A DNA stretch of 46,351 bases from a virus. The notes beneath the pieces were generated by a model that saw only the letters and a list, made by a program, of their open reading frames with translations, searched no databases and was not told where the DNA came from. Position numbers and translations under genes: made by a program. How positions within the stretch are numbered: position 1 is the first letter of the stretch; the number at the start of each line of letters is the position of its first letter. The stretch covers positions 1 through 46,351 of IMG/VR virus record IMGVR_UViG_3300047318_000434, one strand, 5' to 3'. Positions 1-46,351 of the stretch are shown here, piece by piece.

Positions 1-26
1 TCACGGTCGGGCAGGACAACAGCCAT
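1..26 (-). CDS. Partial gene start, function unknown
   Basis: An ATG at 24-26 (minus strand) begins eight codons that read MAVVLPDR and run off the left edge. It starts 2 nt past the stop of the upstream gene (TGA at 29-31), the tight spacing seen elsewhere in this operon. The ribosome site is weak. From its place it is probably the next connector or tail-region gene, but too little is present to classify it. Confidence 0.4.
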
Positions 27-28
27 GC

Positions 29-664
29 TCAGCCCGCCCCAGACGTGACGAGCGCCGCGGCGATGCCCGCGTTGACCGCGGCGATGTAGTTCGTGAAGGC
101 GGTAGTGGTGTTCTTCCGGTTGGCGCGGGTCATGTCCCCGTTGAGGAAGAACAGCTGCCGCTGCGCGTTGCTGAGCTCCAACTGGACGCCCATGCCCCGG
201 GTGTTCCGGTTGGCGATGTTCGTCGGGTCGTTGGCGTTGATCTCCTCGCTGGCGATCTGCACCACGAATCCGGCATCCGCGAGGGCCTCGCCTATCTGGT
301 CCCGCAGGTTGAAGTCGAGCCCGCCCAGGAACGTGGTCGGCGTGGTCCCGGACGCGCCGTGCCACGAAATGATGTGGGAGGCAGCCTTCGCCATGAGGAG
401 GGCCTGCGGCTCGTCGTACCGGGTCGAGGTGATGTGCAGGTCGCTGTTGGAGCCTGCCGCCTTGAAAGCGTCCAGCGTGTAGTAACCGTGGACGGTCCCG
501 GCCGCCTTGTCGGCGAGCTCCGTCGTGCCCAGCTCGATGCCGCCGCCGTGGATGGCGAGGTGCAGCAGGCTGGAGAACTGCGAGATACGCCAAGTCCGCT
601 GGTAGTCGATGCCCTCGATCTGTGCGCCGGCCATCTGCGCATACGAGTTGTAGAGGTCTGCCAT
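29..664 (-). CDS. Poly-gamma-glutamate hydrolase-like protein
   Basis: This 211-aa protein resembles the phage and Bacillus poly-gamma-glutamate hydrolase family (PghP type, zinc-dependent), which cuts poly-gamma-glutamate capsules. Family-like signatures are HGGGIE (His39, Glu44), LHITSTRYDEP at about 77-87, and SWHG with His102. The His and Glu residues are the likely metal ligands. There is no signal peptide. The start has an AGGAG site just upstream. It follows the connector-region genes in the late operon, so the product could be a virion-associated depolymerase or hydrolase, or a fold reused as a structural protein. The family call is fairly firm; the substrate is inferred. Confidence 0.75.
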   Translation of the reverse strand: MADLYNSYAQMAGAQIEGIDYQRTWRISQFSSLLHLAIHGGGIELGTTELADKAAGTVHGYYTLDAFKAAGSNSDLHITSTRYDEPQALLMAKAASHIISWHGASGTTPTTFLGGLDFNLRDQIGEALADAGFVVQIASEEINANDPTNIANRNTRGMGVQLELSNAQRQLFFLNGDMTRANRKNTTTAFTNYIAAVNAGIAAALVTSGAG

Positions 665-688
665 GGCTCCTGCCTGTTCGGGATCGGG

Positions 689-1564
689 CTACCAGTTGCC
701 GTAGCGGCGGTAGGGGCGGCCGCCATACGGCCATGGGGTGGCGGGCGCAACCGCGATCGGCCGGTACAGCCGCTTGCGGTAGTCGCCCAGAGAGTCCAGC
801 GTCGGCAGCGCTCCGGCCTGTCCCGCGACAGGCGACGTCTCGTAGCTGATCGACTGGCCCTCGGCGGACACGGACGTTACCCGGCGGCCGCCGTTCTTCT
901 CCCCGCCGGGGCCGTTGCGGATCCGCTCGGCGGCGTGCGCGGTGACGTAGTCCACGATCGGCTTCTCAACGGCCGCGTCCAGGCCGATGAGGAGCCGCAC
1001 CGTGTACAGCCCTTCCGCGTTCTGTTCGTAGCTCACCACCTTCATCACGTCGTCCACGGGCGGCATCGGCCACGCGCGCGGGTCGGTGAGCTCGTAGAAC
1101 GGCATGGGCGACACGTCGCGCAGCGTCTTCGGGGTAGGCACGAGCGGCCGCTTCAGGTAGGCGGCCACCTCCGACTGCGCCTTGCCGATCTTGTCGCGGA
1201 AGTCCTCGCGTTGCGCCGGGGTCAGCGGCAGCGGCACGCCGAGATCGTCGGCAAGCTGCTCCGCCGAGGCGATCAGCCCCGTCCCCAGCGGCAGGTCCAT
1301 GCGGCTCGTGCGGTCAGCGGCCGGTGACGCGCCCTGCTCGGGAGTGAAGGTGACGACGCACCAATACCGGCCGTCGGGCAGGTTGTCGGGGAGCGTGAAC
1401 CGGTACGCGTTCTCACCGATGCGGACGGCCGGGCCCGCGGTCGCCACCACGGTGCCGTTGCGTTCGGGCTCCGAGTGCAGGTCGATCCTGCTGACCTCGC
1501 CGCCCTCCGGTTCGGGATCCCACAGAGCCCCGCCCCAGACGGGCCGGTAGATGTACATCGCCAC
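689..1564 (-). CDS. Putative head-tail connector-region protein
   Basis: This 291-aa protein starts at a GTG with an AAGGGAG ribosome site; the next in-frame ATG is two codons on. The first 85 residues look like a small beta domain (bulky Trp/Tyr, then a FTLPDNLPDGRYW segment). Residues from about 105 to 190 are helical and include a SEVAAYLKRPL-like stretch reminiscent of gp6-type head-tail connector proteins. The C-terminus is Tyr/Arg/Pro-rich. It lies 12 nt after the upstream gene and 24 nt before the hydrolase gene. A head completion role fits the position, but no strong family signature is visible. Confidence 0.5.
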   Translation of the reverse strand: MAMYIYRPVWGGALWDPEPEGGEVSRIDLHSEPERNGTVVATAGPAVRIGENAYRFTLPDNLPDGRYWCVVTFTPEQGASPAADRTSRMDLPLGTGLIASAEQLADDLGVPLPLTPAQREDFRDKIGKAQSEVAAYLKRPLVPTPKTLRDVSPMPFYELTDPRAWPMPPVDDVMKVVSYEQNAEGLYTVRLLIGLDAAVEKPIVDYVTAHAAERIRNGPGGEKNGGRRVTSVSAEGQSISYETSPVAGQAGALPTLDSLGDYRKRLYRPIAVAPATPWPYGGRPYRRYGNW

Positions 1565-1576
1565 CTTCGGTCTCCC

Positions 1577-2068
1577 TTACTCGCCGAGCTGCTCGCGCAG
1601 CCGGGCGACGATGCGGTCCGCGTCGTCCCGCTTGAGCTCCGCCCCGACCGGCACCAGGAGTCGGGTCGTAGGCGTGCGGTAGGCGCCCATGCCGACGTGC
1701 TCCACCAGGCGCACCCGGGACCGGCACAGGTAGCCGTACGGCGGCAGCACCTCGAACACCGTGTCGGGGTCGGTGGGCGCCTGGCCCGTCGCCTCGTCCA
1801 CGATCCGGTCCCCGAGCTCCGCGGGCATGAGCCCGTCGGGGCCAACAGGGGTTTCAGGCTCGGCAGGCTCGACCGGCGGGGCCGGAGGCTCCAGCGGCGC
1901 CACGTCCGGCGCCTTGGTCTCCGTGCCCTCGGCCGGAACTGCACCGATCTCTACGGCGTCAGAGACCGCCTTGTCCTCGGCCGGATCGGCGCCCGGCTCG
2001 ATGCCGTCGGCGACGGCCTTGTCCTCGGCCGGTTCCGCGGCCGTCTTACGGGTTCGGGCGGTTGCCAC
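1577..2068 (-). CDS. Phage structural-region protein with acidic Pro/Ala-rich N-terminus
   Basis: The GTG at 2068 is chosen because GGAGG lies 5 nt upstream; a longer frame from 2101 lacks such a site. The 163-aa product has a low-complexity N-terminal half rich in Ala, Glu, Pro and Asp, with EPAEDKAV-like units repeated near residues 10-40. A small globular C-terminal domain (about 85-163) follows, with a PPYGYLCRSRVRLVEHVG segment and a charged C-terminal helix. It sits between the IPT-domain gene and the connector-region gene. I do not recognise a family; a minor head or connector role is inferred from position. Confidence 0.6.
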   Translation of the reverse strand: MATARTRKTAAEPAEDKAVADGIEPGADPAEDKAVSDAVEIGAVPAEGTETKAPDVAPLEPPAPPVEPAEPETPVGPDGLMPAELGDRIVDEATGQAPTDPDTVFEVLPPYGYLCRSRVRLVEHVGMGAYRTPTTRLLVPVGAELKRDDADRIVARLREQLGE

Positions 2069-2120
2069 GACTTCCTCCAGGTGAGCGGGGGTTGGGGCCA
2101 CACCCTGACCCGGGGGGCGC

Positions 2121-2163
2121 GCTTACGTCGCGCTGTGCCGCCCAGCACGGACCGGCACAGCGC
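2121..2163 (-). promoter_or_regulatory. GACGTAAGC element next to a strong hairpin
   Basis: Read on the minus strand, a 10-bp perfect inverted repeat (arms 2154-2163 and 2130-2139) is followed directly by GACGTAAGC (2129-2121). It lies between the stop of the IPT gene and the start at 2068. The hairpin may terminate or protect the upstream message. The GACGTAAGC-like sequence recurs before several other genes in the window. Confidence 0.5.
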
Positions 2164-2175
2164 GACGATCACGCA

Positions 2176-2661
2176 TCACACGAACGTGTAGCCGTTGTTC
2201 TGCGTCACCGCCCCCGCCTCGTCAGCGAGGACGACGGCCACCGCACCCGCGCTCTTCGCCGGGGTCGTGACCTGGATCTTGCCGGAGGTGAGGATCTTCA
2301 GGTTCGTGCCCGCCGTGCCGCCGAACGTGACGCCGGAGACGCCGTCCAGGTTCGTGCCGGTGATGGTCACGACCGTGCCGCCGGCGACCGGCCCGTTTAC
2401 CGGGCTGATGGCGGCGACGGTGGCCGCGGGGAACAGCTTGTCGATCACCGACTGCCGCACCACGTCCCCGGCCCGGAACTTCAGCGTCCTGATCGAGCCC
2501 TGCGGCACGCTGTCGCGGCTGTCCTTCGACACGGTGCCCTCATCGAAGCGGCGCGTGTGGAAGACGTCCGCGGTCACGACCATCTCCGGGTCCGCGGCCG
2601 CGGGCGTAGAAGGAAACGCAGCCTTGGTGATGCGGGCGCCGGCAGAGTTGTACAGGCCCAT
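2176..2661 (-). CDS. IPT/TIG-domain head decoration-type protein
   Basis: This 161-aa protein starts at ATG 2661 with an AAGGGG site upstream. Residues 1-80 form an N-terminal domain with charged strands. Residues about 81-161 form one IPT/TIG immunoglobulin-like domain, recognisable from ISPVNGPVAGGTVVTITGTNL, then a GVTFGG strand and a C-terminal NNGYTFV strand. In phages such domains occur on decoration, fibre and tail proteins that contact the surface. Being three genes past the capsid gene, it is most likely a head decoration or head-fibre protein. The domain call is strong; the role is inferred. Confidence 0.8.
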   Translation of the reverse strand: MGLYNSAGARITKAAFPSTPAAADPEMVVTADVFHTRRFDEGTVSKDSRDSVPQGSIRTLKFRAGDVVRQSVIDKLFPAATVAAISPVNGPVAGGTVVTITGTNLDGVSGVTFGGTAGTNLKILTSGKIQVTTPAKSAGAVAVVLADEAGAVTQNNGYTFV

Positions 2662-2740
2662 GAGGAGCCCCTTTCACTGGTGGTATCGAGTCGCCCGCAG
2701 GGTGCCCGACCAGGCGGGCTTGGGTCCCCGGCTGCGCGGC

Positions 2741-3988
2741 TCACAGGATGCGGAGGTCGTCCCACCCGTCCTTGGTGACGGAGAAGACCATCAGGCCCGG
2801 CTGGGAGACCTCTCCCGAGCGCATGGCGTACCAGTCGGAGCCGTTGTCGAGGGTCGGAGCCTGCACCCACAGACGCCCGGCGCCGAGCTGCTGCGCGCGG
2901 AAGTGGTGAAAGTGCCCGGAGATCAAGATCCTGGCGTCGGCGATGGGCTGACGGCCGAAGGTCTGCCCCCTCCACCAGTCCGCCGCCTTGTCGGGCCGCG
3001 CGTACTGATGACCGTGCGCCAGGCCCACGATGGTGCCCGCCATGTCGAGGCTGACGGTGTCTCGCCACGGCTCTGGCGTCACGAACGACACGTGCCCGTA
3101 GGCGTCGGGATTCTTGGCGTACGCGTCGGCGATCTGCGAATAGACCTCGATGCCCCAGTCGTCTTCCGGGGGGCCCACGGGGTCCTTGCCGCGCCGTACG
3201 CGGGCGTGGTTGCTGCCGCAGGTCGCGGCGACCACCCGCGGGAACGCGGTCGCCAGGCGGTCGAGGCCTTCGAACGTCAGCCGCCGGTGCACGCGCACCA
3301 TCTGCGTGAGCGTCAGGTCGTTGGTGAACGCCTGGCTCGCGACGTTCTCGAACCCCTCGATGCAGTCGCCTGCGTCGAGGAAGTACGCGGAATCAGGGGT
3401 GCGGCCGATCTTGCCGAGGTCGCGGACGTGGTCCTGGAGCCGGTCGAACCGTTCGGAGACCCGGGCCACGAGATCCTTGGTGCCGCCGTCCCTGCCAACC
3501 TTCCCGGCCTGCGGGTCGGCGTACACCACGGCCAGCGCGCGCTCCGTACTCTCGGCCGGGGTGCGGGGCTTGCGGCGGCGCCGCATCACGTCGCGGATCA
3601 GGCTGTTGAGGTCTTCCGCGGACGCCCATCCCGGAGTTGAGGGCTCGATCAGGTAGCGGCACCTCCACACGGGCCGGGTGACGGCGTCCTCGCCCTGGGC
3701 GTCGCGGTGCCATGCGGCCGGGTCGTGGCGGGCTTCTACCAGCCGGACCCGGTATCCCTCGGGCACGCTCAGGCCGAGTTCCTCCACCCGTTCGCGCCAG
3801 CCGAGTTCGTCTTGCCCGGGCGCCTCGGCGGCCGGCGCAGTGACGAGCATCGACCCGCCGGGTTCGTACCGCACGCCGGGTTCCCAGCCCTTCGGGGCCG
3901 CGGCCGTGGGACGAGTGGTCTCCGGCGGGGTGGTCTGCTCCGCCGAGGCGGGCGCGAGGAGCGCATCGAGATGTTCGTCAAGGCTCAT
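2741..3988 (-). CDS. Calcineurin-like metallophosphoesterase
   Basis: The 415-aa product carries the metallophosphoesterase signature set in order: DPQ (Asp158), GD (207-208), GSNH (258-261), HGH (325-327) and GHFHH (358-362). These bind two metals, so a phosphodiesterase or phosphatase activity is likely, possibly on nucleic acid. About 150 Pro/Ala-rich and charged residues precede the catalytic domain. The start at 3988 is preferred because its ATG overlaps the upstream TGA (ATGA). An alternative ATG lies five codons earlier. It sits among head genes, so it may be packaged or act during assembly. The substrate is unknown. Confidence 0.8.
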   Translation of the reverse strand: MSLDEHLDALLAPASAEQTTPPETTRPTAAAPKGWEPGVRYEPGGSMLVTAPAAEAPGQDELGWRERVEELGLSVPEGYRVRLVEARHDPAAWHRDAQGEDAVTRPVWRCRYLIEPSTPGWASAEDLNSLIRDVMRRRRKPRTPAESTERALAVVYADPQAGKVGRDGGTKDLVARVSERFDRLQDHVRDLGKIGRTPDSAYFLDAGDCIEGFENVASQAFTNDLTLTQMVRVHRRLTFEGLDRLATAFPRVVAATCGSNHARVRRGKDPVGPPEDDWGIEVYSQIADAYAKNPDAYGHVSFVTPEPWRDTVSLDMAGTIVGLAHGHQYARPDKAADWWRGQTFGRQPIADARILISGHFHHFRAQQLGAGRLWVQAPTLDNGSDWYAMRSGEVSQPGLMVFSVTKDGWDDLRIL

Positions 3989-4254
3989 CGCGGGCACCGG
4001 CATCCGTTCGAGGCGCCGCGGCGCCGGTGCCGTGCCACGGACGGGGCTTGCACGGGATGCCCGTTGCTGGTCAGTACGTCAGCGATCCGCGTGGAGGTCA
4101 CCGCCGGGGCCGCCATCAGCTCGTTCAGCTTGCCCGCTGTGTCGGCGTCGAGACAGGCCAGGATGATGCCGACTGTGCAGCGCGCGCCGCGGGGTCGCTC
4201 AGGCTCGTCCATGAGCTGCGTGAGGGCCGTGCTCAGCCCATCGGTGTCTGCCAC
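3985..4254 (-). CDS. Small Cys/Arg-rich HTH-like phage protein
   Basis: An 89-aa protein starting at a GTG preceded by a GAGG site. It has a Cys26 segment, a two-helix region and a TSTRIADVLTSNGHPVQ stretch that looks like the recognition part of a helix-turn-helix. It ends RHRRRG...GCRCPR. Actinophages often carry small proteins of this shape and their role is not settled; DNA binding is a reasonable guess. It overlaps the metallophosphoesterase start by ATGA, so the two are probably translationally coupled. Confidence 0.6.
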   Translation of the reverse strand: MADTDGLSTALTQLMDEPERPRGARCTVGIILACLDADTAGKLNELMAAPAVTSTRIADVLTSNGHPVQAPSVARHRRRGASNGCRCPR

Positions 4255-4281
4255 GGCAGTCCTCGCTCTCTGCATGTGGGT

Positions 4282-4349
4282 GCGGGGCCGGACCGTATGG
4301 CCCGGCCCCGCGTTACGTCGCCGTCAGTGGGGCCCGCCCAGCGGGCCCC
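4282..4349 (-). terminator. Double hairpin and GACGTAAC element after the capsid gene
   Basis: Minus-strand order after the capsid stop: a 9-bp perfect stem (4341-4349 with 4329-4337, loop 3 nt); then GACGTAAC (4319-4312); then a second 10-bp perfect stem (4302-4311 with 4282-4291). There is no T-run. The first stem could end or stabilise the abundant capsid message; the rest may be the leader of the next transcript. Confidence 0.5.
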
Positions 4350-4356
4350 TTCCGGA

Positions 4357-5658
4357 TTACACCGGGGTGGTCCACGAGCCGATGACGAACGACTCCGGAC
4401 GGGAGACCTCCAGGGCGAGACGCTCGTCCGCGCGGAAGGTGAGGACACCGCGTTCGAAGTTGTCCGAGTTCTCGCTGGAGACGGTCACGGAGACGTTCTC
4501 GCGGTCGTAGATCTGCGCGCCCATCCCAAAAGAACCCAGAAGGTACTTGTCGTCCGGCATTGCGGTGGTTTCGACCACGTTGACGCGCCACACGCGCTTC
4601 TGGGCGCCGACGGCGACCTGGAGCGCGACACGGAACGCGCCGTTGTTGTCGGTCTCGACCTCCACCTGCTCCCACATGCTCGGGGAGAGGACGACGCCGG
4701 TCGGCTCGTACTCAGCCAGGAGCGCCTTGGTCATGGCCCGGCGCATCTGGATGGAGAACTTGTCGGTGTTGGCGCCGATGTACTGCTGTACGCCCGGGGT
4801 GTTGAACAGGCCGGTGATGGACTGACCGTCGCCGCCGATGGAGTGCAGAAGGTCGTAGTCCTCGGCGAACTTGATGCCCTCGATCAAGCGGCTGTTGATG
4901 AACTGCTTCAGCCGCGGCTCGTCCGAGAGGATGTTCTTGTGGCCGTCGAGCATGTGCGCGATCTCGGCCACCGGGAACGAAACAGGCTGGAGGGTCAGCT
5001 TCGAGCGGGGCGCCCGGCCGAACACGTCGGTGTCGGCTCCGGTCGGCGCGGACGTACCGTCGGCCGCACGACGCTCCGGGACCTGGGCCGCGTTGTTGAC
5101 CCACCCGGTCTCGCGGATGCCCTGAAGGATCGCGTTCTTGGTCGTGGCCTTCGGGAACAGGTCGCGGATGTGCATCTTGCGGCGCTGCGCCTCGGTGATG
5201 CCGAGATCCTCAACGCCACCCAGGGCCGGGTGAGTCTGGGTACCGGCCGACAGGGAGAAGATCGACTTCCCCTCCATCTCGGCGCGGATGAACGGGCGGT
5301 CCTTGAACTGGCCACGGGCCGCAGCCTGGTAGGCGTCGGACTCGACGAACATGTCGCCGAGCGACTTCACCTCGGTGTTGGAGCCGGAGGAGCCGCCGTA
5401 GTACTGGCCGGCCGCGGACCGCCCCTCGGGGGCGTCGAGGTACTGGCCGAGAGCTTCGGCGCCGGACGCGGCCTCGATCAGGCTCTTGATCTCCTGGGCG
5501 TCCTTGACGGACTTGACGTACGCGTTGCGCTGCTCGGTGGAGACGACGAACGCGCCGTTCTCCTCCTTGAACGTGCCTGCGATGCGCTCAGCCTCGGCAG
5601 ACTTCTCGTTGAGCTGCTGCTTCAGCGAGCGAAGCAGATTCTTGTCGGTGGTAGGCAT
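4357..5658 (-). CDS. HK97-fold major capsid protein
   Basis: The start at 5658 gives a 433-aa protein that begins with a charged, helical, coiled-coil-like delta domain (about 1-90), the usual internal scaffold. A Gly/Ser linker and the sequence TEVKSLGDMFVES follow, marking the expected maturation cut after Lys98; HK97 gp5 likewise loses about 100 N-terminal residues. The rest has the family layout, with a long central helix region and a C-terminal segment ending ESFVIGSWTTPV. A CAGGAG site lies about 12 nt upstream; an in-frame start at 5718 is less likely. It directly follows the protease gene, as in most HK97-type operons. Confidence 0.9.
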   Translation of the reverse strand: MPTTDKNLLRSLKQQLNEKSAEAERIAGTFKEENGAFVVSTEQRNAYVKSVKDAQEIKSLIEAASGAEALGQYLDAPEGRSAAGQYYGGSSGSNTEVKSLGDMFVESDAYQAAARGQFKDRPFIRAEMEGKSIFSLSAGTQTHPALGGVEDLGITEAQRRKMHIRDLFPKATTKNAILQGIRETGWVNNAAQVPERRAADGTSAPTGADTDVFGRAPRSKLTLQPVSFPVAEIAHMLDGHKNILSDEPRLKQFINSRLIEGIKFAEDYDLLHSIGGDGQSITGLFNTPGVQQYIGANTDKFSIQMRRAMTKALLAEYEPTGVVLSPSMWEQVEVETDNNGAFRVALQVAVGAQKRVWRVNVVETTAMPDDKYLLGSFGMGAQIYDRENVSVTVSSENSDNFERGVLTFRADERLALEVSRPESFVIGSWTTPV

Positions 5659-5761
5659 TTCGGTTGCACGCTCCTGTGCTGGATGGGCGATTGCGTGCGT
5701 CGCTCGCCCGGCCAGCACCGGGACGCCTCAACGCTGAGGCGCATGGAAAAGCACGGGTGCA

Positions 5762-5810
5762 GTTAACGTCTCGGGCTCCCGGCCACGCGGGAACGTGGAA
5801 CCGGGAGCCC
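5762..5810 (-). promoter_or_regulatory. Hairpin plus GACGTTAAC element upstream of the capsid gene
   Basis: In the gap between protease and capsid genes, the minus strand has a 10-bp perfect inverted repeat (5801-5810 with 5773-5782) and, 2 nt later, GACGTTAAC (5770-5762). The capsid start is about 100 nt downstream. The layout is the same as at 2121-2163. It may be a processing or terminator hairpin joined to a promoter or leader element. Confidence 0.5.
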
Positions 5811-5824
5811 GGTAAATGCGCGAG

Positions 5825-8089
5825 TCAGAGCGCGAGTTCTGCGAGGGCCGCCTTCACTTCCGCGGCGTCCAGACGCACCTTGTCCTGGTCGTCGGGGTCG
5901 CCATCGGGCTCAGCGTCGGGCCCGTCGCCGGAGTCGCCGCCGCCGCTGGTGTTCCCCGGGGGAACAGCCGTGTCCGAGCCGCCCTCGGTGTCGGCATAGG
6001 GGATCTCCGCGTCGTCCTGCGAGCCCTCGCCGCTGTCGCTGCCGTCCCCTTCGTCGGCCATGTCGTCGTAGGCGCCGGGGTCCTCCTCGTCGTCCCAGCC
6101 GTCGGTGAGGGTGTACTTCCCCAGCCAGTCGCCGCCCGAGCCGTCGCCGCCGTGCATCTCGTCCGTCGGCATCCCCTTCTTCGACAGGGTGTCGAGGAGC
6201 TTGCCGATGGTGGGCTTCAGGTACTCAAGGTGCTCCGGCCCGGCGTCGGAGACCTGGATCAGTGCCGTGGCGTCCTCCAGTGCCCGCCCGGTCGGCTTGA
6301 TGTACCGCTCCTGGGTGGCTTCGTCGTCGTCCGCTTCCCGCTCCATGCCGGATACGGGGACGGCCACGGTCGTGAGCTCCACACGGACCGGCACGCCGAG
6401 GTCGATGTCGCGGCCGGACGCGGTGTACGGAATGGCGTAGGTCTCCGTCTCCCCGTCGTCGTAGCGGGTGACGATGACGCTGTCCGGATAGGTCGCCTCC
6501 ACCGTCACGAAGCAGTCGACCGGCTGCGTCGGGCCTGACTGATCGTCGTCCCGGTCGGGCGAGAACAGCGTGCGAGCGGCCTTGCCGAGCTGGTCGCGGA
6601 GCTGCTCGAAGGAGTAGGGCATGGGGGTGCTCATGATGCGCTCCGGAAGGTGTAGAGGCTCAGCGGCGGACTTGGCTTCGAGGACGATCCGCGCGGCCGA
6701 CTTGCGCTCTGCGGCCGCGTGGGTGGCGGGGTAGATCCCCATGGCGTCGTGATGGCGCAGGTTGCAGTAGCCCTTGGCGTCCTGCGGGCTCATGTGCTTG
6801 CCAGCGATGGCAACGCACCGGTCGAAGTCGCCGGGCGTTCCCCACGCGATATCCGAGGCGCCTTCGCCGTGGACGTACCAGTCACGCAGCTGCTCGGCGT
6901 CACCCTTGTTCTTGTCCCACCCGCCGGAGGCCTTCGCTTCCAGCACGATCCGCGCGGCCGACTTCCCCTCCATCGGAGGCGACGGCGGGCCCGCGGGCTC
7001 GTCGGTCGGCGCCTCTCCGAGGGGAACCTCGAACTCGTCCTCGCCGCGCACGCAGTGCAGTTGAGTGAACGTCACCGGTGTCGCCGGCACCGGATCCAGG
7101 TCGGGCATGTTGTAGCCGAGGGTGATGTGCGGGGTGAACCCGTGGTTGTCGCGCACGTGGTCGGAGTAGACCGACGTGGACAGCGCCTGCGCGACCCGCT
7201 GCCGCAGCTCCGCCAGGCCCGGCACGTCCACCGGCACCCACGTGGGTACTCCGTCCCCGCTGTCGGGGAAGCGGCCGATGCCGCCGATGCTGCCTGCCAG
7301 GGGCCCGGTGTCGTTCACGGCAGGGGTGACGATGTCGCGGAGGTCATCCGGGTGCCCGCCGAGGTCTTCCACGTCGCCGAGGTAGGCGAGCGTGATGTGC
7401 AGGTTCTCGGCCGGCGTGCCGTCGGGGTGAGCGATCTGCTCGGCCACGTCCTGCGGGACCTTCAGCGCGACCATCACGCCGCGGCCGGTCTGCTGTTCGG
7501 CGGCCTTCAGCTCGACGGCCGACCAGGTGGCCTTACGTTCCAGGTCCGCGGCGCGCTGCCTGCTGGCTGCCTTCACTTCGATGCTGCGGGTCATCGGGTG
7601 CGCGCCATGCAGCACGGGACTGACCTCGTACAGGTCGAGATCGTGGATGATGCGTACGCCGTCGTGCCGCTTGGAGGCGCCGCCGGGCGGGACCTTGAAG
7701 CCGATGGAGAACTGCGCCTCGCCGTTCTCGTGCCACTGCCGGACCTGTTCGTAAGCGTCGCGGCCGCGGGTGGTGCGCAGGTTGTACTGGACGGCGGCGA
7801 CCAGAGCCCCGGCTTCCTGGGGCCACACTGAGCCGCCCGGGATCGTGGCGAACCGAGGGTCGCCGGGCATCCACTCCTCGATCGAGAGGACGCTGCCGAC
7901 CGGTTCCTTCCAGTCGTGGTGCCATACCGGCTTCACGCGGCGCTTGGTCAGGGTGCGGGTGAACGCCCCGGGGATGATGAGGTCTTCGACATCGTCCACC
8001 ACGCCCGTGACGGCGTAGATGGCGCGGACGATGCCCTTTCCGCCGCGGGTGCGGCGCAGACTTGCGGTCTTGGGCGGCGGGCTCGGCAC
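5825..8089 (-). CDS. Prohead protease polyprotein with embedded 2H phosphoesterase domain
   Basis: GTG 8089 is chosen because AGGAGG lies 8 nt upstream; a longer frame begins at 8125. The 754-aa product (family norm about 200) starts with an S78/HK97-type maturation protease, with likely catalytic residues His57/58 (WHHDW), Ser128 (FSIGF) and Glu155 (YEVSPV). Residues about 200-360 are a 2H phosphoesterase (2'-5' RNA ligase-like) domain with two HITL motifs (231-234, 321-324). Residues about 388-460 form a Cys/His-containing domain (DFDRCVAIAGKH, GYCNLRHHD). Residues about 488-640 are a beta domain. The tail is very acidic and ends in a helix. Lys-Ala/Ser motifs separate these parts: IEVKAAS, VELKAAE, VLEAKAS, VLEAKSA and AEVKAAL. 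Protease and 2H calls are strong; processing into parts is inference. Confidence 0.85.
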   Translation of the reverse strand: MPSPPPKTASLRRTRGGKGIVRAIYAVTGVVDDVEDLIIPGAFTRTLTKRRVKPVWHHDWKEPVGSVLSIEEWMPGDPRFATIPGGSVWPQEAGALVAAVQYNLRTTRGRDAYEQVRQWHENGEAQFSIGFKVPPGGASKRHDGVRIIHDLDLYEVSPVLHGAHPMTRSIEVKAASRQRAADLERKATWSAVELKAAEQQTGRGVMVALKVPQDVAEQIAHPDGTPAENLHITLAYLGDVEDLGGHPDDLRDIVTPAVNDTGPLAGSIGGIGRFPDSGDGVPTWVPVDVPGLAELRQRVAQALSTSVYSDHVRDNHGFTPHITLGYNMPDLDPVPATPVTFTQLHCVRGEDEFEVPLGEAPTDEPAGPPSPPMEGKSAARIVLEAKASGGWDKNKGDAEQLRDWYVHGEGASDIAWGTPGDFDRCVAIAGKHMSPQDAKGYCNLRHHDAMGIYPATHAAAERKSAARIVLEAKSAAEPLHLPERIMSTPMPYSFEQLRDQLGKAARTLFSPDRDDDQSGPTQPVDCFVTVEATYPDSVIVTRYDDGETETYAIPYTASGRDIDLGVPVRVELTTVAVPVSGMEREADDDEATQERYIKPTGRALEDATALIQVSDAGPEHLEYLKPTIGKLLDTLSKKGMPTDEMHGGDGSGGDWLGKYTLTDGWDDEEDPGAYDDMADEGDGSDSGEGSQDDAEIPYADTEGGSDTAVPPGNTSGGGDSGDGPDAEPDGDPDDQDKVRLDAAEVKAALAELAL

Positions 8090-8142
8090 GGCGGGTTCCT
8101 CCTGGGGCTTCTTGGTGGACCGCACCGTGCCCCCGCCAGGTG

Positions 8143-8151
8143 GTTAGCGTC
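8143..8151 (-). promoter_or_regulatory. GACGCTAAC element upstream of the protease gene
   Basis: GACGCTAAC on the minus strand lies between the stop of the acidic protein gene (8188) and the protease start (8089). A TGACGCAGGGG stretch close by (8172-8162) is also found before the gene starting at 36092. Confidence 0.4.
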
Positions 8152-8187
8152 CTGCCGTCCCCTGCGTCACAGGCCGGGGGTGGCGGT

Positions 8188-8817
8188 TCACTGCCACGGC
8201 TTGCCCTTCTTCTTGCGCTTCGGGTCTTCGTCGCCCGGGTCGGCGTTGGGGTCCGTGTCGTCCTGCTCCGCCGGGTCGGCGGGTACGGCTTCGTCTGCGG
8301 TGCCGTAGTCGAGCGAGAGGCCGCCGTCGTCCGCGGCCGCCGGGTCCGCATTCGGGTCCATGACTGTCGGGTCTGCGTTCGGGTCCGTCATCGCCGGGTC
8401 GCCGGCCGCCGGGTCGGTGGGTGCTCCGCTGCCGTCGTATGCCTGCGGGTCGCCCGCGGCCGGCTGCCCGCCGGTGCCGCCGGTCTGCGACATGCCCGCG
8501 TCGTCCACGTCGATCGCCCACGCGTCCACGTCGGAGTACCGGTAGACCTGTCCGGTCTCGTCACGTACCCAGCCCGTAAGCGTGCCGTCCTCGGCCTTGT
8601 CGAGCCATGCTTGCTCAGCGTTGGGCCCGGAGAACGACGCGTAGGCCTGCGCAGGGTCGGTCTCGTCGCCCTCGTCGTAGGCGTCGCCCGCCCACGGGCG
8701 CGCGTCATCCTGGTGCGGCGGCTGGAGCTCGGGCGGCTGCTCGGCCGCCGGGTCCAGGCCCTGCGCGGCCGGGTCGTCGGACTGGGGCAGCGCCTTCACG
8801 TCGAATCTGTAGTCCAC
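8188..8817 (-). CDS. Acidic low-complexity protein upstream of the protease
   Basis: A 209-aa protein dominated by Asp, Ala, Pro and Gly. It has DPNADP units repeated around residues 145-200 and a short lysine-rich C-terminus (KRKKKGKPWQ). One compact segment at about 55-105 (AQAYASFSGPNAEQAWLDKAEDG, then an Asp-rich YSDVDAWAIDVDD) may fold. The N-terminus contains FDVKAL, similar to the Lys-Ala motifs of the protease polyprotein. GTG 8817 has no clear ribosome site. It sits where phages often carry a scaffold or head accessory gene, and an acidic internal head protein is plausible, but no family is recognised. Confidence 0.6.
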   Translation of the reverse strand: MDYRFDVKALPQSDDPAAQGLDPAAEQPPELQPPHQDDARPWAGDAYDEGDETDPAQAYASFSGPNAEQAWLDKAEDGTLTGWVRDETGQVYRYSDVDAWAIDVDDAGMSQTGGTGGQPAAGDPQAYDGSGAPTDPAAGDPAMTDPNADPTVMDPNADPAAADDGGLSLDYGTADEAVPADPAEQDDTDPNADPGDEDPKRKKKGKPWQ

Positions 8818-9127
8818 GGGGCGGAGAGTGAAGGGGCGCCCGGTCTTGTGTCTCGGACCGTGCCTCGCCCGACGTGGAGGCGTAACTGTGCCCTCGGCTC
8901 CAGCTCGCCGAATTGCAACGAAACGGTCAAAGCACTAGACATGAGGCGAGAGCACGATGTCCGATGGGCATCGTTTTCACCAGACCCCCGCCCCGGGGGT
9001 GTGGGCACTTCGGGCGAACCCGACCGCCTAGTTCCCGGTCGGGCTCGCCTGATCGGCTGTCCCAACGCGAACGGTCGCATTCATTCCTTCTGTGCCCACC
9101 ATGTACCTGCCGGTACGACCAGTCTGC
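8818..9127. other. Gene-free stretch with a terminator-like hairpin
   Basis: I see no convincing gene here; short frames on both strands have poor codon bias. The main structure is an inverted repeat at 9014-9025 and 9037-9048 (11 of 12 pairs), which could end transcription from the right. Composition is more A+T-rich than in the neighbouring genes around 8910-8970. The leader and promoter of the gene starting at 8817 should lie here, but no clear -35/-10 pair stands out. Confidence 0.5.
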
Positions 9128-9256
9128 TTACCTCCAGGCCGCGATCGCGGCAATGATCGCCACGATCAGCCCGAGGGCCGCCAGCGCGACCATCCAACGG
9201 TCAGCGGGCCGCCAATGGCGTTTCCCCTTCTTGGGGTGCTTCTTGGGGTGGTGCAT
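9128..9256 (-). CDS. Small single-pass membrane protein
   Basis: A 42-aa gene. The ATG at 9256 has an ideal GGGAGGA site 7-8 nt upstream; a longer frame to 9355 has none and is rejected. The N-terminus is very basic (HHPKKHPKKGKRHWR) and is followed by one hydrophobic helix (about 22-41) rich in Ala, Ile and Leu. It resembles small phage membrane peptides, but size alone does not show whether it is a holin-type, antiholin or accessory protein. Confidence 0.7.
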   Translation of the reverse strand: MHHPKKHPKKGKRHWRPADRWMVALAALGLIVAIIAAIAAWR

Positions 9257-9483
9257 GGGTTCTTCCTCCCTTCGAGGTCTAGTGGACGGTAGGACACCTC
9301 TGCACATCTGCCTCCACACCACCTCCAATGAGCAGGTGTCACTACCACACCACACGCACCATGGTCTACGCCATAGGCAACGTGGTCTAAACCAACAAAT
9401 CTCTAAGGGGCGCTGACCAGGAATAACGCTGCTTCAGGCAACAAACCAGTTCGCATCCGTGGTGCGATCGCGTAGCAGATAGC

Positions 9484-9489
9484 TAGGAT
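9484..9489 (+). promoter_or_regulatory. -10 box for a leaderless antitoxin transcript
   Basis: TAGGAT fits the Streptomyces -10 pattern and ends 6 nt before the ATG at 9496. Transcription would start on or next to the start codon, which matches the absence of a ribosome site there. No good -35 box is visible, as is common for regulated promoters. Confidence 0.5.
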
Positions 9490-9495
9490 CGGGCT

Positions 9496-9753
9496 ATGGC
9501 TAAGACACAGTTGAACGCGCGCGTGCCGGAGGAGCTGGCCGACGAGGTCCGCTCGGCCGCGAGTAGGGCAGGCATGGACATTGGGGACTACGTCGCCGCA
9601 GTCCTTGAGGCTGACCTGGCGGCCGCGTCAGGAAGTCAAGAGCTGCGACAGGCTCGTGCGAACATGCACGCTGCCGCGGCCTACAAGAAGTGGCTGGCCA
9701 GTGAAAAGTCCGAAGAGGGCGCGATGGGCATGGAGGAGGTCTTCAACGCGTGA
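9496..9753 (+). CDS. Putative ribbon-helix-helix antitoxin
   Basis: An 85-aa protein that opens TQLNARVPEELADEVRSAASRAGM, the strand-helix-helix shape of Arc/CopG-type DNA-binding antitoxins, with a helical tail that would contact the toxin. It is read against the surrounding late operon. Its GTGA overlap with the next gene is typical of type II toxin-antitoxin pairs. It probably represses its own promoter at 9484-9489. The fold is likely; the antitoxin role rests on the pairing. Confidence 0.75.
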   Translation: MAKTQLNARVPEELADEVRSAASRAGMDIGDYVAAVLEADLAAASGSQELRQARANMHAAAAYKKWLASEKSEEGAMGMEEVFNA

Positions 9754-9998
9754 CGGCGATCCCGGCAAGGTTCGCTGCCCACGTCGGCGAGACCATCAAG
9801 AACCTGGCCGGCCCTGACAAGGAGGAGCTGCACACCGCGATCCTGCGGGCGTGTGCGGACCCGATGTCGTGGCCGCAGGCCGACAAATACGAGATGGACG
9901 AGACGGTGCGCGTCATCACGACGCGCGCCGCCATCGTCCACTACGTGATCCTTCTCGGCGCGGATCCGCACCTGTGGGTGTTCGCCATTACCGTTTGA
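9750..9998 (+). CDS. Putative RelE/ParE-like toxin
   Basis: An 82-aa protein starting at a GTG that overlaps the antitoxin stop, with GGAGGAGG upstream inside the antitoxin gene. It has two N-terminal helices, then beta strands VRVITTRAAIVHYVILLG and HLWVFAITV that match the strand pattern of the RelE/ParE fold. Catalytic residues cannot be assigned by eye. Its last 11 nt overlap the 3' end of the convergent minus-strand gene. The most likely role is growth inhibition or element maintenance together with the upstream antitoxin. Confidence 0.65.
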   Translation: MTAIPARFAAHVGETIKNLAGPDKEELHTAILRACADPMSWPQADKYEMDETVRVITTRAAIVHYVILLGADPHLWVFAITV

Positions 9999-10221
9999 CC
10001 TCGGCCACCTGCGTCTTCTGCCGCAGGAGCGCCAGCACCGCATCGGCGTCGGCGGGGTCGAGGTTCCGGCGCGGCCCGAGGGGGCCGAGCAGCACCGGTG
10101 CGCCCGTGTGCTGCTCGACCAGGGCCCTGACGCGGCGGGAGCCGGTCACCGGGCTCCCTGCCTCGCCGGGGATGCGGACCTGGTAGGCGGAGCCGTCTTC
10201 CAGGTTTCCCGTCACCAACAT
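9988..10221 (-). CDS. Small protein downstream of the giant gene
   Basis: A 77-aa protein with an AGGCAGGAAAGC leader before ATG 10221, 18 nt past the giant gene's stop, so the two are probably co-transcribed. The N-terminal 25 residues look like a small beta hairpin (VTGNLEDGSAYQVRIPG). A helical C-terminal half follows (DADAVLALLRQ). No family is recognised. It could be a partner of the giant protein. Confidence 0.65.
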   Translation of the reverse strand: MLVTGNLEDGSAYQVRIPGEAGSPVTGSRRVRALVEQHTGAPVLLGPLGPRRNLDPADADAVLALLRQKTQVAEVKR

Positions 10222-10239
10222 GCTTTCCTGCCTCTCTTG

Positions 10240-11490
10240 TTACCGGGTGGCGAGCAGTCCGAGGAGGAAAGCCCTCAGATCGTCATCCCTGTACCAGTCG
10301 CCGGAGAACATCGTCGCGAGCCCGCGGGCCGCGATCTGCTCGTCGGTGACCTGGTCCGCCTGGCCGCCGAACAGTCGCGCCAGCAGTACGTCCAGCGTGC
10401 TGCGCCGCGCCCCGGGCCGGCCGGTGTGGGTCCGGGTGAACCCGAAGGCCTCCTGAGCGGCCAGCAGGTCCGGGTAGTTCCGCTGAAGGTGGGCCAGCAG
10501 GGCATGGGCCGCGGTGGCGCGGCCGCCGTCGCCGAGGTCGGCAATCGTGGCCGTGCCGCTGTCTGCGTCGTACGCGCCCGCGTCACCGCTGACCGCGGTC
10601 ATAAACCGCGACGCCCGGTCGGCCAGCCACTCACGCGGCACGTACTGGGCCGCGTCCGTCAGCGCCCGCGTGGCGGCCGCGTCACTGCTGTGGCTCAGCG
10701 TCAGCCGGTTCCTGCCGCCGGGGCCCATCTCCCGGACCTGGGAGAGGGTGTCGCGCACCGCGGAGGGCAGTGCCGCCGTGTACGCCTGCTGGAGCCGTTC
10801 GGCTTCCTGCTGCGCGTGCTGCGCCTCCAGCCGGGCCGCTGCAATCTCCGGAGCGAGGTCCGGCGCATTGGTGCCGGCTGCCACCGCCCGGAGGTCACGC
10901 AGGCGGGCCTCCGTCCGGTCCGCGTACCGGCGGGCGTGCCGCACGGTGCCGTGCGGGTCGTCCCCGAGCTCCGGCGCGGCCGCCGTAAGCCGGGCGATCA
11001 GATCGGCGTCCACGTCCGCGCCCGCCGCGCGCAGCGCCGCGAGGTGCCGCAGCGCCTGCCGCCCGGGCCCGCGGTCCGCAGCCCGGTCCATGGTCCAGCG
11101 CACGCCGTCCTGCACCTGGGGCAGTTGCCCCGCGGCCAGAGTCGTCCGCGCGGCGGATCGGTACCAGCGGCTACGGCGCGCCACCTGACCGAAGCGGCCC
11201 GGGGCGGGCAGCAGTTGCGCCCAGTGCGCCACCTTCTCCGCCAGCGACATCCCGTCCCCAGGCCGGGGCAGGGACCGCGCGGCGGAGGCCATGCGGCGCA
11301 GGCGGCGCGTCTCTGGCCACGACCGGATCCGGCGGCCGAGACCCTTGCCGAAGCGGGCGATGGCCCGGCCCGTGGCCTTCACTCCGGCCGCGAGCGCCTT
11401 GAGGAACGCGGCCACCAGCTCCACGATCCTGCGGGCGATCTGCATCAGCGCGGCCACGATGCCCGCCATGAGCCCGGGCCGCTGCCCCTC
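10240..11490 (-). other. Giant protein C-terminal region: amphipathic helices and zincin-like remnant
   Basis: Residues about 6825-6885 form a basic amphipathic or hydrophobic stretch (IARRIVELVAAFLKAL, then GRAIARFGKGLGRR), which could touch membranes or DNA. The last 150 residues, ending RDDDLRAFLLGLLATR, recall the end of phage head-associated metallopeptidase-like domains. The expected HExxH is not there: the matching place reads AHALLAH. An inactive version is possible, but this homology is weak. Confidence 0.35.
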
Positions 11491-14400
11491 GGGCAGGTTC
11501 GCGGCGATACGCCCGGCGGTGTCATTGCGGGAGTCCGCCATCCGCTGGGCGAGCCGCGCGACGATCGCCGCACGCCGCTCCGGAGTCAGGGGGCCGTCGT
11601 CCGCCGCGGCGAGGGCATCGCCGACCGCGTCGCCAACATGGCTGCTGACCTCGTCATCGATGCGAGACGCCGCGCCACCGTCGCCCGGGACGTCGTCCGG
11701 GACGGCACTGTCGGGTTCCGGCTTGGGCCGGTTGCGCAGCGACTCCGGGATGAGCCGCAGCAGGTCGGCCGCACGCCGCGCCATGTCCTCCGGCGACTCC
11801 CCGTCCAGCGGCTCCAGGTCATCGAGCGTGCGCACCGCGGCCTTCACCGCGTCGGTGCGGGTTTGCATCGCTGTCTTGCGCAGCTCGGCGAGCATCCGCT
11901 CCCTGGCGTCCCCGGTGATGCCGGTCCCGTCGACCACGTTGACAAAGTCCTGCCGCAGCTTCCGCATCAGCGAGCGCATCGCCTGAAGGGTGAGCTGCTC
12001 GGCGATCTGCTCACGGAGCTGATGGATGCTGCCCGGGGTGGAAGTCCCCTGGATCGCGTTGCCGATGACGGCGCGGGCCACAGCGTCGGCGTAGTCCGCC
12101 TGGAACGCCTCCGGGTCGAGGCCCTGGTTCGGGTCGCGGGCCTCGGTGTCGGGGCCGGCCGCCGGAGCTTCCGGCTCGGGCAGTTGGTACAGCGGGTCAG
12201 TGGCGGTCAGCGTCCGCTCGGAGCGCTGCCCGTCCCCGTCCTCAACGGTGAGGATTCGTATGCCGCCCGGGGCGTCAGCCACGTCCACGACGCGGTATGC
12301 GCCCATGGTGTCCGGGTTCGTCTCGTCCGGCAGGGCGATGGTGTCACCGACGCCGACTGAGCCGACCGTGCCCGGCTCGGGCCGCCCCGAGGGGGCACTG
12401 TCCGGGGCGGGCGTGTTCGGGGCTTCCCCGGTGAGCCGCGCCTGGTTGGAGGCGAACCAGGCGGCCGCCGGGCGCTCCTTGTCCATCACAGTGGTGAGCT
12501 CCGCCGCGCCTCCGCGGCCGCCCAGGATCTGGAAGTGCCGGGTGCTGCTCGGGCCACCGGCCAGGCCTTCCAGCTGAACCGACACGCGCCCGTCGCTGAC
12601 ATCGACGGACTGCACCTTGCGGGTGAACCAGTCGCTGCCGTTGGTGCCCGGGCCGAACACCAGGTGATCGCCCGGCTTCAGGCCGGTCGCGGGGACGATG
12701 CGGCGGTCCGACTGCTCGCTGACCCCGCCGCCGACGTCGTTGCCGTCGTGCGGCACGGGCCGGAACGGCACGCGGGCGCCCACGGTCTGGTGGATGAAGC
12801 GGCCATCGGCGTTGGCGAGTTGGAGATCCACGGTGTTCCCGTCCTCGCTGCGGTTCGCTTCCACGACCAGCAGGCGGGACGTCTCGCCGTTGACGGGGGC
12901 CTCGATCACATCACCGGTCTGCAAGTAGCGGGCCTCGGTGGTCATGCCGCCGTCGTCCGCCGCTCCGGCCTGTCCCGCCGCCTGGTCGAGGTGGTCAGCG
13001 GCCCTCTTGGCGGCGCGGCCCTCCGGGGTGGAGGTGTCGGCGCCCTCGCGGAGGTCATCGGCGAGCGCCGAGGCCTGGTCGGGGGTGACCGGCAGGTCCC
13101 GGCCGATGCGGGCCGCGGCCTGCTCCGCGTCCGGGTCGCTGCTGGGGGCGGTGCCCCGGTCGGCGATGGCGTCGCGCTCCTCGGGGGCGAGCTCCGGGTC
13201 CACGGTCGGGCCGGTCACGGGGTCCACGGCCGGGGCGGGCTCGTGGGTCGTGATCGGGTCGTTCGCCAGCGGGGCGTCCTCCGGGCCGAGGTCGGGAGCG
13301 CCACCGTCCGCGGCCGCGGCCCGCTGCATCTCCGTGTCGCTGGGCACAGCCAGCGTGTTGGTGTCGCCGGAAGTGGTGTCCTCCAGACCGAGGTAGCTGG
13401 TCTGCCCCGAGTGCTGGGCAGTCTTGACCTTGACGGTGCGGTTCCCGCGCACGAGCACGTCACCCGGCTGGATTTCACCGGCGGTGACGGGCTCCACGTG
13501 GGCGACCTTCTCGTCGGCGGGGCCGGACGAGTCGGAGCCACCCAGGACGCGCAGGTCGCGGATACTCATGGGCTCCATGCCCTGCGGGGTGGCGACGGTC
13601 GCGGTGTCGCCGTCGACCTCCTCCACGGTGCCGAGCATGTTGCCGTCCCGGTCGCCGACCACGTTGCCGGTATCGACGCGGTGCCCGTCGGGTGTCCATC
13701 CGGTGGGCCGGGCCGCGCCGCCGTCGGTGACGGTGAGGGAGCTCGGCGCGTGCGCGTCGTCGGTGCGGTCGTCGCCGAACTGCACCTGCGCAGTGCCGGC
13801 GGTCGCGCCGACCACGACGCCTTCGCGGCCGTCGTCGTCGGTGACGGTCGAGCCGGGGAACAACCCGTTGCCGTCTGCGTCGTTGGCCACCCGGCCGGAG
13901 ATCCGGCCGGTGAGGACGTCCGAGTCCGCGCCGGTCTGGAGCGAGCCGGTGTCAGAGGCGTCGCCCGTGGCACGGGCCGCCGTGGCGTCCTGCGCCACCC
14001 ACACCGAACCCCGCGCGCCCTTGCCGTCCGGGGTGTCGGCGATCAGGACGCGGTACATGTCCTGAACCTTGCGGGCCTGCTCCGTCGGGACCAGCTCCGG
14101 CCCGCCCACGACGTACCCGGCGAGGGTGCGGGACGTGCCGCGCTTGGTGATGCCGTCGATGCGGACCAGGTCGCCCATGGCGATGTCGGAGACCTTGACC
14201 CACTCGGCGGGGCGGCCGCCGACCGGCTCGGGCTCGGCCGGGGCCTCCGGCTCCGCCTGGTCTGCCGCCGCCTGCTGCGCAGTCTCGGGCTCCGGCCGCG
14301 CCGCCGGGGCCGGACGGTCCGCGGCCGAGCTGCCGGTCTCGGGCGTGGAGCGCTGTGCGTCCGCCGCCGGGGCGTTGGTGCGGGTGTCCGAGTCCGGGCG

Positions 14401-17400
14401 AGGCTCCTCGGCGTTCTGCGCCGTCGTACGGGCCTCGCCGGAGGGCGTTCCCGCAGTCCGCTCGGGTGTGGCTACCGGAGTCTCGCCGACCTGGCGACCG
14501 TAGGTGTGCTCGTCCACGGGCAGGGTGATGTCATCCACGGAGGCGAGGCGTTCCACGCTGTCCCCGACGGGGATGATGAACGTATTCCCGTCGAGCTTGT
14601 GGGCGCCCACCGGGCTGTCGGCGACGGTGATGCGCAGACCCTTATGCCGCTTCTTGTTGACGGTGAACGTCGCCTTGCTGGGCTCACCGACCACGTAGCC
14701 GGTCCTGGAGTCGGTCGCTCCCGGGTAGCGGTCGGTGACCCGGCCGGCGAGGTGCACGATGTCACCCGCGCGGAGGTCGGTGACGGGGACCTTCCGCGAG
14801 TTGTCCCTGCCGCCCTCGTCCAGAAGCGTGCTGAGGAACTGCTTGGCGGCCCGGGCCTTGCTGGTCTCGTGATGCATGGCCCGCGGGTCCTCGGGCCGCA
14901 GCACGTCCAGGTACTCGCGGATCTGGTCGGCCAGCCAGCCGGGGCCGAGGATGTACTTGTGCTTCAAGTCGGCGGGCTGGTGCTTGTAGTGCGTGGAGTC
15001 CAACCACCGCAGCTCATCGTGCAGGTGGTCGAGATCGTCCGCAACGTTCCCACTGACCGTCTCGCCACGGCCGAGGGCATCGACCAGGGCGCGAATCTTC
15101 CGGTAGCGCTCCATGGCCGCCGGGCTGTCGTTCAGCGACTCCAGGCCGCGCAACCCTTCTTCCTCGGGCGGGAAGCCGAGACCCGGGTTCGTGTGCGAGA
15201 AGTCCCAAGCGATGTCGGGGTGGACGATGCTCAGGTCGGGCTCGCCCTGTTCCATGTCCCGCAGCACGAGATAGGCGATGGCCTGATCCCGGGTGGTGAA
15301 TCTGGGCTCGTGAAGATAGGTGGCGAGGGGCAGCTCGCCTTCCCACAACTGCGGGGGCTCTTCCGTGTAGAAGCCGTGGCGGTTCGGCTCCCGCAGGTTG
15401 CCGATCAGCCGGCCGTTGCGCCAGACCTCTCCGTCCTTGTCCGAGCGGATCCTCGGCTCGGGCACGAACCCCTGCGCGGCAAGTTCCTGCATGCGTTCGG
15501 GCGATCCGAAGAGAGCACGCTCGCCCTCGTCGTCGATGGCGCGGTCCTCGCCGACCTCGTACTGCTCCATCTCCTCGGGCGTCGGAATGCGCCGACCGTC
15601 CACGGTGCCCGCACGGCGCTCTCCCAAGGGGTGTGCGGAGTTGATGCCGTACTGGGACGCTGCGGCAGACGCCGGGGCGTCGCCCGTGGGCACCGCGCGG
15701 CCGGCGTCCGGCGTCCCCTCGGGCTGGCCCGGGCGCCCCACGCGGATGATCTCGTCCGTGGGCAGGCCCGTGTCCTCGGCGCGAGCGAAGCGGGTGATCC
15801 CCTTGTTCTTGTCGGGGATCAGGAAGGTGCGGCGCTTGGCGAGCCGTCCTGGCGGGATGAAGGGGGTGTCCGAGACGGTGATCCGCCAGCCACTGACGGG
15901 GCCACCCTTCCGCCCGATGTCGATGGTCGTCTTGATGGGCTCACCGACGATGTACCCCTGCTCCTTGCGACGCTCGGGCCCGAAAGACACATCCGCGAGT
16001 CCGGAAATCTCCACCAGGTCGCCATTGCGCAGGCCCTCGGGTGCGACCGTTTCGGCGTCCTCCTTCTTCACCTTGGCCAACTGGCCGTGCATGTACGCGG
16101 CAGCGTCCTCGTCCCGCTGGCGAGCGTGGTTGTGGGCGAGCGGGTGCTCCGGGCTGATGGTGTCCAGGGCGAAGGAGCTGCGTTCCATAACGCGGCCGAG
16201 ACTGGATCGCAGGCCCGTCACGCCTTCCGTCGTGTCGGGGCGGGGGAAGTTCTCGTACAGCCATTGGGCGCCGGTGAACGCATTCGCGAGGTCGTCCGCC
16301 ACGTTGTCGCTCGGACTCTGCCCGTTGTGGAGCGAATCCATAAGCTGCTTGAGAGCGGCCAGCCGCTCCTTGCCTTCGGGACTGTAGGCCGCCAGTGCGG
16401 CCTGATCCTCCTCTCGGTGGTCATCGACCGACATGAACCTGAACTCGCGTGCTTGCTCCGGGCTGATCCGGCTCACATCGCGGTAGTTGTCGTGAGCCTC
16501 GCTCGCCAGAACTAGGTAGGCCAGGGCCGCGTTCCTGCTGCTGAACCTGGGAGTGTCATGCACGCCAGCGCCCGGGAAGGGCAGCTGCGCTTCCCACTCC
16601 TTGAGCTTCTGGCCATTGGCGCGGATGTTGCCGATGTACCTGCCCTTGTACCAGGTGTGCGGCACATGGACTTCGTCGATGCGCACCTGCGTGGTCTGCC
16701 CGGCGAGTTCAGCCGTCCGCGCCTTCGGGTCCGGACCGAACAGCAGCTTCTCCCCTTCGGGGGTGACAAGCCGCTCTACCTGGCTCCAGTGCTCAGCGAG
16801 TTCCGGCAGGCTCAGGAAGCGGCCGCCGTTCTCGTCCGGGCCCGAGTTGGTGTCGGCTCCGCTGGCGTGAGGCGCCCGACCGCCCCCGTTCCGGTCGTTG
16901 CCGCCCGAACCGCCCGCGCCGGGAGCGGTGCCACGGTTGCCGTCGCCGGGGCCGCTGAGGTGCGGGACCCCAGGCAGGCCGGGGCCACCGGCACCGCCAG
17001 CACCGTTGCCGAGCCGGTTACGGCGACGGCGGCGCCCGTCACGGTCGTCGTTGTTGTCCTCGGAGTCGTCGCGCTCGTCGGTCTGGTCGCGCTCCTCCTG
17101 GCCCTGCCCGCCGTCGCTGACATCGTCGTTGGGCGTGCTGTTGTCGCCTTCCGAGGAGCCGTCGGCGCTGTCGCTGGGGCCCGCCTCAGCGTCGCCCTCG
17201 CGGTTGCTCAGGCTCGGCAGGTCCCGATCCTGCATGTCGCGGGCGAACCCGCGAGCCGCTTCCTCGGGGGTGTCGTATCGGCCTTCACCCCTCTGGCCGC
17301 CCGGCCGCCACCAGTAGTACTCATCCGTGTCCTTGTCCCGGCCGAGAAGGCCTTCGATACGGCCGTCGACATAGATGTTGCGGGGCCCGGACACCCCCTT

Positions 17401-20400
17401 CTTCGGCTTGTCGACCCAGATCCCGTTTCCGAGGTCGTCGGCCCACTCGGGCACGTCGGCATCGCCGCGGGCGCCGTCGCCCGACTCAGGCGCGTCAGGC
17501 TGCATACCGCGCCTGCTGAACGGGTCGTGCTCGCCAGGCGGCGCCATGGTGGCCGACGCCTCCAGCGAACGGGCCTGAGAGCGCAGCCCCTTGGCCAAAC
17601 CGCGGTACAGCTTTTCGCGGCGGCGCCCGTCCGCGGTGCTCAGGTCCAGCGCGTCGGCCTCACTGTCGACGGCGTCAGCCGCATGCCGCATCTGCCCCGC
17701 CGACACAGGCCCGGCGTAGTACTTCGTGCCCACGTGGCGCAGGTCCGCGTCGTCGCTGCTCTCCCAGCGCTTGGCGAGATCCTGGAACTCGCGGAACTGC
17801 GCCTCAGTCAGCAGCGTGCCCATGATCGGACCCCGCTGGTCCTCCGGGCGGGTCACGCCCTGGCCGCGGGACGGGTCCACGCTGGAATCCGCCCCGTAGG
17901 CGGCCGACCAGGCGGCCCGCTCGATGGAGTGGTAGATGCCGTCCTCGCCGTCACCCTCGGAGACGGCAGCCGCCGGTGTCATCGGGCGGCCGCCGCGTGC
18001 GTCCTGTGCCAGCCACGTGGCTTCACCCTTGGGCCCGCGAGCGCGGATCCAGGCCACCATCTCGCCGTCCCGCATGATGGCGCCGTGCCCGGCGTCCACA
18101 TCGAGGTTGGCGAGCCGGTAGCCGTCCATGGTCTTGATCGGCGCGCCTTCGCTGGTGGCAGCCGCCGCCAGCCACGCGTCTTCTTCCGCGCGTCTGCCGC
18201 GGGTCTCCGCCTGACGGACCGCTTCGGCTTCCGACATGTCCTGACCCGGGCGCTTGAGCTCGGAGAGGGCGACGGGGCGCAGTCCGATGTCGGTGGCGAC
18301 CAGGGCTACGCCGTTGTCGGCGACGTGCTGGATGGTGCCCTGCTCGTCCTGCGGGGTGATCACCTCGTCGCCTTCGGCCCATGCGCCGGTGCCGGCGGCC
18401 GGGGCGTTGTCGGCCTCCGGCGCGGTCGGGGTCGGCTCGGTGTCCGCGGGCTGCGGAGTGTCCGCGGCCGCGGGAGCCTGCGGGGCGTTCGCATCGCCCG
18501 TCTCCGGGGCGATGGCGTCACCACGGAGGTCCGCCAGGTCGTTGCGGACCTGCTCGGGATCGAGCTTGACCGGGGCGTCGCCGCCAGCCGACGGGTAGCG
18601 GCCCTCGGCGATTGCCTGGTTCAGCTCGCCATCGGAGGCGACCGGCAGAAGCGGCTGCTTCTGCCCGTTGAGGCGCTGCACCTGCGCGACGCTGATGTCC
18701 TGCTCGCGCCTCTGGCCGTCGTCCTCGTACCGGGCGATCAGCCCAGGGGCGTCGACCCGGGCGACCTCGCCGGTGTGGAAAGTGCCGTCCTCCCCCTGGA
18801 AGTTGATCCGGTCGCCGGTCTTGAAGTCGTCCGGCACCCAGTCACGCCGGTACTCGCCGGTGGGCGGCTGCGTCGGGTCCTCGTCGTTGACGGCCTCGAA
18901 CACCCAGCCCAGAGACCCGGAGTCGAGGACGTCGGTAGCCCGGGTCACGGAGACGTACGCGACGCGCAGCGCCTCATCGTCGGGCATGGTGTCCCACTTG
19001 ATGTTGCCGTTGTCGTCGCGCTCCGGGCCGCGGAAGTCGTCGGCGACGCGGACCCGTTCGGACTCCAGGCCCTTGGACTTGTGGGCCGTGGTCACCAGAA
19101 CGTCGTGTTCCTGGGTCTCGGGGACCAGGCGGCCACCCTCGGCCTCCTCCTGCGGGTACAGCTTCGCCAGGTGCGCGTCGATCTTCTTCTGCGCGTCTTC
19201 CAGCGACAGCTTGTTGTCGACGCGGTGCTCGCCGCTGCGGCCGGTGCGCGCGTCCTTCCACGGAACGTTCCGCTTGCCAGGCTCGTAGTAGTAGCGGCGG
19301 GTCGCCGGGTCGTACAGCAGCTTGCCGACGCCGTTGGTCTTGGCGTCGCCGAGCCACCGCTTCAGCTGGCCGGCCTTCGGGTCGTTCCAGTCGAGCGTGA
19401 CCCACACGCGGCCGCCGACGTTCTCCGAACGCGCGGACTGCGCGCCGGACTCCATCAGCTGGTCGATCTCGTCCGGGTGCTTCTCCAGCAGCTGGAACAG
19501 GCTCTTCAGCTGCGACAGGTCTGGGTCGTCCTTGACCGCATCAAGGATGTCGTCGTAGGCCATGCCGTTGAACCGGGCGAGCTCGGCATGATCGGTGTGC
19601 TCCCCATTGGCGAGCGCCCGGGCGGCCTGCACGAACTCCTGCAAGTCCTTCACGCCACCGGACACGGCGACCCGGCGGCCGGCGGCGAGCGCCTCCACCG
19701 CGGCGAGTGCGACACCGGCGTTCGTGCGGGCGATGACCATGGTCTCGTCGCCCGGCTTGATGTTGCCGAGCCGCGACTTCTTCCGGTCGAAGCCCTTCAG
19801 CCGCATGCGCGTGCCCAGCAGGCGGAGGAATCGGTTGCCGACGTCGGCGACGGCCGGGCCGAACCGGAACGACTGAGTGAGGGTGGCGCGGGCGTCGACC
19901 GGCAGCTTGCCGAGGGCGTCAGCGGCGCCGCGGAAGCCGTAGATGGCCTGGTTGGAGTCGCCGACCGCGACGACCTGCACGCCCTGGTCGATGGCGCCGC
20001 GGACCACGCCTTCCATGACGGGGTTGACGTCCTGCGCTTCGTCCCAGAACAGCGTGTCGGCGTCGATCTTGTACCCGCCGAGCGCCCACATCTTGACGAT
20101 GTAGTCGAAATCCATCGTCAGGTCTTCGTCGGCGTCACCGCGGGTGGGGTCCGAGAGGTTCGCCCACATGCGATCTGCGAGCGGCTTGACCGCGTTGAAC
20201 AGGTCCCGGGCCTCTTGCTTGGTCTTGGCGCCGGTGATGTGCTGCGGGCCCATCTCGGCGTCAGCGGACTTCGCCCACGTGCGGATCATGCGCTCCGCGA
20301 CCGTGGCCGCGCCGCCCGGGGACAGGTCCCGGTTACCGGCCTTGACCGTGTCGTACCAGCGCATCCGGTCGGCGATCTGCTGCGCGGACAGCTTCTTGAA

Positions 20401-23400
20401 GCCGTCGCGCTTGTTGCTGGGCAGGCGGTTGTTCAGCCGCTTGTCCGCGACCTTCGCGGCGTAGCTGTTCGCCGTGGAGGCGGTGAGGTTCTGCGCGTAC
20501 TCGCCGCGGGCCTGCGCCTCACGCGCCTCGTTCGCGACGGACCGGTTGAACGCCAGGTAGACGATCCTCTTGCCCGGCATGCGATGCGACAGCATCTTGA
20601 GCGTCGAGGACTTGCCGGTACCGGCAAGCGCCATCACGGCCATGTTCAGGCCGCGACGGGCCGCGCCCTCGATGATGATGCCCTGCTCTTCGGTGGGCGG
20701 GTAGGACTCGTTCGCGGACGCCTCGGCGTCGATGCGCGCCCACTCGTCGTCGGAGTAGCCGCCGGGCTTGGCCGCGGGCAGATCCTCCACCCGGTGGGCC
20801 AGGCCGCGGGTCTCGGCGTCGTTCAGGCCGTACCCGGCGAGCCGGTCACGGATGACGTCACCGCGCTTCCGCGGGATCGCCTTGCCGTTCTCGTCGTGCT
20901 CGACGGTCGGCTTCCAGCGTCGCCGTTCCTCTTCGTCCAGCTCGAACTGCCGCTGCTCCAGCCGGAACCGGTAGGCGAGATCGACGGGATCGGTGGCGCC
21001 CTTCAGGGACTCGATCCGCTCGTCGAGGGAGTCGAGCTCCTCGCCGAGCTGGTCGGCGCTCATGTCGGCTGGCGGGGTGGCCGGGACCGGGCGCACGTCG
21101 GACGGGGCGGTCCGCTGCGGCCGCGGGGCCTGCGGGGCGGTGCCGCCCGTACTCGCAGCCGGGGCCGCGGCGGGCTCCGGCGTCGGAGGCGTGGGCTGCT
21201 GGTCCTGGCGGTTGGCCTGCGGCGTGGGGCTCTGCGGGTTCTGCTGGAACTCGCCGTTGCGGGTGCGGCCAACGACGTCGATGTACTGCACTTCGCGTTC
21301 CGCGCCCTGGGGGTTCCGCAGGAGGGCCGCGCCCGGGCCGGTCGAGCGCACGAACTCGCCCTTCTGGAGGGCGTTCATGGCGTTGGGGTTGCGGAAGTGC
21401 ACAGTGTCGCCGGGCTGGAAGTCCCCATCCCGCCACCCGGCGGCGGTGGACGGCGCCACACTGCCAGCGGCCGGGGCCTCGGGAGCCTCCGAGGCGGACG
21501 CCTGGTCACCCATCAGGCTGCGCCGGAACTGCTCCTGCGCCTCCCGCTCGATGCTCCCCTGCTGCGCGTCCTCACGGCGGCGCTTCTCGACCGAGACCGC
21601 GTGGCGGGCAAGGTAGTCGTCGGCGGTCCGCATGAAGTTGGACAGCGGGTCTTCCATGCCCGGGCGGTCGACGTCGTCCAGACTGCTCCGCAGGGCCTGC
21701 GCGTCGTCCTGGGCCGCGACCAGGGAACCGGCCGCGTCGTCGAAGTCGCCGGCCTCCTGTGCGGCGATGGCCGCGAACACGTTGTCGCGGAGCGAGCGGG
21801 CTGTGCCGGGCACGTCGCGGCCCCAGGTGGTTTCCGCGGCCCGGGTGACCTGACCCTGGGCTGCTTCCACGGTGGCCATGCCCGCACTCCACTCACGCGC
21901 GTTGGCGAACGGGCGCACGGTGTCGGCTTGGTTTCGGGCCGGACGGGGACGGTCTTCCTGGGGCGGCGTGGTGCGCGGCGCCGGGGGTTGCTGTGGGCTG
22001 GCGCCCGGGATGCCATTGGCGGGTGCCGCCGGGCGTTGGACGGGCTCGGGGCTGTCCTGAGACGGGGACGGGGTGGTGTCCGTCTGGCTTTCGCCTTCGG
22101 GCGCCTCGTCGGCCGCGTCCAGCTCCGCGAGACGGGCGGCGCGCGCCTTCTCCCGCTCCTCGCCGATGGACTTGGCCCGGCGCTCGCCCTCCGGCGTGAG
22201 GACGTAGTACGTGATCGAGCCGCCGCCCACGCGGGGCTTGCTCCGCTCCTCGGCGTACCCGAGCTTGAGCAGTCGGCGGAGCACGTTCGGGTGGGCTTCG
22301 ATCTGCCGGCCGTCGGGCGAGCGGACCGAGTTCAGTGCGCTCTCCAGCGCTGCTGCCTGTGCCGTGGTGAGGTTCGGCTCGGCCGGGGCCTGCTGCGGGG
22401 GCGTGGTGGTGTCGTCGCTCGCGGACGGATTGCTGCTGGCCGACTCGTCACCCTGCCCGGTGGGTGTCGCGGGCTTCTCCTTGGCCTGGCGGTTCTTCGC
22501 GCGGCGCTGCTGCTCACGCTCCAGCCCGGCGTGACGCACCACGTCCGCGTCGGTGGCCTCGCCCTTCGAGATCCGCTCGGCGAGTTGGTCGGTCTCCTCC
22601 TTCAGGTCGGCGTTGTTCATGCCGAGGGCGTCCGGCTGCGCCGGGGCGGCCTGCGCACTGGACGACGTCCGAGCCAGGAACGCCTCACGCTTCGCGGCGA
22701 GCTTCTTCGCCCGTTCCGCGTCCCGGGCCTCTGTGGTGGGCCATATCCACTTCACGCGGCCCTTGTCGTCCTGCGAGATGGCAGGCGGCGCCGGGGTCTT
22801 CGGGACCAGGTTCACGTCCCGTGCGGCGACCTGCGCAAGAACGTCTTCCTGATCGCTGGACATGGCGCGCAGTTCGGCGTCAAGGCTGTCGATCTGCTTG
22901 TTGCGCTTGGCGGTGTCCTCCTCGGTCACCGTGGGCTGCGCCTTCAGCCGCATGATCTCGTTGAGGAGGTCCAGTTGCCGGGTGGACTCGTCGAACTCGG
23001 TGGCGAGTTCGAACGGCTTCCCGATCCGGCCGGCGGCCTGCTCGGCGGCTCGCTTCTTGTCCGCGCGCCGGTGCTCGGCGCGGTTGATCCGCTCGTCGAT
23101 GTTGGCGATCGAGTTCTCGATGCGGGACAGCGGCAGCGAGCGCGGCTTGCCGTCGTGGTCGATGAGTTCGTGGTCCTCGTAGTCCTGCCAGGCGCCCGGG
23201 ACCTGGGGCAGGTCGACGCGGACCGTGTCGTACCACTGGTTGCCGATACTGCGGGTGCGGACGAAGCGGGCGGTGACGTCCAGGCCGCCGACCTGGCCGA
23301 TCCGGGTGGCGGGCGCATTCTCGTCGTACGGGCGGCGCATGCCGTCGGCGAACACTGCCCGCAGGGCCGTGTTCAGCGCGCGGCGGGCGTCGTCGCGGGC

Positions 23401-26400
23401 GTCTCCGCCCTCGAAGTCGGTGGTGCCGATACGGGCGTTGAAGTCGTCGCCGCGGGTGGTCTTGCGCTTCTCGACGGCCTTCTGGAGTTGCGCGACGTAC
23501 TGCTTGGTCCACTCCTCGGCCTGCGCGGAGTCGCGGATGGCCTGCTTGAAACCCTCCTGGGAGCGCCGGTAGGCGTTGAAGCGGCCTCGCAGCCGGTTCA
23601 CGAGTGGCTTGAGCTGCGCCTGCGCGATCAGGTGCGGGTCACCGGCGGTGAGGGCGCTGACCTCGTCGGCGTCGAAGGTGACGGGGCCGATGTCCTCGAC
23701 GACGCGCTCGGAGAGCGAGCCGCGCATGAGGGCCCGGATGAACTTCGCCTTGCGGGCGATGGCTTCCCAGAACTTCGCGTCGGTGGACCGCTCGGTGGCG
23801 TACTGGAAGATGGCGACTTCGGCGTTGGCGTTGCCCTGCCGGATGACGCGGCCGTTGCGCTGGTCGACGTCGGCGGGCCGCCATGGGGCGTCCACGTGGT
23901 GCAAGGCAACGGCGCGGAGCTGGACGTTGGTCCCGGTGCCCATCTTGGCCGTGGACCCGAGCAAGACGGAGATCTTGCCGGAGCGGGCGTCGTTGAACAG
24001 GCGGGCCTTGGCCGCGTCGTCCTTCGCCTCGTGGATGAAACGTATCTGCTCGGACGGGATGCCCCGGGCGATCAGGAGAGACTTCAGCTCGTCGTACGTG
24101 GAGAAGTCGGTGTAAGTCTCCTCGTCCTCGCGGGACAGCTCGCTGCCGTCGTCGGCGAGGCCGGCGTCCATTTCGTCGGCTTCGGAGCCGCTGCCGGCCT
24201 TCTTCTTCCGCTTCTTGCTGCGACCCGGGTCCTTCGGCGTGCCCAGGTCGAGGAAGACGATCTGTAGGCCGCCCGGCGTCTCGTGCGGGGTGGCGTCGGT
24301 CTTGCTCGTCGGGAAGACGGCGTCCTTCGTCTCCCCGTAGATCCGCACGACGTTGTCCGCGACCGTCGGCAGCTTGTTGCCGCCGCCGAGGCTGGGGTCC
24401 AGAAGGCGCGGGTCGAGCGCGGCCATGCGGCCGTCGCCGAGGAGCTTGAGGTGGTTGTCCTCCTTCGGGTCAACGTTGCCGCCCTCAAGGCGCGCTGCGC
24501 GGATCCGAAGCCGTGCCTCGTACTCCTCCTGCGCCGGGGACATCGGCATAGTGATCGTGACGGCCTTGCCGCCGACGATGCCCGGCACGGGAAGGTCGAG
24601 GTCTTCAGCCGTCTTGACGTCGGCGAACGAACGCCACAGCCGCAGCAGCTCGGGGACGTTCTGGAACGCCGCCAGGCGCGTCTTCTCCTTGTAGGAGCCG
24701 TCAGGGCTGCGCTCGACCGCGGAGACCATCTGCGCGAACGTGGACGCGAAGTCGTCGAAGTCCAGCATCCCGAGCTCTTTGAGCAGGTCGGGGCGCAGGT
24801 AGCGCATCATCGTGTGGACTTCGGCGATGCTGTTCGCGACGGGGGTGGCCGTCGCGAACGTCACGACGCGGCCGGTGGAGGACCGCTCGCGCAGCCACTC
24901 CAGCTTCATCTCCAGGTCGGAGGCCCGGTTGGAACCGTCGATCGCCGCGACCGAGGACGGCGTGTCGAGGTTTTTGTACATGTGGGCTTCGTCGACCACG
25001 AGGTAGTCGACGCCCATGTCCTCGAAGTGCAGGCCCGCGGCGTCCTTGAGGCCGCTGAGCTTCTTGTCCAGCTTCTCCTCAAGGCTCTTGAGGCTGGCCT
25101 CCATCCGCTTGACCAGGCGGGTGTCGTTGCCCTCGCCGTCAGCGTCCTTCTGCCGGAAGATCTTTTCCCGCAGCCGCTCCACGCGGCGGCTGATGTAGTC
25201 CTCCTGGACCTCCGGGCGCATCTGGATCGACTCGAACGCGGTCTGCGTCAGGATGATCGCGTCGTAGTCACCGGCCGCAGCGCGGGCGATGAACTCGCGC
25301 CGGCCCTTGCCCGCCAGGTCTTCGCTGCTCGCGGTGAGGATCCGGTTGTTCGCGACGGACTCGGGGAAGATCTCCGCGAACTCGTGCCGGAACTGCTCCA
25401 GCATGTGCCCCGGCACGACCATCGCGGCCTTCTTCACCAGGCCCAGGCGCCGCAGCTCCATGACACCCATGGCCATCTCAGCCGTCTTGCCCGCACCGAC
25501 CTCGTGCGCCAGGAGCACGGACGGCTCATTGACCATCCGGGCGACGGCGGCGTGCTGGTGGGGGTGCGGGTCGAACCACTCGACCAGGCCGGGGATGGTG
25601 CGGCGCTGCCCGTCGTAGGAGCGCGGCGCCATCGAGTTGAAGTTGTCGTTGTAGTAGCGCTTGTGCTTCTCGGCGCGGTCGGAGTCGGCCCACAGCCAGT
25701 CCGTGAACGCCTCCCTGAGGAGGGAGGCCTTGGCCTGAGCGTCCTCGGTGGCGTCCTTGTCGTAGACGCTCTTGGCGTTCTCGCCGTGGCCGTCCTTCTT
25801 GGTGACGACGATCTTGCGGTTGGTGAGGATCGCCTCGGCGATCTCCAGAGCGGTGTAGCCCTTCGCGCTCCACGTGTGCGCGGTGCGCTCCGCGATGCTC
25901 TTCTTCGCACCGTCCGGGGCGTCCACCGCCCACAGGGCGCCGCCCTGCCACGACACCTTGATCCGCTGGTCGTTGAAGGTCTCGCGGAGGAACTGTTCGA
26001 CCGGCTCACGGCCGATCCAGGAGGCGCCCATCGGGGCGGCGATTTCACCGGTGGACAGGTCGGGCGGGACGACCCGCTCAAGGTGCTCGACGTTCAGGTC
26101 GTAACGGCTGTCGTCGGCCGCGGCGTGGCGGGCCTCGTCGAGCTTCTGGCGGACGTTCCCGGACAGGTAGTCCGCGGCCGTGACGAGCTTGCCGTCCGGG
26201 GCCTGGAACGCCATCGGGTACTCGACGCCGGTGTCCGGGTCGACGGAGCGGGCCGTCAGCAGTCGCGCGATGGCCGTGTCGGCGTCGGTTCGCATGACGC
26301 GGGCGAGGCCGTCGGCGGTCAGCCGGCCGTCGGTCTCCAGCACGATCGCGAGAGCGTCCTGCGGGTCGTCCGCGTACTTCGCGATCTCCCGGTACGTGCC

Positions 26401-29400
26401 GAGTCGCTTGCTGAAGATCGGGGCCTTGGTGGTCTTGCCGGTGGTGTCGTCGTACTCGTCGAGCGGCGTGATGTTCGCCATCGTCGGGTCGTTGGTGAAC
26501 AGGCCGCCGCGCGCCGCCTTCTTGCGGTACGTCTTCTCAACCTTCTCCCCGGTGTCCGGGTCGACGGCGGTGCGCTTCGACCACGTGAACCGGTTGATGG
26601 CGCCGAACTTGGAGTGGTACGCGTCGTACTGCTTGTTGAGCGCCTCGCGCAGCCGCTCGATCAGGGACTCGTCGGCGTCCTTGCGGTTCTCCTCCGAGAG
26701 GAGGGACTGGAACGTGTCGCGGATCGCGAGGAGCTGCCGGGCCTCGTTCGCCTGCGTCTTGAAGACGGGGAAGGGGTGCACCATGCCGTCGCGGACCTGC
26801 GTGAAGGTCCCGTCCGGTTCGGCCTGCACGTGCCCGTCGACCCGGGAGGAGCCGGGCGGCAGAAGCGTGACCCTGCTGCGGCCCTCCGTGTCGGGCTTGT
26901 AGGCGAGGCCTGCCGCCTTCGCCTCCTCGACGGTCCGCTTCAAGACTCGCTGGAGGTTGGCGATGGTCTTGCCGTCGCCGTCCACGCGCAGCTCGTTGTC
27001 ACGGTTCATGCCGTGGCCGACCGCGAGCCTGCCGAGAACCTGCTGCGGGTTGTCGTGGAAGTAGCTGTTGTAGAAGACAGGCGGCTCGGCCTGCTCCGGC
27101 GGCGTGTCCGCCTTGGGCGGGTTCTGCCCCGGCAGGGCGTACGTGGGCAGGGAGTGCACCCACATCGGCGGGTCGTTCTGCGTCCGCTCCGACGGCCGCT
27201 TGACCTCACCCTTGCGGTTGCGGCCCGATGTGAACGACTTGCTCTTGTCGCGGCGCCGGAAGATCAGAAGGTCTGTCATCACCGACGTGCCCGCGGTGCG
27301 CTGGTGCGCGCCGGACGGCAGACGGATCGCGCCGACGAGCTCGGCCTTTTCCGCCATCTCCATACGGGCGGCTTCGCTGCGCCCGCCGTGGCCGTCCATC
27401 GTCAGCGCGGACGTCACGACCGAGACCAGGCCGCCACCACGGGTCAGGTCCAGGGACTTGAGGATGAAGTGGTTGTGGATGGAGTGGCCACCCTTGTTGT
27501 GCACCAGGTCGGGCACCTTGTACCGGCCGAACGGCACGTTGCCGACCGCCGCATCGAAGGTGCCGTTGGGGGCGCGGGTGTCACCGAAAGACTCATGCCG
27601 GACTTCGGCGTGCGGGTAGAGGGCCTTCGCGATGCCCGCGGTGATCGAGTCGACCTCGACACCGGTCATGTGTGTGCCGTCGGGCGCGTAGCCGATGAAG
27701 TTGCCGACGCCGGATCCGGGCTCCAGCACACTGCCGGCGTCGAATCCGAGGTCGGTCAGGGCCGACCACATCTGCTGCACGATCTGCGGGTCGGTGTAGT
27801 GCGCGTTCAGGGTGTTCGCGCGGGCGTCGTCCCACTCGGCATCGGACAGCAGGCTCCGCAGCCGCTTCGCGAGCGGCTGGAACTGCGCATCCGGCTGCGG
27901 CTTGAAGATCTGGGGGACCGCGCCCCACCCGGAGTACCGGGCAAGTTCCTGCTGCTCGGCCCCGGTCGCGGGACGGTTCTCGTCCTGGAGCCGGCGCAGG
28001 ATCTCAATGGCGGCGATGTTCGCCTTGGCCCGGTTGACCGGGCTCGACGGAACGAGGGTCTTCCCGTCGGCGGGCGGCTCGTAGGCCGGAGCAGTCGCCT
28101 GCTGCTCCGGCGTGCCGAACGCTACGGGAGCGGAGGCAGCTCCACCCGCGGCATGTCCTTCGTCTCCGTCCCCGGATCCTTCGGCATCCCGTACACCATG
28201 TCCTGAAGCACCCGCTCCCGGGCCCGCATCCGGACCGACTTCAGCTCGCGAGCCCGCGCCACCGCGTCCGTCCCCTCCCGCAGCGGAGGAGCCCACTCCT
28301 CCGTCAGATCCTCGATCTGCTGCACGATCTCGTCCGACCGCTCCCGGGCGAACTCCTCGAACGCCTTGTCCGTCGGGAACCGATCCACTTCCCTGGCCCG
28401 GTACGTCTTCCAGAACGTCCGAACGAGATCCACGTACGACACTGTCATTGCTCCTCTTGTGCTGTTCGGACAGGGCCTGTCGAGCGACGCTCACGTTCTC
28501 ACGCGCCAGGCGCAGGAACTCGGCCGCATGGGCGTGGTCGCCGCCGCGGCCGCGCAGCGCGCGCTGCATGCCGTCGAGCGCGTCCTGGAACCGGCGGATT
28601 GCCTCCGACGGCTCGATGTCACCGCGCTTCAGCGCGTCCACGGCGTCTCCGGCAGGCGCCGCTAGGTCGAGCGCAGCGGGCGCACCGCGCAGCTCGGTCA
28701 GACTGTTGACGACCGGGCCGAGCTGCTGCTCTGCCAGATCGAGCGCTTCCACGATGTGGTGGCTGGCGGCGGTGACGGCCAGGGTGGGGCGCTGCTCGCC
28801 CGGGGCGTCGTCCTGCGGCTCCGTAGGCACGTCGGACGCGGCAGGGGGAGCGGGCGGGCGCTCGCTGTCGTGCTCGCGCACCAGGTCCGCGAGGGCCGCC
28901 TCCTCGGTGAGGAACGGCTTCTTGGAGCTGTAGCGGGTGCCGTGACCGAGCCGGTTCCACGTCCAGCGACCCGCAGAGCCCTGGAGCGTGGCGTCGTCCT
29001 GGTTGTCGCCATCGACGGCGGCGGGGCGGTGGCCCGAATCGTTGCGCGCGCCGAGCTGGACGCGGGAGAGCTGCTGTGCGTACGCCTGTCCGTCGCGGCG
29101 CTGGGCCTCGGCGAGGATCGCTGTCTTCTCAGCCTGGGCGCGGGCCTTCTTCGCCTGGTCGCCGGAGGACAGGGTGTCAGACCAATCCTGGTCGGCCTTC
29201 GCGTAGGCGGCGTCGAGGTCCTCGCGCGACACCTGCGACCAATCCCGCTGCTCGGGCGCCGCCTGCGGGGCTGGCTGCGGGGCGTCGGGGTTCGGGGTGT
29301 TGGCGCGGTTGCCCGCGTATGGGGTGCCGTCGGGGCGGGTGATGTCCTTGAGCGCGTGGGAGTGGGTGCCCTGCTCGGCGCGCACGAGCACCGACCCGGA

Positions 29401-31962
29401 GTCCTTGTTCACGGCCATGACCGAGCCGACGCCGTCAGGAGAGTTGACCTCGTCGCCGGTGTTGGGGAAGTCTCCGTCCGGCGTTGCCTGGGGGGCGTTC
29501 GGCGCCGCCGCGGCCGGAGCAGCGGCCGGAGTAGCCGCAGGGGTCGGGGCGGGCTTGTTCTGCTCCTCCTGCCGCTTCTCGTACTCCTTCGCGAAGTACG
29601 AGTCCGCGTGCCCGTGCTCGATGTCGAACCGGCCGCGGACATCGTCCATCCGGTTCCCGAATTCCTTGCGCCACCCGCCGATACGGTTCGGGTTGCGGCG
29701 GAACAGCTCGGGGTCCCACCAGTCCACCGGCTGGCCGGGCCGCGACGGCTCTTCCACCTCGCGACCGATCATCAGCGCGAACCGGCTGGCGTCCTGCCGC
29801 GACTTGAAGCCCTGTCCTGCGCTGCCGGTGAAGCCGATGCCGCGGCCGTCGTAGGCGCGGACGACATTGAAGTTCTCCGGGCCGCGCTCGATGACAGCGA
29901 ACGCGAAATGGTCCGCCAGAGTGATCTTCAGGTCGCGGTTGTTCGCGAACTGGCTCAGCCGCTCCTTGGTGTGCGCGTCGAACGAGGGGTCGCCGCCGTT
30001 CTTCCAGTACTCGCGCAGCTCACCGGTGGTGCTCGGCTTCCTCGTGCGTCCGTCAGGGGCGGTGTTGGTTCCAGGACCGACGTGGCCGACGCCGATGTTC
30101 TGCGCGGGCGCGCCGGTGGTGTTGGCGATGTTCTGCGCCGCCTGCACGAGGGGGTTGGGCCGCTCGGCCGGCGCCGGGGCCGGGGGCGCGGCGGGGGCGG
30201 GCGTCGCAGGCGCGGGGGTGCGCTTCGCGGCAGCGCCCTCACGCTTCTTCGCGGCCTTGTCCGCGAAGGCCTTCTTCGCCTCCTCGCTGGCCTGGCGCAC
30301 CATGGCCTGGCCCTCGGTGGACTCCAGGCGCTTGTGGAAGTCCGGGGCGTCCCAGTCGAAGGGCTTGCCGTCGCTCTGCGCGGCTTCCAGGCGGTTGGCG
30401 AAGTCGAGGGCCTCGCCCTTGCGGTCCGACATGGCCAGGCGGACGCCGCTGTTGGAGACGATGACGGCGTACCCGGACTTGCGCTTGCCGTCCTTCTCCA
30501 CGGTCATCTTCGCCACGACGAACGTGCCGCCGCGGGAGAGCTGCGGCTTCTCCAGCTTGTCGAACAGGGCGGCGGTCTCCTTGCGGTGCCGCTCCTGCTT
30601 GGCCTTGTCGGAGGTGACCGGGACCAGGGTGCCGCTCTGCCAATGCTGATGAACGTCAGCGAGGGTGTTGAAGCGGCGCTGGCCCTTCCCGGCGGCCGAC
30701 TTGCTGCGCGAGCCCGTGGTGCCCGGCTGCTGGCCGGGGGTCTTGTAGACGGTCTCGCGAGTGCCGTCGGGGCGCCACGCGCGCGGGACAAGCGGCTGAT
30801 CGTTGGCGAGCTTCCTCTTCGGCGCCGGGATCGGCTTCTTGCCGTGGCTATCGAACCGCTCGTAGGCGAAGTTCAGCGCGTCGGCGAGGTTCTGCGCGTA
30901 GCGCGCGACATCGTCCTGGCCGTCGTTGTGGGCGAGCTCCGCGAGGTGCTCGGCGTCGTCCGCGGACCACGACAGCTTGTCGACCTCGGTCGGGTCGAAA
31001 TGATCATTCTTGTCGTCGCCGACTTCGAACGGTGCCTCGTCGCCGCTGAGCCAGCCGAACAGCTCCTCGTACAGGTCGCGCGCTTCGGCGTTGTTCCAGT
31101 CCTCAGGCCAGACGCCTTCGAGGTCGCCGAAGTAGTCGACGCTGAGGTCACGCAGCGCACGGCGGGCATGGCTGGTGTCCCAGAACTGGCTGTTGTGGTC
31201 GTTCACCTTGGGGCCGGCGGCGCGCAGCGCGTCACCGTTGCCCATCACGTGCTGGTTGTGGATGGCCGCGCCACGGTGGTCGGCGCCGCCTCCGGTTATG
31301 GACAGCAGGTCGGGGAAAGAGCGCTGCGGCGCGTTGCCGCGCTGCGTGGCATTGCCTACGCGGTCGCCGTTCTCGTCCTTCGGGTTGGCCATGACGCGGC
31401 CCTGCGGGACCAGCAGGGGGTCATCGTCCTGGTTCGGGTCGTCGGGGCCCGCGCCGTGGTCCTGGCCCTCGATGTCCTGCCCGATCGGCTTGCCCTCGTC
31501 GTCATGCGTGTGAGGCTCGTCGGGGGTAAAGCCGTTGTCGCCCGGGTCGTTCTCGCCGTGGTCCTCGCCGTTGTCGTCCTTCGCCGGGTCGTGCGCGGCG
31601 AATCCGTTGCCGCGGTTCTCGTCGCCGAAGCGCCGCTCGTCCTCGTCGCGGACCTTCTGTTTGCTCTTGGTCGGAGCGGAGCCGTCCGGGCGGGCGACCA
31701 TGGTCAGCCGGGCCGCGTTGATGCGTGAGCGCTCGTGCGTGGCCAGGTTCTCCACCAGCACATCGCGGCCGCCGAGAGCGCGCAGCACGCGGGCCATGCC
31801 GCCGCCCCACATGCGGGCGATACCGCCCGTCTCCACAAAGCGGCCCTTGGAATCGCGGGGGTGCAGATCCGGGTTCCAAGTGCGACGCAGCCTCTTGGTT
31901 TCGAGGCTGGCGAGGATGCGGTCTGCGGCGCTCATGATCGGCATGCGGCGGACCATGCACAC
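10240..31962 (-). CDS. Giant polyvalent (DarB-like) methyltransferase/helicase protein
   Basis: One open frame of 7,240 codons. An HPRDSKGRFV motif near residue 35 is typical of phage polyvalent and MuF-linked proteins. Approximate order: a duplicated 130-aa domain (425-800), an N6-adenine methyltransferase domain (1285-1575), an SNF2 helicase (2120-2790), coiled coils, a winged-helix-like segment (3195-3280), a UvrD/PcrA helicase (3750-4355), many short beta modules, a second duplicated domain pair (5050-5650), more beta modules, an amphipathic stretch (6830-6880) and a helical C-terminus. P1 DarB, a packaged antirestriction protein, has the same methyltransferase-helicase core. The gene lies between portal and protease genes. 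No start (GTG 31962; ATG 31956, 31944 or 31935) has a ribosome site; ATG 31935 gives the most natural N-terminus. At residues about 1172-1281 another frame carries the coding signal, so this may be more than one polypeptide. Confidence 0.75.
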   Translation of the reverse strand: MCMVRRMPIMSAADRILASLETKRLRRTWNPDLHPRDSKGRFVETGGIARMWGGGMARVLRALGGRDVLVENLATHERSRINAARLTMVARPDGSAPTKSKQKVRDEDERRFGDENRGNGFAAHDPAKDDNGEDHGENDPGDNGFTPDEPHTHDDEGKPIGQDIEGQDHGAGPDDPNQDDDPLLVPQGRVMANPKDENGDRVGNATQRGNAPQRSFPDLLSITGGGADHRGAAIHNQHVMGNGDALRAAGPKVNDHNSQFWDTSHARRALRDLSVDYFGDLEGVWPEDWNNAEARDLYEELFGWLSGDEAPFEVGDDKNDHFDPTEVDKLSWSADDAEHLAELAHNDGQDDVARYAQNLADALNFAYERFDSHGKKPIPAPKRKLANDQPLVPRAWRPDGTRETVYKTPGQQPGTTGSRSKSAAGKGQRRFNTLADVHQHWQSGTLVPVTSDKAKQERHRKETAALFDKLEKPQLSRGGTFVVAKMTVEKDGKRKSGYAVIVSNSGVRLAMSDRKGEALDFANRLEAAQSDGKPFDWDAPDFHKRLESTEGQAMVRQASEEAKKAFADKAAKKREGAAAKRTPAPATPAPAAPPAPAPAERPNPLVQAAQNIANTTGAPAQNIGVGHVGPGTNTAPDGRTRKPSTTGELREYWKNGGDPSFDAHTKERLSQFANNRDLKITLADHFAFAVIERGPENFNVVRAYDGRGIGFTGSAGQGFKSRQDASRFALMIGREVEEPSRPGQPVDWWDPELFRRNPNRIGGWRKEFGNRMDDVRGRFDIEHGHADSYFAKEYEKRQEEQNKPAPTPAATPAAAPAAAAPNAPQATPDGDFPNTGDEVNSPDGVGSVMAVNKDSGSVLVRAEQGTHSHALKDITRPDGTPYAGNRANTPNPDAPQPAPQAAPEQRDWSQVSREDLDAAYAKADQDWSDTLSSGDQAKKARAQAEKTAILAEAQRRDGQAYAQQLSRVQLGARNDSGHRPAAVDGDNQDDATLQGSAGRWTWNRLGHGTRYSSKKPFLTEEAALADLVREHDSERPPAPPAASDVPTEPQDDAPGEQRPTLAVTAASHHIVEALDLAEQQLGPVVNSLTELRGAPAALDLAAPAGDAVDALKRGDIEPSEAIRRFQDALDGMQRALRGRGGDHAHAAEFLRLARENVSVARQALSEQHKRSNDSVVRGSRSDVLEDVPGQGSGSVPDGQGVRGVRPGAVGRDRAADRGSDGGVGSSAAGGDGRGGAGSRAEVGPDAGPGAGASGHGVRDAEGSGDGDEGHAAGGAASAPVAFGTPEQQATAPAYEPPADGKTLVPSSPVNRAKANIAAIEILRRLQDENRPATGAEQQELARYSGWGAVPQIFKPQPDAQFQPLAKRLRSLLSDAEWDDARANTLNAHYTDPQIVQQMWSALTDLGFDAGSVLEPGSGVGNFIGYAPDGTHMTGVEVDSITAGIAKALYPHAEVRHESFGDTRAPNGTFDAAVGNVPFGRYKVPDLVHNKGGHSIHNHFILKSLDLTRGGGLVSVVTSALTMDGHGGRSEAARMEMAEKAELVGAIRLPSGAHQRTAGTSVMTDLLIFRRRDKSKSFTSGRNRKGEVKRPSERTQNDPPMWVHSLPTYALPGQNPPKADTPPEQAEPPVFYNSYFHDNPQQVLGRLAVGHGMNRDNELRVDGDGKTIANLQRVLKRTVEEAKAAGLAYKPDTEGRSRVTLLPPGSSRVDGHVQAEPDGTFTQVRDGMVHPFPVFKTQANEARQLLAIRDTFQSLLSEENRKDADESLIERLREALNKQYDAYHSKFGAINRFTWSKRTAVDPDTGEKVEKTYRKKAARGGLFTNDPTMANITPLDEYDDTTGKTTKAPIFSKRLGTYREIAKYADDPQDALAIVLETDGRLTADGLARVMRTDADTAIARLLTARSVDPDTGVEYPMAFQAPDGKLVTAADYLSGNVRQKLDEARHAAADDSRYDLNVEHLERVVPPDLSTGEIAAPMGASWIGREPVEQFLRETFNDQRIKVSWQGGALWAVDAPDGAKKSIAERTAHTWSAKGYTALEIAEAILTNRKIVVTKKDGHGENAKSVYDKDATEDAQAKASLLREAFTDWLWADSDRAEKHKRYYNDNFNSMAPRSYDGQRRTIPGLVEWFDPHPHQHAAVARMVNEPSVLLAHEVGAGKTAEMAMGVMELRRLGLVKKAAMVVPGHMLEQFRHEFAEIFPESVANNRILTASSEDLAGKGRREFIARAAAGDYDAIILTQTAFESIQMRPEVQEDYISRRVERLREKIFRQKDADGEGNDTRLVKRMEASLKSLEEKLDKKLSGLKDAAGLHFEDMGVDYLVVDEAHMYKNLDTPSSVAAIDGSNRASDLEMKLEWLRERSSTGRVVTFATATPVANSIAEVHTMMRYLRPDLLKELGMLDFDDFASTFAQMVSAVERSPDGSYKEKTRLAAFQNVPELLRLWRSFADVKTAEDLDLPVPGIVGGKAVTITMPMSPAQEEYEARLRIRAARLEGGNVDPKEDNHLKLLGDGRMAALDPRLLDPSLGGGNKLPTVADNVVRIYGETKDAVFPTSKTDATPHETPGGLQIVFLDLGTPKDPGRSKKRKKKAGSGSEADEMDAGLADDGSELSREDEETYTDFSTYDELKSLLIARGIPSEQIRFIHEAKDDAAKARLFNDARSGKISVLLGSTAKMGTGTNVQLRAVALHHVDAPWRPADVDQRNGRVIRQGNANAEVAIFQYATERSTDAKFWEAIARKAKFIRALMRGSLSERVVEDIGPVTFDADEVSALTAGDPHLIAQAQLKPLVNRLRGRFNAYRRSQEGFKQAIRDSAQAEEWTKQYVAQLQKAVEKRKTTRGDDFNARIGTTDFEGGDARDDARRALNTALRAVFADGMRRPYDENAPATRIGQVGGLDVTARFVRTRSIGNQWYDTVRVDLPQVPGAWQDYEDHELIDHDGKPRSLPLSRIENSIANIDERINRAEHRRADKKRAAEQAAGRIGKPFELATEFDESTRQLDLLNEIMRLKAQPTVTEEDTAKRNKQIDSLDAELRAMSSDQEDVLAQVAARDVNLVPKTPAPPAISQDDKGRVKWIWPTTEARDAERAKKLAAKREAFLARTSSSAQAAPAQPDALGMNNADLKEETDQLAERISKGEATDADVVRHAGLEREQQRRAKNRQAKEKPATPTGQGDESASSNPSASDDTTTPPQQAPAEPNLTTAQAAALESALNSVRSPDGRQIEAHPNVLRRLLKLGYAEERSKPRVGGGSITYYVLTPEGERRAKSIGEEREKARAARLAELDAADEAPEGESQTDTTPSPSQDSPEPVQRPAAPANGIPGASPQQPPAPRTTPPQEDRPRPARNQADTVRPFANAREWSAGMATVEAAQGQVTRAAETTWGRDVPGTARSLRDNVFAAIAAQEAGDFDDAAGSLVAAQDDAQALRSSLDDVDRPGMEDPLSNFMRTADDYLARHAVSVEKRRREDAQQGSIEREAQEQFRRSLMGDQASASEAPEAPAAGSVAPSTAAGWRDGDFQPGDTVHFRNPNAMNALQKGEFVRSTGPGAALLRNPQGAEREVQYIDVVGRTRNGEFQQNPQSPTPQANRQDQQPTPPTPEPAAAPAASTGGTAPQAPRPQRTAPSDVRPVPATPPADMSADQLGEELDSLDERIESLKGATDPVDLAYRFRLEQRQFELDEEERRRWKPTVEHDENGKAIPRKRGDVIRDRLAGYGLNDAETRGLAHRVEDLPAAKPGGYSDDEWARIDAEASANESYPPTEEQGIIIEGAARRGLNMAVMALAGTGKSSTLKMLSHRMPGKRIVYLAFNRSVANEAREAQARGEYAQNLTASTANSYAAKVADKRLNNRLPSNKRDGFKKLSAQQIADRMRWYDTVKAGNRDLSPGGAATVAERMIRTWAKSADAEMGPQHITGAKTKQEARDLFNAVKPLADRMWANLSDPTRGDADEDLTMDFDYIVKMWALGGYKIDADTLFWDEAQDVNPVMEGVVRGAIDQGVQVVAVGDSNQAIYGFRGAADALGKLPVDARATLTQSFRFGPAVADVGNRFLRLLGTRMRLKGFDRKKSRLGNIKPGDETMVIARTNAGVALAAVEALAAGRRVAVSGGVKDLQEFVQAARALANGEHTDHAELARFNGMAYDDILDAVKDDPDLSQLKSLFQLLEKHPDEIDQLMESGAQSARSENVGGRVWVTLDWNDPKAGQLKRWLGDAKTNGVGKLLYDPATRRYYYEPGKRNVPWKDARTGRSGEHRVDNKLSLEDAQKKIDAHLAKLYPQEEAEGGRLVPETQEHDVLVTTAHKSKGLESERVRVADDFRGPERDDNGNIKWDTMPDDEALRVAYVSVTRATDVLDSGSLGWVFEAVNDEDPTQPPTGEYRRDWVPDDFKTGDRINFQGEDGTFHTGEVARVDAPGLIARYEDDGQRREQDISVAQVQRLNGQKQPLLPVASDGELNQAIAEGRYPSAGGDAPVKLDPEQVRNDLADLRGDAIAPETGDANAPQAPAAADTPQPADTEPTPTAPEADNAPAAGTGAWAEGDEVITPQDEQGTIQHVADNGVALVATDIGLRPVALSELKRPGQDMSEAEAVRQAETRGRRAEEDAWLAAAATSEGAPIKTMDGYRLANLDVDAGHGAIMRDGEMVAWIRARGPKGEATWLAQDARGGRPMTPAAAVSEGDGEDGIYHSIERAAWSAAYGADSSVDPSRGQGVTRPEDQRGPIMGTLLTEAQFREFQDLAKRWESSDDADLRHVGTKYYAGPVSAGQMRHAADAVDSEADALDLSTADGRRREKLYRGLAKGLRSQARSLEASATMAPPGEHDPFSRRGMQPDAPESGDGARGDADVPEWADDLGNGIWVDKPKKGVSGPRNIYVDGRIEGLLGRDKDTDEYYWWRPGGQRGEGRYDTPEEAARGFARDMQDRDLPSLSNREGDAEAGPSDSADGSSEGDNSTPNDDVSDGGQGQEERDQTDERDDSEDNNDDRDGRRRRRNRLGNGAGGAGGPGLPGVPHLSGPGDGNRGTAPGAGGSGGNDRNGGGRAPHASGADTNSGPDENGGRFLSLPELAEHWSQVERLVTPEGEKLLFGPDPKARTAELAGQTTQVRIDEVHVPHTWYKGRYIGNIRANGQKLKEWEAQLPFPGAGVHDTPRFSSRNAALAYLVLASEAHDNYRDVSRISPEQAREFRFMSVDDHREEDQAALAAYSPEGKERLAALKQLMDSLHNGQSPSDNVADDLANAFTGAQWLYENFPRPDTTEGVTGLRSSLGRVMERSSFALDTISPEHPLAHNHARQRDEDAAAYMHGQLAKVKKEDAETVAPEGLRNGDLVEISGLADVSFGPERRKEQGYIVGEPIKTTIDIGRKGGPVSGWRITVSDTPFIPPGRLAKRRTFLIPDKNKGITRFARAEDTGLPTDEIIRVGRPGQPEGTPDAGRAVPTGDAPASAAASQYGINSAHPLGERRAGTVDGRRIPTPEEMEQYEVGEDRAIDDEGERALFGSPERMQELAAQGFVPEPRIRSDKDGEVWRNGRLIGNLREPNRHGFYTEEPPQLWEGELPLATYLHEPRFTTRDQAIAYLVLRDMEQGEPDLSIVHPDIAWDFSHTNPGLGFPPEEEGLRGLESLNDSPAAMERYRKIRALVDALGRGETVSGNVADDLDHLHDELRWLDSTHYKHQPADLKHKYILGPGWLADQIREYLDVLRPEDPRAMHHETSKARAAKQFLSTLLDEGGRDNSRKVPVTDLRAGDIVHLAGRVTDRYPGATDSRTGYVVGEPSKATFTVNKKRHKGLRITVADSPVGAHKLDGNTFIIPVGDSVERLASVDDITLPVDEHTYGRQVGETPVATPERTAGTPSGEARTTAQNAEEPRPDSDTRTNAPAADAQRSTPETGSSAADRPAPAARPEPETAQQAAADQAEPEAPAEPEPVGGRPAEWVKVSDIAMGDLVRIDGITKRGTSRTLAGYVVGGPELVPTEQARKVQDMYRVLIADTPDGKGARGSVWVAQDATAARATGDASDTGSLQTGADSDVLTGRISGRVANDADGNGLFPGSTVTDDDGREGVVVGATAGTAQVQFGDDRTDDAHAPSSLTVTDGGAARPTGWTPDGHRVDTGNVVGDRDGNMLGTVEEVDGDTATVATPQGMEPMSIRDLRVLGGSDSSGPADEKVAHVEPVTAGEIQPGDVLVRGNRTVKVKTAQHSGQTSYLGLEDTTSGDTNTLAVPSDTEMQRAAAADGGAPDLGPEDAPLANDPITTHEPAPAVDPVTGPTVDPELAPEERDAIADRGTAPSSDPDAEQAAARIGRDLPVTPDQASALADDLREGADTSTPEGRAAKRAADHLDQAAGQAGAADDGGMTTEARYLQTGDVIEAPVNGETSRLLVVEANRSEDGNTVDLQLANADGRFIHQTVGARVPFRPVPHDGNDVGGGVSEQSDRRIVPATGLKPGDHLVFGPGTNGSDWFTRKVQSVDVSDGRVSVQLEGLAGGPSSTRHFQILGGRGGAAELTTVMDKERPAAAWFASNQARLTGEAPNTPAPDSAPSGRPEPGTVGSVGVGDTIALPDETNPDTMGAYRVVDVADAPGGIRILTVEDGDGQRSERTLTATDPLYQLPEPEAPAAGPDTEARDPNQGLDPEAFQADYADAVARAVIGNAIQGTSTPGSIHQLREQIAEQLTLQAMRSLMRKLRQDFVNVVDGTGITGDARERMLAELRKTAMQTRTDAVKAAVRTLDDLEPLDGESPEDMARRAADLLRLIPESLRNRPKPEPDSAVPDDVPGDGGAASRIDDEVSSHVGDAVGDALAAADDGPLTPERRAAIVARLAQRMADSRNDTAGRIAANLPEGQRPGLMAGIVAALMQIARRIVELVAAFLKALAAGVKATGRAIARFGKGLGRRIRSWPETRRLRRMASAARSLPRPGDGMSLAEKVAHWAQLLPAPGRFGQVARRSRWYRSAARTTLAAGQLPQVQDGVRWTMDRAADRGPGRQALRHLAALRAAGADVDADLIARLTAAAPELGDDPHGTVRHARRYADRTEARLRDLRAVAAGTNAPDLAPEIAAARLEAQHAQQEAERLQQAYTAALPSAVRDTLSQVREMGPGGRNRLTLSHSSDAAATRALTDAAQYVPREWLADRASRFMTAVSGDAGAYDADSGTATIADLGDGGRATAAHALLAHLQRNYPDLLAAQEAFGFTRTHTGRPGARRSTLDVLLARLFGGQADQVTDEQIAARGLATMFSGDWYRDDDLRAFLLGLLATR
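15000..16815 (-). other. Second duplicated domain pair in the giant protein
   Basis: Two related segments, at about 16815-16450 and 15600-15200, share an order of elements: an acidic start, a GE(K/R)(L/A)LFG segment, a W-x-(K/N)-GR-(Y/L)-IGN motif, then PRF(S/T)(S/T)R and a helix ending IAYLVL or LAYLVL. Each is followed by a helical part and a beta module containing GY(I/V)VGEP. They look like tandem copies of one binding domain. Confidence 0.5.
18900..20730 (-). other. UvrD/PcrA-type SF1 helicase domain in the giant protein
   Basis: Motifs appear in the usual order: PPTEEQ (Q motif), ALAGTGKSST (Walker A, near 20625), WDEAQDVNP (Walker B, near 20045), GDSNQAIYGFRGA (motif III, near 19945), TTAHKSKGLE (motif V, near 19080) and AYVSVTRA (motif VI, near 18950). 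All key residues are present, so an active ATP-driven 3'-5' helicase or translocase is likely. Such a domain beside an SNF2 engine in one chain is unusual. Confidence 0.85.
23600..25600 (-). other. SNF2-type helicase domain in the giant protein
   Basis: Motifs: HEVGAGKTAEM (Walker A, near 25500), VVDEAHMYKN (DEAH-type box, near 24990), ATATPVANS (motif III, near 24855), LLGSTAKMGTGTN (motif V, near 23960) and QRNGRVIRQGN (motif VI, near 23850). This is the DarB-type arrangement, with a long insertion between the two helicase lobes (about 24750-24100). Confidence 0.85.
27240..28115 (-). other. N6-adenine methyltransferase-like domain in the giant protein
   Basis: The domain begins with the family-typical RYSGWGAVPQIF, then an AHYTD segment, LEPGSGVGNF (SAM-binding motif I, near 27715) and VGNVPFG (near 27540) in the place of the catalytic NPPF/NPPY motif. 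The Asn and Phe/Tyr are kept but the first Pro is Val, as in DarB-like proteins. Whether it methylates DNA or only binds it cannot be told from sequence. Confidence 0.8.
28122..28448 (-). CDS. Nested gene in another frame inside the giant frame
   Basis: A 108-aa frame, shifted by one nucleotide from the giant frame. It starts at ATG 28448 (or GTG 28442) right after AAGAGGAG and stops at TAG 28122. In its first 52 codons 46 end in G or C (88%); the giant frame over the same bases has 19 of 52 (37%). The product looks like a real protein: aromatic N-terminus, then FPTDKAFEEFARERSDEIVQ and a long charged helix with RMRARERVLQDM. The giant frame here gives only Gly/Arg/Ser/Asp-rich sequence. Small helical proteins of this kind are a plausible partner for a DarB-like protein. 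Function unknown. Coding status is well supported; its relation to the giant frame is unresolved. Confidence 0.75.
   Translation of the reverse strand: MTVSYVDLVRTFWKTYRAREVDRFPTDKAFEEFARERSDEIVQQIEDLTEEWAPPLREGTDAVARARELKSVRMRARERVLQDMVYGMPKDPGTETKDMPRVELPPLP
29570..30700 (-). other. First duplicated domain pair near the giant protein N-terminus
   Basis: Two related 130-aa segments (about 30690-30240 and 30040-29570) share this order: a helix with HQHW or REYW, a basic helix, a beta part (TFVVAKM or HFAFAVIE) with an internal strand pair, a SRQDASRFALMIG-like or EALDFANRLE helix, then a DW-x-P-(D/E)-(F/L) motif. A Pro/Ala-rich linker lies between them. The function is unknown; they look like substrate-binding modules. 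Confidence 0.5.
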
Positions 31963-31970
31963 CGGGGATG

Positions 31971-31979
31971 GTTAACGTC
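31971..31979 (-). promoter_or_regulatory. GACGTTAAC element upstream of the giant gene
   Basis: The minus strand reads GACGTTAAC 9 nt before the earliest possible start of the giant gene (31962). It is identical to the copy upstream of the capsid gene at 5762-5770. Confidence 0.45.
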
Positions 31980-32015
31980 GCGGGCTCGAATTTCGGCCGC
32001 GGGCGGCGGAGGCTG

Positions 32016-32228
32016 CTACATGGTCTCGGTGAGGATGTGCAGCAGGAACCAGATGGAGAATCCGCTCCAGCCGACCGTGAATGCGGCTCTGCCGAGTTTC
32101 GAGGTGCGGGTACGGAACAGTCTTCGTACGTTCTCGCTCAAGGTGTCGTCGTCTTTCCGATTGATCAGCGCCCACGTTTCGTACAGGGCGAATGCGGCAG
32201 TCCACGCGGACCAGATCATCCAGCTCAC
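32016..32228 (-). CDS. Two-helix phage membrane protein
   Basis: A 70-aa protein whose GTG start overlaps the nuclease stop (GTGA) and has AAGGAG 8 nt upstream. Helix one is about residues 3-22 (WMIWSAWTAAFALYETWAL). A charged loop with RKDDDTLSENVRRLF follows, and helix two is about 51-66. Proteins with this pattern are common in actinophages near the portal; some are thought to be holin-like or to protect the lysogen. The membrane topology is clear and the role is not. Confidence 0.75.
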   Translation of the reverse strand: MSWMIWSAWTAAFALYETWALINRKDDDTLSENVRRLFRTRTSKLGRAAFTVGWSGFSIWFLLHILTETM

Positions 32229-32599
32229 GGCGTTGTCTCCTTGGTCTCCTCGGGGGGTGCAGGCAGGGGGCGGGCGCCGTGCCCGTCGTAGGGGGCAGCA
32301 ATGCCCGCGTCGATCAGGTCCGTGTTCAGGCACGCGCCGTCGGCGGCCGAGACCGTGGCGAGCCATCGGCCGTACTTCTCCCGGGCGTGGGTCTCCACCA
32401 CCAGCTCGGGGCCGTGCTCGGTGAGCCATTCGGCCACCCACGCCTTCGCGGCCTTGCCCTCCGGGGCGTTCTTCTCGGGGGCGTTCAGGCCGTTGAGGCG
32501 GAGCCGCTGCCGGGTGCGGATCGTGAAGCCGAGGTCGAGGTCAACGTCGAGGGTGTCGCCATCGACCACGCGAAGGACTGTGGCGGGGTAGGTGTTCAC
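32225..32599 (-). CDS. Staphylococcal nuclease (SNase)-like protein
   Basis: A 124-aa protein matching the thermonuclease fold: VDGDTLDVDLDLG (Asp13, Asp15), RLNGLNAPE (Arg34, Glu42) and EKYGRW (Arg78), then LIDAGIAAPYDG near the C-terminus. Arg34, Glu42 and Arg78 match the catalytic Arg35, Glu43 and Arg87 of staphylococcal nuclease. The calcium-ligand Asp40 position holds Asn39, which I believe is common in the phage/plasmid branch. No signal peptide, so it acts in the cell or virion. GTGA overlap with the portal gene indicates coupled translation. It could degrade host DNA or trim packaged or incoming DNA. Confidence 0.85.
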   Translation of the reverse strand: MNTYPATVLRVVDGDTLDVDLDLGFTIRTRQRLRLNGLNAPEKNAPEGKAAKAWVAEWLTEHGPELVVETHAREKYGRWLATVSAADGACLNTDLIDAGIAAPYDGHGARPLPAPPEETKETTP

Positions 32600-35064
32600 G
32601 GCAGGTCACGCCCTTCGGTGCGGTACCGCAGGCGGCAACGGCAGTTGATGGTCAGGTGGAGCGGGGCGAGCTGATCGCCGGGGAACCGCATCGGGTAGCC
32701 GTCCACGTCGAACGGCCTGGTGACCGGCAGGGTGGTGCCGTCCACGGCCTCATGTGCGGGCCGTACGCGGTCGTCTCCGCGGGTGACCCAGGTGCGGACG
32801 ATGCCGGGGCCGATCGCCGCGGCGGTGGCCTCCGCGGTGCCGTTGACGGTGGCGACGGCCGCGGTCTCGGCGGCGCTCGCTATGGCCTTGGCTGCCATGT
32901 CGCCGAACGCGGTCCGCGCGAGCGCCACCAGGTCGTCAATGTCGTCGGCCGCCAATTGCCCCTGCACCAGGAGCGTGGTGACGCTGTCGAGGAAGCCGCG
33001 GGCGATGCTCTCGGCGGCTGCCACGGCGTCGAGGACAGCGGCGGTGATGCGCGGCGAGGCCTCCGGCGGCGGCTTGGGGGCGCCGAACGCGTCGGCGGTG
33101 CGCTGGGAGACGGTGGCGGCGATGCGGGCCAGGACCCGGGCGAGCGCGCCGGTGATCTCCTCCATCCACCGGTCCGTGCCGACGATGCGCGCCACGTCGA
33201 GCGTGGTGTCTCCGCCGCGGATGTCCGATGGGTCCTGCGCACGCCAGAACTTGGTGCCCTTGCGTGTCTTGGGGGAACGCAGCCGGGCGGCGATCACGCC
33301 GTCCTGCCGGGCGAACAGGGCCTCAAGGGCGAGGGCTATCGCCTCTTGCGCGCGGTCGAAATCGTCGTCGGTGACCTCGAACGAGGGGCCGTCATCATCC
33401 GTGCCGGACAGTGCCTTGGTTTGCAGGCCTCGGGCGTCCTCCACGGCGGCTGCGGCCTCGCCCGGGGCGGGCGGCAGCTCGTTGGCGGTGCGGGCATCGG
33501 CGACCGCGGCCGCGGCTTCCCCGGCGCCGGCGGGCTGCTCGATGCCGGTGCGGGCCTGCGAAACCGCGGCGGCCGCCGGGCCGTTCGTGTCCGGCAGTGC
33601 GCCGGGGCCGGCGGGCTGTCCGCCTTCGGCGCGGGCCTGCGCGACGACGTCGGCCGCCGATCCGTCCGCCTGCTGCTGTGTGGGGTCGAGCGGCGCGTTC
33701 GGTCCGCCCATGCCCGGGATGGCGCCTGCGCCGCCTTGTGTGGGGTCGCCGTTGCCTTGGATGCCGAGCGCCGCGGCGTCCTCCGGGCGCAGCGGCACGG
33801 GCGCCTTCTGCGGGCTGATCCACAGGGCGCGGGAGTGCGGGTTGTTGTAGGCGGGCATGCCCGCGCGGCGCCGGTACTCGTCAATGGAGATCAACCCGGC
33901 GTCGAACTCGGATCGGGCTTCCTCGCGGCGCTTGCGGCGCGGCAGCTCCAGCGCCTGAACCGTCGAGGTGTTGTAGCGGATCTTCAGATCCAGGTCGCCG
34001 ACGTCCCCGGCGAACGCGTCGCTGATCAGCGCAAGGTGGCCGAGCTCCGTGTGAATCCAGAACCCGTACTCTTCCTGCTCGGCGTTGTCGAAGGTGCGGC
34101 CGGAGGCGTTACCGGTGACGGACTCGGGGACACCGAACGCGCCGAGGATCTCGATCTTCGCGTTCTGCGAGGCATGCTCGTAGGCCATCTCGCGCGGCTT
34201 GGTCGCAAGGTCCACGTAGTTCATGCCGCCAGGGCCTGCGCCGACGACGGAGACGTGCCCGGCGTACTGGGAGCCGGGCAGGAACCGGGCCTCCAGTCGG
34301 TCCATGTCCGAATCGGTGAGCGAGCCCGTGTCCACGGCCACGATGCCGCCGGGCCGTGCGTCGTTGCGGATGAACGCCACGTTGTACAGGCGGGACAGGT
34401 GGTCGAGTTCGATGCTGATCCCGGCGGCTTCCAGCGGCGTGACACCGGAGAACGGATCGGTCGGGTGAGGCTTCCTGATCCAGCGCACCCGCTCCGGATC
34501 GAGCTCACGGACGTGCCCGTACAGGGTCGTGAACTCGAAGTGCTTGATGTACTCGCCCTTTTCGTCGGGCACGGGGATGACCCGGTCCGGCGGCAGCAGG
34601 TCGAGACGTGTGATGGTGCCGCGGTTGCTGCGGGTCACCTCAACGAACGCGCCCCGCTTGGATAGCAGGATCTGCGCGGACAGCCGCTTACGGAGCTGCG
34701 CCCCCGACTCCATCGGGTTCGCGTGCGGCCCGTTCAGGACCCGCAGAAGCGGATGGTCCTCAATGACTTCCTCGAACTCGCCGTCTTCGGTCAGGCCGCG
34801 CCCGATCTCCAGCGGAAGACGGGCGGCGTGCTCGCCCATCGTGTCGATGGCCTTGTAGACCCAGATGACGCGTTCGTATCCCTCGGTGACCACCCGGCCG
34901 AGGTCCCAGCCGTCGGCGCGGCCCTCGGTGCCCCACACGTTGGTCGTACCGGCGTAGGTGGTGGAGGTGTAGCCACCCGTCCACGTGATCGTTTTCGACT
35001 CGTCCGGCTGCGGTCCTGGGGTGACCAGTGAGCGCAGCGCGGGAAGCCAGCGGCGTCGGGCCAT
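32596..35064 (-). CDS. Portal protein fused to a MuF-like head morphogenesis domain
   Basis: The ATG at 35064 has GGGGAGGAG just upstream, giving 822 aa. Residues about 20-440 are an HK97-type portal, with an N-terminal segment, DLLPPDRVIPV, and the PGGIVAVD...GSLTDSDMDRL region of the family. Residues about 470-560 are Ala/Pro-rich imperfect repeats with AAAVxxARTxxELPPAPGE-type units. After a linker with TKALS and a helical region, the last 120 residues are a MuF (SPP1 gp7-like) domain: TWVTRGDDRVRPAHEAVDG and a terminal HLTINCRCRLRY. MuF domains usually form a separate minor head protein, though fused forms exist in actinophages. The portal makes the DNA entry channel. Confidence 0.9.
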   Translation of the reverse strand: MARRRWLPALRSLVTPGPQPDESKTITWTGGYTSTTYAGTTNVWGTEGRADGWDLGRVVTEGYERVIWVYKAIDTMGEHAARLPLEIGRGLTEDGEFEEVIEDHPLLRVLNGPHANPMESGAQLRKRLSAQILLSKRGAFVEVTRSNRGTITRLDLLPPDRVIPVPDEKGEYIKHFEFTTLYGHVRELDPERVRWIRKPHPTDPFSGVTPLEAAGISIELDHLSRLYNVAFIRNDARPGGIVAVDTGSLTDSDMDRLEARFLPGSQYAGHVSVVGAGPGGMNYVDLATKPREMAYEHASQNAKIEILGAFGVPESVTGNASGRTFDNAEQEEYGFWIHTELGHLALISDAFAGDVGDLDLKIRYNTSTVQALELPRRKRREEARSEFDAGLISIDEYRRRAGMPAYNNPHSRALWISPQKAPVPLRPEDAAALGIQGNGDPTQGGAGAIPGMGGPNAPLDPTQQQADGSAADVVAQARAEGGQPAGPGALPDTNGPAAAAVSQARTGIEQPAGAGEAAAAVADARTANELPPAPGEAAAAVEDARGLQTKALSGTDDDGPSFEVTDDDFDRAQEAIALALEALFARQDGVIAARLRSPKTRKGTKFWRAQDPSDIRGGDTTLDVARIVGTDRWMEEITGALARVLARIAATVSQRTADAFGAPKPPPEASPRITAAVLDAVAAAESIARGFLDSVTTLLVQGQLAADDIDDLVALARTAFGDMAAKAIASAAETAAVATVNGTAEATAAAIGPGIVRTWVTRGDDRVRPAHEAVDGTTLPVTRPFDVDGYPMRFPGDQLAPLHLTINCRCRLRYRTEGRDLP

Positions 35065-35065
35065 G

Positions 35066-35428
35066 TCACTCCTCCCCGCCGCACACCCACACCGCGACGG
35101 CAAGCAGGGCGGCGAACAGCAGGGACCACGGGTTCACGGAGTACGCCACCGCGGTGATCAGCATCAGGCCGGCGGAGAGAGCGCCGTAGCCGCCTACCAG
35201 CCGGATCAGGCGTGGCACGGGCGGTGTGGTCTGAAGGACTGCGCCGCCTGCCGTGGCGGTGAGGAGCCCGATCAGGAGCAGGGCCACGGCCGGTGATCCC
35301 ATGGACAGGGCTCCCAGCAGGCCGACCGTTCCGGCGCCGACCAGGAAGAGGCCGATCAGGTCGCGGGCGAGGCGTCGCCGCGGTGCCCGATGGCTGGGGA
35401 GCGGTGGGGGCTGCGTTGGAGGATTCAC
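35066..35428 (-). CDS. Multi-pass membrane protein upstream of the portal
   Basis: A 120-aa protein starting with a GTG and a Pro-rich, basic N-terminus (about 1-22). Four hydrophobic helices follow at about 23-42, 45-65, 75-92 and 95-115, and it ends CGGEE. No ribosome site precedes the GTG, but a short hairpin lies directly in front of it. Its stop is 1 nt from the portal start. The function is unknown. Similar small membrane proteins near phage packaging genes may act in exclusion or lysis timing. Confidence 0.65.
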   Translation of the reverse strand: MNPPTQPPPLPSHRAPRRRLARDLIGLFLVGAGTVGLLGALSMGSPAVALLLIGLLTATAGGAVLQTTPPVPRLIRLVGGYGALSAGLMLITAVAYSVNPWSLLFAALLAVAVWVCGGEE

Positions 35429-35463
35429 GCGGCGGACCGTAGGAAGGCCGCCGCGCTTGCGTC
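35429..35463 (-). promoter_or_regulatory. GACGCAAGC element with hairpin before the membrane protein gene
   Basis: On the minus strand GACGCAAGC (35463-35455) is followed directly by a 7-bp perfect inverted repeat (35448-35454 with 35429-35435), which abuts the GTG start at 35428. The stem would hide the start codon context and could control initiation. Confidence 0.4.
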
Positions 35464-35468
35464 GCGGG

Positions 35469-35630
35469 CTAGTCGCCCACGTCGATCACCGCGTACGCGA
35501 TGCCGAGCCAGGCCAGGACGGCGACGATGACGGCGACGGCTGCGGCGGCGCGGCCGTCCCCGCCTGTGTCGCGGTAGGTGAGGCCGCCGGAGATCGCGCC
35601 GCAGGCGAGACCAGCAAGGAAGACGCGCAT
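35469..35630 (-). CDS. Small two-helix membrane protein
   Basis: A 53-aa gene from ATG 35630 to TAG 35469, placed 12 nt after the upstream stop, with a weak TAGGA site. Helix one is about residues 2-17 and a longer Ala/Val/Ile helix spans about 28-49. A Gly/Asp turn links them and the protein ends in Asp. The codon bias is good (mostly C or G at third positions). The function is unknown. It forms a small membrane-protein cluster with the next gene. Confidence 0.65.
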   Translation of the reverse strand: MRVFLAGLACGAISGGLTYRDTGGDGRAAAAVAVIVAVLAWLGIAYAVIDVGD

Positions 35631-35642
35631 GTGGGGGGGTTC

Positions 35643-36092
35643 CTATCGGGCAGGGCGGGAGACGCCGGAGACGTAGGCGCTGATGCCGCGCCGCTGGATC
35701 TTGCCGCCCGGGATCAGCTTGGCGTTCTTCGGGCGCTCGGGAACCTTCCGCTTGGCGCGCACCGCCTGATCGCCGCCGATGAGGTGCCGGTTGTCCATGA
35801 GGGCCTCGCAGTCCCCGCCGACGACGTCCTCATAGGGGCGACGGCAGGCCCGGCAGTACACCTCCAGCGCATCGACGCGGGTGGCGGTGGGGGTCGTAAA
35901 CGAGCCGCGGAAGTCGGCTTGCTTCGCCACCCGGGCCTCAACCTTGATCTCCGCGGCGACGATCCACACGTGCGCGCGGGTGTCGGTCTGGACCGGCGGG
36001 GCGGCGGCCGGCGGGGGCGCGTCCAGTGGCTCATCGAAGATGTTGGCGAAGAGCCCGAGCTCTAGTTGGTCGCGTACTACCGCGGTCGTCAC
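35643..36092 (-). CDS. Zinc-ribbon-like phage protein
   Basis: A 149-aa protein starting at GTG 36092 with CGGAGGA upstream. The N-terminus is Pro/Ala-rich. The middle is a beta region (HVWIVAAEIKVEARV). The C-terminal half has YCRACRRPYEDVVGGDC and NRHLIGGD, that is two or three Cys and one His in a spacing that suggests a zinc ribbon or HNH-like fold. A basic tail follows. It heads the late operon where a terminase small subunit or packaging endonuclease would be expected, but I cannot assign either. Confidence 0.6.
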   Translation of the reverse strand: MTTAVVRDQLELGLFANIFDEPLDAPPPAAAPPVQTDTRAHVWIVAAEIKVEARVAKQADFRGSFTTPTATRVDALEVYCRACRRPYEDVVGGDCEALMDNRHLIGGDQAVRAKRKVPERPKNAKLIPGGKIQRRGISAYVSGVSRPAR

Positions 36093-36128
36093 GTGTGCGT
36101 CCTCCGGTACCTCAGTGGCCCCCCTGCG

Positions 36129-36144
36129 TCAACGTCTCAACGTC
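36129..36144 (-). promoter_or_regulatory. Tandem GACGTTGA repeat before the late operon
   Basis: GACGTTGA occurs twice head-to-tail on the minus strand (36144-36137 and 36136-36129), about 37-52 nt ahead of the first gene of the portal operon. TTGACG within it could also serve as a -35 box, but no matching -10 box is clear. It resembles the GACGTTAAC copies elsewhere. Confidence 0.45.
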
Positions 36145-36207
36145 ATATGGACGGAGTGAGCGCGCTGGGCGTTACACCTCGTCACTGCGGGGCGGGGATG
36201 AACGCAG

Positions 36208-36235
36208 AAACCCCCGCCCGGGGGGCAGGGGGTTT
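36208..36235 (-). terminator. Terminator between the cargo operon and the late operon
   Basis: A perfect 8-bp inverted repeat, AAACCCCC / GGGGGTTT, with a 12-nt GC-rich loop lies just past the GNAT stop. Read leftward it ends in TTT, so it fits a rho-independent terminator that separates the cargo genes from the phage structural genes. Confidence 0.65.
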
Positions 36236-36260
36236 GAGGAGGAGGGAGGCAGGCGGCGGG

Positions 36261-37127
36261 TCAGAGCTTGGCCACGCTGACGAACCCCAGTGAGCGAAGG
36301 CCTTCGGCCTGGCACAGCCGGTCCGAGGCGCCCCCGATCTCGGTCTGCAAGAGCTGGTAGTCAGCGCCGTGCGTGGCTCCCCATGCCATAGCGGCGCGCC
36401 ACAGGGCGCGGCCGTGGCCGTGGCCGCGGTGCTCGGGCAGAACGCCGAAGTACTGCGGCAGGAGCCGGGTTGCCCCGGCCGAGTCGGGCATGGTCTCCAT
36501 GGGGCCGATCGCCCCTACGACGCGAGCTCCGTCGGTGGCAGCCAGGACAGGGCCGACGGAGCCGGTCTGCATCTGGCTGTGGAGGAATGCGAACCCGTCG
36601 CTGGTCAGCCGGTCGGCGAACGCGGCGAACGTCTCCCGTGTCGGCTGTGGCAGGACGTCCACCGCGCGGATGGGGCCGGGCTGGTCCTCGATCCTGGGGT
36701 GGGTGAATGGCTTCAACTGGACTCGGGTGACCGTGGTCCCGGCCGGTGGCGTCTCGTCGGGGCCGTGGAAGGTGACCACCCGGGCGGTGGAGACGCGATG
36801 GCCGGCGGTGAGCTTGGCGGCCAGGCTTGCGGCTTCTTCAGCGGCGGGCCCGTAGGTGTAGACCGTGAGGGTGCCGCTGCCGCGGGTGCGCAGCGTGGGG
36901 ATCAGAGTCCGGGCGGTGGTGTGCTCGATGTGCTCGGGCAACACCGTTTCATCCTTCGTCTCGGTCCAGCGCTGATCCTTGTCGTAGGGCAGGAACGTGC
37001 CGGTTCCGGCGACGCGCTGCACGTCATCGAACAGGGCCGGGGCCAGGGCGTCGGGGTGGACGGGGCCGATCGTCGGCACGTACGGCACCTGGATCACGGG
37101 GTGCAACCAGTCCCACAGCAAACGCAT
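36261..37127 (-). CDS. GNAT-family acetyltransferase of the RiPP-like locus
   Basis: A 288-aa protein. The C-terminal half has the acetyl-CoA-binding GNAT core: ARVVGAIGPM (strand), then QYFGVLPEHRGHGHGRALWRAAM (the R/Q-x-x-G-x-G/A loop) and a final LGFVSV strand. The N-terminal 160 residues are unusual and may recognise the substrate. It is the last gene of the operon, after the precursor peptide and a strong hairpin. In this setting it could acetylate the mature peptide or confer self-protection. The fold is certain; the substrate is inferred. Confidence 0.8.
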   Translation of the reverse strand: MRLLWDWLHPVIQVPYVPTIGPVHPDALAPALFDDVQRVAGTGTFLPYDKDQRWTETKDETVLPEHIEHTTARTLIPTLRTRGSGTLTVYTYGPAAEEAASLAAKLTAGHRVSTARVVTFHGPDETPPAGTTVTRVQLKPFTHPRIEDQPGPIRAVDVLPQPTRETFAAFADRLTSDGFAFLHSQMQTGSVGPVLAATDGARVVGAIGPMETMPDSAGATRLLPQYFGVLPEHRGHGHGRALWRAAMAWGATHGADYQLLQTEIGGASDRLCQAEGLRSLGFVSVAKL

Positions 37128-37158
37128 GGGGCCAACGCTACTCGTCTGCCACGCACGG

Positions 37159-37193
37159 CTCGGGCCCCGGCGCGGAATACGTCGGGGCCCGAG
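37159..37193 (-). terminator. Hairpin between precursor peptide gene and GNAT gene
   Basis: A perfect 11-bp inverted repeat, CTCGGGCCCCG / CGGGGCCCGAG, with a 13-nt loop and no T-run. In RiPP operons such stems after the precursor often give partial termination or 3' protection, so that more precursor than enzyme is made. Confidence 0.6.
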
Positions 37194-37216
37194 TGATTGT
37201 TACCGGTTGCGACCGG

Positions 37217-37420
37217 TTAGTGCGGGTTGTCGTCGCCCGCGTTGCAGCTGCACTTCGCGCTGTCCATGAGCGCGTCCATGTTGGTGATGCCGGTGATCTG
37301 GGTGACCGGCTGGACGGGGACGGGGGCCGGTCGTGTGAAGTACGGCAGGCCTTCGCCCTGGGTGGGCCCGTCGTCCGGGAGCGGGCGCCTGGGGGAGATC
37401 TCGACTGCTACAGCGGTCAT
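37217..37420 (-). CDS. Putative RiPP precursor peptide
   Basis: A 67-aa peptide encoded 2 nt after the radical SAM gene stop. Residues 1-45 look like a leader (Pro-rich, with GLPYFTRPAPVPVQPVTQI). The C-terminus TNMDALMDSAKCSCNAGDDNPH is the likely core, with Cys57, Cys59, two Asp and a terminal His. A short, Cys-containing peptide next to a SPASM enzyme is the standard layout of radical-SAM RiPPs, in which Cys or other side chains are cross-linked. I do not recognise this core. The cleavage point and the modification are unknown. Confidence 0.65.
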   Translation of the reverse strand: MTAVAVEISPRRPLPDDGPTQGEGLPYFTRPAPVPVQPVTQITGITNMDALMDSAKCSCNAGDDNPH

Positions 37421-37422
37421 GT

Positions 37423-38538
37423 TCACCCTGCTTTCTTCTGTCCGTGCTGGCAGTAGCTCGCCAGCGGGGCTTTCGCCTCCTGGTAGTGCTTGGCCAGGGG
37501 CCTGCATACGGTGCAGGAACCGGAGAGCGTGCAGCCTGAGCAGCCTCCGGTGCGAAGCATCAGGCGGTCCGCGATCGCGCCCAGTCGGGCGAGGCCCTCG
37601 ATTCCCTCTTGGGGGAGGCTGATCTGGTCGTCGCGGCCGATTTTGCAGATGGACACCAGGCCGTGCGGGTCCATGTGGAAGAAGGTGTGTCCGGCGTTGC
37701 AGCCCGTGAACTGCTTCCGCATCCGCAGGTGTTCCTTGGACTGCGCGGTGAGGACTTCCCCGCCCCCGTAGATGGTGGGGGTCATGTTCGTGTAGACCTC
37801 GCGCTCCACACCCCACCGGTCGCAGAGGTCGATCATCGCCTGTTCTTCGTGGGCGTTGTCCTCGGTGACGATGACGCTCATGCGCAGCGGCAGCCGGGCC
37901 CGCCGGGCGGCGTTCATGCCCTGGACGAACAGGTCCCAGGCGCCTGCGCGCTGCGTCAGCTCGTCATAACTGGCCTTCGTCGCGCCGTACATGGAGACCG
38001 TGACGCGGTACGGCGGGCACTCCTCGAAGAGGCGCAGCAGGTTCTCGCGCCACAGCAGTGAGCCGTTGGTGGAGACCGTGAGCATCATGCCGAGCTCGAA
38101 CGCGTGCCGGTACGAGCGCATGAAGTCCTTGTCGACGACTGGCTCACCGCCCGTGATCTGAAGCCACAGCACCCCGGCCCCGGCCATGGTTTCCAGGCAG
38201 CGCAGCTTGTCCGCCAGCGGCATGCCGCTGTTCACCTTGAGCCCGAGATAGCAGTGTTTGCAGGCGTAGTTACAGCCGAGGTTGACCTCCCAGCTCGCTT
38301 TCGAGTAGCCCCAGGGGGACGGCTGCCGGACGAGCAGGAAGTCACCCGCCGGCCGCCCGGCCGTGTCCATGCCCCACTGGTCGCGGACGGCGTGGGCCAG
38401 CCACGCGGGTGCGGGCTGGGCAGGGTCGTGGGCCCGCAGCTCCTCATAGTTCGCTTCGGGCAGGAGAAGGCCGTCTTTGTGGCCGGGCCGCAGGAGCAAG
38501 TGCTGTTCTAGGAACGGGCTCGCGATCAGGGTGTACAC
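37423..38538 (-). CDS. Radical SAM/SPASM peptide maturase
   Basis: A 371-aa enzyme starting at a GTG with CTGGAGG upstream. Cys89, Cys93 and Cys96 (CNYACKHC) form the CxxxCxxC site for the SAM-binding 4Fe-4S cluster, and GGEP follows near 135. The C-terminal region has GCNAGHTFF...GLVSICKIG and then CSGCTLSGSCTVC...YC, the Cys pattern of a SPASM domain with auxiliary clusters. The first 80 residues may hold a leader-binding part. It should install a radical-made bond, for example a thioether or a carbon-carbon link, on the adjacent precursor. The upstream gene overlaps it by 13 nt. Confidence 0.85.
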   Translation of the reverse strand: MYTLIASPFLEQHLLLRPGHKDGLLLPEANYEELRAHDPAQPAPAWLAHAVRDQWGMDTAGRPAGDFLLVRQPSPWGYSKASWEVNLGCNYACKHCYLGLKVNSGMPLADKLRCLETMAGAGVLWLQITGGEPVVDKDFMRSYRHAFELGMMLTVSTNGSLLWRENLLRLFEECPPYRVTVSMYGATKASYDELTQRAGAWDLFVQGMNAARRARLPLRMSVIVTEDNAHEEQAMIDLCDRWGVEREVYTNMTPTIYGGGEVLTAQSKEHLRMRKQFTGCNAGHTFFHMDPHGLVSICKIGRDDQISLPQEGIEGLARLGAIADRLMLRTGGCSGCTLSGSCTVCRPLAKHYQEAKAPLASYCQHGQKKAG

Positions 38539-39161
38539 GAGGCCTCCAGGGGGCTTGAGCTGTCACGGAGTTCGGGCATGTCGACCAGCGTCACGTCCAC
38601 CAGGGACGCGGCGAGCTGGGAGCCGACCATCCACCGGGCGCGCGCGGAGCTGAAGAGAGCCACGTCCCGCGCGCCGGGAATCGGGGGAGGGCCGGGCAGG
38701 TACATCTGGCCATAGACGCCGTCGAGAATGACCCGGCCTGCGCGTACCGCCACGACGTTGTCGCGCAGGTGCGGGCACAGGCGAGCCGCTACGGCCGCGC
38801 ACGGGGCGCATACCGGCGGGTGCGTCGTCACCTCGTCCTCGGGCCAGCCTCGCTCACCGTCGGCCCGGTGGTCTTCCAGCAGCCACAGCCAGCCGAGTTC
38901 GTTGCGGTCCGCGGGGCCGCCGCACACCTGGCACAGGAGCCGCCGCATCGCGCGTCGCTGCCGGGGCCCATGGACCTTGCCGTACTCGGGGCGGCCCGCC
39001 CCCTGCTTCAGCGCCCACGGCTGCCAGGACACCCCCGTCGTGTCGCGTGGCTGCCCCGCCAGGATGATGCCGTCTCCGGCCTGGAGGACGCGGGGCATCG
39101 GCTTGTGCTCGCCGCTCCAGGCGGTGATGTACGGCACGGAGGTTCGCGCGTGGGTCTTCAT
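38526..39161 (-). CDS. Cys-rich protein of the RiPP-like locus, unknown function
   Basis: A 211-aa protein from ATG 39161 with a GAGAG site. It has CQVCGG at about 76-81 and CAPCAAVAARLCPHL at about 117-131, giving two CxxC pairs plus Cys and His that should hold a metal, probably zinc. The N-terminal part contains PRVLQAGDGIILAGQP. It overlaps the radical SAM gene, so the two are likely made together. Whether it serves peptide processing or is a hitch-hiking gene is not visible; I know no function for this family. Confidence 0.65.
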   Translation of the reverse strand: MKTHARTSVPYITAWSGEHKPMPRVLQAGDGIILAGQPRDTTGVSWQPWALKQGAGRPEYGKVHGPRQRRAMRRLLCQVCGGPADRNELGWLWLLEDHRADGERGWPEDEVTTHPPVCAPCAAVAARLCPHLRDNVVAVRAGRVILDGVYGQMYLPGPPPIPGARDVALFSSARARWMVGSQLAASLVDVTLVDMPELRDSSSPLEASCTP

Positions 39162-39234
39162 CTCTCATCTCACTCGTGGCAGGGCGTGACGGGTAGTGGG
39201 ACCGGCCCCGGGCAGCAGACACCGCACGCAGAGA

Positions 39235-39828
39235 TCAGGAGATCGTGCTCAGCACTGATCCGAGGAGTGTTTCGTGAGGCGCGGGGCCGGGCTGGTAGTG
39301 GTCGAGCAGGTTCCGCAGGGCCTTCGGCGGAACGAGCCGGTCACCGCGGCAGGGGCGCAGCCAGTAGGGGCCCGGCGGCTCTGCCGCCGTCATCACGGGT
39401 AGGGCGACGTGGTGCGGGCGGCCGAGGCACGATGCGTACCGGTGCGGCTCCCACTGCTCGCTGGTGCCGGGCGGTACGAACCAGATGAGCCACGACCGTT
39501 GAGGGTCTTCGATCACTGGTCCGCACGCGTCGGGCTGTTCGTTGCCGTTGCCCTGGATGCCGTCCATGGCCTTTATGGCGGCGTACGCCTGCGGGCCGCT
39601 CGCCGTGACGACGACGTCGAAGAAGCGGCCGCCTAACGGCAGTTGCAGCACCCGCTGGTGCTGTAGCGCCATCAGGCTGCGTACGCGGGCGGCCAGGTCG
39701 CCCATGTCCGGGGCTACGGATCGGGGGACCATGGGCGCGGTGCTCGTCGGGAAGCGGACAGGGGCCGCGTCCGGCAGTTCCCGGATCGGGTCGAGCTCCC
39801 TGCGGGGCAGCTGCTGGGCGAGACTCAC
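39235..39828 (-). CDS. Unknown protein coupled to the HATPase
   Basis: A 197-aa protein. GTG 39828 overlaps the HATPase stop (GTGA), which excludes the much longer frame that reaches 40467. Features are PVIEDPQRSWLIWFVPPGTSEQW, GPYWLRPCRGDRLVPP and a C-terminal helix ending LGSVLSTIS. There are no membrane segments. The pairing with a small histidine-kinase-like ATPase next to a TPR regulator is a layout I associate with Streptomyces regulatory clusters. Function not recognised. Confidence 0.65.
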   Translation of the reverse strand: MSLAQQLPRRELDPIRELPDAAPVRFPTSTAPMVPRSVAPDMGDLAARVRSLMALQHQRVLQLPLGGRFFDVVVTASGPQAYAAIKAMDGIQGNGNEQPDACGPVIEDPQRSWLIWFVPPGTSEQWEPHRYASCLGRPHHVALPVMTAAEPPGPYWLRPCRGDRLVPPKALRNLLDHYQPGPAPHETLLGSVLSTIS

Positions 39829-40409
39829 TCCGCCTTCTCCCCCCAGCTCGGGGGAACGAGCGCTTTGACGGTCTTGCCCACGACCATTCCGTCGCCGTCT
39901 CGCTTCTCGTCCCATGACAGTTCGGCCCGGTAGTGCTTCACCCACCACAGCCCGCGGCCGTTGGGGTGGTCGGCGGAGGTCACCGCAGCGAAGTTGGGGA
40001 AGTCGGGGTTGTCGTCGTCCACCTCGATGAGGAGTTCTTCCGTGTTCGGGAGCACCGTCAGCCGCAGGCCCACGCAGCCGTCGCTGAACGGGTTGCCGTG
40101 ATTGGCGGCGTTGTCCACGAGCTTGTCGGTGATCCGCGCCGCCACGTCGACGTTCCCGGGCCAGCGGGCGACAGTGAGTCGAGGGCGCACCCGCAACCGG
40201 GCGTTGGGGCCGGCCGCCGCGTTCGCCAGCAGCTTGGTTTCCCACCTGTACCGAGGCATCTCCTGCTCCTCCAGCGGCAGGAGGAGCACCGTGGAACTCA
40301 CCGGGTGTGTCTCGGCTGCGAGTTCGGCGGCCTCGCCGGGCGGAGCATCGGTCCTGGGCGCTTCCGCGTCGCGTAAGGGGGAAGCTGTGTGCTGCGTTGG
40401 CGGGTTCAC
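39825..40409 (-). CDS. Histidine-kinase-like ATPase (HATPase) protein
   Basis: The longest frame is 194 aa from GTG 40409. The GHKL ATP-binding core shows the N box DKLVDNAANHG, the G1 box VDDDNPDF and the G2 box GRGLWWV. There is no histidine phosphorylation domain, as in anti-sigma-type kinases and the many small Streptomyces HATPases. An internal ATG at 40259 has GGAGGAG upstream and gives a 144-aa protein of the usual size, so it may be the true start. The extra 50 residues are Pro/Ala-rich and include a TTA codon (codon 12), which would make the long form bldA-dependent. Confidence 0.75.
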   Translation of the reverse strand: MNPPTQHTASPLRDAEAPRTDAPPGEAAELAAETHPVSSTVLLLPLEEQEMPRYRWETKLLANAAAGPNARLRVRPRLTVARWPGNVDVAARITDKLVDNAANHGNPFSDGCVGLRLTVLPNTEELLIEVDDDNPDFPNFAAVTSADHPNGRGLWWVKHYRAELSWDEKRDGDGMVVGKTVKALVPPSWGEKAE

Positions 40410-40540
40410 GGGGGACTCCCAGATTCACGATTGTGCACGGTCGGACACTCTCAGCGAGCGCTGTCACGAGCGTTGCAATCGTGTGTGGACGGATCTACCC
40501 CCATACCGCCCCCGGCCTTTGGAGAGAAGTTGACGGTTCT

Positions 40541-40570
40541 CCTCGGACTTTCCTCGGACTTACCTCGGAC
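40541..40570. repeat. Three tandem CCTCGGAC repeats, 11-bp period
   Basis: CCTCGGAC begins at 40541, 40552 and 40563, exactly 11 bp apart, so the copies face the same side of the helix. They sit in the divergent gap between HATPase and TPR-regulator genes, just right of a TTGACG (40530-40535). This is a good candidate binding site for the regulator. Confidence 0.6.
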
Positions 40571-40577
40571 CCGGTAA

Positions 40578-40585
40578 GTAACGTC
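40578..40585 (-). promoter_or_regulatory. GACGTTAC element in the divergent cargo promoter region
   Basis: The minus strand reads GACGTTAC here, 169 nt ahead of the GTG at 40409. It partly matches the elements before the phage genes; a single 8-bp match could be chance. Confidence 0.25.
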
Positions 40586-40647
40586 TGTAGAGGGCACCTT
40601 GATTGGGACAGCGTTCTACCGTCGGATCAGTGACGTGCCGTCTGATG

Positions 40648-41991
40648 ACCGGGGAGGAAGCCTTGTTGTTCTTCCAAAGCACCCTCAAGTTACGCGGCAT
40701 ACGCACCCCCGACGACTTCCTCCCGGAGTACCGGAAGGCAGCCGAACGGCTCGAACTGAGGGACGTGGATCCGGCCCCGAAGACCATCGAAGGATGGATC
40801 TACGAGGGGCGGAAGCCGCAACGGGCGTTCCGCCCGGTCATCGCCGAGATGCTGGGCTACAGCATTGAGCAGCTGTGGTCTGAAGTCCCGGAGGGCACCA
40901 CGCTGCACTTCGTTTCGCTGGCAGGCGCGTCACCGACTGCACTCCATGCCGAGCTCGGCATGGACCTGATCGAGATGAAAAGGACGGGCGCGATGGCAGT
41001 GCGACGCGCGAAAGACTTCCTCCTCGGGGCAGACCGCGAGCGGGTGGGCGACGACACGCTCGGCGTGCTCGACGACGAGGTGCGGCGCCTGGTCGCCGAG
41101 TACCCCCGTGTCCCCCTGTCGACGGTGTGGCCCGACCTGCTGGAGACCCAGGAACAGGTCTTCCGACTCCTGGAGGGCGGCAGAGTCCGGCCGTCGCAGC
41201 TCCGCGACCTGAACGTCGCAGGCGCCATCCTGAGCTTCCTGGTCGCCAAGGGGTTCAACGACATGCAGGACCCCCACGAGGCCATGACGATGACCCGGGT
41301 CGCCGCGGCCTGCGCCAGGGACGCCGAACACCCCGGGCTCATCGCCCTCACCGAGGGCCTCAAGTCGCTCATCGCGTACTGGGCGCAGCGACCCGAGGAT
41401 GCGTACCACTACGCCAGTCAGGGCGCTGAGACTGCCGCCACCCTCCAGGGAACCGTGGGTCTGTGGCTGCTCGGCCTCCAGGCGCGCGCCGCCGCGGTGC
41501 TGGGCGACGAGGAGACCGTGCATGCCGCGAACCGGCAGGCAGCGGACCGGCGAGAGACCGTCGTGCCGGACGACCTGGATGGGCTCGGCGGCCTGTTCAC
41601 CTACGCCCGGGCGAAGCAGCTCTACTACTCGGTGGAAGCCCAAGCGCTCCTCGGTAACGGGGGCGTGCAGCTCGCCGCCCAGGCCGAGGAAGCCGTGCAG
41701 GGCTTCAGCGACCCCACCGCCCCGGACTGGGCGTTCGGCGACCTCGCAGGCTCTCAGTGCGATCTCGCGCTCGTCCGGCTCTACAGCGGAGACGTGGACG
41801 GAGCGGCGGCCGCCATCCGTCCGGTGCTGAACCTGCCTGCCTCCCACCGCAACAACGGGATCATCGTCTCCGCCATGCGCGTCAGGAACTCCCTGACCGC
41901 CGGCCCCGTGCGGACGGCCGTCGCCGCGCGCGATCTCCGGGCGGAGATCGAGGCGTTCCCGGCCAGCCGGCCCGCGCTGCCCCGCGGGTAG
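40648..41991 (+). CDS. TPR-type transcriptional regulator
   Basis: A 447-aa protein from ATG 40648; GTG 40630 and TTG 40603 are alternatives, and none has a ribosome site. The N-terminal 75 residues form a helix-turn-helix-like domain (RTPDDFLPEYRKAAERL, then KTIEGWIYEGRKPQRAFRPVIAEMLG). The remaining 350 residues are helical repeats of TPR type (EAMTMTRVAAACARDAEHPGLIAL, SQGAETAATLQGTVGLW). This is a common Streptomyces regulator design in which the TPR part senses a ligand or peptide. It is divergent from the HATPase and RiPP operon and probably controls it through the 40541-40570 repeats. Confidence 0.75.
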   Translation, partial: TGEEALLFFQSTLKLRGIRTPDDFLPEYRKAAERLELRDVDPAPKTIEGWIYEGRKPQRAFRPVIAEMLGYSIEQLWSEVPEGTTLHFVSLAGASPTALHAELGMDLIEMKRTGAMAVRRAKDFLLGADRERVGDDTLGVLDDEVRRLVAEYPRVPLSTVWPDLLETQEQVFRLLEGGRVRPSQLRDLNVAGAILSFLVAKGFNDMQDPHEAMTMTRVAAACARDAEHPGLIALTEGLKSLIAYWAQRPEDAYHYASQGAETAATLQGTVGLWLLGLQARAAAVLGDEETVHAANRQAADRRETVVPDDLDGLGGLFTYARAKQLYYSVEAQALLGNGGVQLAAQAEEAVQGFSDPTAPDWAFGDLAGSQCDLALVRLYSGDVDGAAAAIRPVLNLPASHRNNGIIVSAMRVRNSLTAGPVRTAVAARDLRAEIEAFPASRPALPRG

Positions 41992-42000
41992 AGTCCGGGC

Positions 42001-42552
42001 ATGTACCCGGTCACTCGTTCCAGCGCACGCCTCGACCTGCGAGAACTCGCCATCGAGGACGTGGACGCGGTGCTAGCCATCTACGGCAGCCCAGAGGCGA
42101 CGGAGCATCTGTCGTTCGAGCCGCGTACTCGTGAGCAGGTTGGGCAGATCGTGGCCCGGTCCATCGCCGCCGCCACGGCGACGCCCCGCACGGAGTACGC
42201 GCTCGCCGTCATCGAGCGAGAGACGGACGAGCTGATCGGGTTCGGCCGCCTGGCCATCGACCCCCACCAGCAGCGCGGAGCCACCATGGGTTTCGCGCTG
42301 CGCCCGGATGCGTGGGGCGTGGGCTACGGCGTGGAGACGGTGCGGCTGCTGCTCGCCGTCGGCTTTGACGACTTGGGCCTTCACCGCGTGTGGGGCGCGC
42401 GGTCCCCGCTCAACGAGGCCTCCGCGAAGACCATGACGGCCGCCAGCATGGTCGAAGAGGGGCTGATCCGCGAGCACGTGCTGAAGGCCGGGGCGTGGCG
42501 TGACTCCGTCGTGCATGCGATCCTTGATCGCGAGTGGCGGCCCGCCTTTTGA
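42001..42552 (+). CDS. RimJ/RimL-type GNAT acetyltransferase
   Basis: A 183-aa protein that starts 10 nt after the regulator stop. It opens TRSSARLDLRELAIEDVDAVLAIY, the RimJ/RimL-like entry, then has ELIGFGRLAI, GATMGFALRPDAWGVGYGVETVRLLL (acetyl-CoA loop), LHRVWGARSPLNEASAKTM and a closing beta strand. It probably acetylates an N-terminus or a small molecule. Its operon with the regulator suggests it belongs to the cargo module, but it may be unrelated. Confidence 0.8.
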   Translation: MYPVTRSSARLDLRELAIEDVDAVLAIYGSPEATEHLSFEPRTREQVGQIVARSIAAATATPRTEYALAVIERETDELIGFGRLAIDPHQQRGATMGFALRPDAWGVGYGVETVRLLLAVGFDDLGLHRVWGARSPLNEASAKTMTAASMVEEGLIREHVLKAGAWRDSVVHAILDREWRPAF

Positions 42553-42573
42553 ACGCCGATGGAGGCGGGCCGC
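42537..42573. terminator. Bidirectional terminator between GNAT and integrase genes
   Basis: A perfect 11-bp inverted repeat, GCGGCCCGCCT / AGGCGGGCCGC, spans the end of the GNAT gene and the gap before the convergent integrase stop. A short TTTT follows the left arm. It would stop transcription from both sides. Confidence 0.65.
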
Positions 42574-42577
42574 ACGA

Positions 42578-43750
42578 TCATCCGGCCGTGTCGTGTCCGC
42601 CGAGTGGCACCTTGGACAGCGGGTCTTCCTGAAGATGAGTGTGGGGCCGGTCGTACACCGTGTCCGCGGTGTGGGAGTCCGTCGCCCAGCGGCCGCGCCG
42701 GTTGCGTTCCCGTAGCGGCACCCCGGCGGCGATCATGTCCGTGTTGGCGCCTGCGCGCAGCGAGTGCGCCCGCACCTTCTTCCCGCCGATGTAGGGGATG
42801 CCTGCGAGCTCGGCGTACCGCTGTACCCGCTCGTTGAGGGCGCCGCCCTTGAGGTGGTCACCGCGGCGGGTGGCATTCGCCCGGCCCTTGAGGTTCCCGG
42901 CTACCGTCAGCGCCCGGAACAGCGGCTGATCGGGGCCGTCCGCGCCGAGCTTCTTCAGCACGGCGAGCCACGCCTGAGCGCGGGCGACGATGCGGAGGTC
43001 TTCCCGGTCCTGGATGAACTCCGTTGCACCCTTGGACTGCCGGTCGGTCTTGGACGTCGCCGTGGTGACGACGAGACCCATCGGCGTCACCTTCACGTGC
43101 TTGACGAGGAGGTCCGCCAGCTCCACCCGGCGGTGCAAGTTGGCGTAGGCGAGGGCCAGCAGGAAGGCGTCCCGGATGCCGATGTGCGTCGACTCGTCGC
43201 AGTGCTCCATGCAGCGCAGCAGTTCCGCGAGGGTGAGCGCCGCGGCCCGATCGACCTCACCGCCGGCCCCGGCCCAATCCTTGCGCCACAGGCGGATCTT
43301 CCCGCGTACGCGCGAGGGATCGGGGCGCATGCCCTCCGGCTGCCAGTTCCAGAGGCGGCTCATGTACTGGCCGACCGTGTCCGGCTTGAAGTCCCCTGCC
43401 CGGCCGCGGCGGATCAGGTGCAGGCCGTACGCGGTGTACGTCGCCGTGGTGCACGGCCACGCGATCCGCGGCGGGTGTTGCTGGGCGCACCACTCCTCGA
43501 AGGCGGCCACGGTGGAGTCCCGGTTGATGAGCGTGTTCTCGGCGAGGTCGGGCTCATCGAGCTCCGCCTTGTCCTCGGCGGAGATCCGGAAGTCGGCTTC
43601 GGTCCACGGCGGCCGCGCATCGGCGCGCGGCGGCATCTCGCCGGGCCCCAGCATGGTGTGCTGGTTGACGAGGTAGCGCACCGGCTCCGCGTCGGCCGCG
43701 GTGACCAACTCGGCTTCGTAGACCTCCAGATCGGCGCTGCCCGCGGTCAC
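42578..43750 (-). CDS. int: Tyrosine site-specific recombinase (integrase)
   Basis: The GTG at 43750 overlaps the upstream stop (GTGA) and gives 390 aa; a longer frame from 43867 would run into the upstream gene and is rejected. Catalytic residues are Arg207 or Arg208 (HRRVELADLL), Lys234 (TSKTD), His329-x-x-Arg332 (HSLRAG), Trp355/His360 and the nucleophile Tyr366 (DTVYDR). Residues about 70-165 form the core-binding domain and the first 65 are probably an arm-binding part. It would integrate and, with a directionality factor, excise the element. The attachment site is not identified. Confidence 0.9.
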   Translation of the reverse strand: MTAGSADLEVYEAELVTAADAEPVRYLVNQHTMLGPGEMPPRADARPPWTEADFRISAEDKAELDEPDLAENTLINRDSTVAAFEEWCAQQHPPRIAWPCTTATYTAYGLHLIRRGRAGDFKPDTVGQYMSRLWNWQPEGMRPDPSRVRGKIRLWRKDWAGAGGEVDRAAALTLAELLRCMEHCDESTHIGIRDAFLLALAYANLHRRVELADLLVKHVKVTPMGLVVTTATSKTDRQSKGATEFIQDREDLRIVARAQAWLAVLKKLGADGPDQPLFRALTVAGNLKGRANATRRGDHLKGGALNERVQRYAELAGIPYIGGKKVRAHSLRAGANTDMIAAGVPLRERNRRGRWATDSHTADTVYDRPHTHLQEDPLSKVPLGGHDTAG

Positions 43751-44091
43751 CGCCCATCCTCCCCGTCCTGGGCGCCCGCAATGAACTGCTCGGCCCAGGG
43801 CTCGAACTCCGCCGCGAGGTCGGCGCGCGGGTTGGGCGCGGGCGGCATCATCTTCAGCATCGGCCACGTTTCGACGGGGTGCTCGACGCGGCCGAGGTGC
43901 GCGAGGCGGTCCGCCGGCGGGACGGGCGTCTCTTCGCGCGGCGTGGCCCGGGGCTTCCAGGTGGGTTCGGTGTGAGCGAAGTGCTCCGCGCGTTCGCGGA
44001 GGGCTTCCTTGAAGGCCGGGTCTGCCGAGGTGCCCATCGGGCCGAGTGCGGGATGCTCCTCGGGCTGCTGCGGGCTGCTCTGGTCGGTCAC
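43747..44091 (-). CDS. Small Pro/Ala-rich protein coupled to the integrase
   Basis: A 114-aa protein from GTG 44091 with GGGGAGGGGA upstream. The composition is rich in Pro, Glu, Ala and His with few hydrophobic stretches; the C-terminal part (NPRADLAAEFEPWAEQFIAGAQDG) is an amphipathic helix. It shares a promoter with the integrase and overlaps it by 4 nt. Helper or recombination directionality roles are possible, but it lacks an obvious DNA-binding fold. No family is recognised. Confidence 0.6.
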   Translation of the reverse strand: MTDQSSPQQPEEHPALGPMGTSADPAFKEALRERAEHFAHTEPTWKPRATPREETPVPPADRLAHLGRVEHPVETWPMLKMMPPAPNPRADLAAEFEPWAEQFIAGAQDGEDGR

Positions 44092-44109
44092 TGCGTCCCC
44101 TCCCCTAGG

Positions 44110-44139
44110 TACCGGCTATTCCAGGCAGAATAGCCGGTA
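44110..44139. promoter_or_regulatory. 30-bp palindrome (operator candidate) before the integrase operon
   Basis: TACCGGCTATTC (44110-44121) and GAATAGCCGGTA (44128-44139) are a perfect 12-bp inverted repeat with a 6-bp spacer. It ends 18 bp ahead of the GTG at 44091. A TAGTGT -10-like box lies upstream on the minus strand (44150-44145), so the palindrome would cover the transcription start of the integrase operon. It is most likely a repressor site. Confidence 0.65.
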
Positions 44140-44205
44140 AGGCCACACTAACCAGGGGTGTTTGACGGCGTGTCGGGAATTGAGCCGAGTTTCATCGTGA
44201 TTCAC

Positions 44206-44234
44206 CTGACACTCACATGGGCGCGTCCTAGACT
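44206..44234 (+). promoter_or_regulatory. Sigma-70-type promoter of the rightward early operon
   Basis: CTGACA (44206-44211) and TAGACT (44229-44234) are 17 bp apart, matching the HrdB-type consensus well. The predicted start of transcription is near 44241, about 40 nt before the first gene. Confidence 0.65.
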
Positions 44235-44235
44235 G

Positions 44236-44257
44236 AGCTGAGTCTTAGCTGATTCTC
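44236..44257 (+). repeat. Tandem 11-bp repeats at the early promoter start site
   Basis: AGCTGAGTCTT (44236-44246) and AGCTGATTCTC (44247-44257) match at 9 of 11 positions and lie directly after the -10 box. A bound protein would block initiation, so this is an operator candidate. Confidence 0.4.
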
Positions 44258-44280
44258 GGCTCATGTCTGTGGGAGGCCAT

Positions 44281-44883
44281 ATGCGATTGATCCTGGAAGC
44301 CGACGACGAAAGCCCGCTCGCCGCGGCGCTCATCGACGCGGCCCGCCTCCCCGGCACCGCCGTCACTGTCGGCGATCCGGTCTGGACGCCGGAGCGCGCC
44401 GACCGGTTCGTCAACGAGGTCTCCACGCCGGGCCGCCGGCTGCTGCGCGCGGCCGCCGAGGGGAACGGCCGGGTCGACGGCGAGCGATTCCGCGAGCGGT
44501 TCGGGGAGCGGGCGCTGCACGGCCCGTCGGCCGCCATCACCAAGGCCGTCAACCGCGGTATCCGCGAAGGCTGGTTGCCCGAGGGCGCCGAGCTGCCGCT
44601 CACCTCCACCTACGACGGCCGCTCCTCGTGGTCCAAGACCGACGGATACCGGCTCCCCGCCCATCTGGCCGCCATCTTCCGCGACGCCTTCGACCGGGTC
44701 TCCCCGGTCAGGGCCGCGCCGCTGGCGGACGTCATCGACCACCTGGCCGACATCTACGAGCAGGGCGGCCGCGATCCCGAATACGCGCGCGAGCGGGCCC
44801 AGGCCTTCCTAGAAACACACGCTGACGCACTCACCGAGTGGGCCTTGGCCCGCGCCCGCACAGAGACAAGGACGGACGCATGA
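44281..44883 (+). CDS. Winged-helix-like early protein
   Basis: A 200-aa protein from ATG 44281 with GGGAGG upstream; an earlier ATG at 44263 lacks one. Residues about 45-110 (RRLLRAAAEGNGRVDGERFRERFG, then AAITKAVNRGIREGWLP) look like a winged helix-turn-helix. The C-terminal third is a long charged helical region. As the first gene of the rightward operon, next to two operator-like sites, it may be a regulator, but no repressor family is recognised. ATGA overlap with the next gene. Confidence 0.6.
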   Translation: MRLILEADDESPLAAALIDAARLPGTAVTVGDPVWTPERADRFVNEVSTPGRRLLRAAAEGNGRVDGERFRERFGERALHGPSAAITKAVNRGIREGWLPEGAELPLTSTYDGRSSWSKTDGYRLPAHLAAIFRDAFDRVSPVRAAPLADVIDHLADIYEQGGRDPEYARERAQAFLETHADALTEWALARARTETRTDA

Positions 44884-45479
44884 CCCGCCAGACCGCCGCC
44901 CCGTTCGACCACATCAGCCTCAACCCCACGCACGTCACCCTCGGCGAACTGGTCCGCCGCATCGAAAGCGGCATGCTCGACCTGGACCCGCCGTACCAGC
45001 GCGGCGATGTCTGGGACGTGGACCAGCGCATGGCCCTCGTGCAGTCGTGGCTCCGAGGGCTGCCCGCCGGAGTGGTCATCCTCGCCGACCGCTGCAACGA
45101 CCGGTGGGTGAAGGCGCACGGCGGGAAGGGCCCCTACGACACGGGTGAGGCGCTTTGGGGGTGCGTGGACGGCAAGCAGCGCTTCACCACGGCATTCATG
45201 TGGCGCAACAGCGAGTTCGCCATCCCCGCGTCGTGGCTGAAGCCGGAGAACGTCGTGACGACCGAGGAGACGGAGGACGGCCCCTACGTCCGGTTCAGCG
45301 GCCTCAGCGAGCAGGGCGTGCGGTTCACGGACCGGTACTGCTCGCTCCTGATCGCCGAGGCCAAGGAGTGCGCCACGCTGGAGGAGGAGGCCGAGCTGTA
45401 CCTCCTCGTCAACGGTGGCGGCACCCCGCAGACCGACGAGACCATGGCGAACGCTGCACGCGTCGCTGGAGGGGCCTGA
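44880..45479 (+). CDS. Short DUF262 (ParB/Srx-like) protein
   Basis: A 199-aa protein that overlaps the upstream stop by ATGA. It shows the DUF262 core: LGELVRRIESGMLDLDPPYQRGDVW (DPPYQR) and GCVDGKQRFTTAFM (DGKQR). GmrSD-type restriction enzymes pair this NTP-using, nicking-type core with a C-terminal DUF1524 HNH nuclease, which is missing here. It could be a phage-encoded decoy, an anti-defence factor or a stand-alone nuclease regulator. The family call is strong; the role is unknown. Confidence 0.85.
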   Translation: MTRQTAAPFDHISLNPTHVTLGELVRRIESGMLDLDPPYQRGDVWDVDQRMALVQSWLRGLPAGVVILADRCNDRWVKAHGGKGPYDTGEALWGCVDGKQRFTTAFMWRNSEFAIPASWLKPENVVTTEETEDGPYVRFSGLSEQGVRFTDRYCSLLIAEAKECATLEEEAELYLLVNGGGTPQTDETMANAARVAGGA

Positions 45480-45480
45480 C

Positions 45481-45627
45481 ATGGTCGACGCACAGAGCAC
45501 CACCCCGTGGCGCTGTGAGGTGGCGTGGCACGCCCACACCGACGAGCAGCGGGGCGCGACCTGCCGCCCCGACAGCATGCTGCACCCCGATATGGCCGCC
45601 GCGGCGGCCGCAGAGAGCGAGCGATGA
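45481..45627 (+). CDS. Very small early protein, unknown
   Basis: A 48-aa frame starting 1 nt after the DUF262 stop. It has one CEVAWHAH segment and a further Cys (about residues 12-28), so a small metal site is possible, then an Ala-rich helix. There is a GGAGG site inside the upstream gene end. Tight spacing on both sides supports a real gene. Confidence 0.55.
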   Translation: MVDAQSTTPWRCEVAWHAHTDEQRGATCRPDSMLHPDMAAAAAAESER

Positions 45628-45628
45628 C

Positions 45629-46096
45629 GTGACCGTGACCGACGAGAACCTGAGCCACTTCGAGTTCGACACCGACCCGTTCACCGGGGCGGAGCTCGCG
45701 GCCATCACCGCGTACCGCAAGACGATCAGCGGCATCAGGGACATGGTGGAGGGCACCGACCCGCAGGAGCTCATCCGTCTCGGCGCCGGCCTCGAAGCGC
45801 CGGGCGCGCGCCACCTGCTCACCCATCTCGCCAACGGCCTGAACACCTGGTACCTCGCGCTGGACACGGCGCTCGCCGAACTGCTGACGTGCACGGCCGA
45901 GTCGACCACGTACAGCGTGGCGGTCAAGCGGTTCCTCGGCGCCGAGTCGGGCGCGTACCACCAGGCCCGGCACGAATTCGAGTACGCCGTCACCGTGTTC
46001 GTGCTGGGTCTTCGCACCGGGCCGACCGGCAGCTACCCGCCCTTGACCGTCGCCCTGAACCTGCCGATGCAGAGCCTTGCGGGATACGACGGCTGA
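45629..46096 (+). CDS. Helical early protein, unknown
   Basis: A 155-aa protein from GTG 45629, 1 nt after the previous stop (a second in-frame GTG lies two codons on). It is nearly all helical, with acidic residues first, then GARHLLTHLANGLNTWYLALDTALAELL and QARHEFEYAVTVFVLG. No membrane segment or catalytic motif is clear. It belongs to the same operon by spacing. The function is unknown. Confidence 0.65.
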   Translation: MTVTDENLSHFEFDTDPFTGAELAAITAYRKTISGIRDMVEGTDPQELIRLGAGLEAPGARHLLTHLANGLNTWYLALDTALAELLTCTAESTTYSVAVKRFLGAESGAYHQARHEFEYAVTVFVLGLRTGPTGSYPPLTVALNLPMQSLAGYDG

Positions 46097-46170
46097 CCTT
46101 CCGATCCATCTGGGAGGGCGCGGCGCACGAGCGAGCGCCGCGCCTTCCTGCTCCCGAAAGGACACCAGAC

Positions 46171-46248
46171 ATGGCCGGACGCTGCGCGACCGAAGCCCGG
46201 GTACCGGGGCACCCTGTGCGCCCCGACGAGCCCGGCCAGGAGGCGTGA
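46171..46248 (+). CDS. Possible 25-aa peptide gene
   Basis: ATG 46171 follows a GAAAGGA site at good spacing and opens a 25-codon frame that ends 1 nt before the next start at 46250. The peptide is basic and Pro-rich, with one Cys. It may only serve to couple translation to the next gene. Confidence 0.4.
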   Translation: MAGRCATEARVPGHPVRPDEPGQEA

Positions 46249-46249
46249 C

Positions 46250-46351
46250 GTGTCGTTCCGTATCAGTGAGAAGGACGTGGACCGCTACCCCGGTCTGCGT
46301 GCGAAGTGGGAAGCGGCCAAGGAGGCGAATGCGCCCTTGCCGAAGCCCAAG
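46250..46351 (+). CDS. Partial early gene, runs off the right edge
   Basis: GTG 46250 has GGCCAGGAGGC just upstream and opens 34 codons (SFRISEKDVDRYPGLRAKWE, then a Pro/Lys-rich end) without a stop. The N-terminus is charged and helical. Too short to classify. Confidence 0.55.
   Translation, partial: MSFRISEKDVDRYPGLRAKWEAAKEANAPLPKPK

Follow-up and report, generated by a model that had tools for sequence, protein, structure and literature searches.

In the herpesvirus UL26 protein, one cut follows the N-terminal protease and another lies near the C terminus, where UL26 binds the capsid protein (PMC12474303). Amongst tailed phages, the mature capsid protein of HK97 starts at Ser104 (PMC5701804), and purified Prohead 2 of the HK97-like phage D3 contained cleaved capsid protein only (PMC12749128). 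The protease gp245 of phage SPN3US removes its own C-terminal propeptide, which has been proposed to target gp245 to the prohead. Enzyme domains have also been described within head gene clusters. The polyvalent phage proteins of Iyer et al. (2017) bring together disparate head-cluster enzyme domains, 2H included, for which release by an embedded peptidase was proposed (PMC5512222), and capsid proteases fused to MuF or capsid genes are found in Microbacterium phages (PMC7302621). According to the accessible part of another article, fusions of Nudix to a capsid-processing serine peptidase, MuF or portal were known in 2022, 2H is fused to MuF or portal, and packaging and injection of the Nudix and 2H fusions were proposed; processing sites, cassette exchange and a link to the capsid cut site do not appear in that part (PMC9503650).

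Here, a 46,351-nucleotide stretch of viral DNA (the window), positions 1 to 46,351 of record IMGVR_UViG_3300047318_000434, was analysed. The window matches contig IMGVR_UViG_3300046794_000491; amongst its near relatives are Streptomyces phage Gilgamesh and a contig from Streptomyces pseudogriseolus. From sequence comparisons, we consider it probable (approximately 0.75) that one of its genes encodes a prohead protease/cargo polyprotein that cuts itself during head maturation. Neither a cut-site map, a match to the capsid site and cargo exchange, nor proteomic data for this phage group, were found in the literature searched, which lay mostly outside subscription journals.

Domain layout of the protease gene

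The gene and its domains were delineated as follows:

5825..8089 (-), gene for the prohead protease, the putative polyprotein, 754 aa, 80.9 kDa
7586..8035 (-), S78 prohead protease domain, residues ~19-168 (PF04586), with VWHH and FSIG motifs
7016..7480 (-), cargo slot 1, 2H phosphoesterase, residues 204-358 (PF13563), with two HxT motifs
6716..6901 (-), cargo slot 2, Cys/His domain, residues 397-458 (phrog_6439)
6173..6613 (-), beta domain, residues ~493-639, constant across the family by alignment
5870..6172 (-), disordered acidic linker, residues 640-740, with pLDDT under 50 over 644-740

The reading frame is open from 8125 to 5825 (-), encompassing 766 residues, and the start was assigned to the GTG at 8087-8089 by aligning the relatives. 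The protease matched Peptidase_S78 (PF04586) in Pfam with 48.3 bits relative to a cut-off of 21, an assignment supported by a PHROGs match to phrog_80, and residues H58 and S128 are the conserved catalytic His and Ser, invariant in the protease alignment. Slot 1 matched 2_5_RNA_ligase2 (PF13563) in Pfam with an E-value of 5.6e-13, whilst the PHROGs match of slot 2 to phrog_6439 spans residues 405-475 in the numbering of the 766-residue frame. Rather than cargo, the beta domain and the acidic tail seem to be fixed pieces of the protease gene. Unrelated enzyme domains are thereby combined in a single head-cluster polypeptide, protease with 2H here and protease with Nudix elsewhere.

As the protease profile matched no chain amongst PDB sequences, folds were compared instead. 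Using VIA-align, the protease fold was matched to T4 gp21 (Z 10.0); the values for herpesvirus proteases were 8.7 for VZV and 8.2 for PRV pUL26N, with a range, including HCMV, of 7.2-8.7. The 2H domain fold matched drCPDase (Z 17.0) and the anti-CBASS protein Acb1 (Z 10.0, VIA-align). An NTF2/cystatin-like identity for the beta domain was considered and rejected, its matches having a Z of only about 8 or less, too weak to assign; the best match of this domain in a viral library was a prohead protease, though weak (E 0.0066). In the AlphaFold model (mean pLDDT 68.8) the folded domains are linked by low-confidence stretches at 176-202, 362-379, 384-395 and 456-488, and a C-terminal helix (742-753) stands isolated.

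By analogy, the arrangement of the window protein resembles that of UL26, with enzymes replacing the scaffold. UL26, which cleaves itself at R and M sites in capsid maturation, likewise carries at its N terminus a serine protease of broadly the same fold, and the window protein has candidate sites at K173 (R-like) and K746 (M-like) around a long inner part. It differs from UL26 in that the inner part consists of enzyme domains and six further sites, the candidate cut motif is E-x-K/[A/S], no sequence match was found, and the window's capsid protein has an N-terminal scaffold-type extension of its own. As in HK97 and D3, the S78 protease adjoins an HK97-fold capsid gene whose product bears an N-terminal extension of ~118 residues (the delta domain in HK97 and D3), but the window protease is a multidomain protein of ~81 kDa, whereas such proteases are usually short. 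The SPN3US gp245/T4 gp21 type is similar in that one short motif, with Ser preferred at P1', is common to several head substrates, yet this motif is A-x-E and the cargo proteins are encoded by separate genes. In the polyvalent proteins the assemblin-like peptidase was reported to be always C-terminal (PMC5512222), unlike the N-terminal peptidase of the window protein, in which candidate cut sites can also be mapped, and of three large proteins described below.

Candidate cut sites in the protease and its relatives

The original prediction, made from the window's sequence, had placed five sites of a common Lys-Ala/Ser form (IEVKAAS, VELKAAE, VLEAKAS, VLEAKSA and AEVKAAL) at the domain borders of the protease. 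All five were found in the protein, but the total is eight, with ERK/ATWS, EGK/SAAR and ERK/SAAR to be added; and although K-[A/S] is indeed shared, the true form is narrower, namely E-x-K-[A/S]. Besides the Lys, a Glu at P3 is the strongest feature common to the sites, which, along with an 11-residue repeat, are:

7571..7573 (-), site 1, IEVK/AAS, K173, directly behind the protease domain; K invariant in 24 aligned relatives
7532..7534 (-), site 2, LERK/ATW, K186; E and K 100% in 24 rows
7505..7507 (-), site 3, VELK/AAE, K195, ahead of the 2H domain; K in 50% of rows
6962..6964 (-), site 4, MEGK/SAAR, K376; K 100%, E 96%
6932..6934 (-), site 5, LEAK/ASG, K386, from the alignment
6701..6703 (-), site 6, AERK/SAAR, K463, from the alignment
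6671..6673 (-), site 7, LEAK/SAA, K473, from the alignment
5852..5854 (-), site 8, AEVK/AALAELAL, K746, 8 residues before the C terminus; K 96%
6932..6964 (-), KSAARIVLEAK repeat, copy 1, from the sequence
6671..6703 (-), KSAARIVLEAK repeat, copy 2, identical to copy 1 at 30/33 nt

Against these eight occurrences, 0.30 were expected from whole-protein shuffles and 0.34 from linker-only shuffles. The predicted location at domain borders was upheld, with none of the eight falling within the protease, 2H, Cys/His or beta domain. Site 3 (VELK) is patchy and is retained mainly in 2H-type proteins. In the AlphaFold model most sites lie in or beside low-confidence stretches, site 1 ends the last protease strand, and site 8 is within the isolated C-terminal helix. 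The repeat is present twice, as had been claimed (6964-6932 and 6703-6671), and cuts at both of its ends would free the decapeptide SAARIVLEAK.

A protease-domain scan retrieved 79 loci, from which 30 proteins, including that of the window, constitute a close group; the WHH/WSH and SIG protease motifs are present in all 30. E-x-K-[AS] occurs 195 times in these proteases, relative to approximately 9 expected from shuffles, and 195 of their 260 K-[AS] occurrences have Glu at P3. All 195 are located in linkers, which account for 35% of residues, a share that is slightly overstated because the domain limits were set by simple sequence marks that missed or shortened one domain in three proteins. 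An alignment of related actinophage proteases, which had been suggested as a check on the prediction, came out in its favour, with the E, K and A/S site columns 91% conserved, compared with 44% for other linker columns and 66% for domain columns. As the 30 proteases are akin, the motif counts are not independent trials; the difference in conservation and the swapping of cargo are the weightier evidence.

Between the conserved sites, the cargo is a 2H domain in 13 of the 30 proteases and Nudix in the other 17, with Nudix occupying slot 1 in Gilgamesh gp52. The active-site motifs of the cargo were intact throughout (13/13 for 2H, as two HxT/S motifs, and 17/17 for Nudix). The Cys/His domain is present in 11 of the 30, scattered over the protease tree; in the case of the near-twins L004 and L005, it is absent from L004. 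This domain is also encoded in other head-gene proteins and stands alone in many actinophages. There were some exceptions to the site pattern, including L039, with a single E-x-K-[AS], and the C-terminal sequences EVRAAL (L036 and L037) and EVKDAL (L040).

The loci L046, L050 and L091 encode proteins longer than 2800 aa in which the S78 protease takes up the N-terminal position, flanked on both sides by K-type motifs; in L050 and L091, the two for which this was counted, E-x-K-[AS] was not enriched further inside. L091 continues into a helicase region much like that of a 7240-aa protein encoded in the window between the portal and protease genes, at 10240-31962 (-), which has SNF2-type and UvrD-type helicase domains and is similar in make-up to a giant Streptomyces polyvalent protein (PMC5512222). 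The portal is fused to a MuF-like domain, at 32596-35103 (-), the MuF match being below the Pfam cut-off, and a radical SAM gene and a GNAT acetyltransferase gene are situated beyond the head genes, at 36261-38538 (-). In other lineages, a K-type motif begins the protease itself, as in L041, L042, L044 and L047 (LNYKAVP, LQYKSVG, LEYKAIS and LEFKATT, respectively), as if these were N-terminally trimmed too.

Capsid protein, other possible substrates and a second phage group

Sequences of the cut-site type were also sought in the products of neighbouring genes, amongst them:

4357..5718 (-), HK97-fold major capsid protein (PF05065, E 8.6e-28; HK97-fold matches in PDB)
8188..8817 (-), acidic 209-aa protein directly upstream of the protease gene, with a conserved N-terminal VK/ALP

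The capsid gene is the next gene downstream of the protease gene, and its product contains TEVK/SLG (K codon 5365-5367), which matches the protease sites. The resemblance noted in the original prediction was confirmed in relatives, with E-x-K-[ST]-[LF]GD kept at the start of the mature region in 29/29 capsid proteins of the group. Residue 103 of the HK97 capsid protein is a Lys. The motif alone is not sufficient for a cut, however, because EGKSIF (within EGKSIFSLSAG), in the capsid core, fits it and is conserved across the whole group. A cut at EGKSIFSLSAG would break the shell, and this sequence may have another purpose.

Judging from its N terminus, FDVK/ALP here and FEVK/ALP in L016, the acidic 209-aa protein is a possible further substrate. 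The same may apply to a 174-aa protein encoded at 1577-2101 (-), in which three E-x-K-A were observed (EDKAVA, EDKAVS and ETKAPD), with similar proteins in L018 and L022. The 7240-aa neighbour was rejected as a substrate, given that two E-x-K-[AS] were seen relative to 3.3 expected, and no site was found when the portal protein was searched for the motif.

The same cargo domains were identified with another head-protease family, phrog_18402, in other actinophages (GTE6, Nike and A3Wally), in which the repeated motif is [LIVM][TVI]A[SA][AG] (A-type). In a sample of 80 loci of this second group, the A-type motif occurred 265 times in protease ORFs (14 expected) and 173 times in the next large ORF (9 expected), which was assigned as the capsid gene by position only; it should be considered that three of these phages had been read before the motif was picked, and that their close kin are amongst the 80 loci. 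E-x-K-[AS] showed a marginal excess in these protease ORFs (66 vs 50 expected) and occurred 7 times in the next ORF (24 expected). The window's group was the reverse, with E-x-K-[AS] seen 195 times in the protease (9 expected) and 82 times in the capsid protein (10 expected), and the A-type motif once and not at all, respectively. The second group is thus suggested by its sequences to have the same layout with a different motif, common to protease genes and capsid proteins.

Proposed processing, alternatives and significance

Self-processing is favoured because the sites are enriched, confined to linkers, conserved whilst the cargo changes, and of capsid type in two phage groups. The claim of a self-cleaving polyprotein therefore passed every test that could be applied at the level of sequence, namely enrichment, restriction to linkers, conservation and the capsid match, and we infer a separate cut site for each domain. 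The proposed chain, in the order of N-terminal S78 protease, cargo enzyme, optional Cys/His domain, beta domain, acidic linker and short C-terminal helix, would enter the prohead entire, and by analogy to UL26 and SPN3US gp245 the C terminus may act as a tether. Conserved matching sites suggest that the protease would act at E-x-K/[A/S] both on the capsid protein, which would lose its first ~118 residues at this signal, and on its own chain. The predicted pieces are a protease of 19.2 kDa, 2H of 19.0 kDa, Cys/His of 8.4 kDa and beta domain plus tail of 29.1 kDa, along with two SAARIVLEAK decapeptides. Speculatively, the folded enzymes would remain in the head and be delivered to the next host, in which the possible role of 2H or Nudix is to break down nucleotide signals or mend RNA ends. 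Since nothing but cleaved capsid protein is kept in D3 Prohead 2, the fragments may instead leave the head and not become the internal head proteins of the original prediction. Standard tryptic proteomics would be blind to the cuts, because cleavage behind lysine would be common to trypsin and the proposed enzyme.

Of the alternatives, the one that survives best, though we regard it as unlikely, is minimal processing akin to that of herpesviruses, in which cuts only behind the protease and near the C terminus free the protease and tether; the inner sites would be weak or unused and the inner part would be a scaffold, expelled or degraded. That UL26 is cut at two places only, that sites 1 and 8 are among the best conserved, and the content of D3 Prohead 2 are all in keeping with this. 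However, most inner sites are conserved to about the same degree, and the domains enclosed by them are exchangeable enzymes whose catalytic motifs are intact, which speaks against this reading.

It is also conceivable, but improbable, that the KSAxxxVxEAK units are uncut helices attaching to the inner shell, either as spacers or for capsid targeting, their likeness to the capsid site reflecting shared binding. These units are indeed modelled as short helices and are present one to four times per protein (four in L033), often with a spacing of 10 residues. Yet the shared part is only E-x-K-[AS], coincident with the capsid maturation site, and this motif also marks joints without a helix unit (sites 1-3 and 8), whilst in the second group this role is taken by a different motif. 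Least credible is an origin of the pattern by chance in Glu/Lys/Ala-rich linkers with recent duplication, since, although one duplication does contribute (as the near identity of the two 11-mers indicates), this was largely refuted by linker-only shuffles of the 30 proteases (6.9, at most 15, vs 195 seen) and by the far better conservation of site columns than of other linker columns, and the 7240-aa neighbour has no excess of sites.

If self-processing is true, phage head-protease cut sites would be readable by matching the repeats of protease genes to the capsid maturation site, and many actinophage annotations such as ‘capsid maturation protease’ and ‘RNA ligase’ would become lists of predicted virion enzymes. 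Phages would then have, in the window protein, an equivalent of the protease-scaffold polyprotein of herpesviruses in which enzymes stand where the scaffold would be. A broader and more tentative proposal, which we hold at somewhat under even odds, is that phages have at least twice made prohead proteases into self-processing vehicles that bring many copies of swappable nucleotide-acting enzymes into each head. As the joints would use the lineage-specific cut code of the capsid, cargo may, in the course of evolution, be gained or swapped between copies of the capsid cut site.

Follow-up and report, generated by a model that had tools for sequence, protein, structure and literature searches.

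A 7,234-residue polyvalent protein encoded among the head genes of a Streptomyces phage, with constant ends, a variable middle and probable delivery with the phage DNA

The window (the whole stretch of 46,351 nucleotides that was analyzed) carries phage head genes on its minus strand, and among them lies one gene of very great length, which is called the giant in the following text. The features of this region are:

4357..5718, minus strand: major capsid protein
5762..5773, minus strand: late-promoter-like element before the major capsid gene, a pattern match in the window
5825..8125, minus strand: S78 prohead protease carrying a fused 2H phosphoesterase / 2'-5' RNA ligase domain
10240..31962, minus strand: giant frame as given by the ORF listing, 7,240 codons with a GTG start
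10240..31944, minus strand: probable extent of the giant gene, from ATG 31944 to the stop codon, 7,234 aa, 781.5 kDa, pI 5.3, 0 cysteine
31945..31982, minus strand: late-promoter-like element of the giant, CGCGACGTTAAC-N13-CATGGTCCGCCGC, directly before the ATG with almost no leader
32016..32228, minus strand: small membrane protein between portal and giant, counterpart of Gilgamesh gp47
32225..32599, minus strand: staphylococcal-nuclease-like protein between portal and giant
32596..35103, minus strand: portal protein fused to a MuF domain
35455..35466, minus strand: late-promoter-like element of the portal operon, a pattern match in the window

The giant had been predicted to lie between the portal and protease genes; this order was confirmed, with the correction that two small genes separate the portal from the giant. 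All eight annotated relatives have the succession portal, small protein, giant, small proteins, protease-position protein and capsid, and the order portal-giant-protease-capsid is common to Streptomyces phages, to phage-like plasmids of 125-132 kb and to the isolated phage Gilgamesh, whose giant is gp48 (a literature search on this phage found no report). The protease-position protein of the relatives has a fused 2H/RNA-ligase or NUDIX domain, and its annotations read 2'-5' RNA ligase family, NUDIX or hydrolase; it may be the protease (5825-8125) itself that brings a variable enzyme into the head.

Further genes were observed on the portal side. A radical SAM protein (weak QueE-like PHROG match) and an acetyltransferase lie near the portal at 36261-38538, and a tyrosine integrase (42578-43867) lies about 7 kb upstream of the portal, the integrase of Gilgamesh being at a similar distance. 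The NBC_00536 relative (L011 4475-6324) carries on its portal side 6-carboxytetrahydropterin synthase, QueE and FolE, a 7-deazaguanine-type gene set which hints at modified DNA in some relatives.

The original prediction took the 7,240-codon minus-strand frame as real, and the comparison of sequences bears this out. About 135 stops are expected by chance over 7,240 codons at the base composition of the window and none is present, and the codon-position GC of about 0.7/0.5/0.9 in every 400-codon block is a coding-type pattern. The antisense strand of the same stretch also has long open runs, up to 2,569 aa, hence the openness of the frame alone is weak evidence and the comparison with relatives was used as the decisive evidence. 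A second, longer IMG/VR contig (G003) matches the whole window at 100% and probably represents the same phage population. Beyond these two, 12 further distinct giant frames were found, all intact: frames of 8,152, 7,699, 8,178 and 7,058 codons in IMG/VR relatives, of 5,256, 5,364, 5,408, 6,298, 5,855, 4,517 and 4,906 codons in Streptomyces plasmid records (125-132 kb), and of 4,629 codons in Gilgamesh (gp48, 4,624 aa as annotated). The intact frames of the family span 3,293-8,178 codons, and 43 more records also hold the C-terminal region of the giant, in frames that run without a stop for up to 7,515 codons; a few of these records are duplicated or cut by contig ends. The dN/dS ratio of the window against two relatives is below 1 in each measurable 400-codon block and mostly 0.11-0.37 over the methylase, SNF2 and UvrD parts. 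An artefact, whether an assembly error or a frame open merely through 70% GC, would find its support in the long antisense runs; the identical frame in the second contig, the homologous intact frames in complete phage and plasmid genomes, and the purifying selection together with intact motifs make it vanishingly improbable, and the comparison with relatives rules it out. At the level of sequence the frame is thus confirmed as coding, codon-biased and under purifying selection in every measurable block, and it is one gene.

The start of this gene was placed with the help of the element before it. The consensus GCGACG(T/C)TAAC-N13-CATGGTCCGC stands immediately 5' of the giant with few DNA changes across all 14 sequences. 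In the eight annotated records the element pattern occurs at 25 sites on the gene strand and at none on the other strand, and 24 of the 25 lie no more than 160 nt upstream of a same-strand gene start, for which only 11% of positions in these records qualify. The distance is fixed for each gene: 37 nt for the giant and likewise for the gene that opens the portal operon, 111-116 nt for the capsid gene and 67-70 nt for a tail gene. For the Gilgamesh giant it is 25 nt, the annotated start being an earlier ATG within the element, and the sole site beyond 160 nt belongs to the S. zaomyceticus giant, whose annotated start is placed further in. In the S. zaomyceticus sequence one base is missing between the element and the ATG, and therefore the apparent 'CMVRRM' is promoter and not protein. 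Gene-strand exact copies of the element were sought inside the giant frames and none was found. Since the stretch upstream of ATG 31944 is read as promoter, this ATG, giving 7,234 aa, is most likely the start instead of the listed GTG, and late transcription of the giant would begin at a promoter of its own, alike in type to those of the portal, capsid and tail operons.

The enzyme core and the small modules occupy the following segments:

22504..28422, minus strand: whole DarB-like antirestriction match (phrog_10089, 1272 bits)
27235..28038, minus strand: LPD36-like GWGA motif and adenine methyltransferase (motif I VLEPGSGVGNF, GNVPFG)
23803..25575, minus strand: SNF2-type ATPase (motifs AHEVGAGKT, DEAHMYKN, QRNGRVIRQG)
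18925..20718, minus strand: UvrD-type superfamily 1 helicase, an optional payload (PF00580 above cut-off)
12184..16035, minus strand: cluster of SH3/KOW-like barrel modules, partly overlapping an internal duplication

A DarB-like methylase/SNF2 core and a separate UvrD helicase had been predicted, and both were recovered by PHROG and Pfam with all catalytic motifs intact. The dyad has the motif order GWGA, VLEPGSGVGNF, GNVPFG, AHEVGAGKT, DEAH and QRNGR, that is the DarB-type arrangement of LPD36 GxG(G/A/S), N(P/V)PF adenine methyltransferase and then SNF2 ATPase; the UvrD part has LAGTGKS, WDEAQD (DEAQ box), GDSNQAIYGFRGA and AYVSVTRA. P1 DarB matches the giant at 2e-24 and 4e-23, with 30% identity in the methylase and 24% in SNF2. 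The "dozens" of small modules are partly confirmed: a home-made profile, its seeds taken from the giant itself so that its counts are descriptive, gives seven short and seven long G-D-x-hydrophobic (SH3/KOW-like) modules, 14 in all. The fold was checked for the last one, which folds as an EF-P/eIF5A-type KOW barrel (VIA-align: Z 8.8, rmsd 1.4, 64 residues). Residues about 5050-5400 and 5460-5815 form the internal duplication, and several linkers between modules have few hydrophobic residues.

The ends of the giant are constant and its middle is variable. The segments concerned are:

31477..31944, minus strand: conserved N-terminal segment, HPRDSKGRF(V/I)ETGG with an SH3-like module, a candidate packaging signal
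31837-31863, minus strand: HPRDSKGRF motif within this segment
10243..12432, minus strand: conserved C-terminal region, found in all members of the family and made up of a KOW-like barrel, a helical bundle and a final alpha/beta domain
10243..10770, minus strand: final domain with homology to zincin-like domains in head proteins of phages, without HExxH

What all 14 giant frames share is limited to residues 1-165, about 5910-6330 and 6540-7240. Of 42 virus records 30 have the methylase, and SNF2 is found in precisely these 30; UvrD occurs in 8 of the 42, always within the giant frame. One IMG/VR record and S. zaomyceticus have UvrD without the dyad. The 12 virus relatives outside the 30 keep the C-terminal end and have neither methylase nor SNF2. 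No known domain was found in the middle of Gilgamesh gp48, and the payload of the S. anulatus relative, which lacks methylase and UvrD, gave just a sub-threshold DUF2188 match. Between the window and the relative G001 the dS value drops from about 0.45 to 0.09-0.17 across residues 800-3200, which suggests that this block was swapped recently by recombination. A single-protein search of genome contigs returned no locus and an alignment-based search seven. The motif HPRDSKGRF was sought with a strict pattern in the other head proteins of the phage and was not found, so a tag common to those proteins was set aside; no similarity was seen between the N-terminus of the giant and the capsid signal of P1 DarB.

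The C-terminal region has no convincing known family among Pfam and PDB sequences. Its AlphaFold models reach a pLDDT of 82.7 (730 residues) and 89.7 (last 338), PDB fold searches with them gave weak helical matches only, and VIA-align of the C-terminal model with a zincin protease domain gave Z 5.8 over 135 residues, which is too low alone. An HMM search found a weak actinobacterial relative carrying HExxH, and several of the proteins related to it bear annotations as head or virion structural proteins of phages. Profile comparison of the final domain with the actinobacterial relative gave E 7.7e-6 and a probability of 84%; the match covers 166 columns and runs to the C-terminus that both have in common. 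The HExxH zinc motif was found in none of 40 family members, and a search of viral contigs for active zincin relatives gave none. We read the final domain as a head-protein-type zincin-like (MPTase) domain by descent with no active peptidase. As the zinc site is missing, the domain should not cleave its own chain and would act as a scaffold rather than as a protease. The virion RNA polymerase of phage N4 depends for its packaging on its MPTase-containing region (PMC5512222).

It is also conceivable, and in our judgement unlikely, that the one gene yields a polyprotein which is cut by the prohead protease or otherwise into separate head proteins, some of them packaged. The prohead serine protease gene downstream of the giant, the processing of P1 DdrB before packaging (PMC5512222) and the linkers poor in hydrophobic residues would agree with cutting, whereas the zinc motif missing in 40/40 members makes self-cleavage unexpected, the ends and the middle are held in one frame in more than 50 records though the middle varies, and the N4 RNA polymerase enters the virion uncut (PMC5512222). 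The 781-kDa chain may still be cleaved in the head or in the host, with the neighbouring prohead protease as a possible agent.

The giant has no cysteine in 7,234 residues, for which the chance is 2.6e-19 at the frequency of 0.59% in neighbouring genes. The 14 giant frames together have one cysteine in 87,670 residues, where about 518 are expected, and the other annotated genes of eight relatives have 362 in 61,238. Six tape measure proteins (1,338-1,363 aa) have none, and capsid proteins have 0-1, nearly all 0. A wider set of 48 loci has eight cysteines in 191,448 residues, and the distant DarB-like giants JC1 gp69, VvAW1 and Itty13 have none in 4,515, 3,640 and 4,112 residues respectively. 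Over 75 viral DarB-like frames of at least 2,500 aa, several of which include a cysteine upstream of the true start, the cysteine content is 0.055%, against 1.24% in other ORFs beside them, a value inflated by spurious ORFs; most frames above 4,000 aa have 0-2. P1 DarB is the exception with nine cysteines in 2,255 aa, and therefore the loss is not needed in every packaged DarB protein. N4-like virion RNA polymerases are without cysteine, which was proposed to help their transit (PMC5795418, PMC4837373); a limited literature search found no report of cysteine absence in DarB-like giants.

Plasmid homologues were surveyed as well. Six circular Streptomyces 'plasmids' of 125-132 kb (L011, L045, L046, L047, L049, L050) have a head-tail module, several with ParA/ParB, are typed non-mobilizable and are probable unlabelled phage-plasmids. 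Linear Streptomyces plasmids carry UvrD giants of 8,746 aa (L119 1-33662) and 10,905 aa (L120 6437-34568) by record coordinates, the first adjoining a 4,569-aa toprim giant. On a T4SS-bearing S. cellulosae plasmid (L051 20052-22405) the C-terminal region is divided among three genes in a row, and after them come small genes and the genes of a NUDIX protein and a serine protease, an arrangement that recalls the phages. The phage-type C-terminus occurs in only eight plasmid records, seven of them phage-like, and was not found in the linear plasmids with UvrD giants. Plasmid homologues have 0-0.40% cysteine, and the two linear-plasmid UvrD giants have 0.36-0.37% in the portions examined.

These data bear on another possibility, namely that the giant is a late protein which works within the producing cell without being ejected, for example in the methylation or repair of progeny DNA that awaits packaging. 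Replicated DNA could be a substrate of methylase, SNF2 and UvrD, and the linear-plasmid UvrD giants exist outside any head operon. We consider this possibility quite improbable, as the head-operon position of the giant is conserved, the phage C-terminus is absent from those linear-plasmid giants, which retain cysteine at about 0.36%, and the homologue JC1 gp69 is present in virions.

The best explanation as a whole, to which we give a probability of roughly 0.7, is that one Streptomyces-phage gene makes a single polyvalent protein late in infection, which is packed into the head and ejected with the DNA. Packing would be steered by the constant ends, the N-terminal tag around HPRDSKGRF and the zincin-like C-terminal region. 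The protein would exit through portal and tail in unfolded, thread-like form, and the missing cysteine would prevent disulphide cross-links in the virion and in the passage, as judged from its composition and from the precedent of the N4 RNA polymerase. After refolding in the newly infected cell, the SNF2 motor and the adenine methylase may protect the incoming DNA from restriction by modifying or shielding it, in the manner of P1 DarB, UvrD may deal with gaps or single strands, and the SH3/KOW-like modules may keep the chain along the DNA; the middle of the gene would be an exchangeable payload.

The original prediction had the protein packaged, injected and defending the incoming DNA, and its parts fare differently. 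One very large chain, made late with the head genes, packaged and ejected, is well supported by sequence and analogy: frame and gene order are conserved, the late-promoter sequence is shared, cysteine is absent, the C-terminal domain is of head-protein type, the gene of the homologous P1 DarB adjoins portal and protease genes, and JC1 gp69 was detected in purified virions by mass spectrometry with 51 unique peptides (PMC9144972). P1 DarB is packaged through an N-terminal capsid signal in its first 30 residues (PMC9024508). Protection of incoming DNA by the methylase-SNF2 payload is plausible by analogy, and since 12 of 42 relatives are without this core, such defence cannot be the function of the whole family. 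A broader proposal stands near an even bet: the tag and the inactive zincin-like region form a general delivery chassis, by which any payload between them is carried into the head and then, unfolded, into the cell, with cysteine removed by selection from the whole chain; the same would hold in distant DarB-like giants above about 4,000 residues, so that cysteine absence marks ejected megaproteins.

If the reading of packaging and ejection is right, near-megadalton proteins pass the phage portal and tail, an extreme test of shipping folded enzymes through a narrow tube; the fixed ends could reveal cargo selection, and missing cysteines would be a simple sequence signature of ejected phage proteins. 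Gilgamesh on S. lividans is a culturable relative, so the giant is testable now.

Proteins of this kind are already known. Polyvalent proteins, including those with the DarB-type methylase-SNF2 dyad, were described by Iyer et al. 2017 (PMC5512222) as chains above 2,000 aa with several conflict-type domains in a phage packaging or conjugation context; the giant has 7,234 aa with methylase, SNF2, UvrD and modules, and is flanked by portal, prohead protease and capsid genes. The 12,242-aa OJH72069.1 of a Streptomyces viridifaciens plasmid, with SNF2 and UvrD (Iyer et al. 2017, PMC5512222), likewise joins the dyad and a UvrD helicase in a single gigantic actinobacterial chain, whereas by its description it belongs to a plasmid with a conjugation-like context and the giant has a head-operon place, phage-type ends and no cysteine. 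Gilgamesh gp48 (4,624 aa) shares position, N-terminal tag, C-terminal region and absence of cysteine, but methylase, SNF2 and UvrD were not detected in its middle. P1 DarB, which is packaged and believed ejected, shares methylase, SNF2 and a gene adjoining portal and protease, but it has 2,255 aa, no UvrD, another N-terminal signal and nine cysteines. Burkholderia phage JC1 gp69 (4,515 aa, in virions by mass spectrometry) and other Bcep22-like giants have a DarB-like core and no cysteine, yet these phages are podoviruses, the core is about 31% identical and the gene lies at the end of the structural module. The N4 virion RNA polymerase is also a giant packaged and ejected enzyme without cysteine whose MPTase region is needed for packaging, but its core is an enzyme of another kind. 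To our knowledge, what is new is a phage family with a chassis-and-payload build, its promoter, its zincin end without activity and the wider reach given to the cysteine rule.

Follow-up and report, generated by a model that had tools for sequence, protein, structure and literature searches.

Several radical SAM (rSAM) enzymes that mature RiPPs are encoded next to a short precursor, among them SkfB (sactipeptide), CteB and SuiB (streptide). The rSAM enzyme described here shares their fold and an adjoining short precursor, with about 12-17% identity to the three proteins, and differs from them in having a GNAT or APH partner and no Pfam SPASM match. To our knowledge, the cores of SkfB, CteB and SuiB are unlike the C-x-C-x-A-G-D-D-N-P-H or G-C-x-D-D-N-P-Y cores of our cassettes. 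In the mycofactocin and PQQ pathways an rSAM enzyme also works on a short conserved peptide, but our cassette shows no mft or pqq partner genes and scores low against the corresponding models.

Biosynthetic genes are also known as phage cargo, the SPbeta phage carrying sublancin. Among 2112 actinobacterial prophages, 13 are reported to contain antiSMASH clusters, and class I lanthipeptides are known from Streptomyces prophages (PMC10023795). Our cassette resembles these phage-borne clusters in being cargo; the part of that paper considered here describes neither a fixed cargo slot nor such an rSAM family. In addition, intracellular lanthipeptides are reported to shield Streptomyces from phages (PMC12360287). 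These lanthiphages are, like the predicted product of the cassette, short Streptomyces RiPPs; they depend on lanthionine enzymes, which the cassette lacks, and its own anti-phage activity is putative. The S. coelicolor lanthiphage cluster is described as adjoining cvn8 (PMC13343842), a parallel to plasmid NBC_00080, where a relative of the cassette adjoins a conservon with a GAF protein.

The locus and its phage setting

The window, i.e. the whole stretch of DNA analysed (46,351 nucleotides, IMG/VR record IMGVR_UViG_3300047318_000434), carries portal, protease and capsid genes, and these head genes identify the contig as phage. This phage very probably belongs to a group of Streptomyces phage-plasmids of about 125-137 kb; the window is a 46-kb fragment, and its relatives are complete plasmids of 125-133 kb, mostly circular. 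Its features are as follows.

4357-5718 (-), major capsid protein, phage context
5825-8125 (-), prohead protease, phage context
10240-31962 (-), giant 7240-aa open reading frame with methylase, SNF2 and UvrD helicase domains, phage context
32596-35103 (-), portal fused to a MuF-like domain (PF04860, 1.7e-39; PF04233, 1.4e-05)
35643-36092 (-), conserved protein of 149 aa marking the slot's inner border (L157, L158 and L159 have copies with 77-83% identity upstream of the portal)
36261-37127 (-), acetyltransferase of GNAT fold that probably acts in tailoring, with an additional N-terminal domain (PF00583, 2.9e-06)
37217-37420 (-), precursor peptide, 67 aa, core at 37220-37252 (homologues similarly placed in most loci)
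37423-38538 (-), radical SAM peptide maturase, 371 aa (PF04055, 1.7e-12; CxxxCxxC; RRE-like N-terminus)
38526-39161 (-), Cys-rich (zinc-ribbon-like) protein, slot module (homologues beside other cargo)
39235-39828 (-), 197-aa protein without assigned function, slot module (55% in L157, 45% in L170)
39825-40409 (-), small HATPase (GHKL), slot module, start uncertain (PF02518, 0.011, below cut-off)
40603-41991 (+), divergent TPR regulator, NsdA-like (NsdA-family TPR, 4.8e-19)
42001-42552 (+), second GNAT (Acetyltransf_3), in the integrase-regulator module (78% in L157)
42578-43867 (-), tyrosine integrase marking the slot's outer border (PF00589, 6.4e-10; phrog_1)

The rSAM maturase, the precursor and the GNAT lie in the cassette region at 36261-39161 (-). 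The precursor starts two bases past the rSAM stop codon, the gene of the Cys-rich protein overlaps the rSAM start, and in GNAT-type loci the GNAT lies directly 3' of the precursor. The initial annotation had joined rSAM, precursor, GNAT, Cys-rich protein, HATPase and divergent TPR regulator into one peptide cluster carried by a phage. All six genes are present, the HATPase with a weak match; the operon gene at 39828-39235 (-) was missing from its gene list. The phage carriage was borne out, as integrase and portal lie on either side of the cassette in the window and again in two contigs of the same population (L056 and L058).

The membership of the cluster had to be narrowed. In phage-plasmid L157, which has different cargo, the regulator is 83%, the HATPase 53% and the 39235 gene 55% identical to those of the window. 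Homologues of the Cys-rich protein occur in slots with other cargo (L169, 57%; L170, 37%; L166, 33%); plasmid 11x1, with Mur/D-Ala ligase-like genes in its slot, encodes one with 57% identity. We therefore reject the view that the TPR regulator, the HATPase or the Cys-rich protein is specific to the peptide; they belong to the module of the slot.

The regulator scores 69.2 bits against the NsdA-family TPR model (cut-off 75), and most cassette loci have a regulator of XRE/TPR type upstream, in divergent orientation. TPR proteins often act as peptide receptors, and the product could be a modified signalling peptide sensed by this regulator, with a logic like that of arbitrium or Rgg systems. We consider this improbable, given that in L157 the same regulator (83%) adjoins other cargo without this precursor and that the same cassette is accompanied in some loci by regulators from unrelated families.

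Distribution of the maturase-precursor pair

We collected 155 loci, of which 24 with identical rSAM sequences were dropped, leaving 131 distinct ones. Seven without a readable core were left out of the core counts (124 loci), and 14 fragments or over-long frames out of the rSAM tree (117 loci). Genome mining for the precursor and its neighbours, the check suggested by the initial annotation, showed the rSAM-precursor order recurring in more than 100 loci, far beyond chance.

Many Streptomyces have chromosomal copies of the cassette. Such numerous copies might suggest that the cassette genes are normally chromosomal and came to adjoin phage genes in the window through an assembly error or a prophage border. 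However, the copies are scattered in location: of the 231 pairs of loci in the group formed at 64% identity, just 20 have at least one gene cluster in common 3.5-10.5 kb away, and the single conserved chromosomal place lacking phage genes, which the initial annotation had named as the outcome against it, was not found. Moreover, integrase and portal bracket the cassette in three contigs, and the complete circular phage-plasmid NBC_01220 has a homologous cassette in the matching slot. Chromosomal hitch-hiking is therefore rejected, and an assembly artefact or prophage border is extremely unlikely.

On the rSAM tree, the viral state changes nine times, a count that uses collection or depositor labels and includes unconfirmed contigs. 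None of three head/terminase families matched the IMG/VR contigs of L057 and L146-L153 or plasmid phiDSM40276, whose phage status therefore depends on how the collection labels them or the depositor named them.

The maturase, its core peptide and the probable tailoring enzymes

The maturase has a Radical_SAM domain with CxxxCxxC at residues 89-96. Ten of its cysteines are invariant, those of this motif and C280, C298, C333, C336, C342, C345 and C363, so that a C-terminal set for auxiliary clusters is present; its spacing is near, not identical, to what we take to be the SPASM motif. The earlier naming as a SPASM radical SAM enzyme thus stands for the radical SAM part (PF04055) and, by cysteine pattern, for SPASM, but finds no match in Pfam SPASM PF13186 (E up to 1). 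Among structures, the RiPP maturase SkfB was the top Foldseek match of the rSAM model (1.4e-15). VIA-align gave Z 21.9 with SkfB (model residues 3-349) and Z 21.6 with SuiB (residues 1-364); since these ranges begin at residues 1-3, the N-terminus is aligned too, with SkfB and SuiB and not with CteB. In this RRE-like N-terminal part, strands span residues 4-9, 12-16 and 23-25 and helices 28-36 and 45-55. No family of the PADLOC defence models claims the cassette, the only match being a general viperin-like one of the rSAM (1.3e-13).

The window precursor ends in CSCNAGDDNPH. Cores of the forms C-x-C-x-A-G-D-D-N-P-H and G-C-x-D-D-N-P-Y occur; there are two cysteines in the window core and one in the GC..DNPY types. 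Over the last 11 codons of 57 GNAT-type precursors, pairwise differences were 3884 synonymous vs 1732 non-synonymous, against 5951 vs 21498 over the preceding 25 codons of the same precursors. The core is under strong amino-acid constraint while its codons vary, and it is almost constant across many species.

The suggestion that this core matches no familiar RiPP family held up. Pfam has no family matching either of two precursors tried, and NCBIfam none for four, the sole match being at chance level (window precursor, 0.094). The FxLD lanthipeptide model TIGR04363 matches the related phage-plasmid L162 and does not match the window precursor. In open-licence PMC papers, we found neither the exact core strings nor an account of this rSAM peptide family, which is widespread and apparently undescribed. 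With a small precursor gene bearing a conserved core beside a peptide-modifying enzyme, we regard RiPP biosynthesis as highly likely.

A nearly invariant core with no exporter would also suit a redox cofactor or a metal-binding factor made from a peptide, as PQQ and mycofactocin are. The rSAM does match the mycofactocin maturase model TIGR03962 (5.5e-17), but with 61.9 bits it is far under the cut-off of 265. The rSAM is patchy (74 of 392 Streptomyces genomes), no partner oxidoreductase is conserved in the neighbourhoods, and phages and plasmids carry the cassette about; we judge a cofactor unlikely.

Either a GNAT or an APH-type kinase sits directly after the precursor, and the type of tailoring enzyme tracks the end of the core. 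Among the 124 informative of 131 distinct loci, all 63 APH-type cassettes end their core in Tyr; phage Success and NBC_00080 have cassettes of this Tyr type. The kinase was found in none of the 61 non-Tyr cassettes; 12/61 GNAT loci have fewer than 2,500 bases downstream, so its absence there is checked just partly. By last core residue, GNAT cassettes end in His (52), Phe (4) or Asn (3), and two enzyme-free ones in Phe. All nine informative loci of a new hold-out set fit the Tyr-APH pairing. An orphan APH lies about 3.7 kb upstream of the His-type cassette of L051. Two of the hold-out loci, L173 and L174, were at first GNAT-Tyr exceptions, and wider sequence revealed an APH directly after the GNAT; the rule that GNAT never occurs with Tyr was therefore replaced by "Tyr goes with APH". 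Acetylation of a terminal His by the GNAT is unlikely because Phe, Asn and Tyr ends also occur with it. The enzyme type switches just three times on the rSAM tree, which leaves two (starred) or three independent contrasts for the pairing, too few for a sign test to reach 0.05.

Resistance enzymes often have a GNAT or APH fold, and phages are known to carry bacteriocins. Placed immediately after the precursor, the two enzymes could give self-immunity, by acetylation or phosphorylation, to a secreted antibacterial RiPP used in competition. Yet no transporter is a conserved neighbour of the cassette loci, and the near-constant core is unlike typical arms-race peptides. Moreover, both enzymes occur in series at two loci, which fits tailoring steps better than alternative immunity. 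A bacteriocin thus seems rather unlikely.

Slot cargo and possible role

Of 14 phage-plasmids compared, 8 encode a RiPP maturase in the slot upstream of the portal. RiPP cargo is absent from five, and a sixth, L159, has an rSAM without a recognised precursor. This count leaves out the window's own population (L055, L155 and L156), as well as L160, L164 and L165, in which the sequence upstream of the portal is too short. Peptide biosynthesis, initially taken for unusual phage cargo, is therefore common in the slot of this phage family. The cassette is very probably cargo of this phage-plasmid slot, and the other peptide-making genes found there in related phages suggest that small molecules are something such phages provide to the host.

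We infer the following chemistry. The N-terminal RRE-like domain of the maturase would hold the precursor leader, and the enzyme would put a radical modification into the C-terminal core; the GNAT would next acetylate the product at a site other than the last side chain, and a host protease would cut off the leader. In sister cassettes, the APH-type kinase would work on the Tyr-ending cores. The cassette would be one among interchangeable RiPP cargoes in the slot of the roughly 130-kb phage-plasmids, its expression being turned on via the shared regulator-HATPase module.

Neither a leader peptidase nor an exporter of its own is encoded in the cassette. As it lacks an immunity gene too, its product is most likely intracellular in the lysogen, where it would be active, perhaps against competing phages. 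Overall, a small RiPP made for the lysogen as exchangeable slot cargo, probably with an intracellular product, is the explanation we favour with reasonable confidence. Our best inference for its role is intracellular lysogenic conversion or anti-phage action; an anti-phage role as such, proposed by analogy, is tentative. More speculative is the full picture of a dedicated interchangeable RiPP slot whose rSAM peptides form an undescribed class, borne by prophages and acting against phages inside the cell. Their C-terminal cores, modified by radical chemistry, would be finished by acetylation and, on Tyr ends, by a dedicated kinase phosphorylating that Tyr.

These results add a widespread rSAM peptide family without a name in any library searched, and the kinase-Tyr pairing gives a directly testable chemical prediction. 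If the slot is general, the genus most noted for its natural products would have a mobile reserve of RiPP pathways in its phage-plasmids, and a lysogen may acquire or shed small molecules along with the phage.

Locus layout, precursor and maturase

The window, 46,351 bases long, is a virus record from IMG/VR. On its minus strand, read from right to left, an integrase is followed by the cassette locus, a portal-MuF gene, a giant ORF, a prohead protease and the major capsid gene. The locus operon runs from a small HATPase through a 197-aa protein, a Cys-rich protein, a radical SAM (rSAM) maturase and a 67-aa precursor to a GNAT; the TPR regulator and another GNAT are divergent from it. The other features of the window are as follows.

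29-664, minus strand: matches phrog_4175 (2e-38), a family of phage poly-gamma-glutamate hydrolases
5825-8125, minus strand: prohead protease, in fusion with a domain resembling 2'-5' RNA ligase (PF13563, 5.6e-13)
9496-9998, plus strand: two small overlapping ORFs, opposite to the general direction
10240-31962, minus strand: single 7240-aa ORF with Eco57I-methylase-like, SNF2 and UvrD helicase domains

Judged by eye, the ORFs at 9496-9998 resemble a toxin-antitoxin pair of ribbon-helix-helix and RelE-like type. Comparable giant ORFs are found downstream of the portal in related phage-plasmids.

Codon comparisons indicate that the precursor ORF is a real gene. When 57 precursors of the GNAT type were compared, their last 11 codons showed 3884 synonymous vs. 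1732 non-synonymous differences (17556 codon comparisons), and the preceding 25 codons 5951 vs. 21498 (39900 comparisons). In addition, 101 of 115 precursors have a Shine-Dalgarno-like motif upstream of the start, using a loose pattern.

The AlphaFold2 model of the maturase (mean pLDDT 88.6) matched SkfB best in Foldseek, followed by BlsE, CteB and SuiB. With VIA-align, model residues 3-349 aligned to SkfB (Z 21.9, rmsd 5.8, 315 aligned) and residues 1-364 to SuiB (Z 21.6, rmsd 5.1, 322 aligned); the alignment to CteB begins only at residue 76. The N-terminal strands and helices of the maturase thus superpose on the region that carries the RRE in SkfB and SuiB. Ten Cys are invariant among 66 rSAM sequences.

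Tailoring enzyme and core residue

As judged from sequence, the choice of tailoring enzyme (GNAT or APH-type kinase) tracks the precursor core. The core was readable in 124 of 131 loci with distinct rSAM: 63 combine a Tyr core with APH, GNAT loci have His (52), Phe (4) or Asn (3), and two loci with neither enzyme both have Phe. The latter, L062 on a phage-plasmid and L114 on a chromosome, cluster together on the tree amid APH-Tyr loci. Downstream sequence was shorter than 2,500 bases for 12 of the 61 GNAT loci. The tree implies three changes of enzyme type and six of core residue, with two independent enzyme-residue contrasts on starred branches, both in agreement, and three in all, too few for significance of the pairing.

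Ten further class-wide loci were held out (L173, L174, L176, L177, L179, L180, L183, L184, L185 and L188), nine with a readable core. A first rule excluding GNAT with a Tyr core was contradicted by L173 and L174. In wider sequence, both display the order rSAM, precursor, GNAT, APH, so the two enzymes can presumably act in series. In all nine, APH accompanies the Tyr core, and the non-Tyr core (L188) is without APH. The rSAM genes of L177 and L183 contain an in-frame TGA. The GNAT model (pLDDT 93.4) structurally matches tandem GNATs. One kinase stands apart from this arrangement.

L051, 5524-6339: orphan kinase of the APH type, located upstream of a His-type cassette at a distance of about 3.7 kb

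Distribution and the phage-plasmid slot

The rSAM protein query retrieved 53 loci in genome_contigs, nearly all from Streptomyces, four in viral_contigs, eight plasmid records (coverage at least 80%) and phage Success, present as two database copies. The gene was detected in 74 of 392 sampled Streptomyces genomes (E up to 1e-40) and, with a different query, in 17 of 394 genomes of a class-wide sample (1e-60). A short ORF lies 3' of rSAM in almost every locus; its product terminates with CSC[NDAS]AGDDNPH or with a variant of this sequence (e.g. GCGDDNPYN, CSCSAGDDQPY). In L150 and L152, its leader repeats a VEIxPRP-like segment two or three times.

Chromosomal copies are scattered, as judged by their neighbourhoods: in the group at 64% identity, 20 of 231 pairs had at least one gene cluster in common at a distance of 3.5-10.5 kb, and in the group at 80% this held for 21 of 45 pairs. 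Phage context is confirmed by head or terminase genes in the window population, in phage Success, in the plasmid NBC_01220 and in the record from which L154 comes.

The portal has relatives in 12 viral loci and in seven Streptomyces plasmids (covering at least 80% of the query). These plasmids measure 125-133 kb; five are circular and one linear, and NBC_01220 is also circular. Where enough sequence is visible, the variable stretch is bordered upstream by an integrase or a regulator-HATPase-DUF6415/DUF5999 module and downstream by the portal and giant ORF. Fourteen records show the stretch (window, L062, L157, L158, L159, L161, L162, L163 and L166-L171), eight of them with a RiPP maturase, counting this stretch alone.

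Cargo of the variable stretch
Window and NBC_01220: rSAM of the cassette family
S. zaomyceticus plasmid: ATP-grasp maturase, annotated tgmA/tgmB
L158 (partial, begins within the gene): ATP-grasp maturase (TIGR04187, 3.2e-71, below model cut-off)
L163: ATP-grasp maturase (TIGR04187, 7.4e-92, below model cut-off)
L161: lanthipeptide dehydratase (PF04738, 5.2e-193)
L162: lanthipeptide dehydratase and FxLD precursor (TIGR04363, 8.5e-11)
S. anulatus: another rSAM and grasp-type methyltransferase
L159: rSAM, kind not assigned, outside the eight
L157: methyltransferase
L166: queuosine-type and nucleotide enzymes
L167 (partial, starts at the record's first base): ThiS/EgtB/GalE-like genes
L168: methyltransferases and cysteine desulfurase
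L169: D-Ala ligase and Mur-like enzymes

In L161, L162, L163, L158, L170 and L171 the slot is occupied by RiPP genes of other classes, namely lanthipeptide, graspetide and another rSAM. The annotation of the S. zaomyceticus plasmid shows no further RiPP gene within its first 49 kb. Biosynthetic gene clusters were reported in 13 of 2112 actinobacterial prophages, the Streptomyces examples including class I lanthipeptides (PMC10023795); unlike the present phage-plasmids, these are not placed in a cargo slot in the excerpts of that study.

Possible role of the product

No paper was found by searching open-licence literature for the core strings. The product may be a bacteriocin, a signal or a cofactor; neither an exporter nor an immunity gene is among the conserved neighbours of the cassette. 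According to a 2025 review, intracellular lanthipeptides shield Streptomyces from phages, their clusters lying near defence systems (PMC12360287). Moreover, the cvn8 conservon adjoins the S. coelicolor lanthiphage cluster in the excerpted text of a 2026 mBio paper (PMC13343842), and a complete conservon, with a GAF protein and a zinc metalloprotease, likewise lies near a cassette relative on the plasmid NBC_00080 (L063, 1-9250). From the neighbours, the lanthipeptide protection and the conservon parallel, we infer with low confidence that the cassette product acts inside the cell, perhaps in superinfection exclusion.
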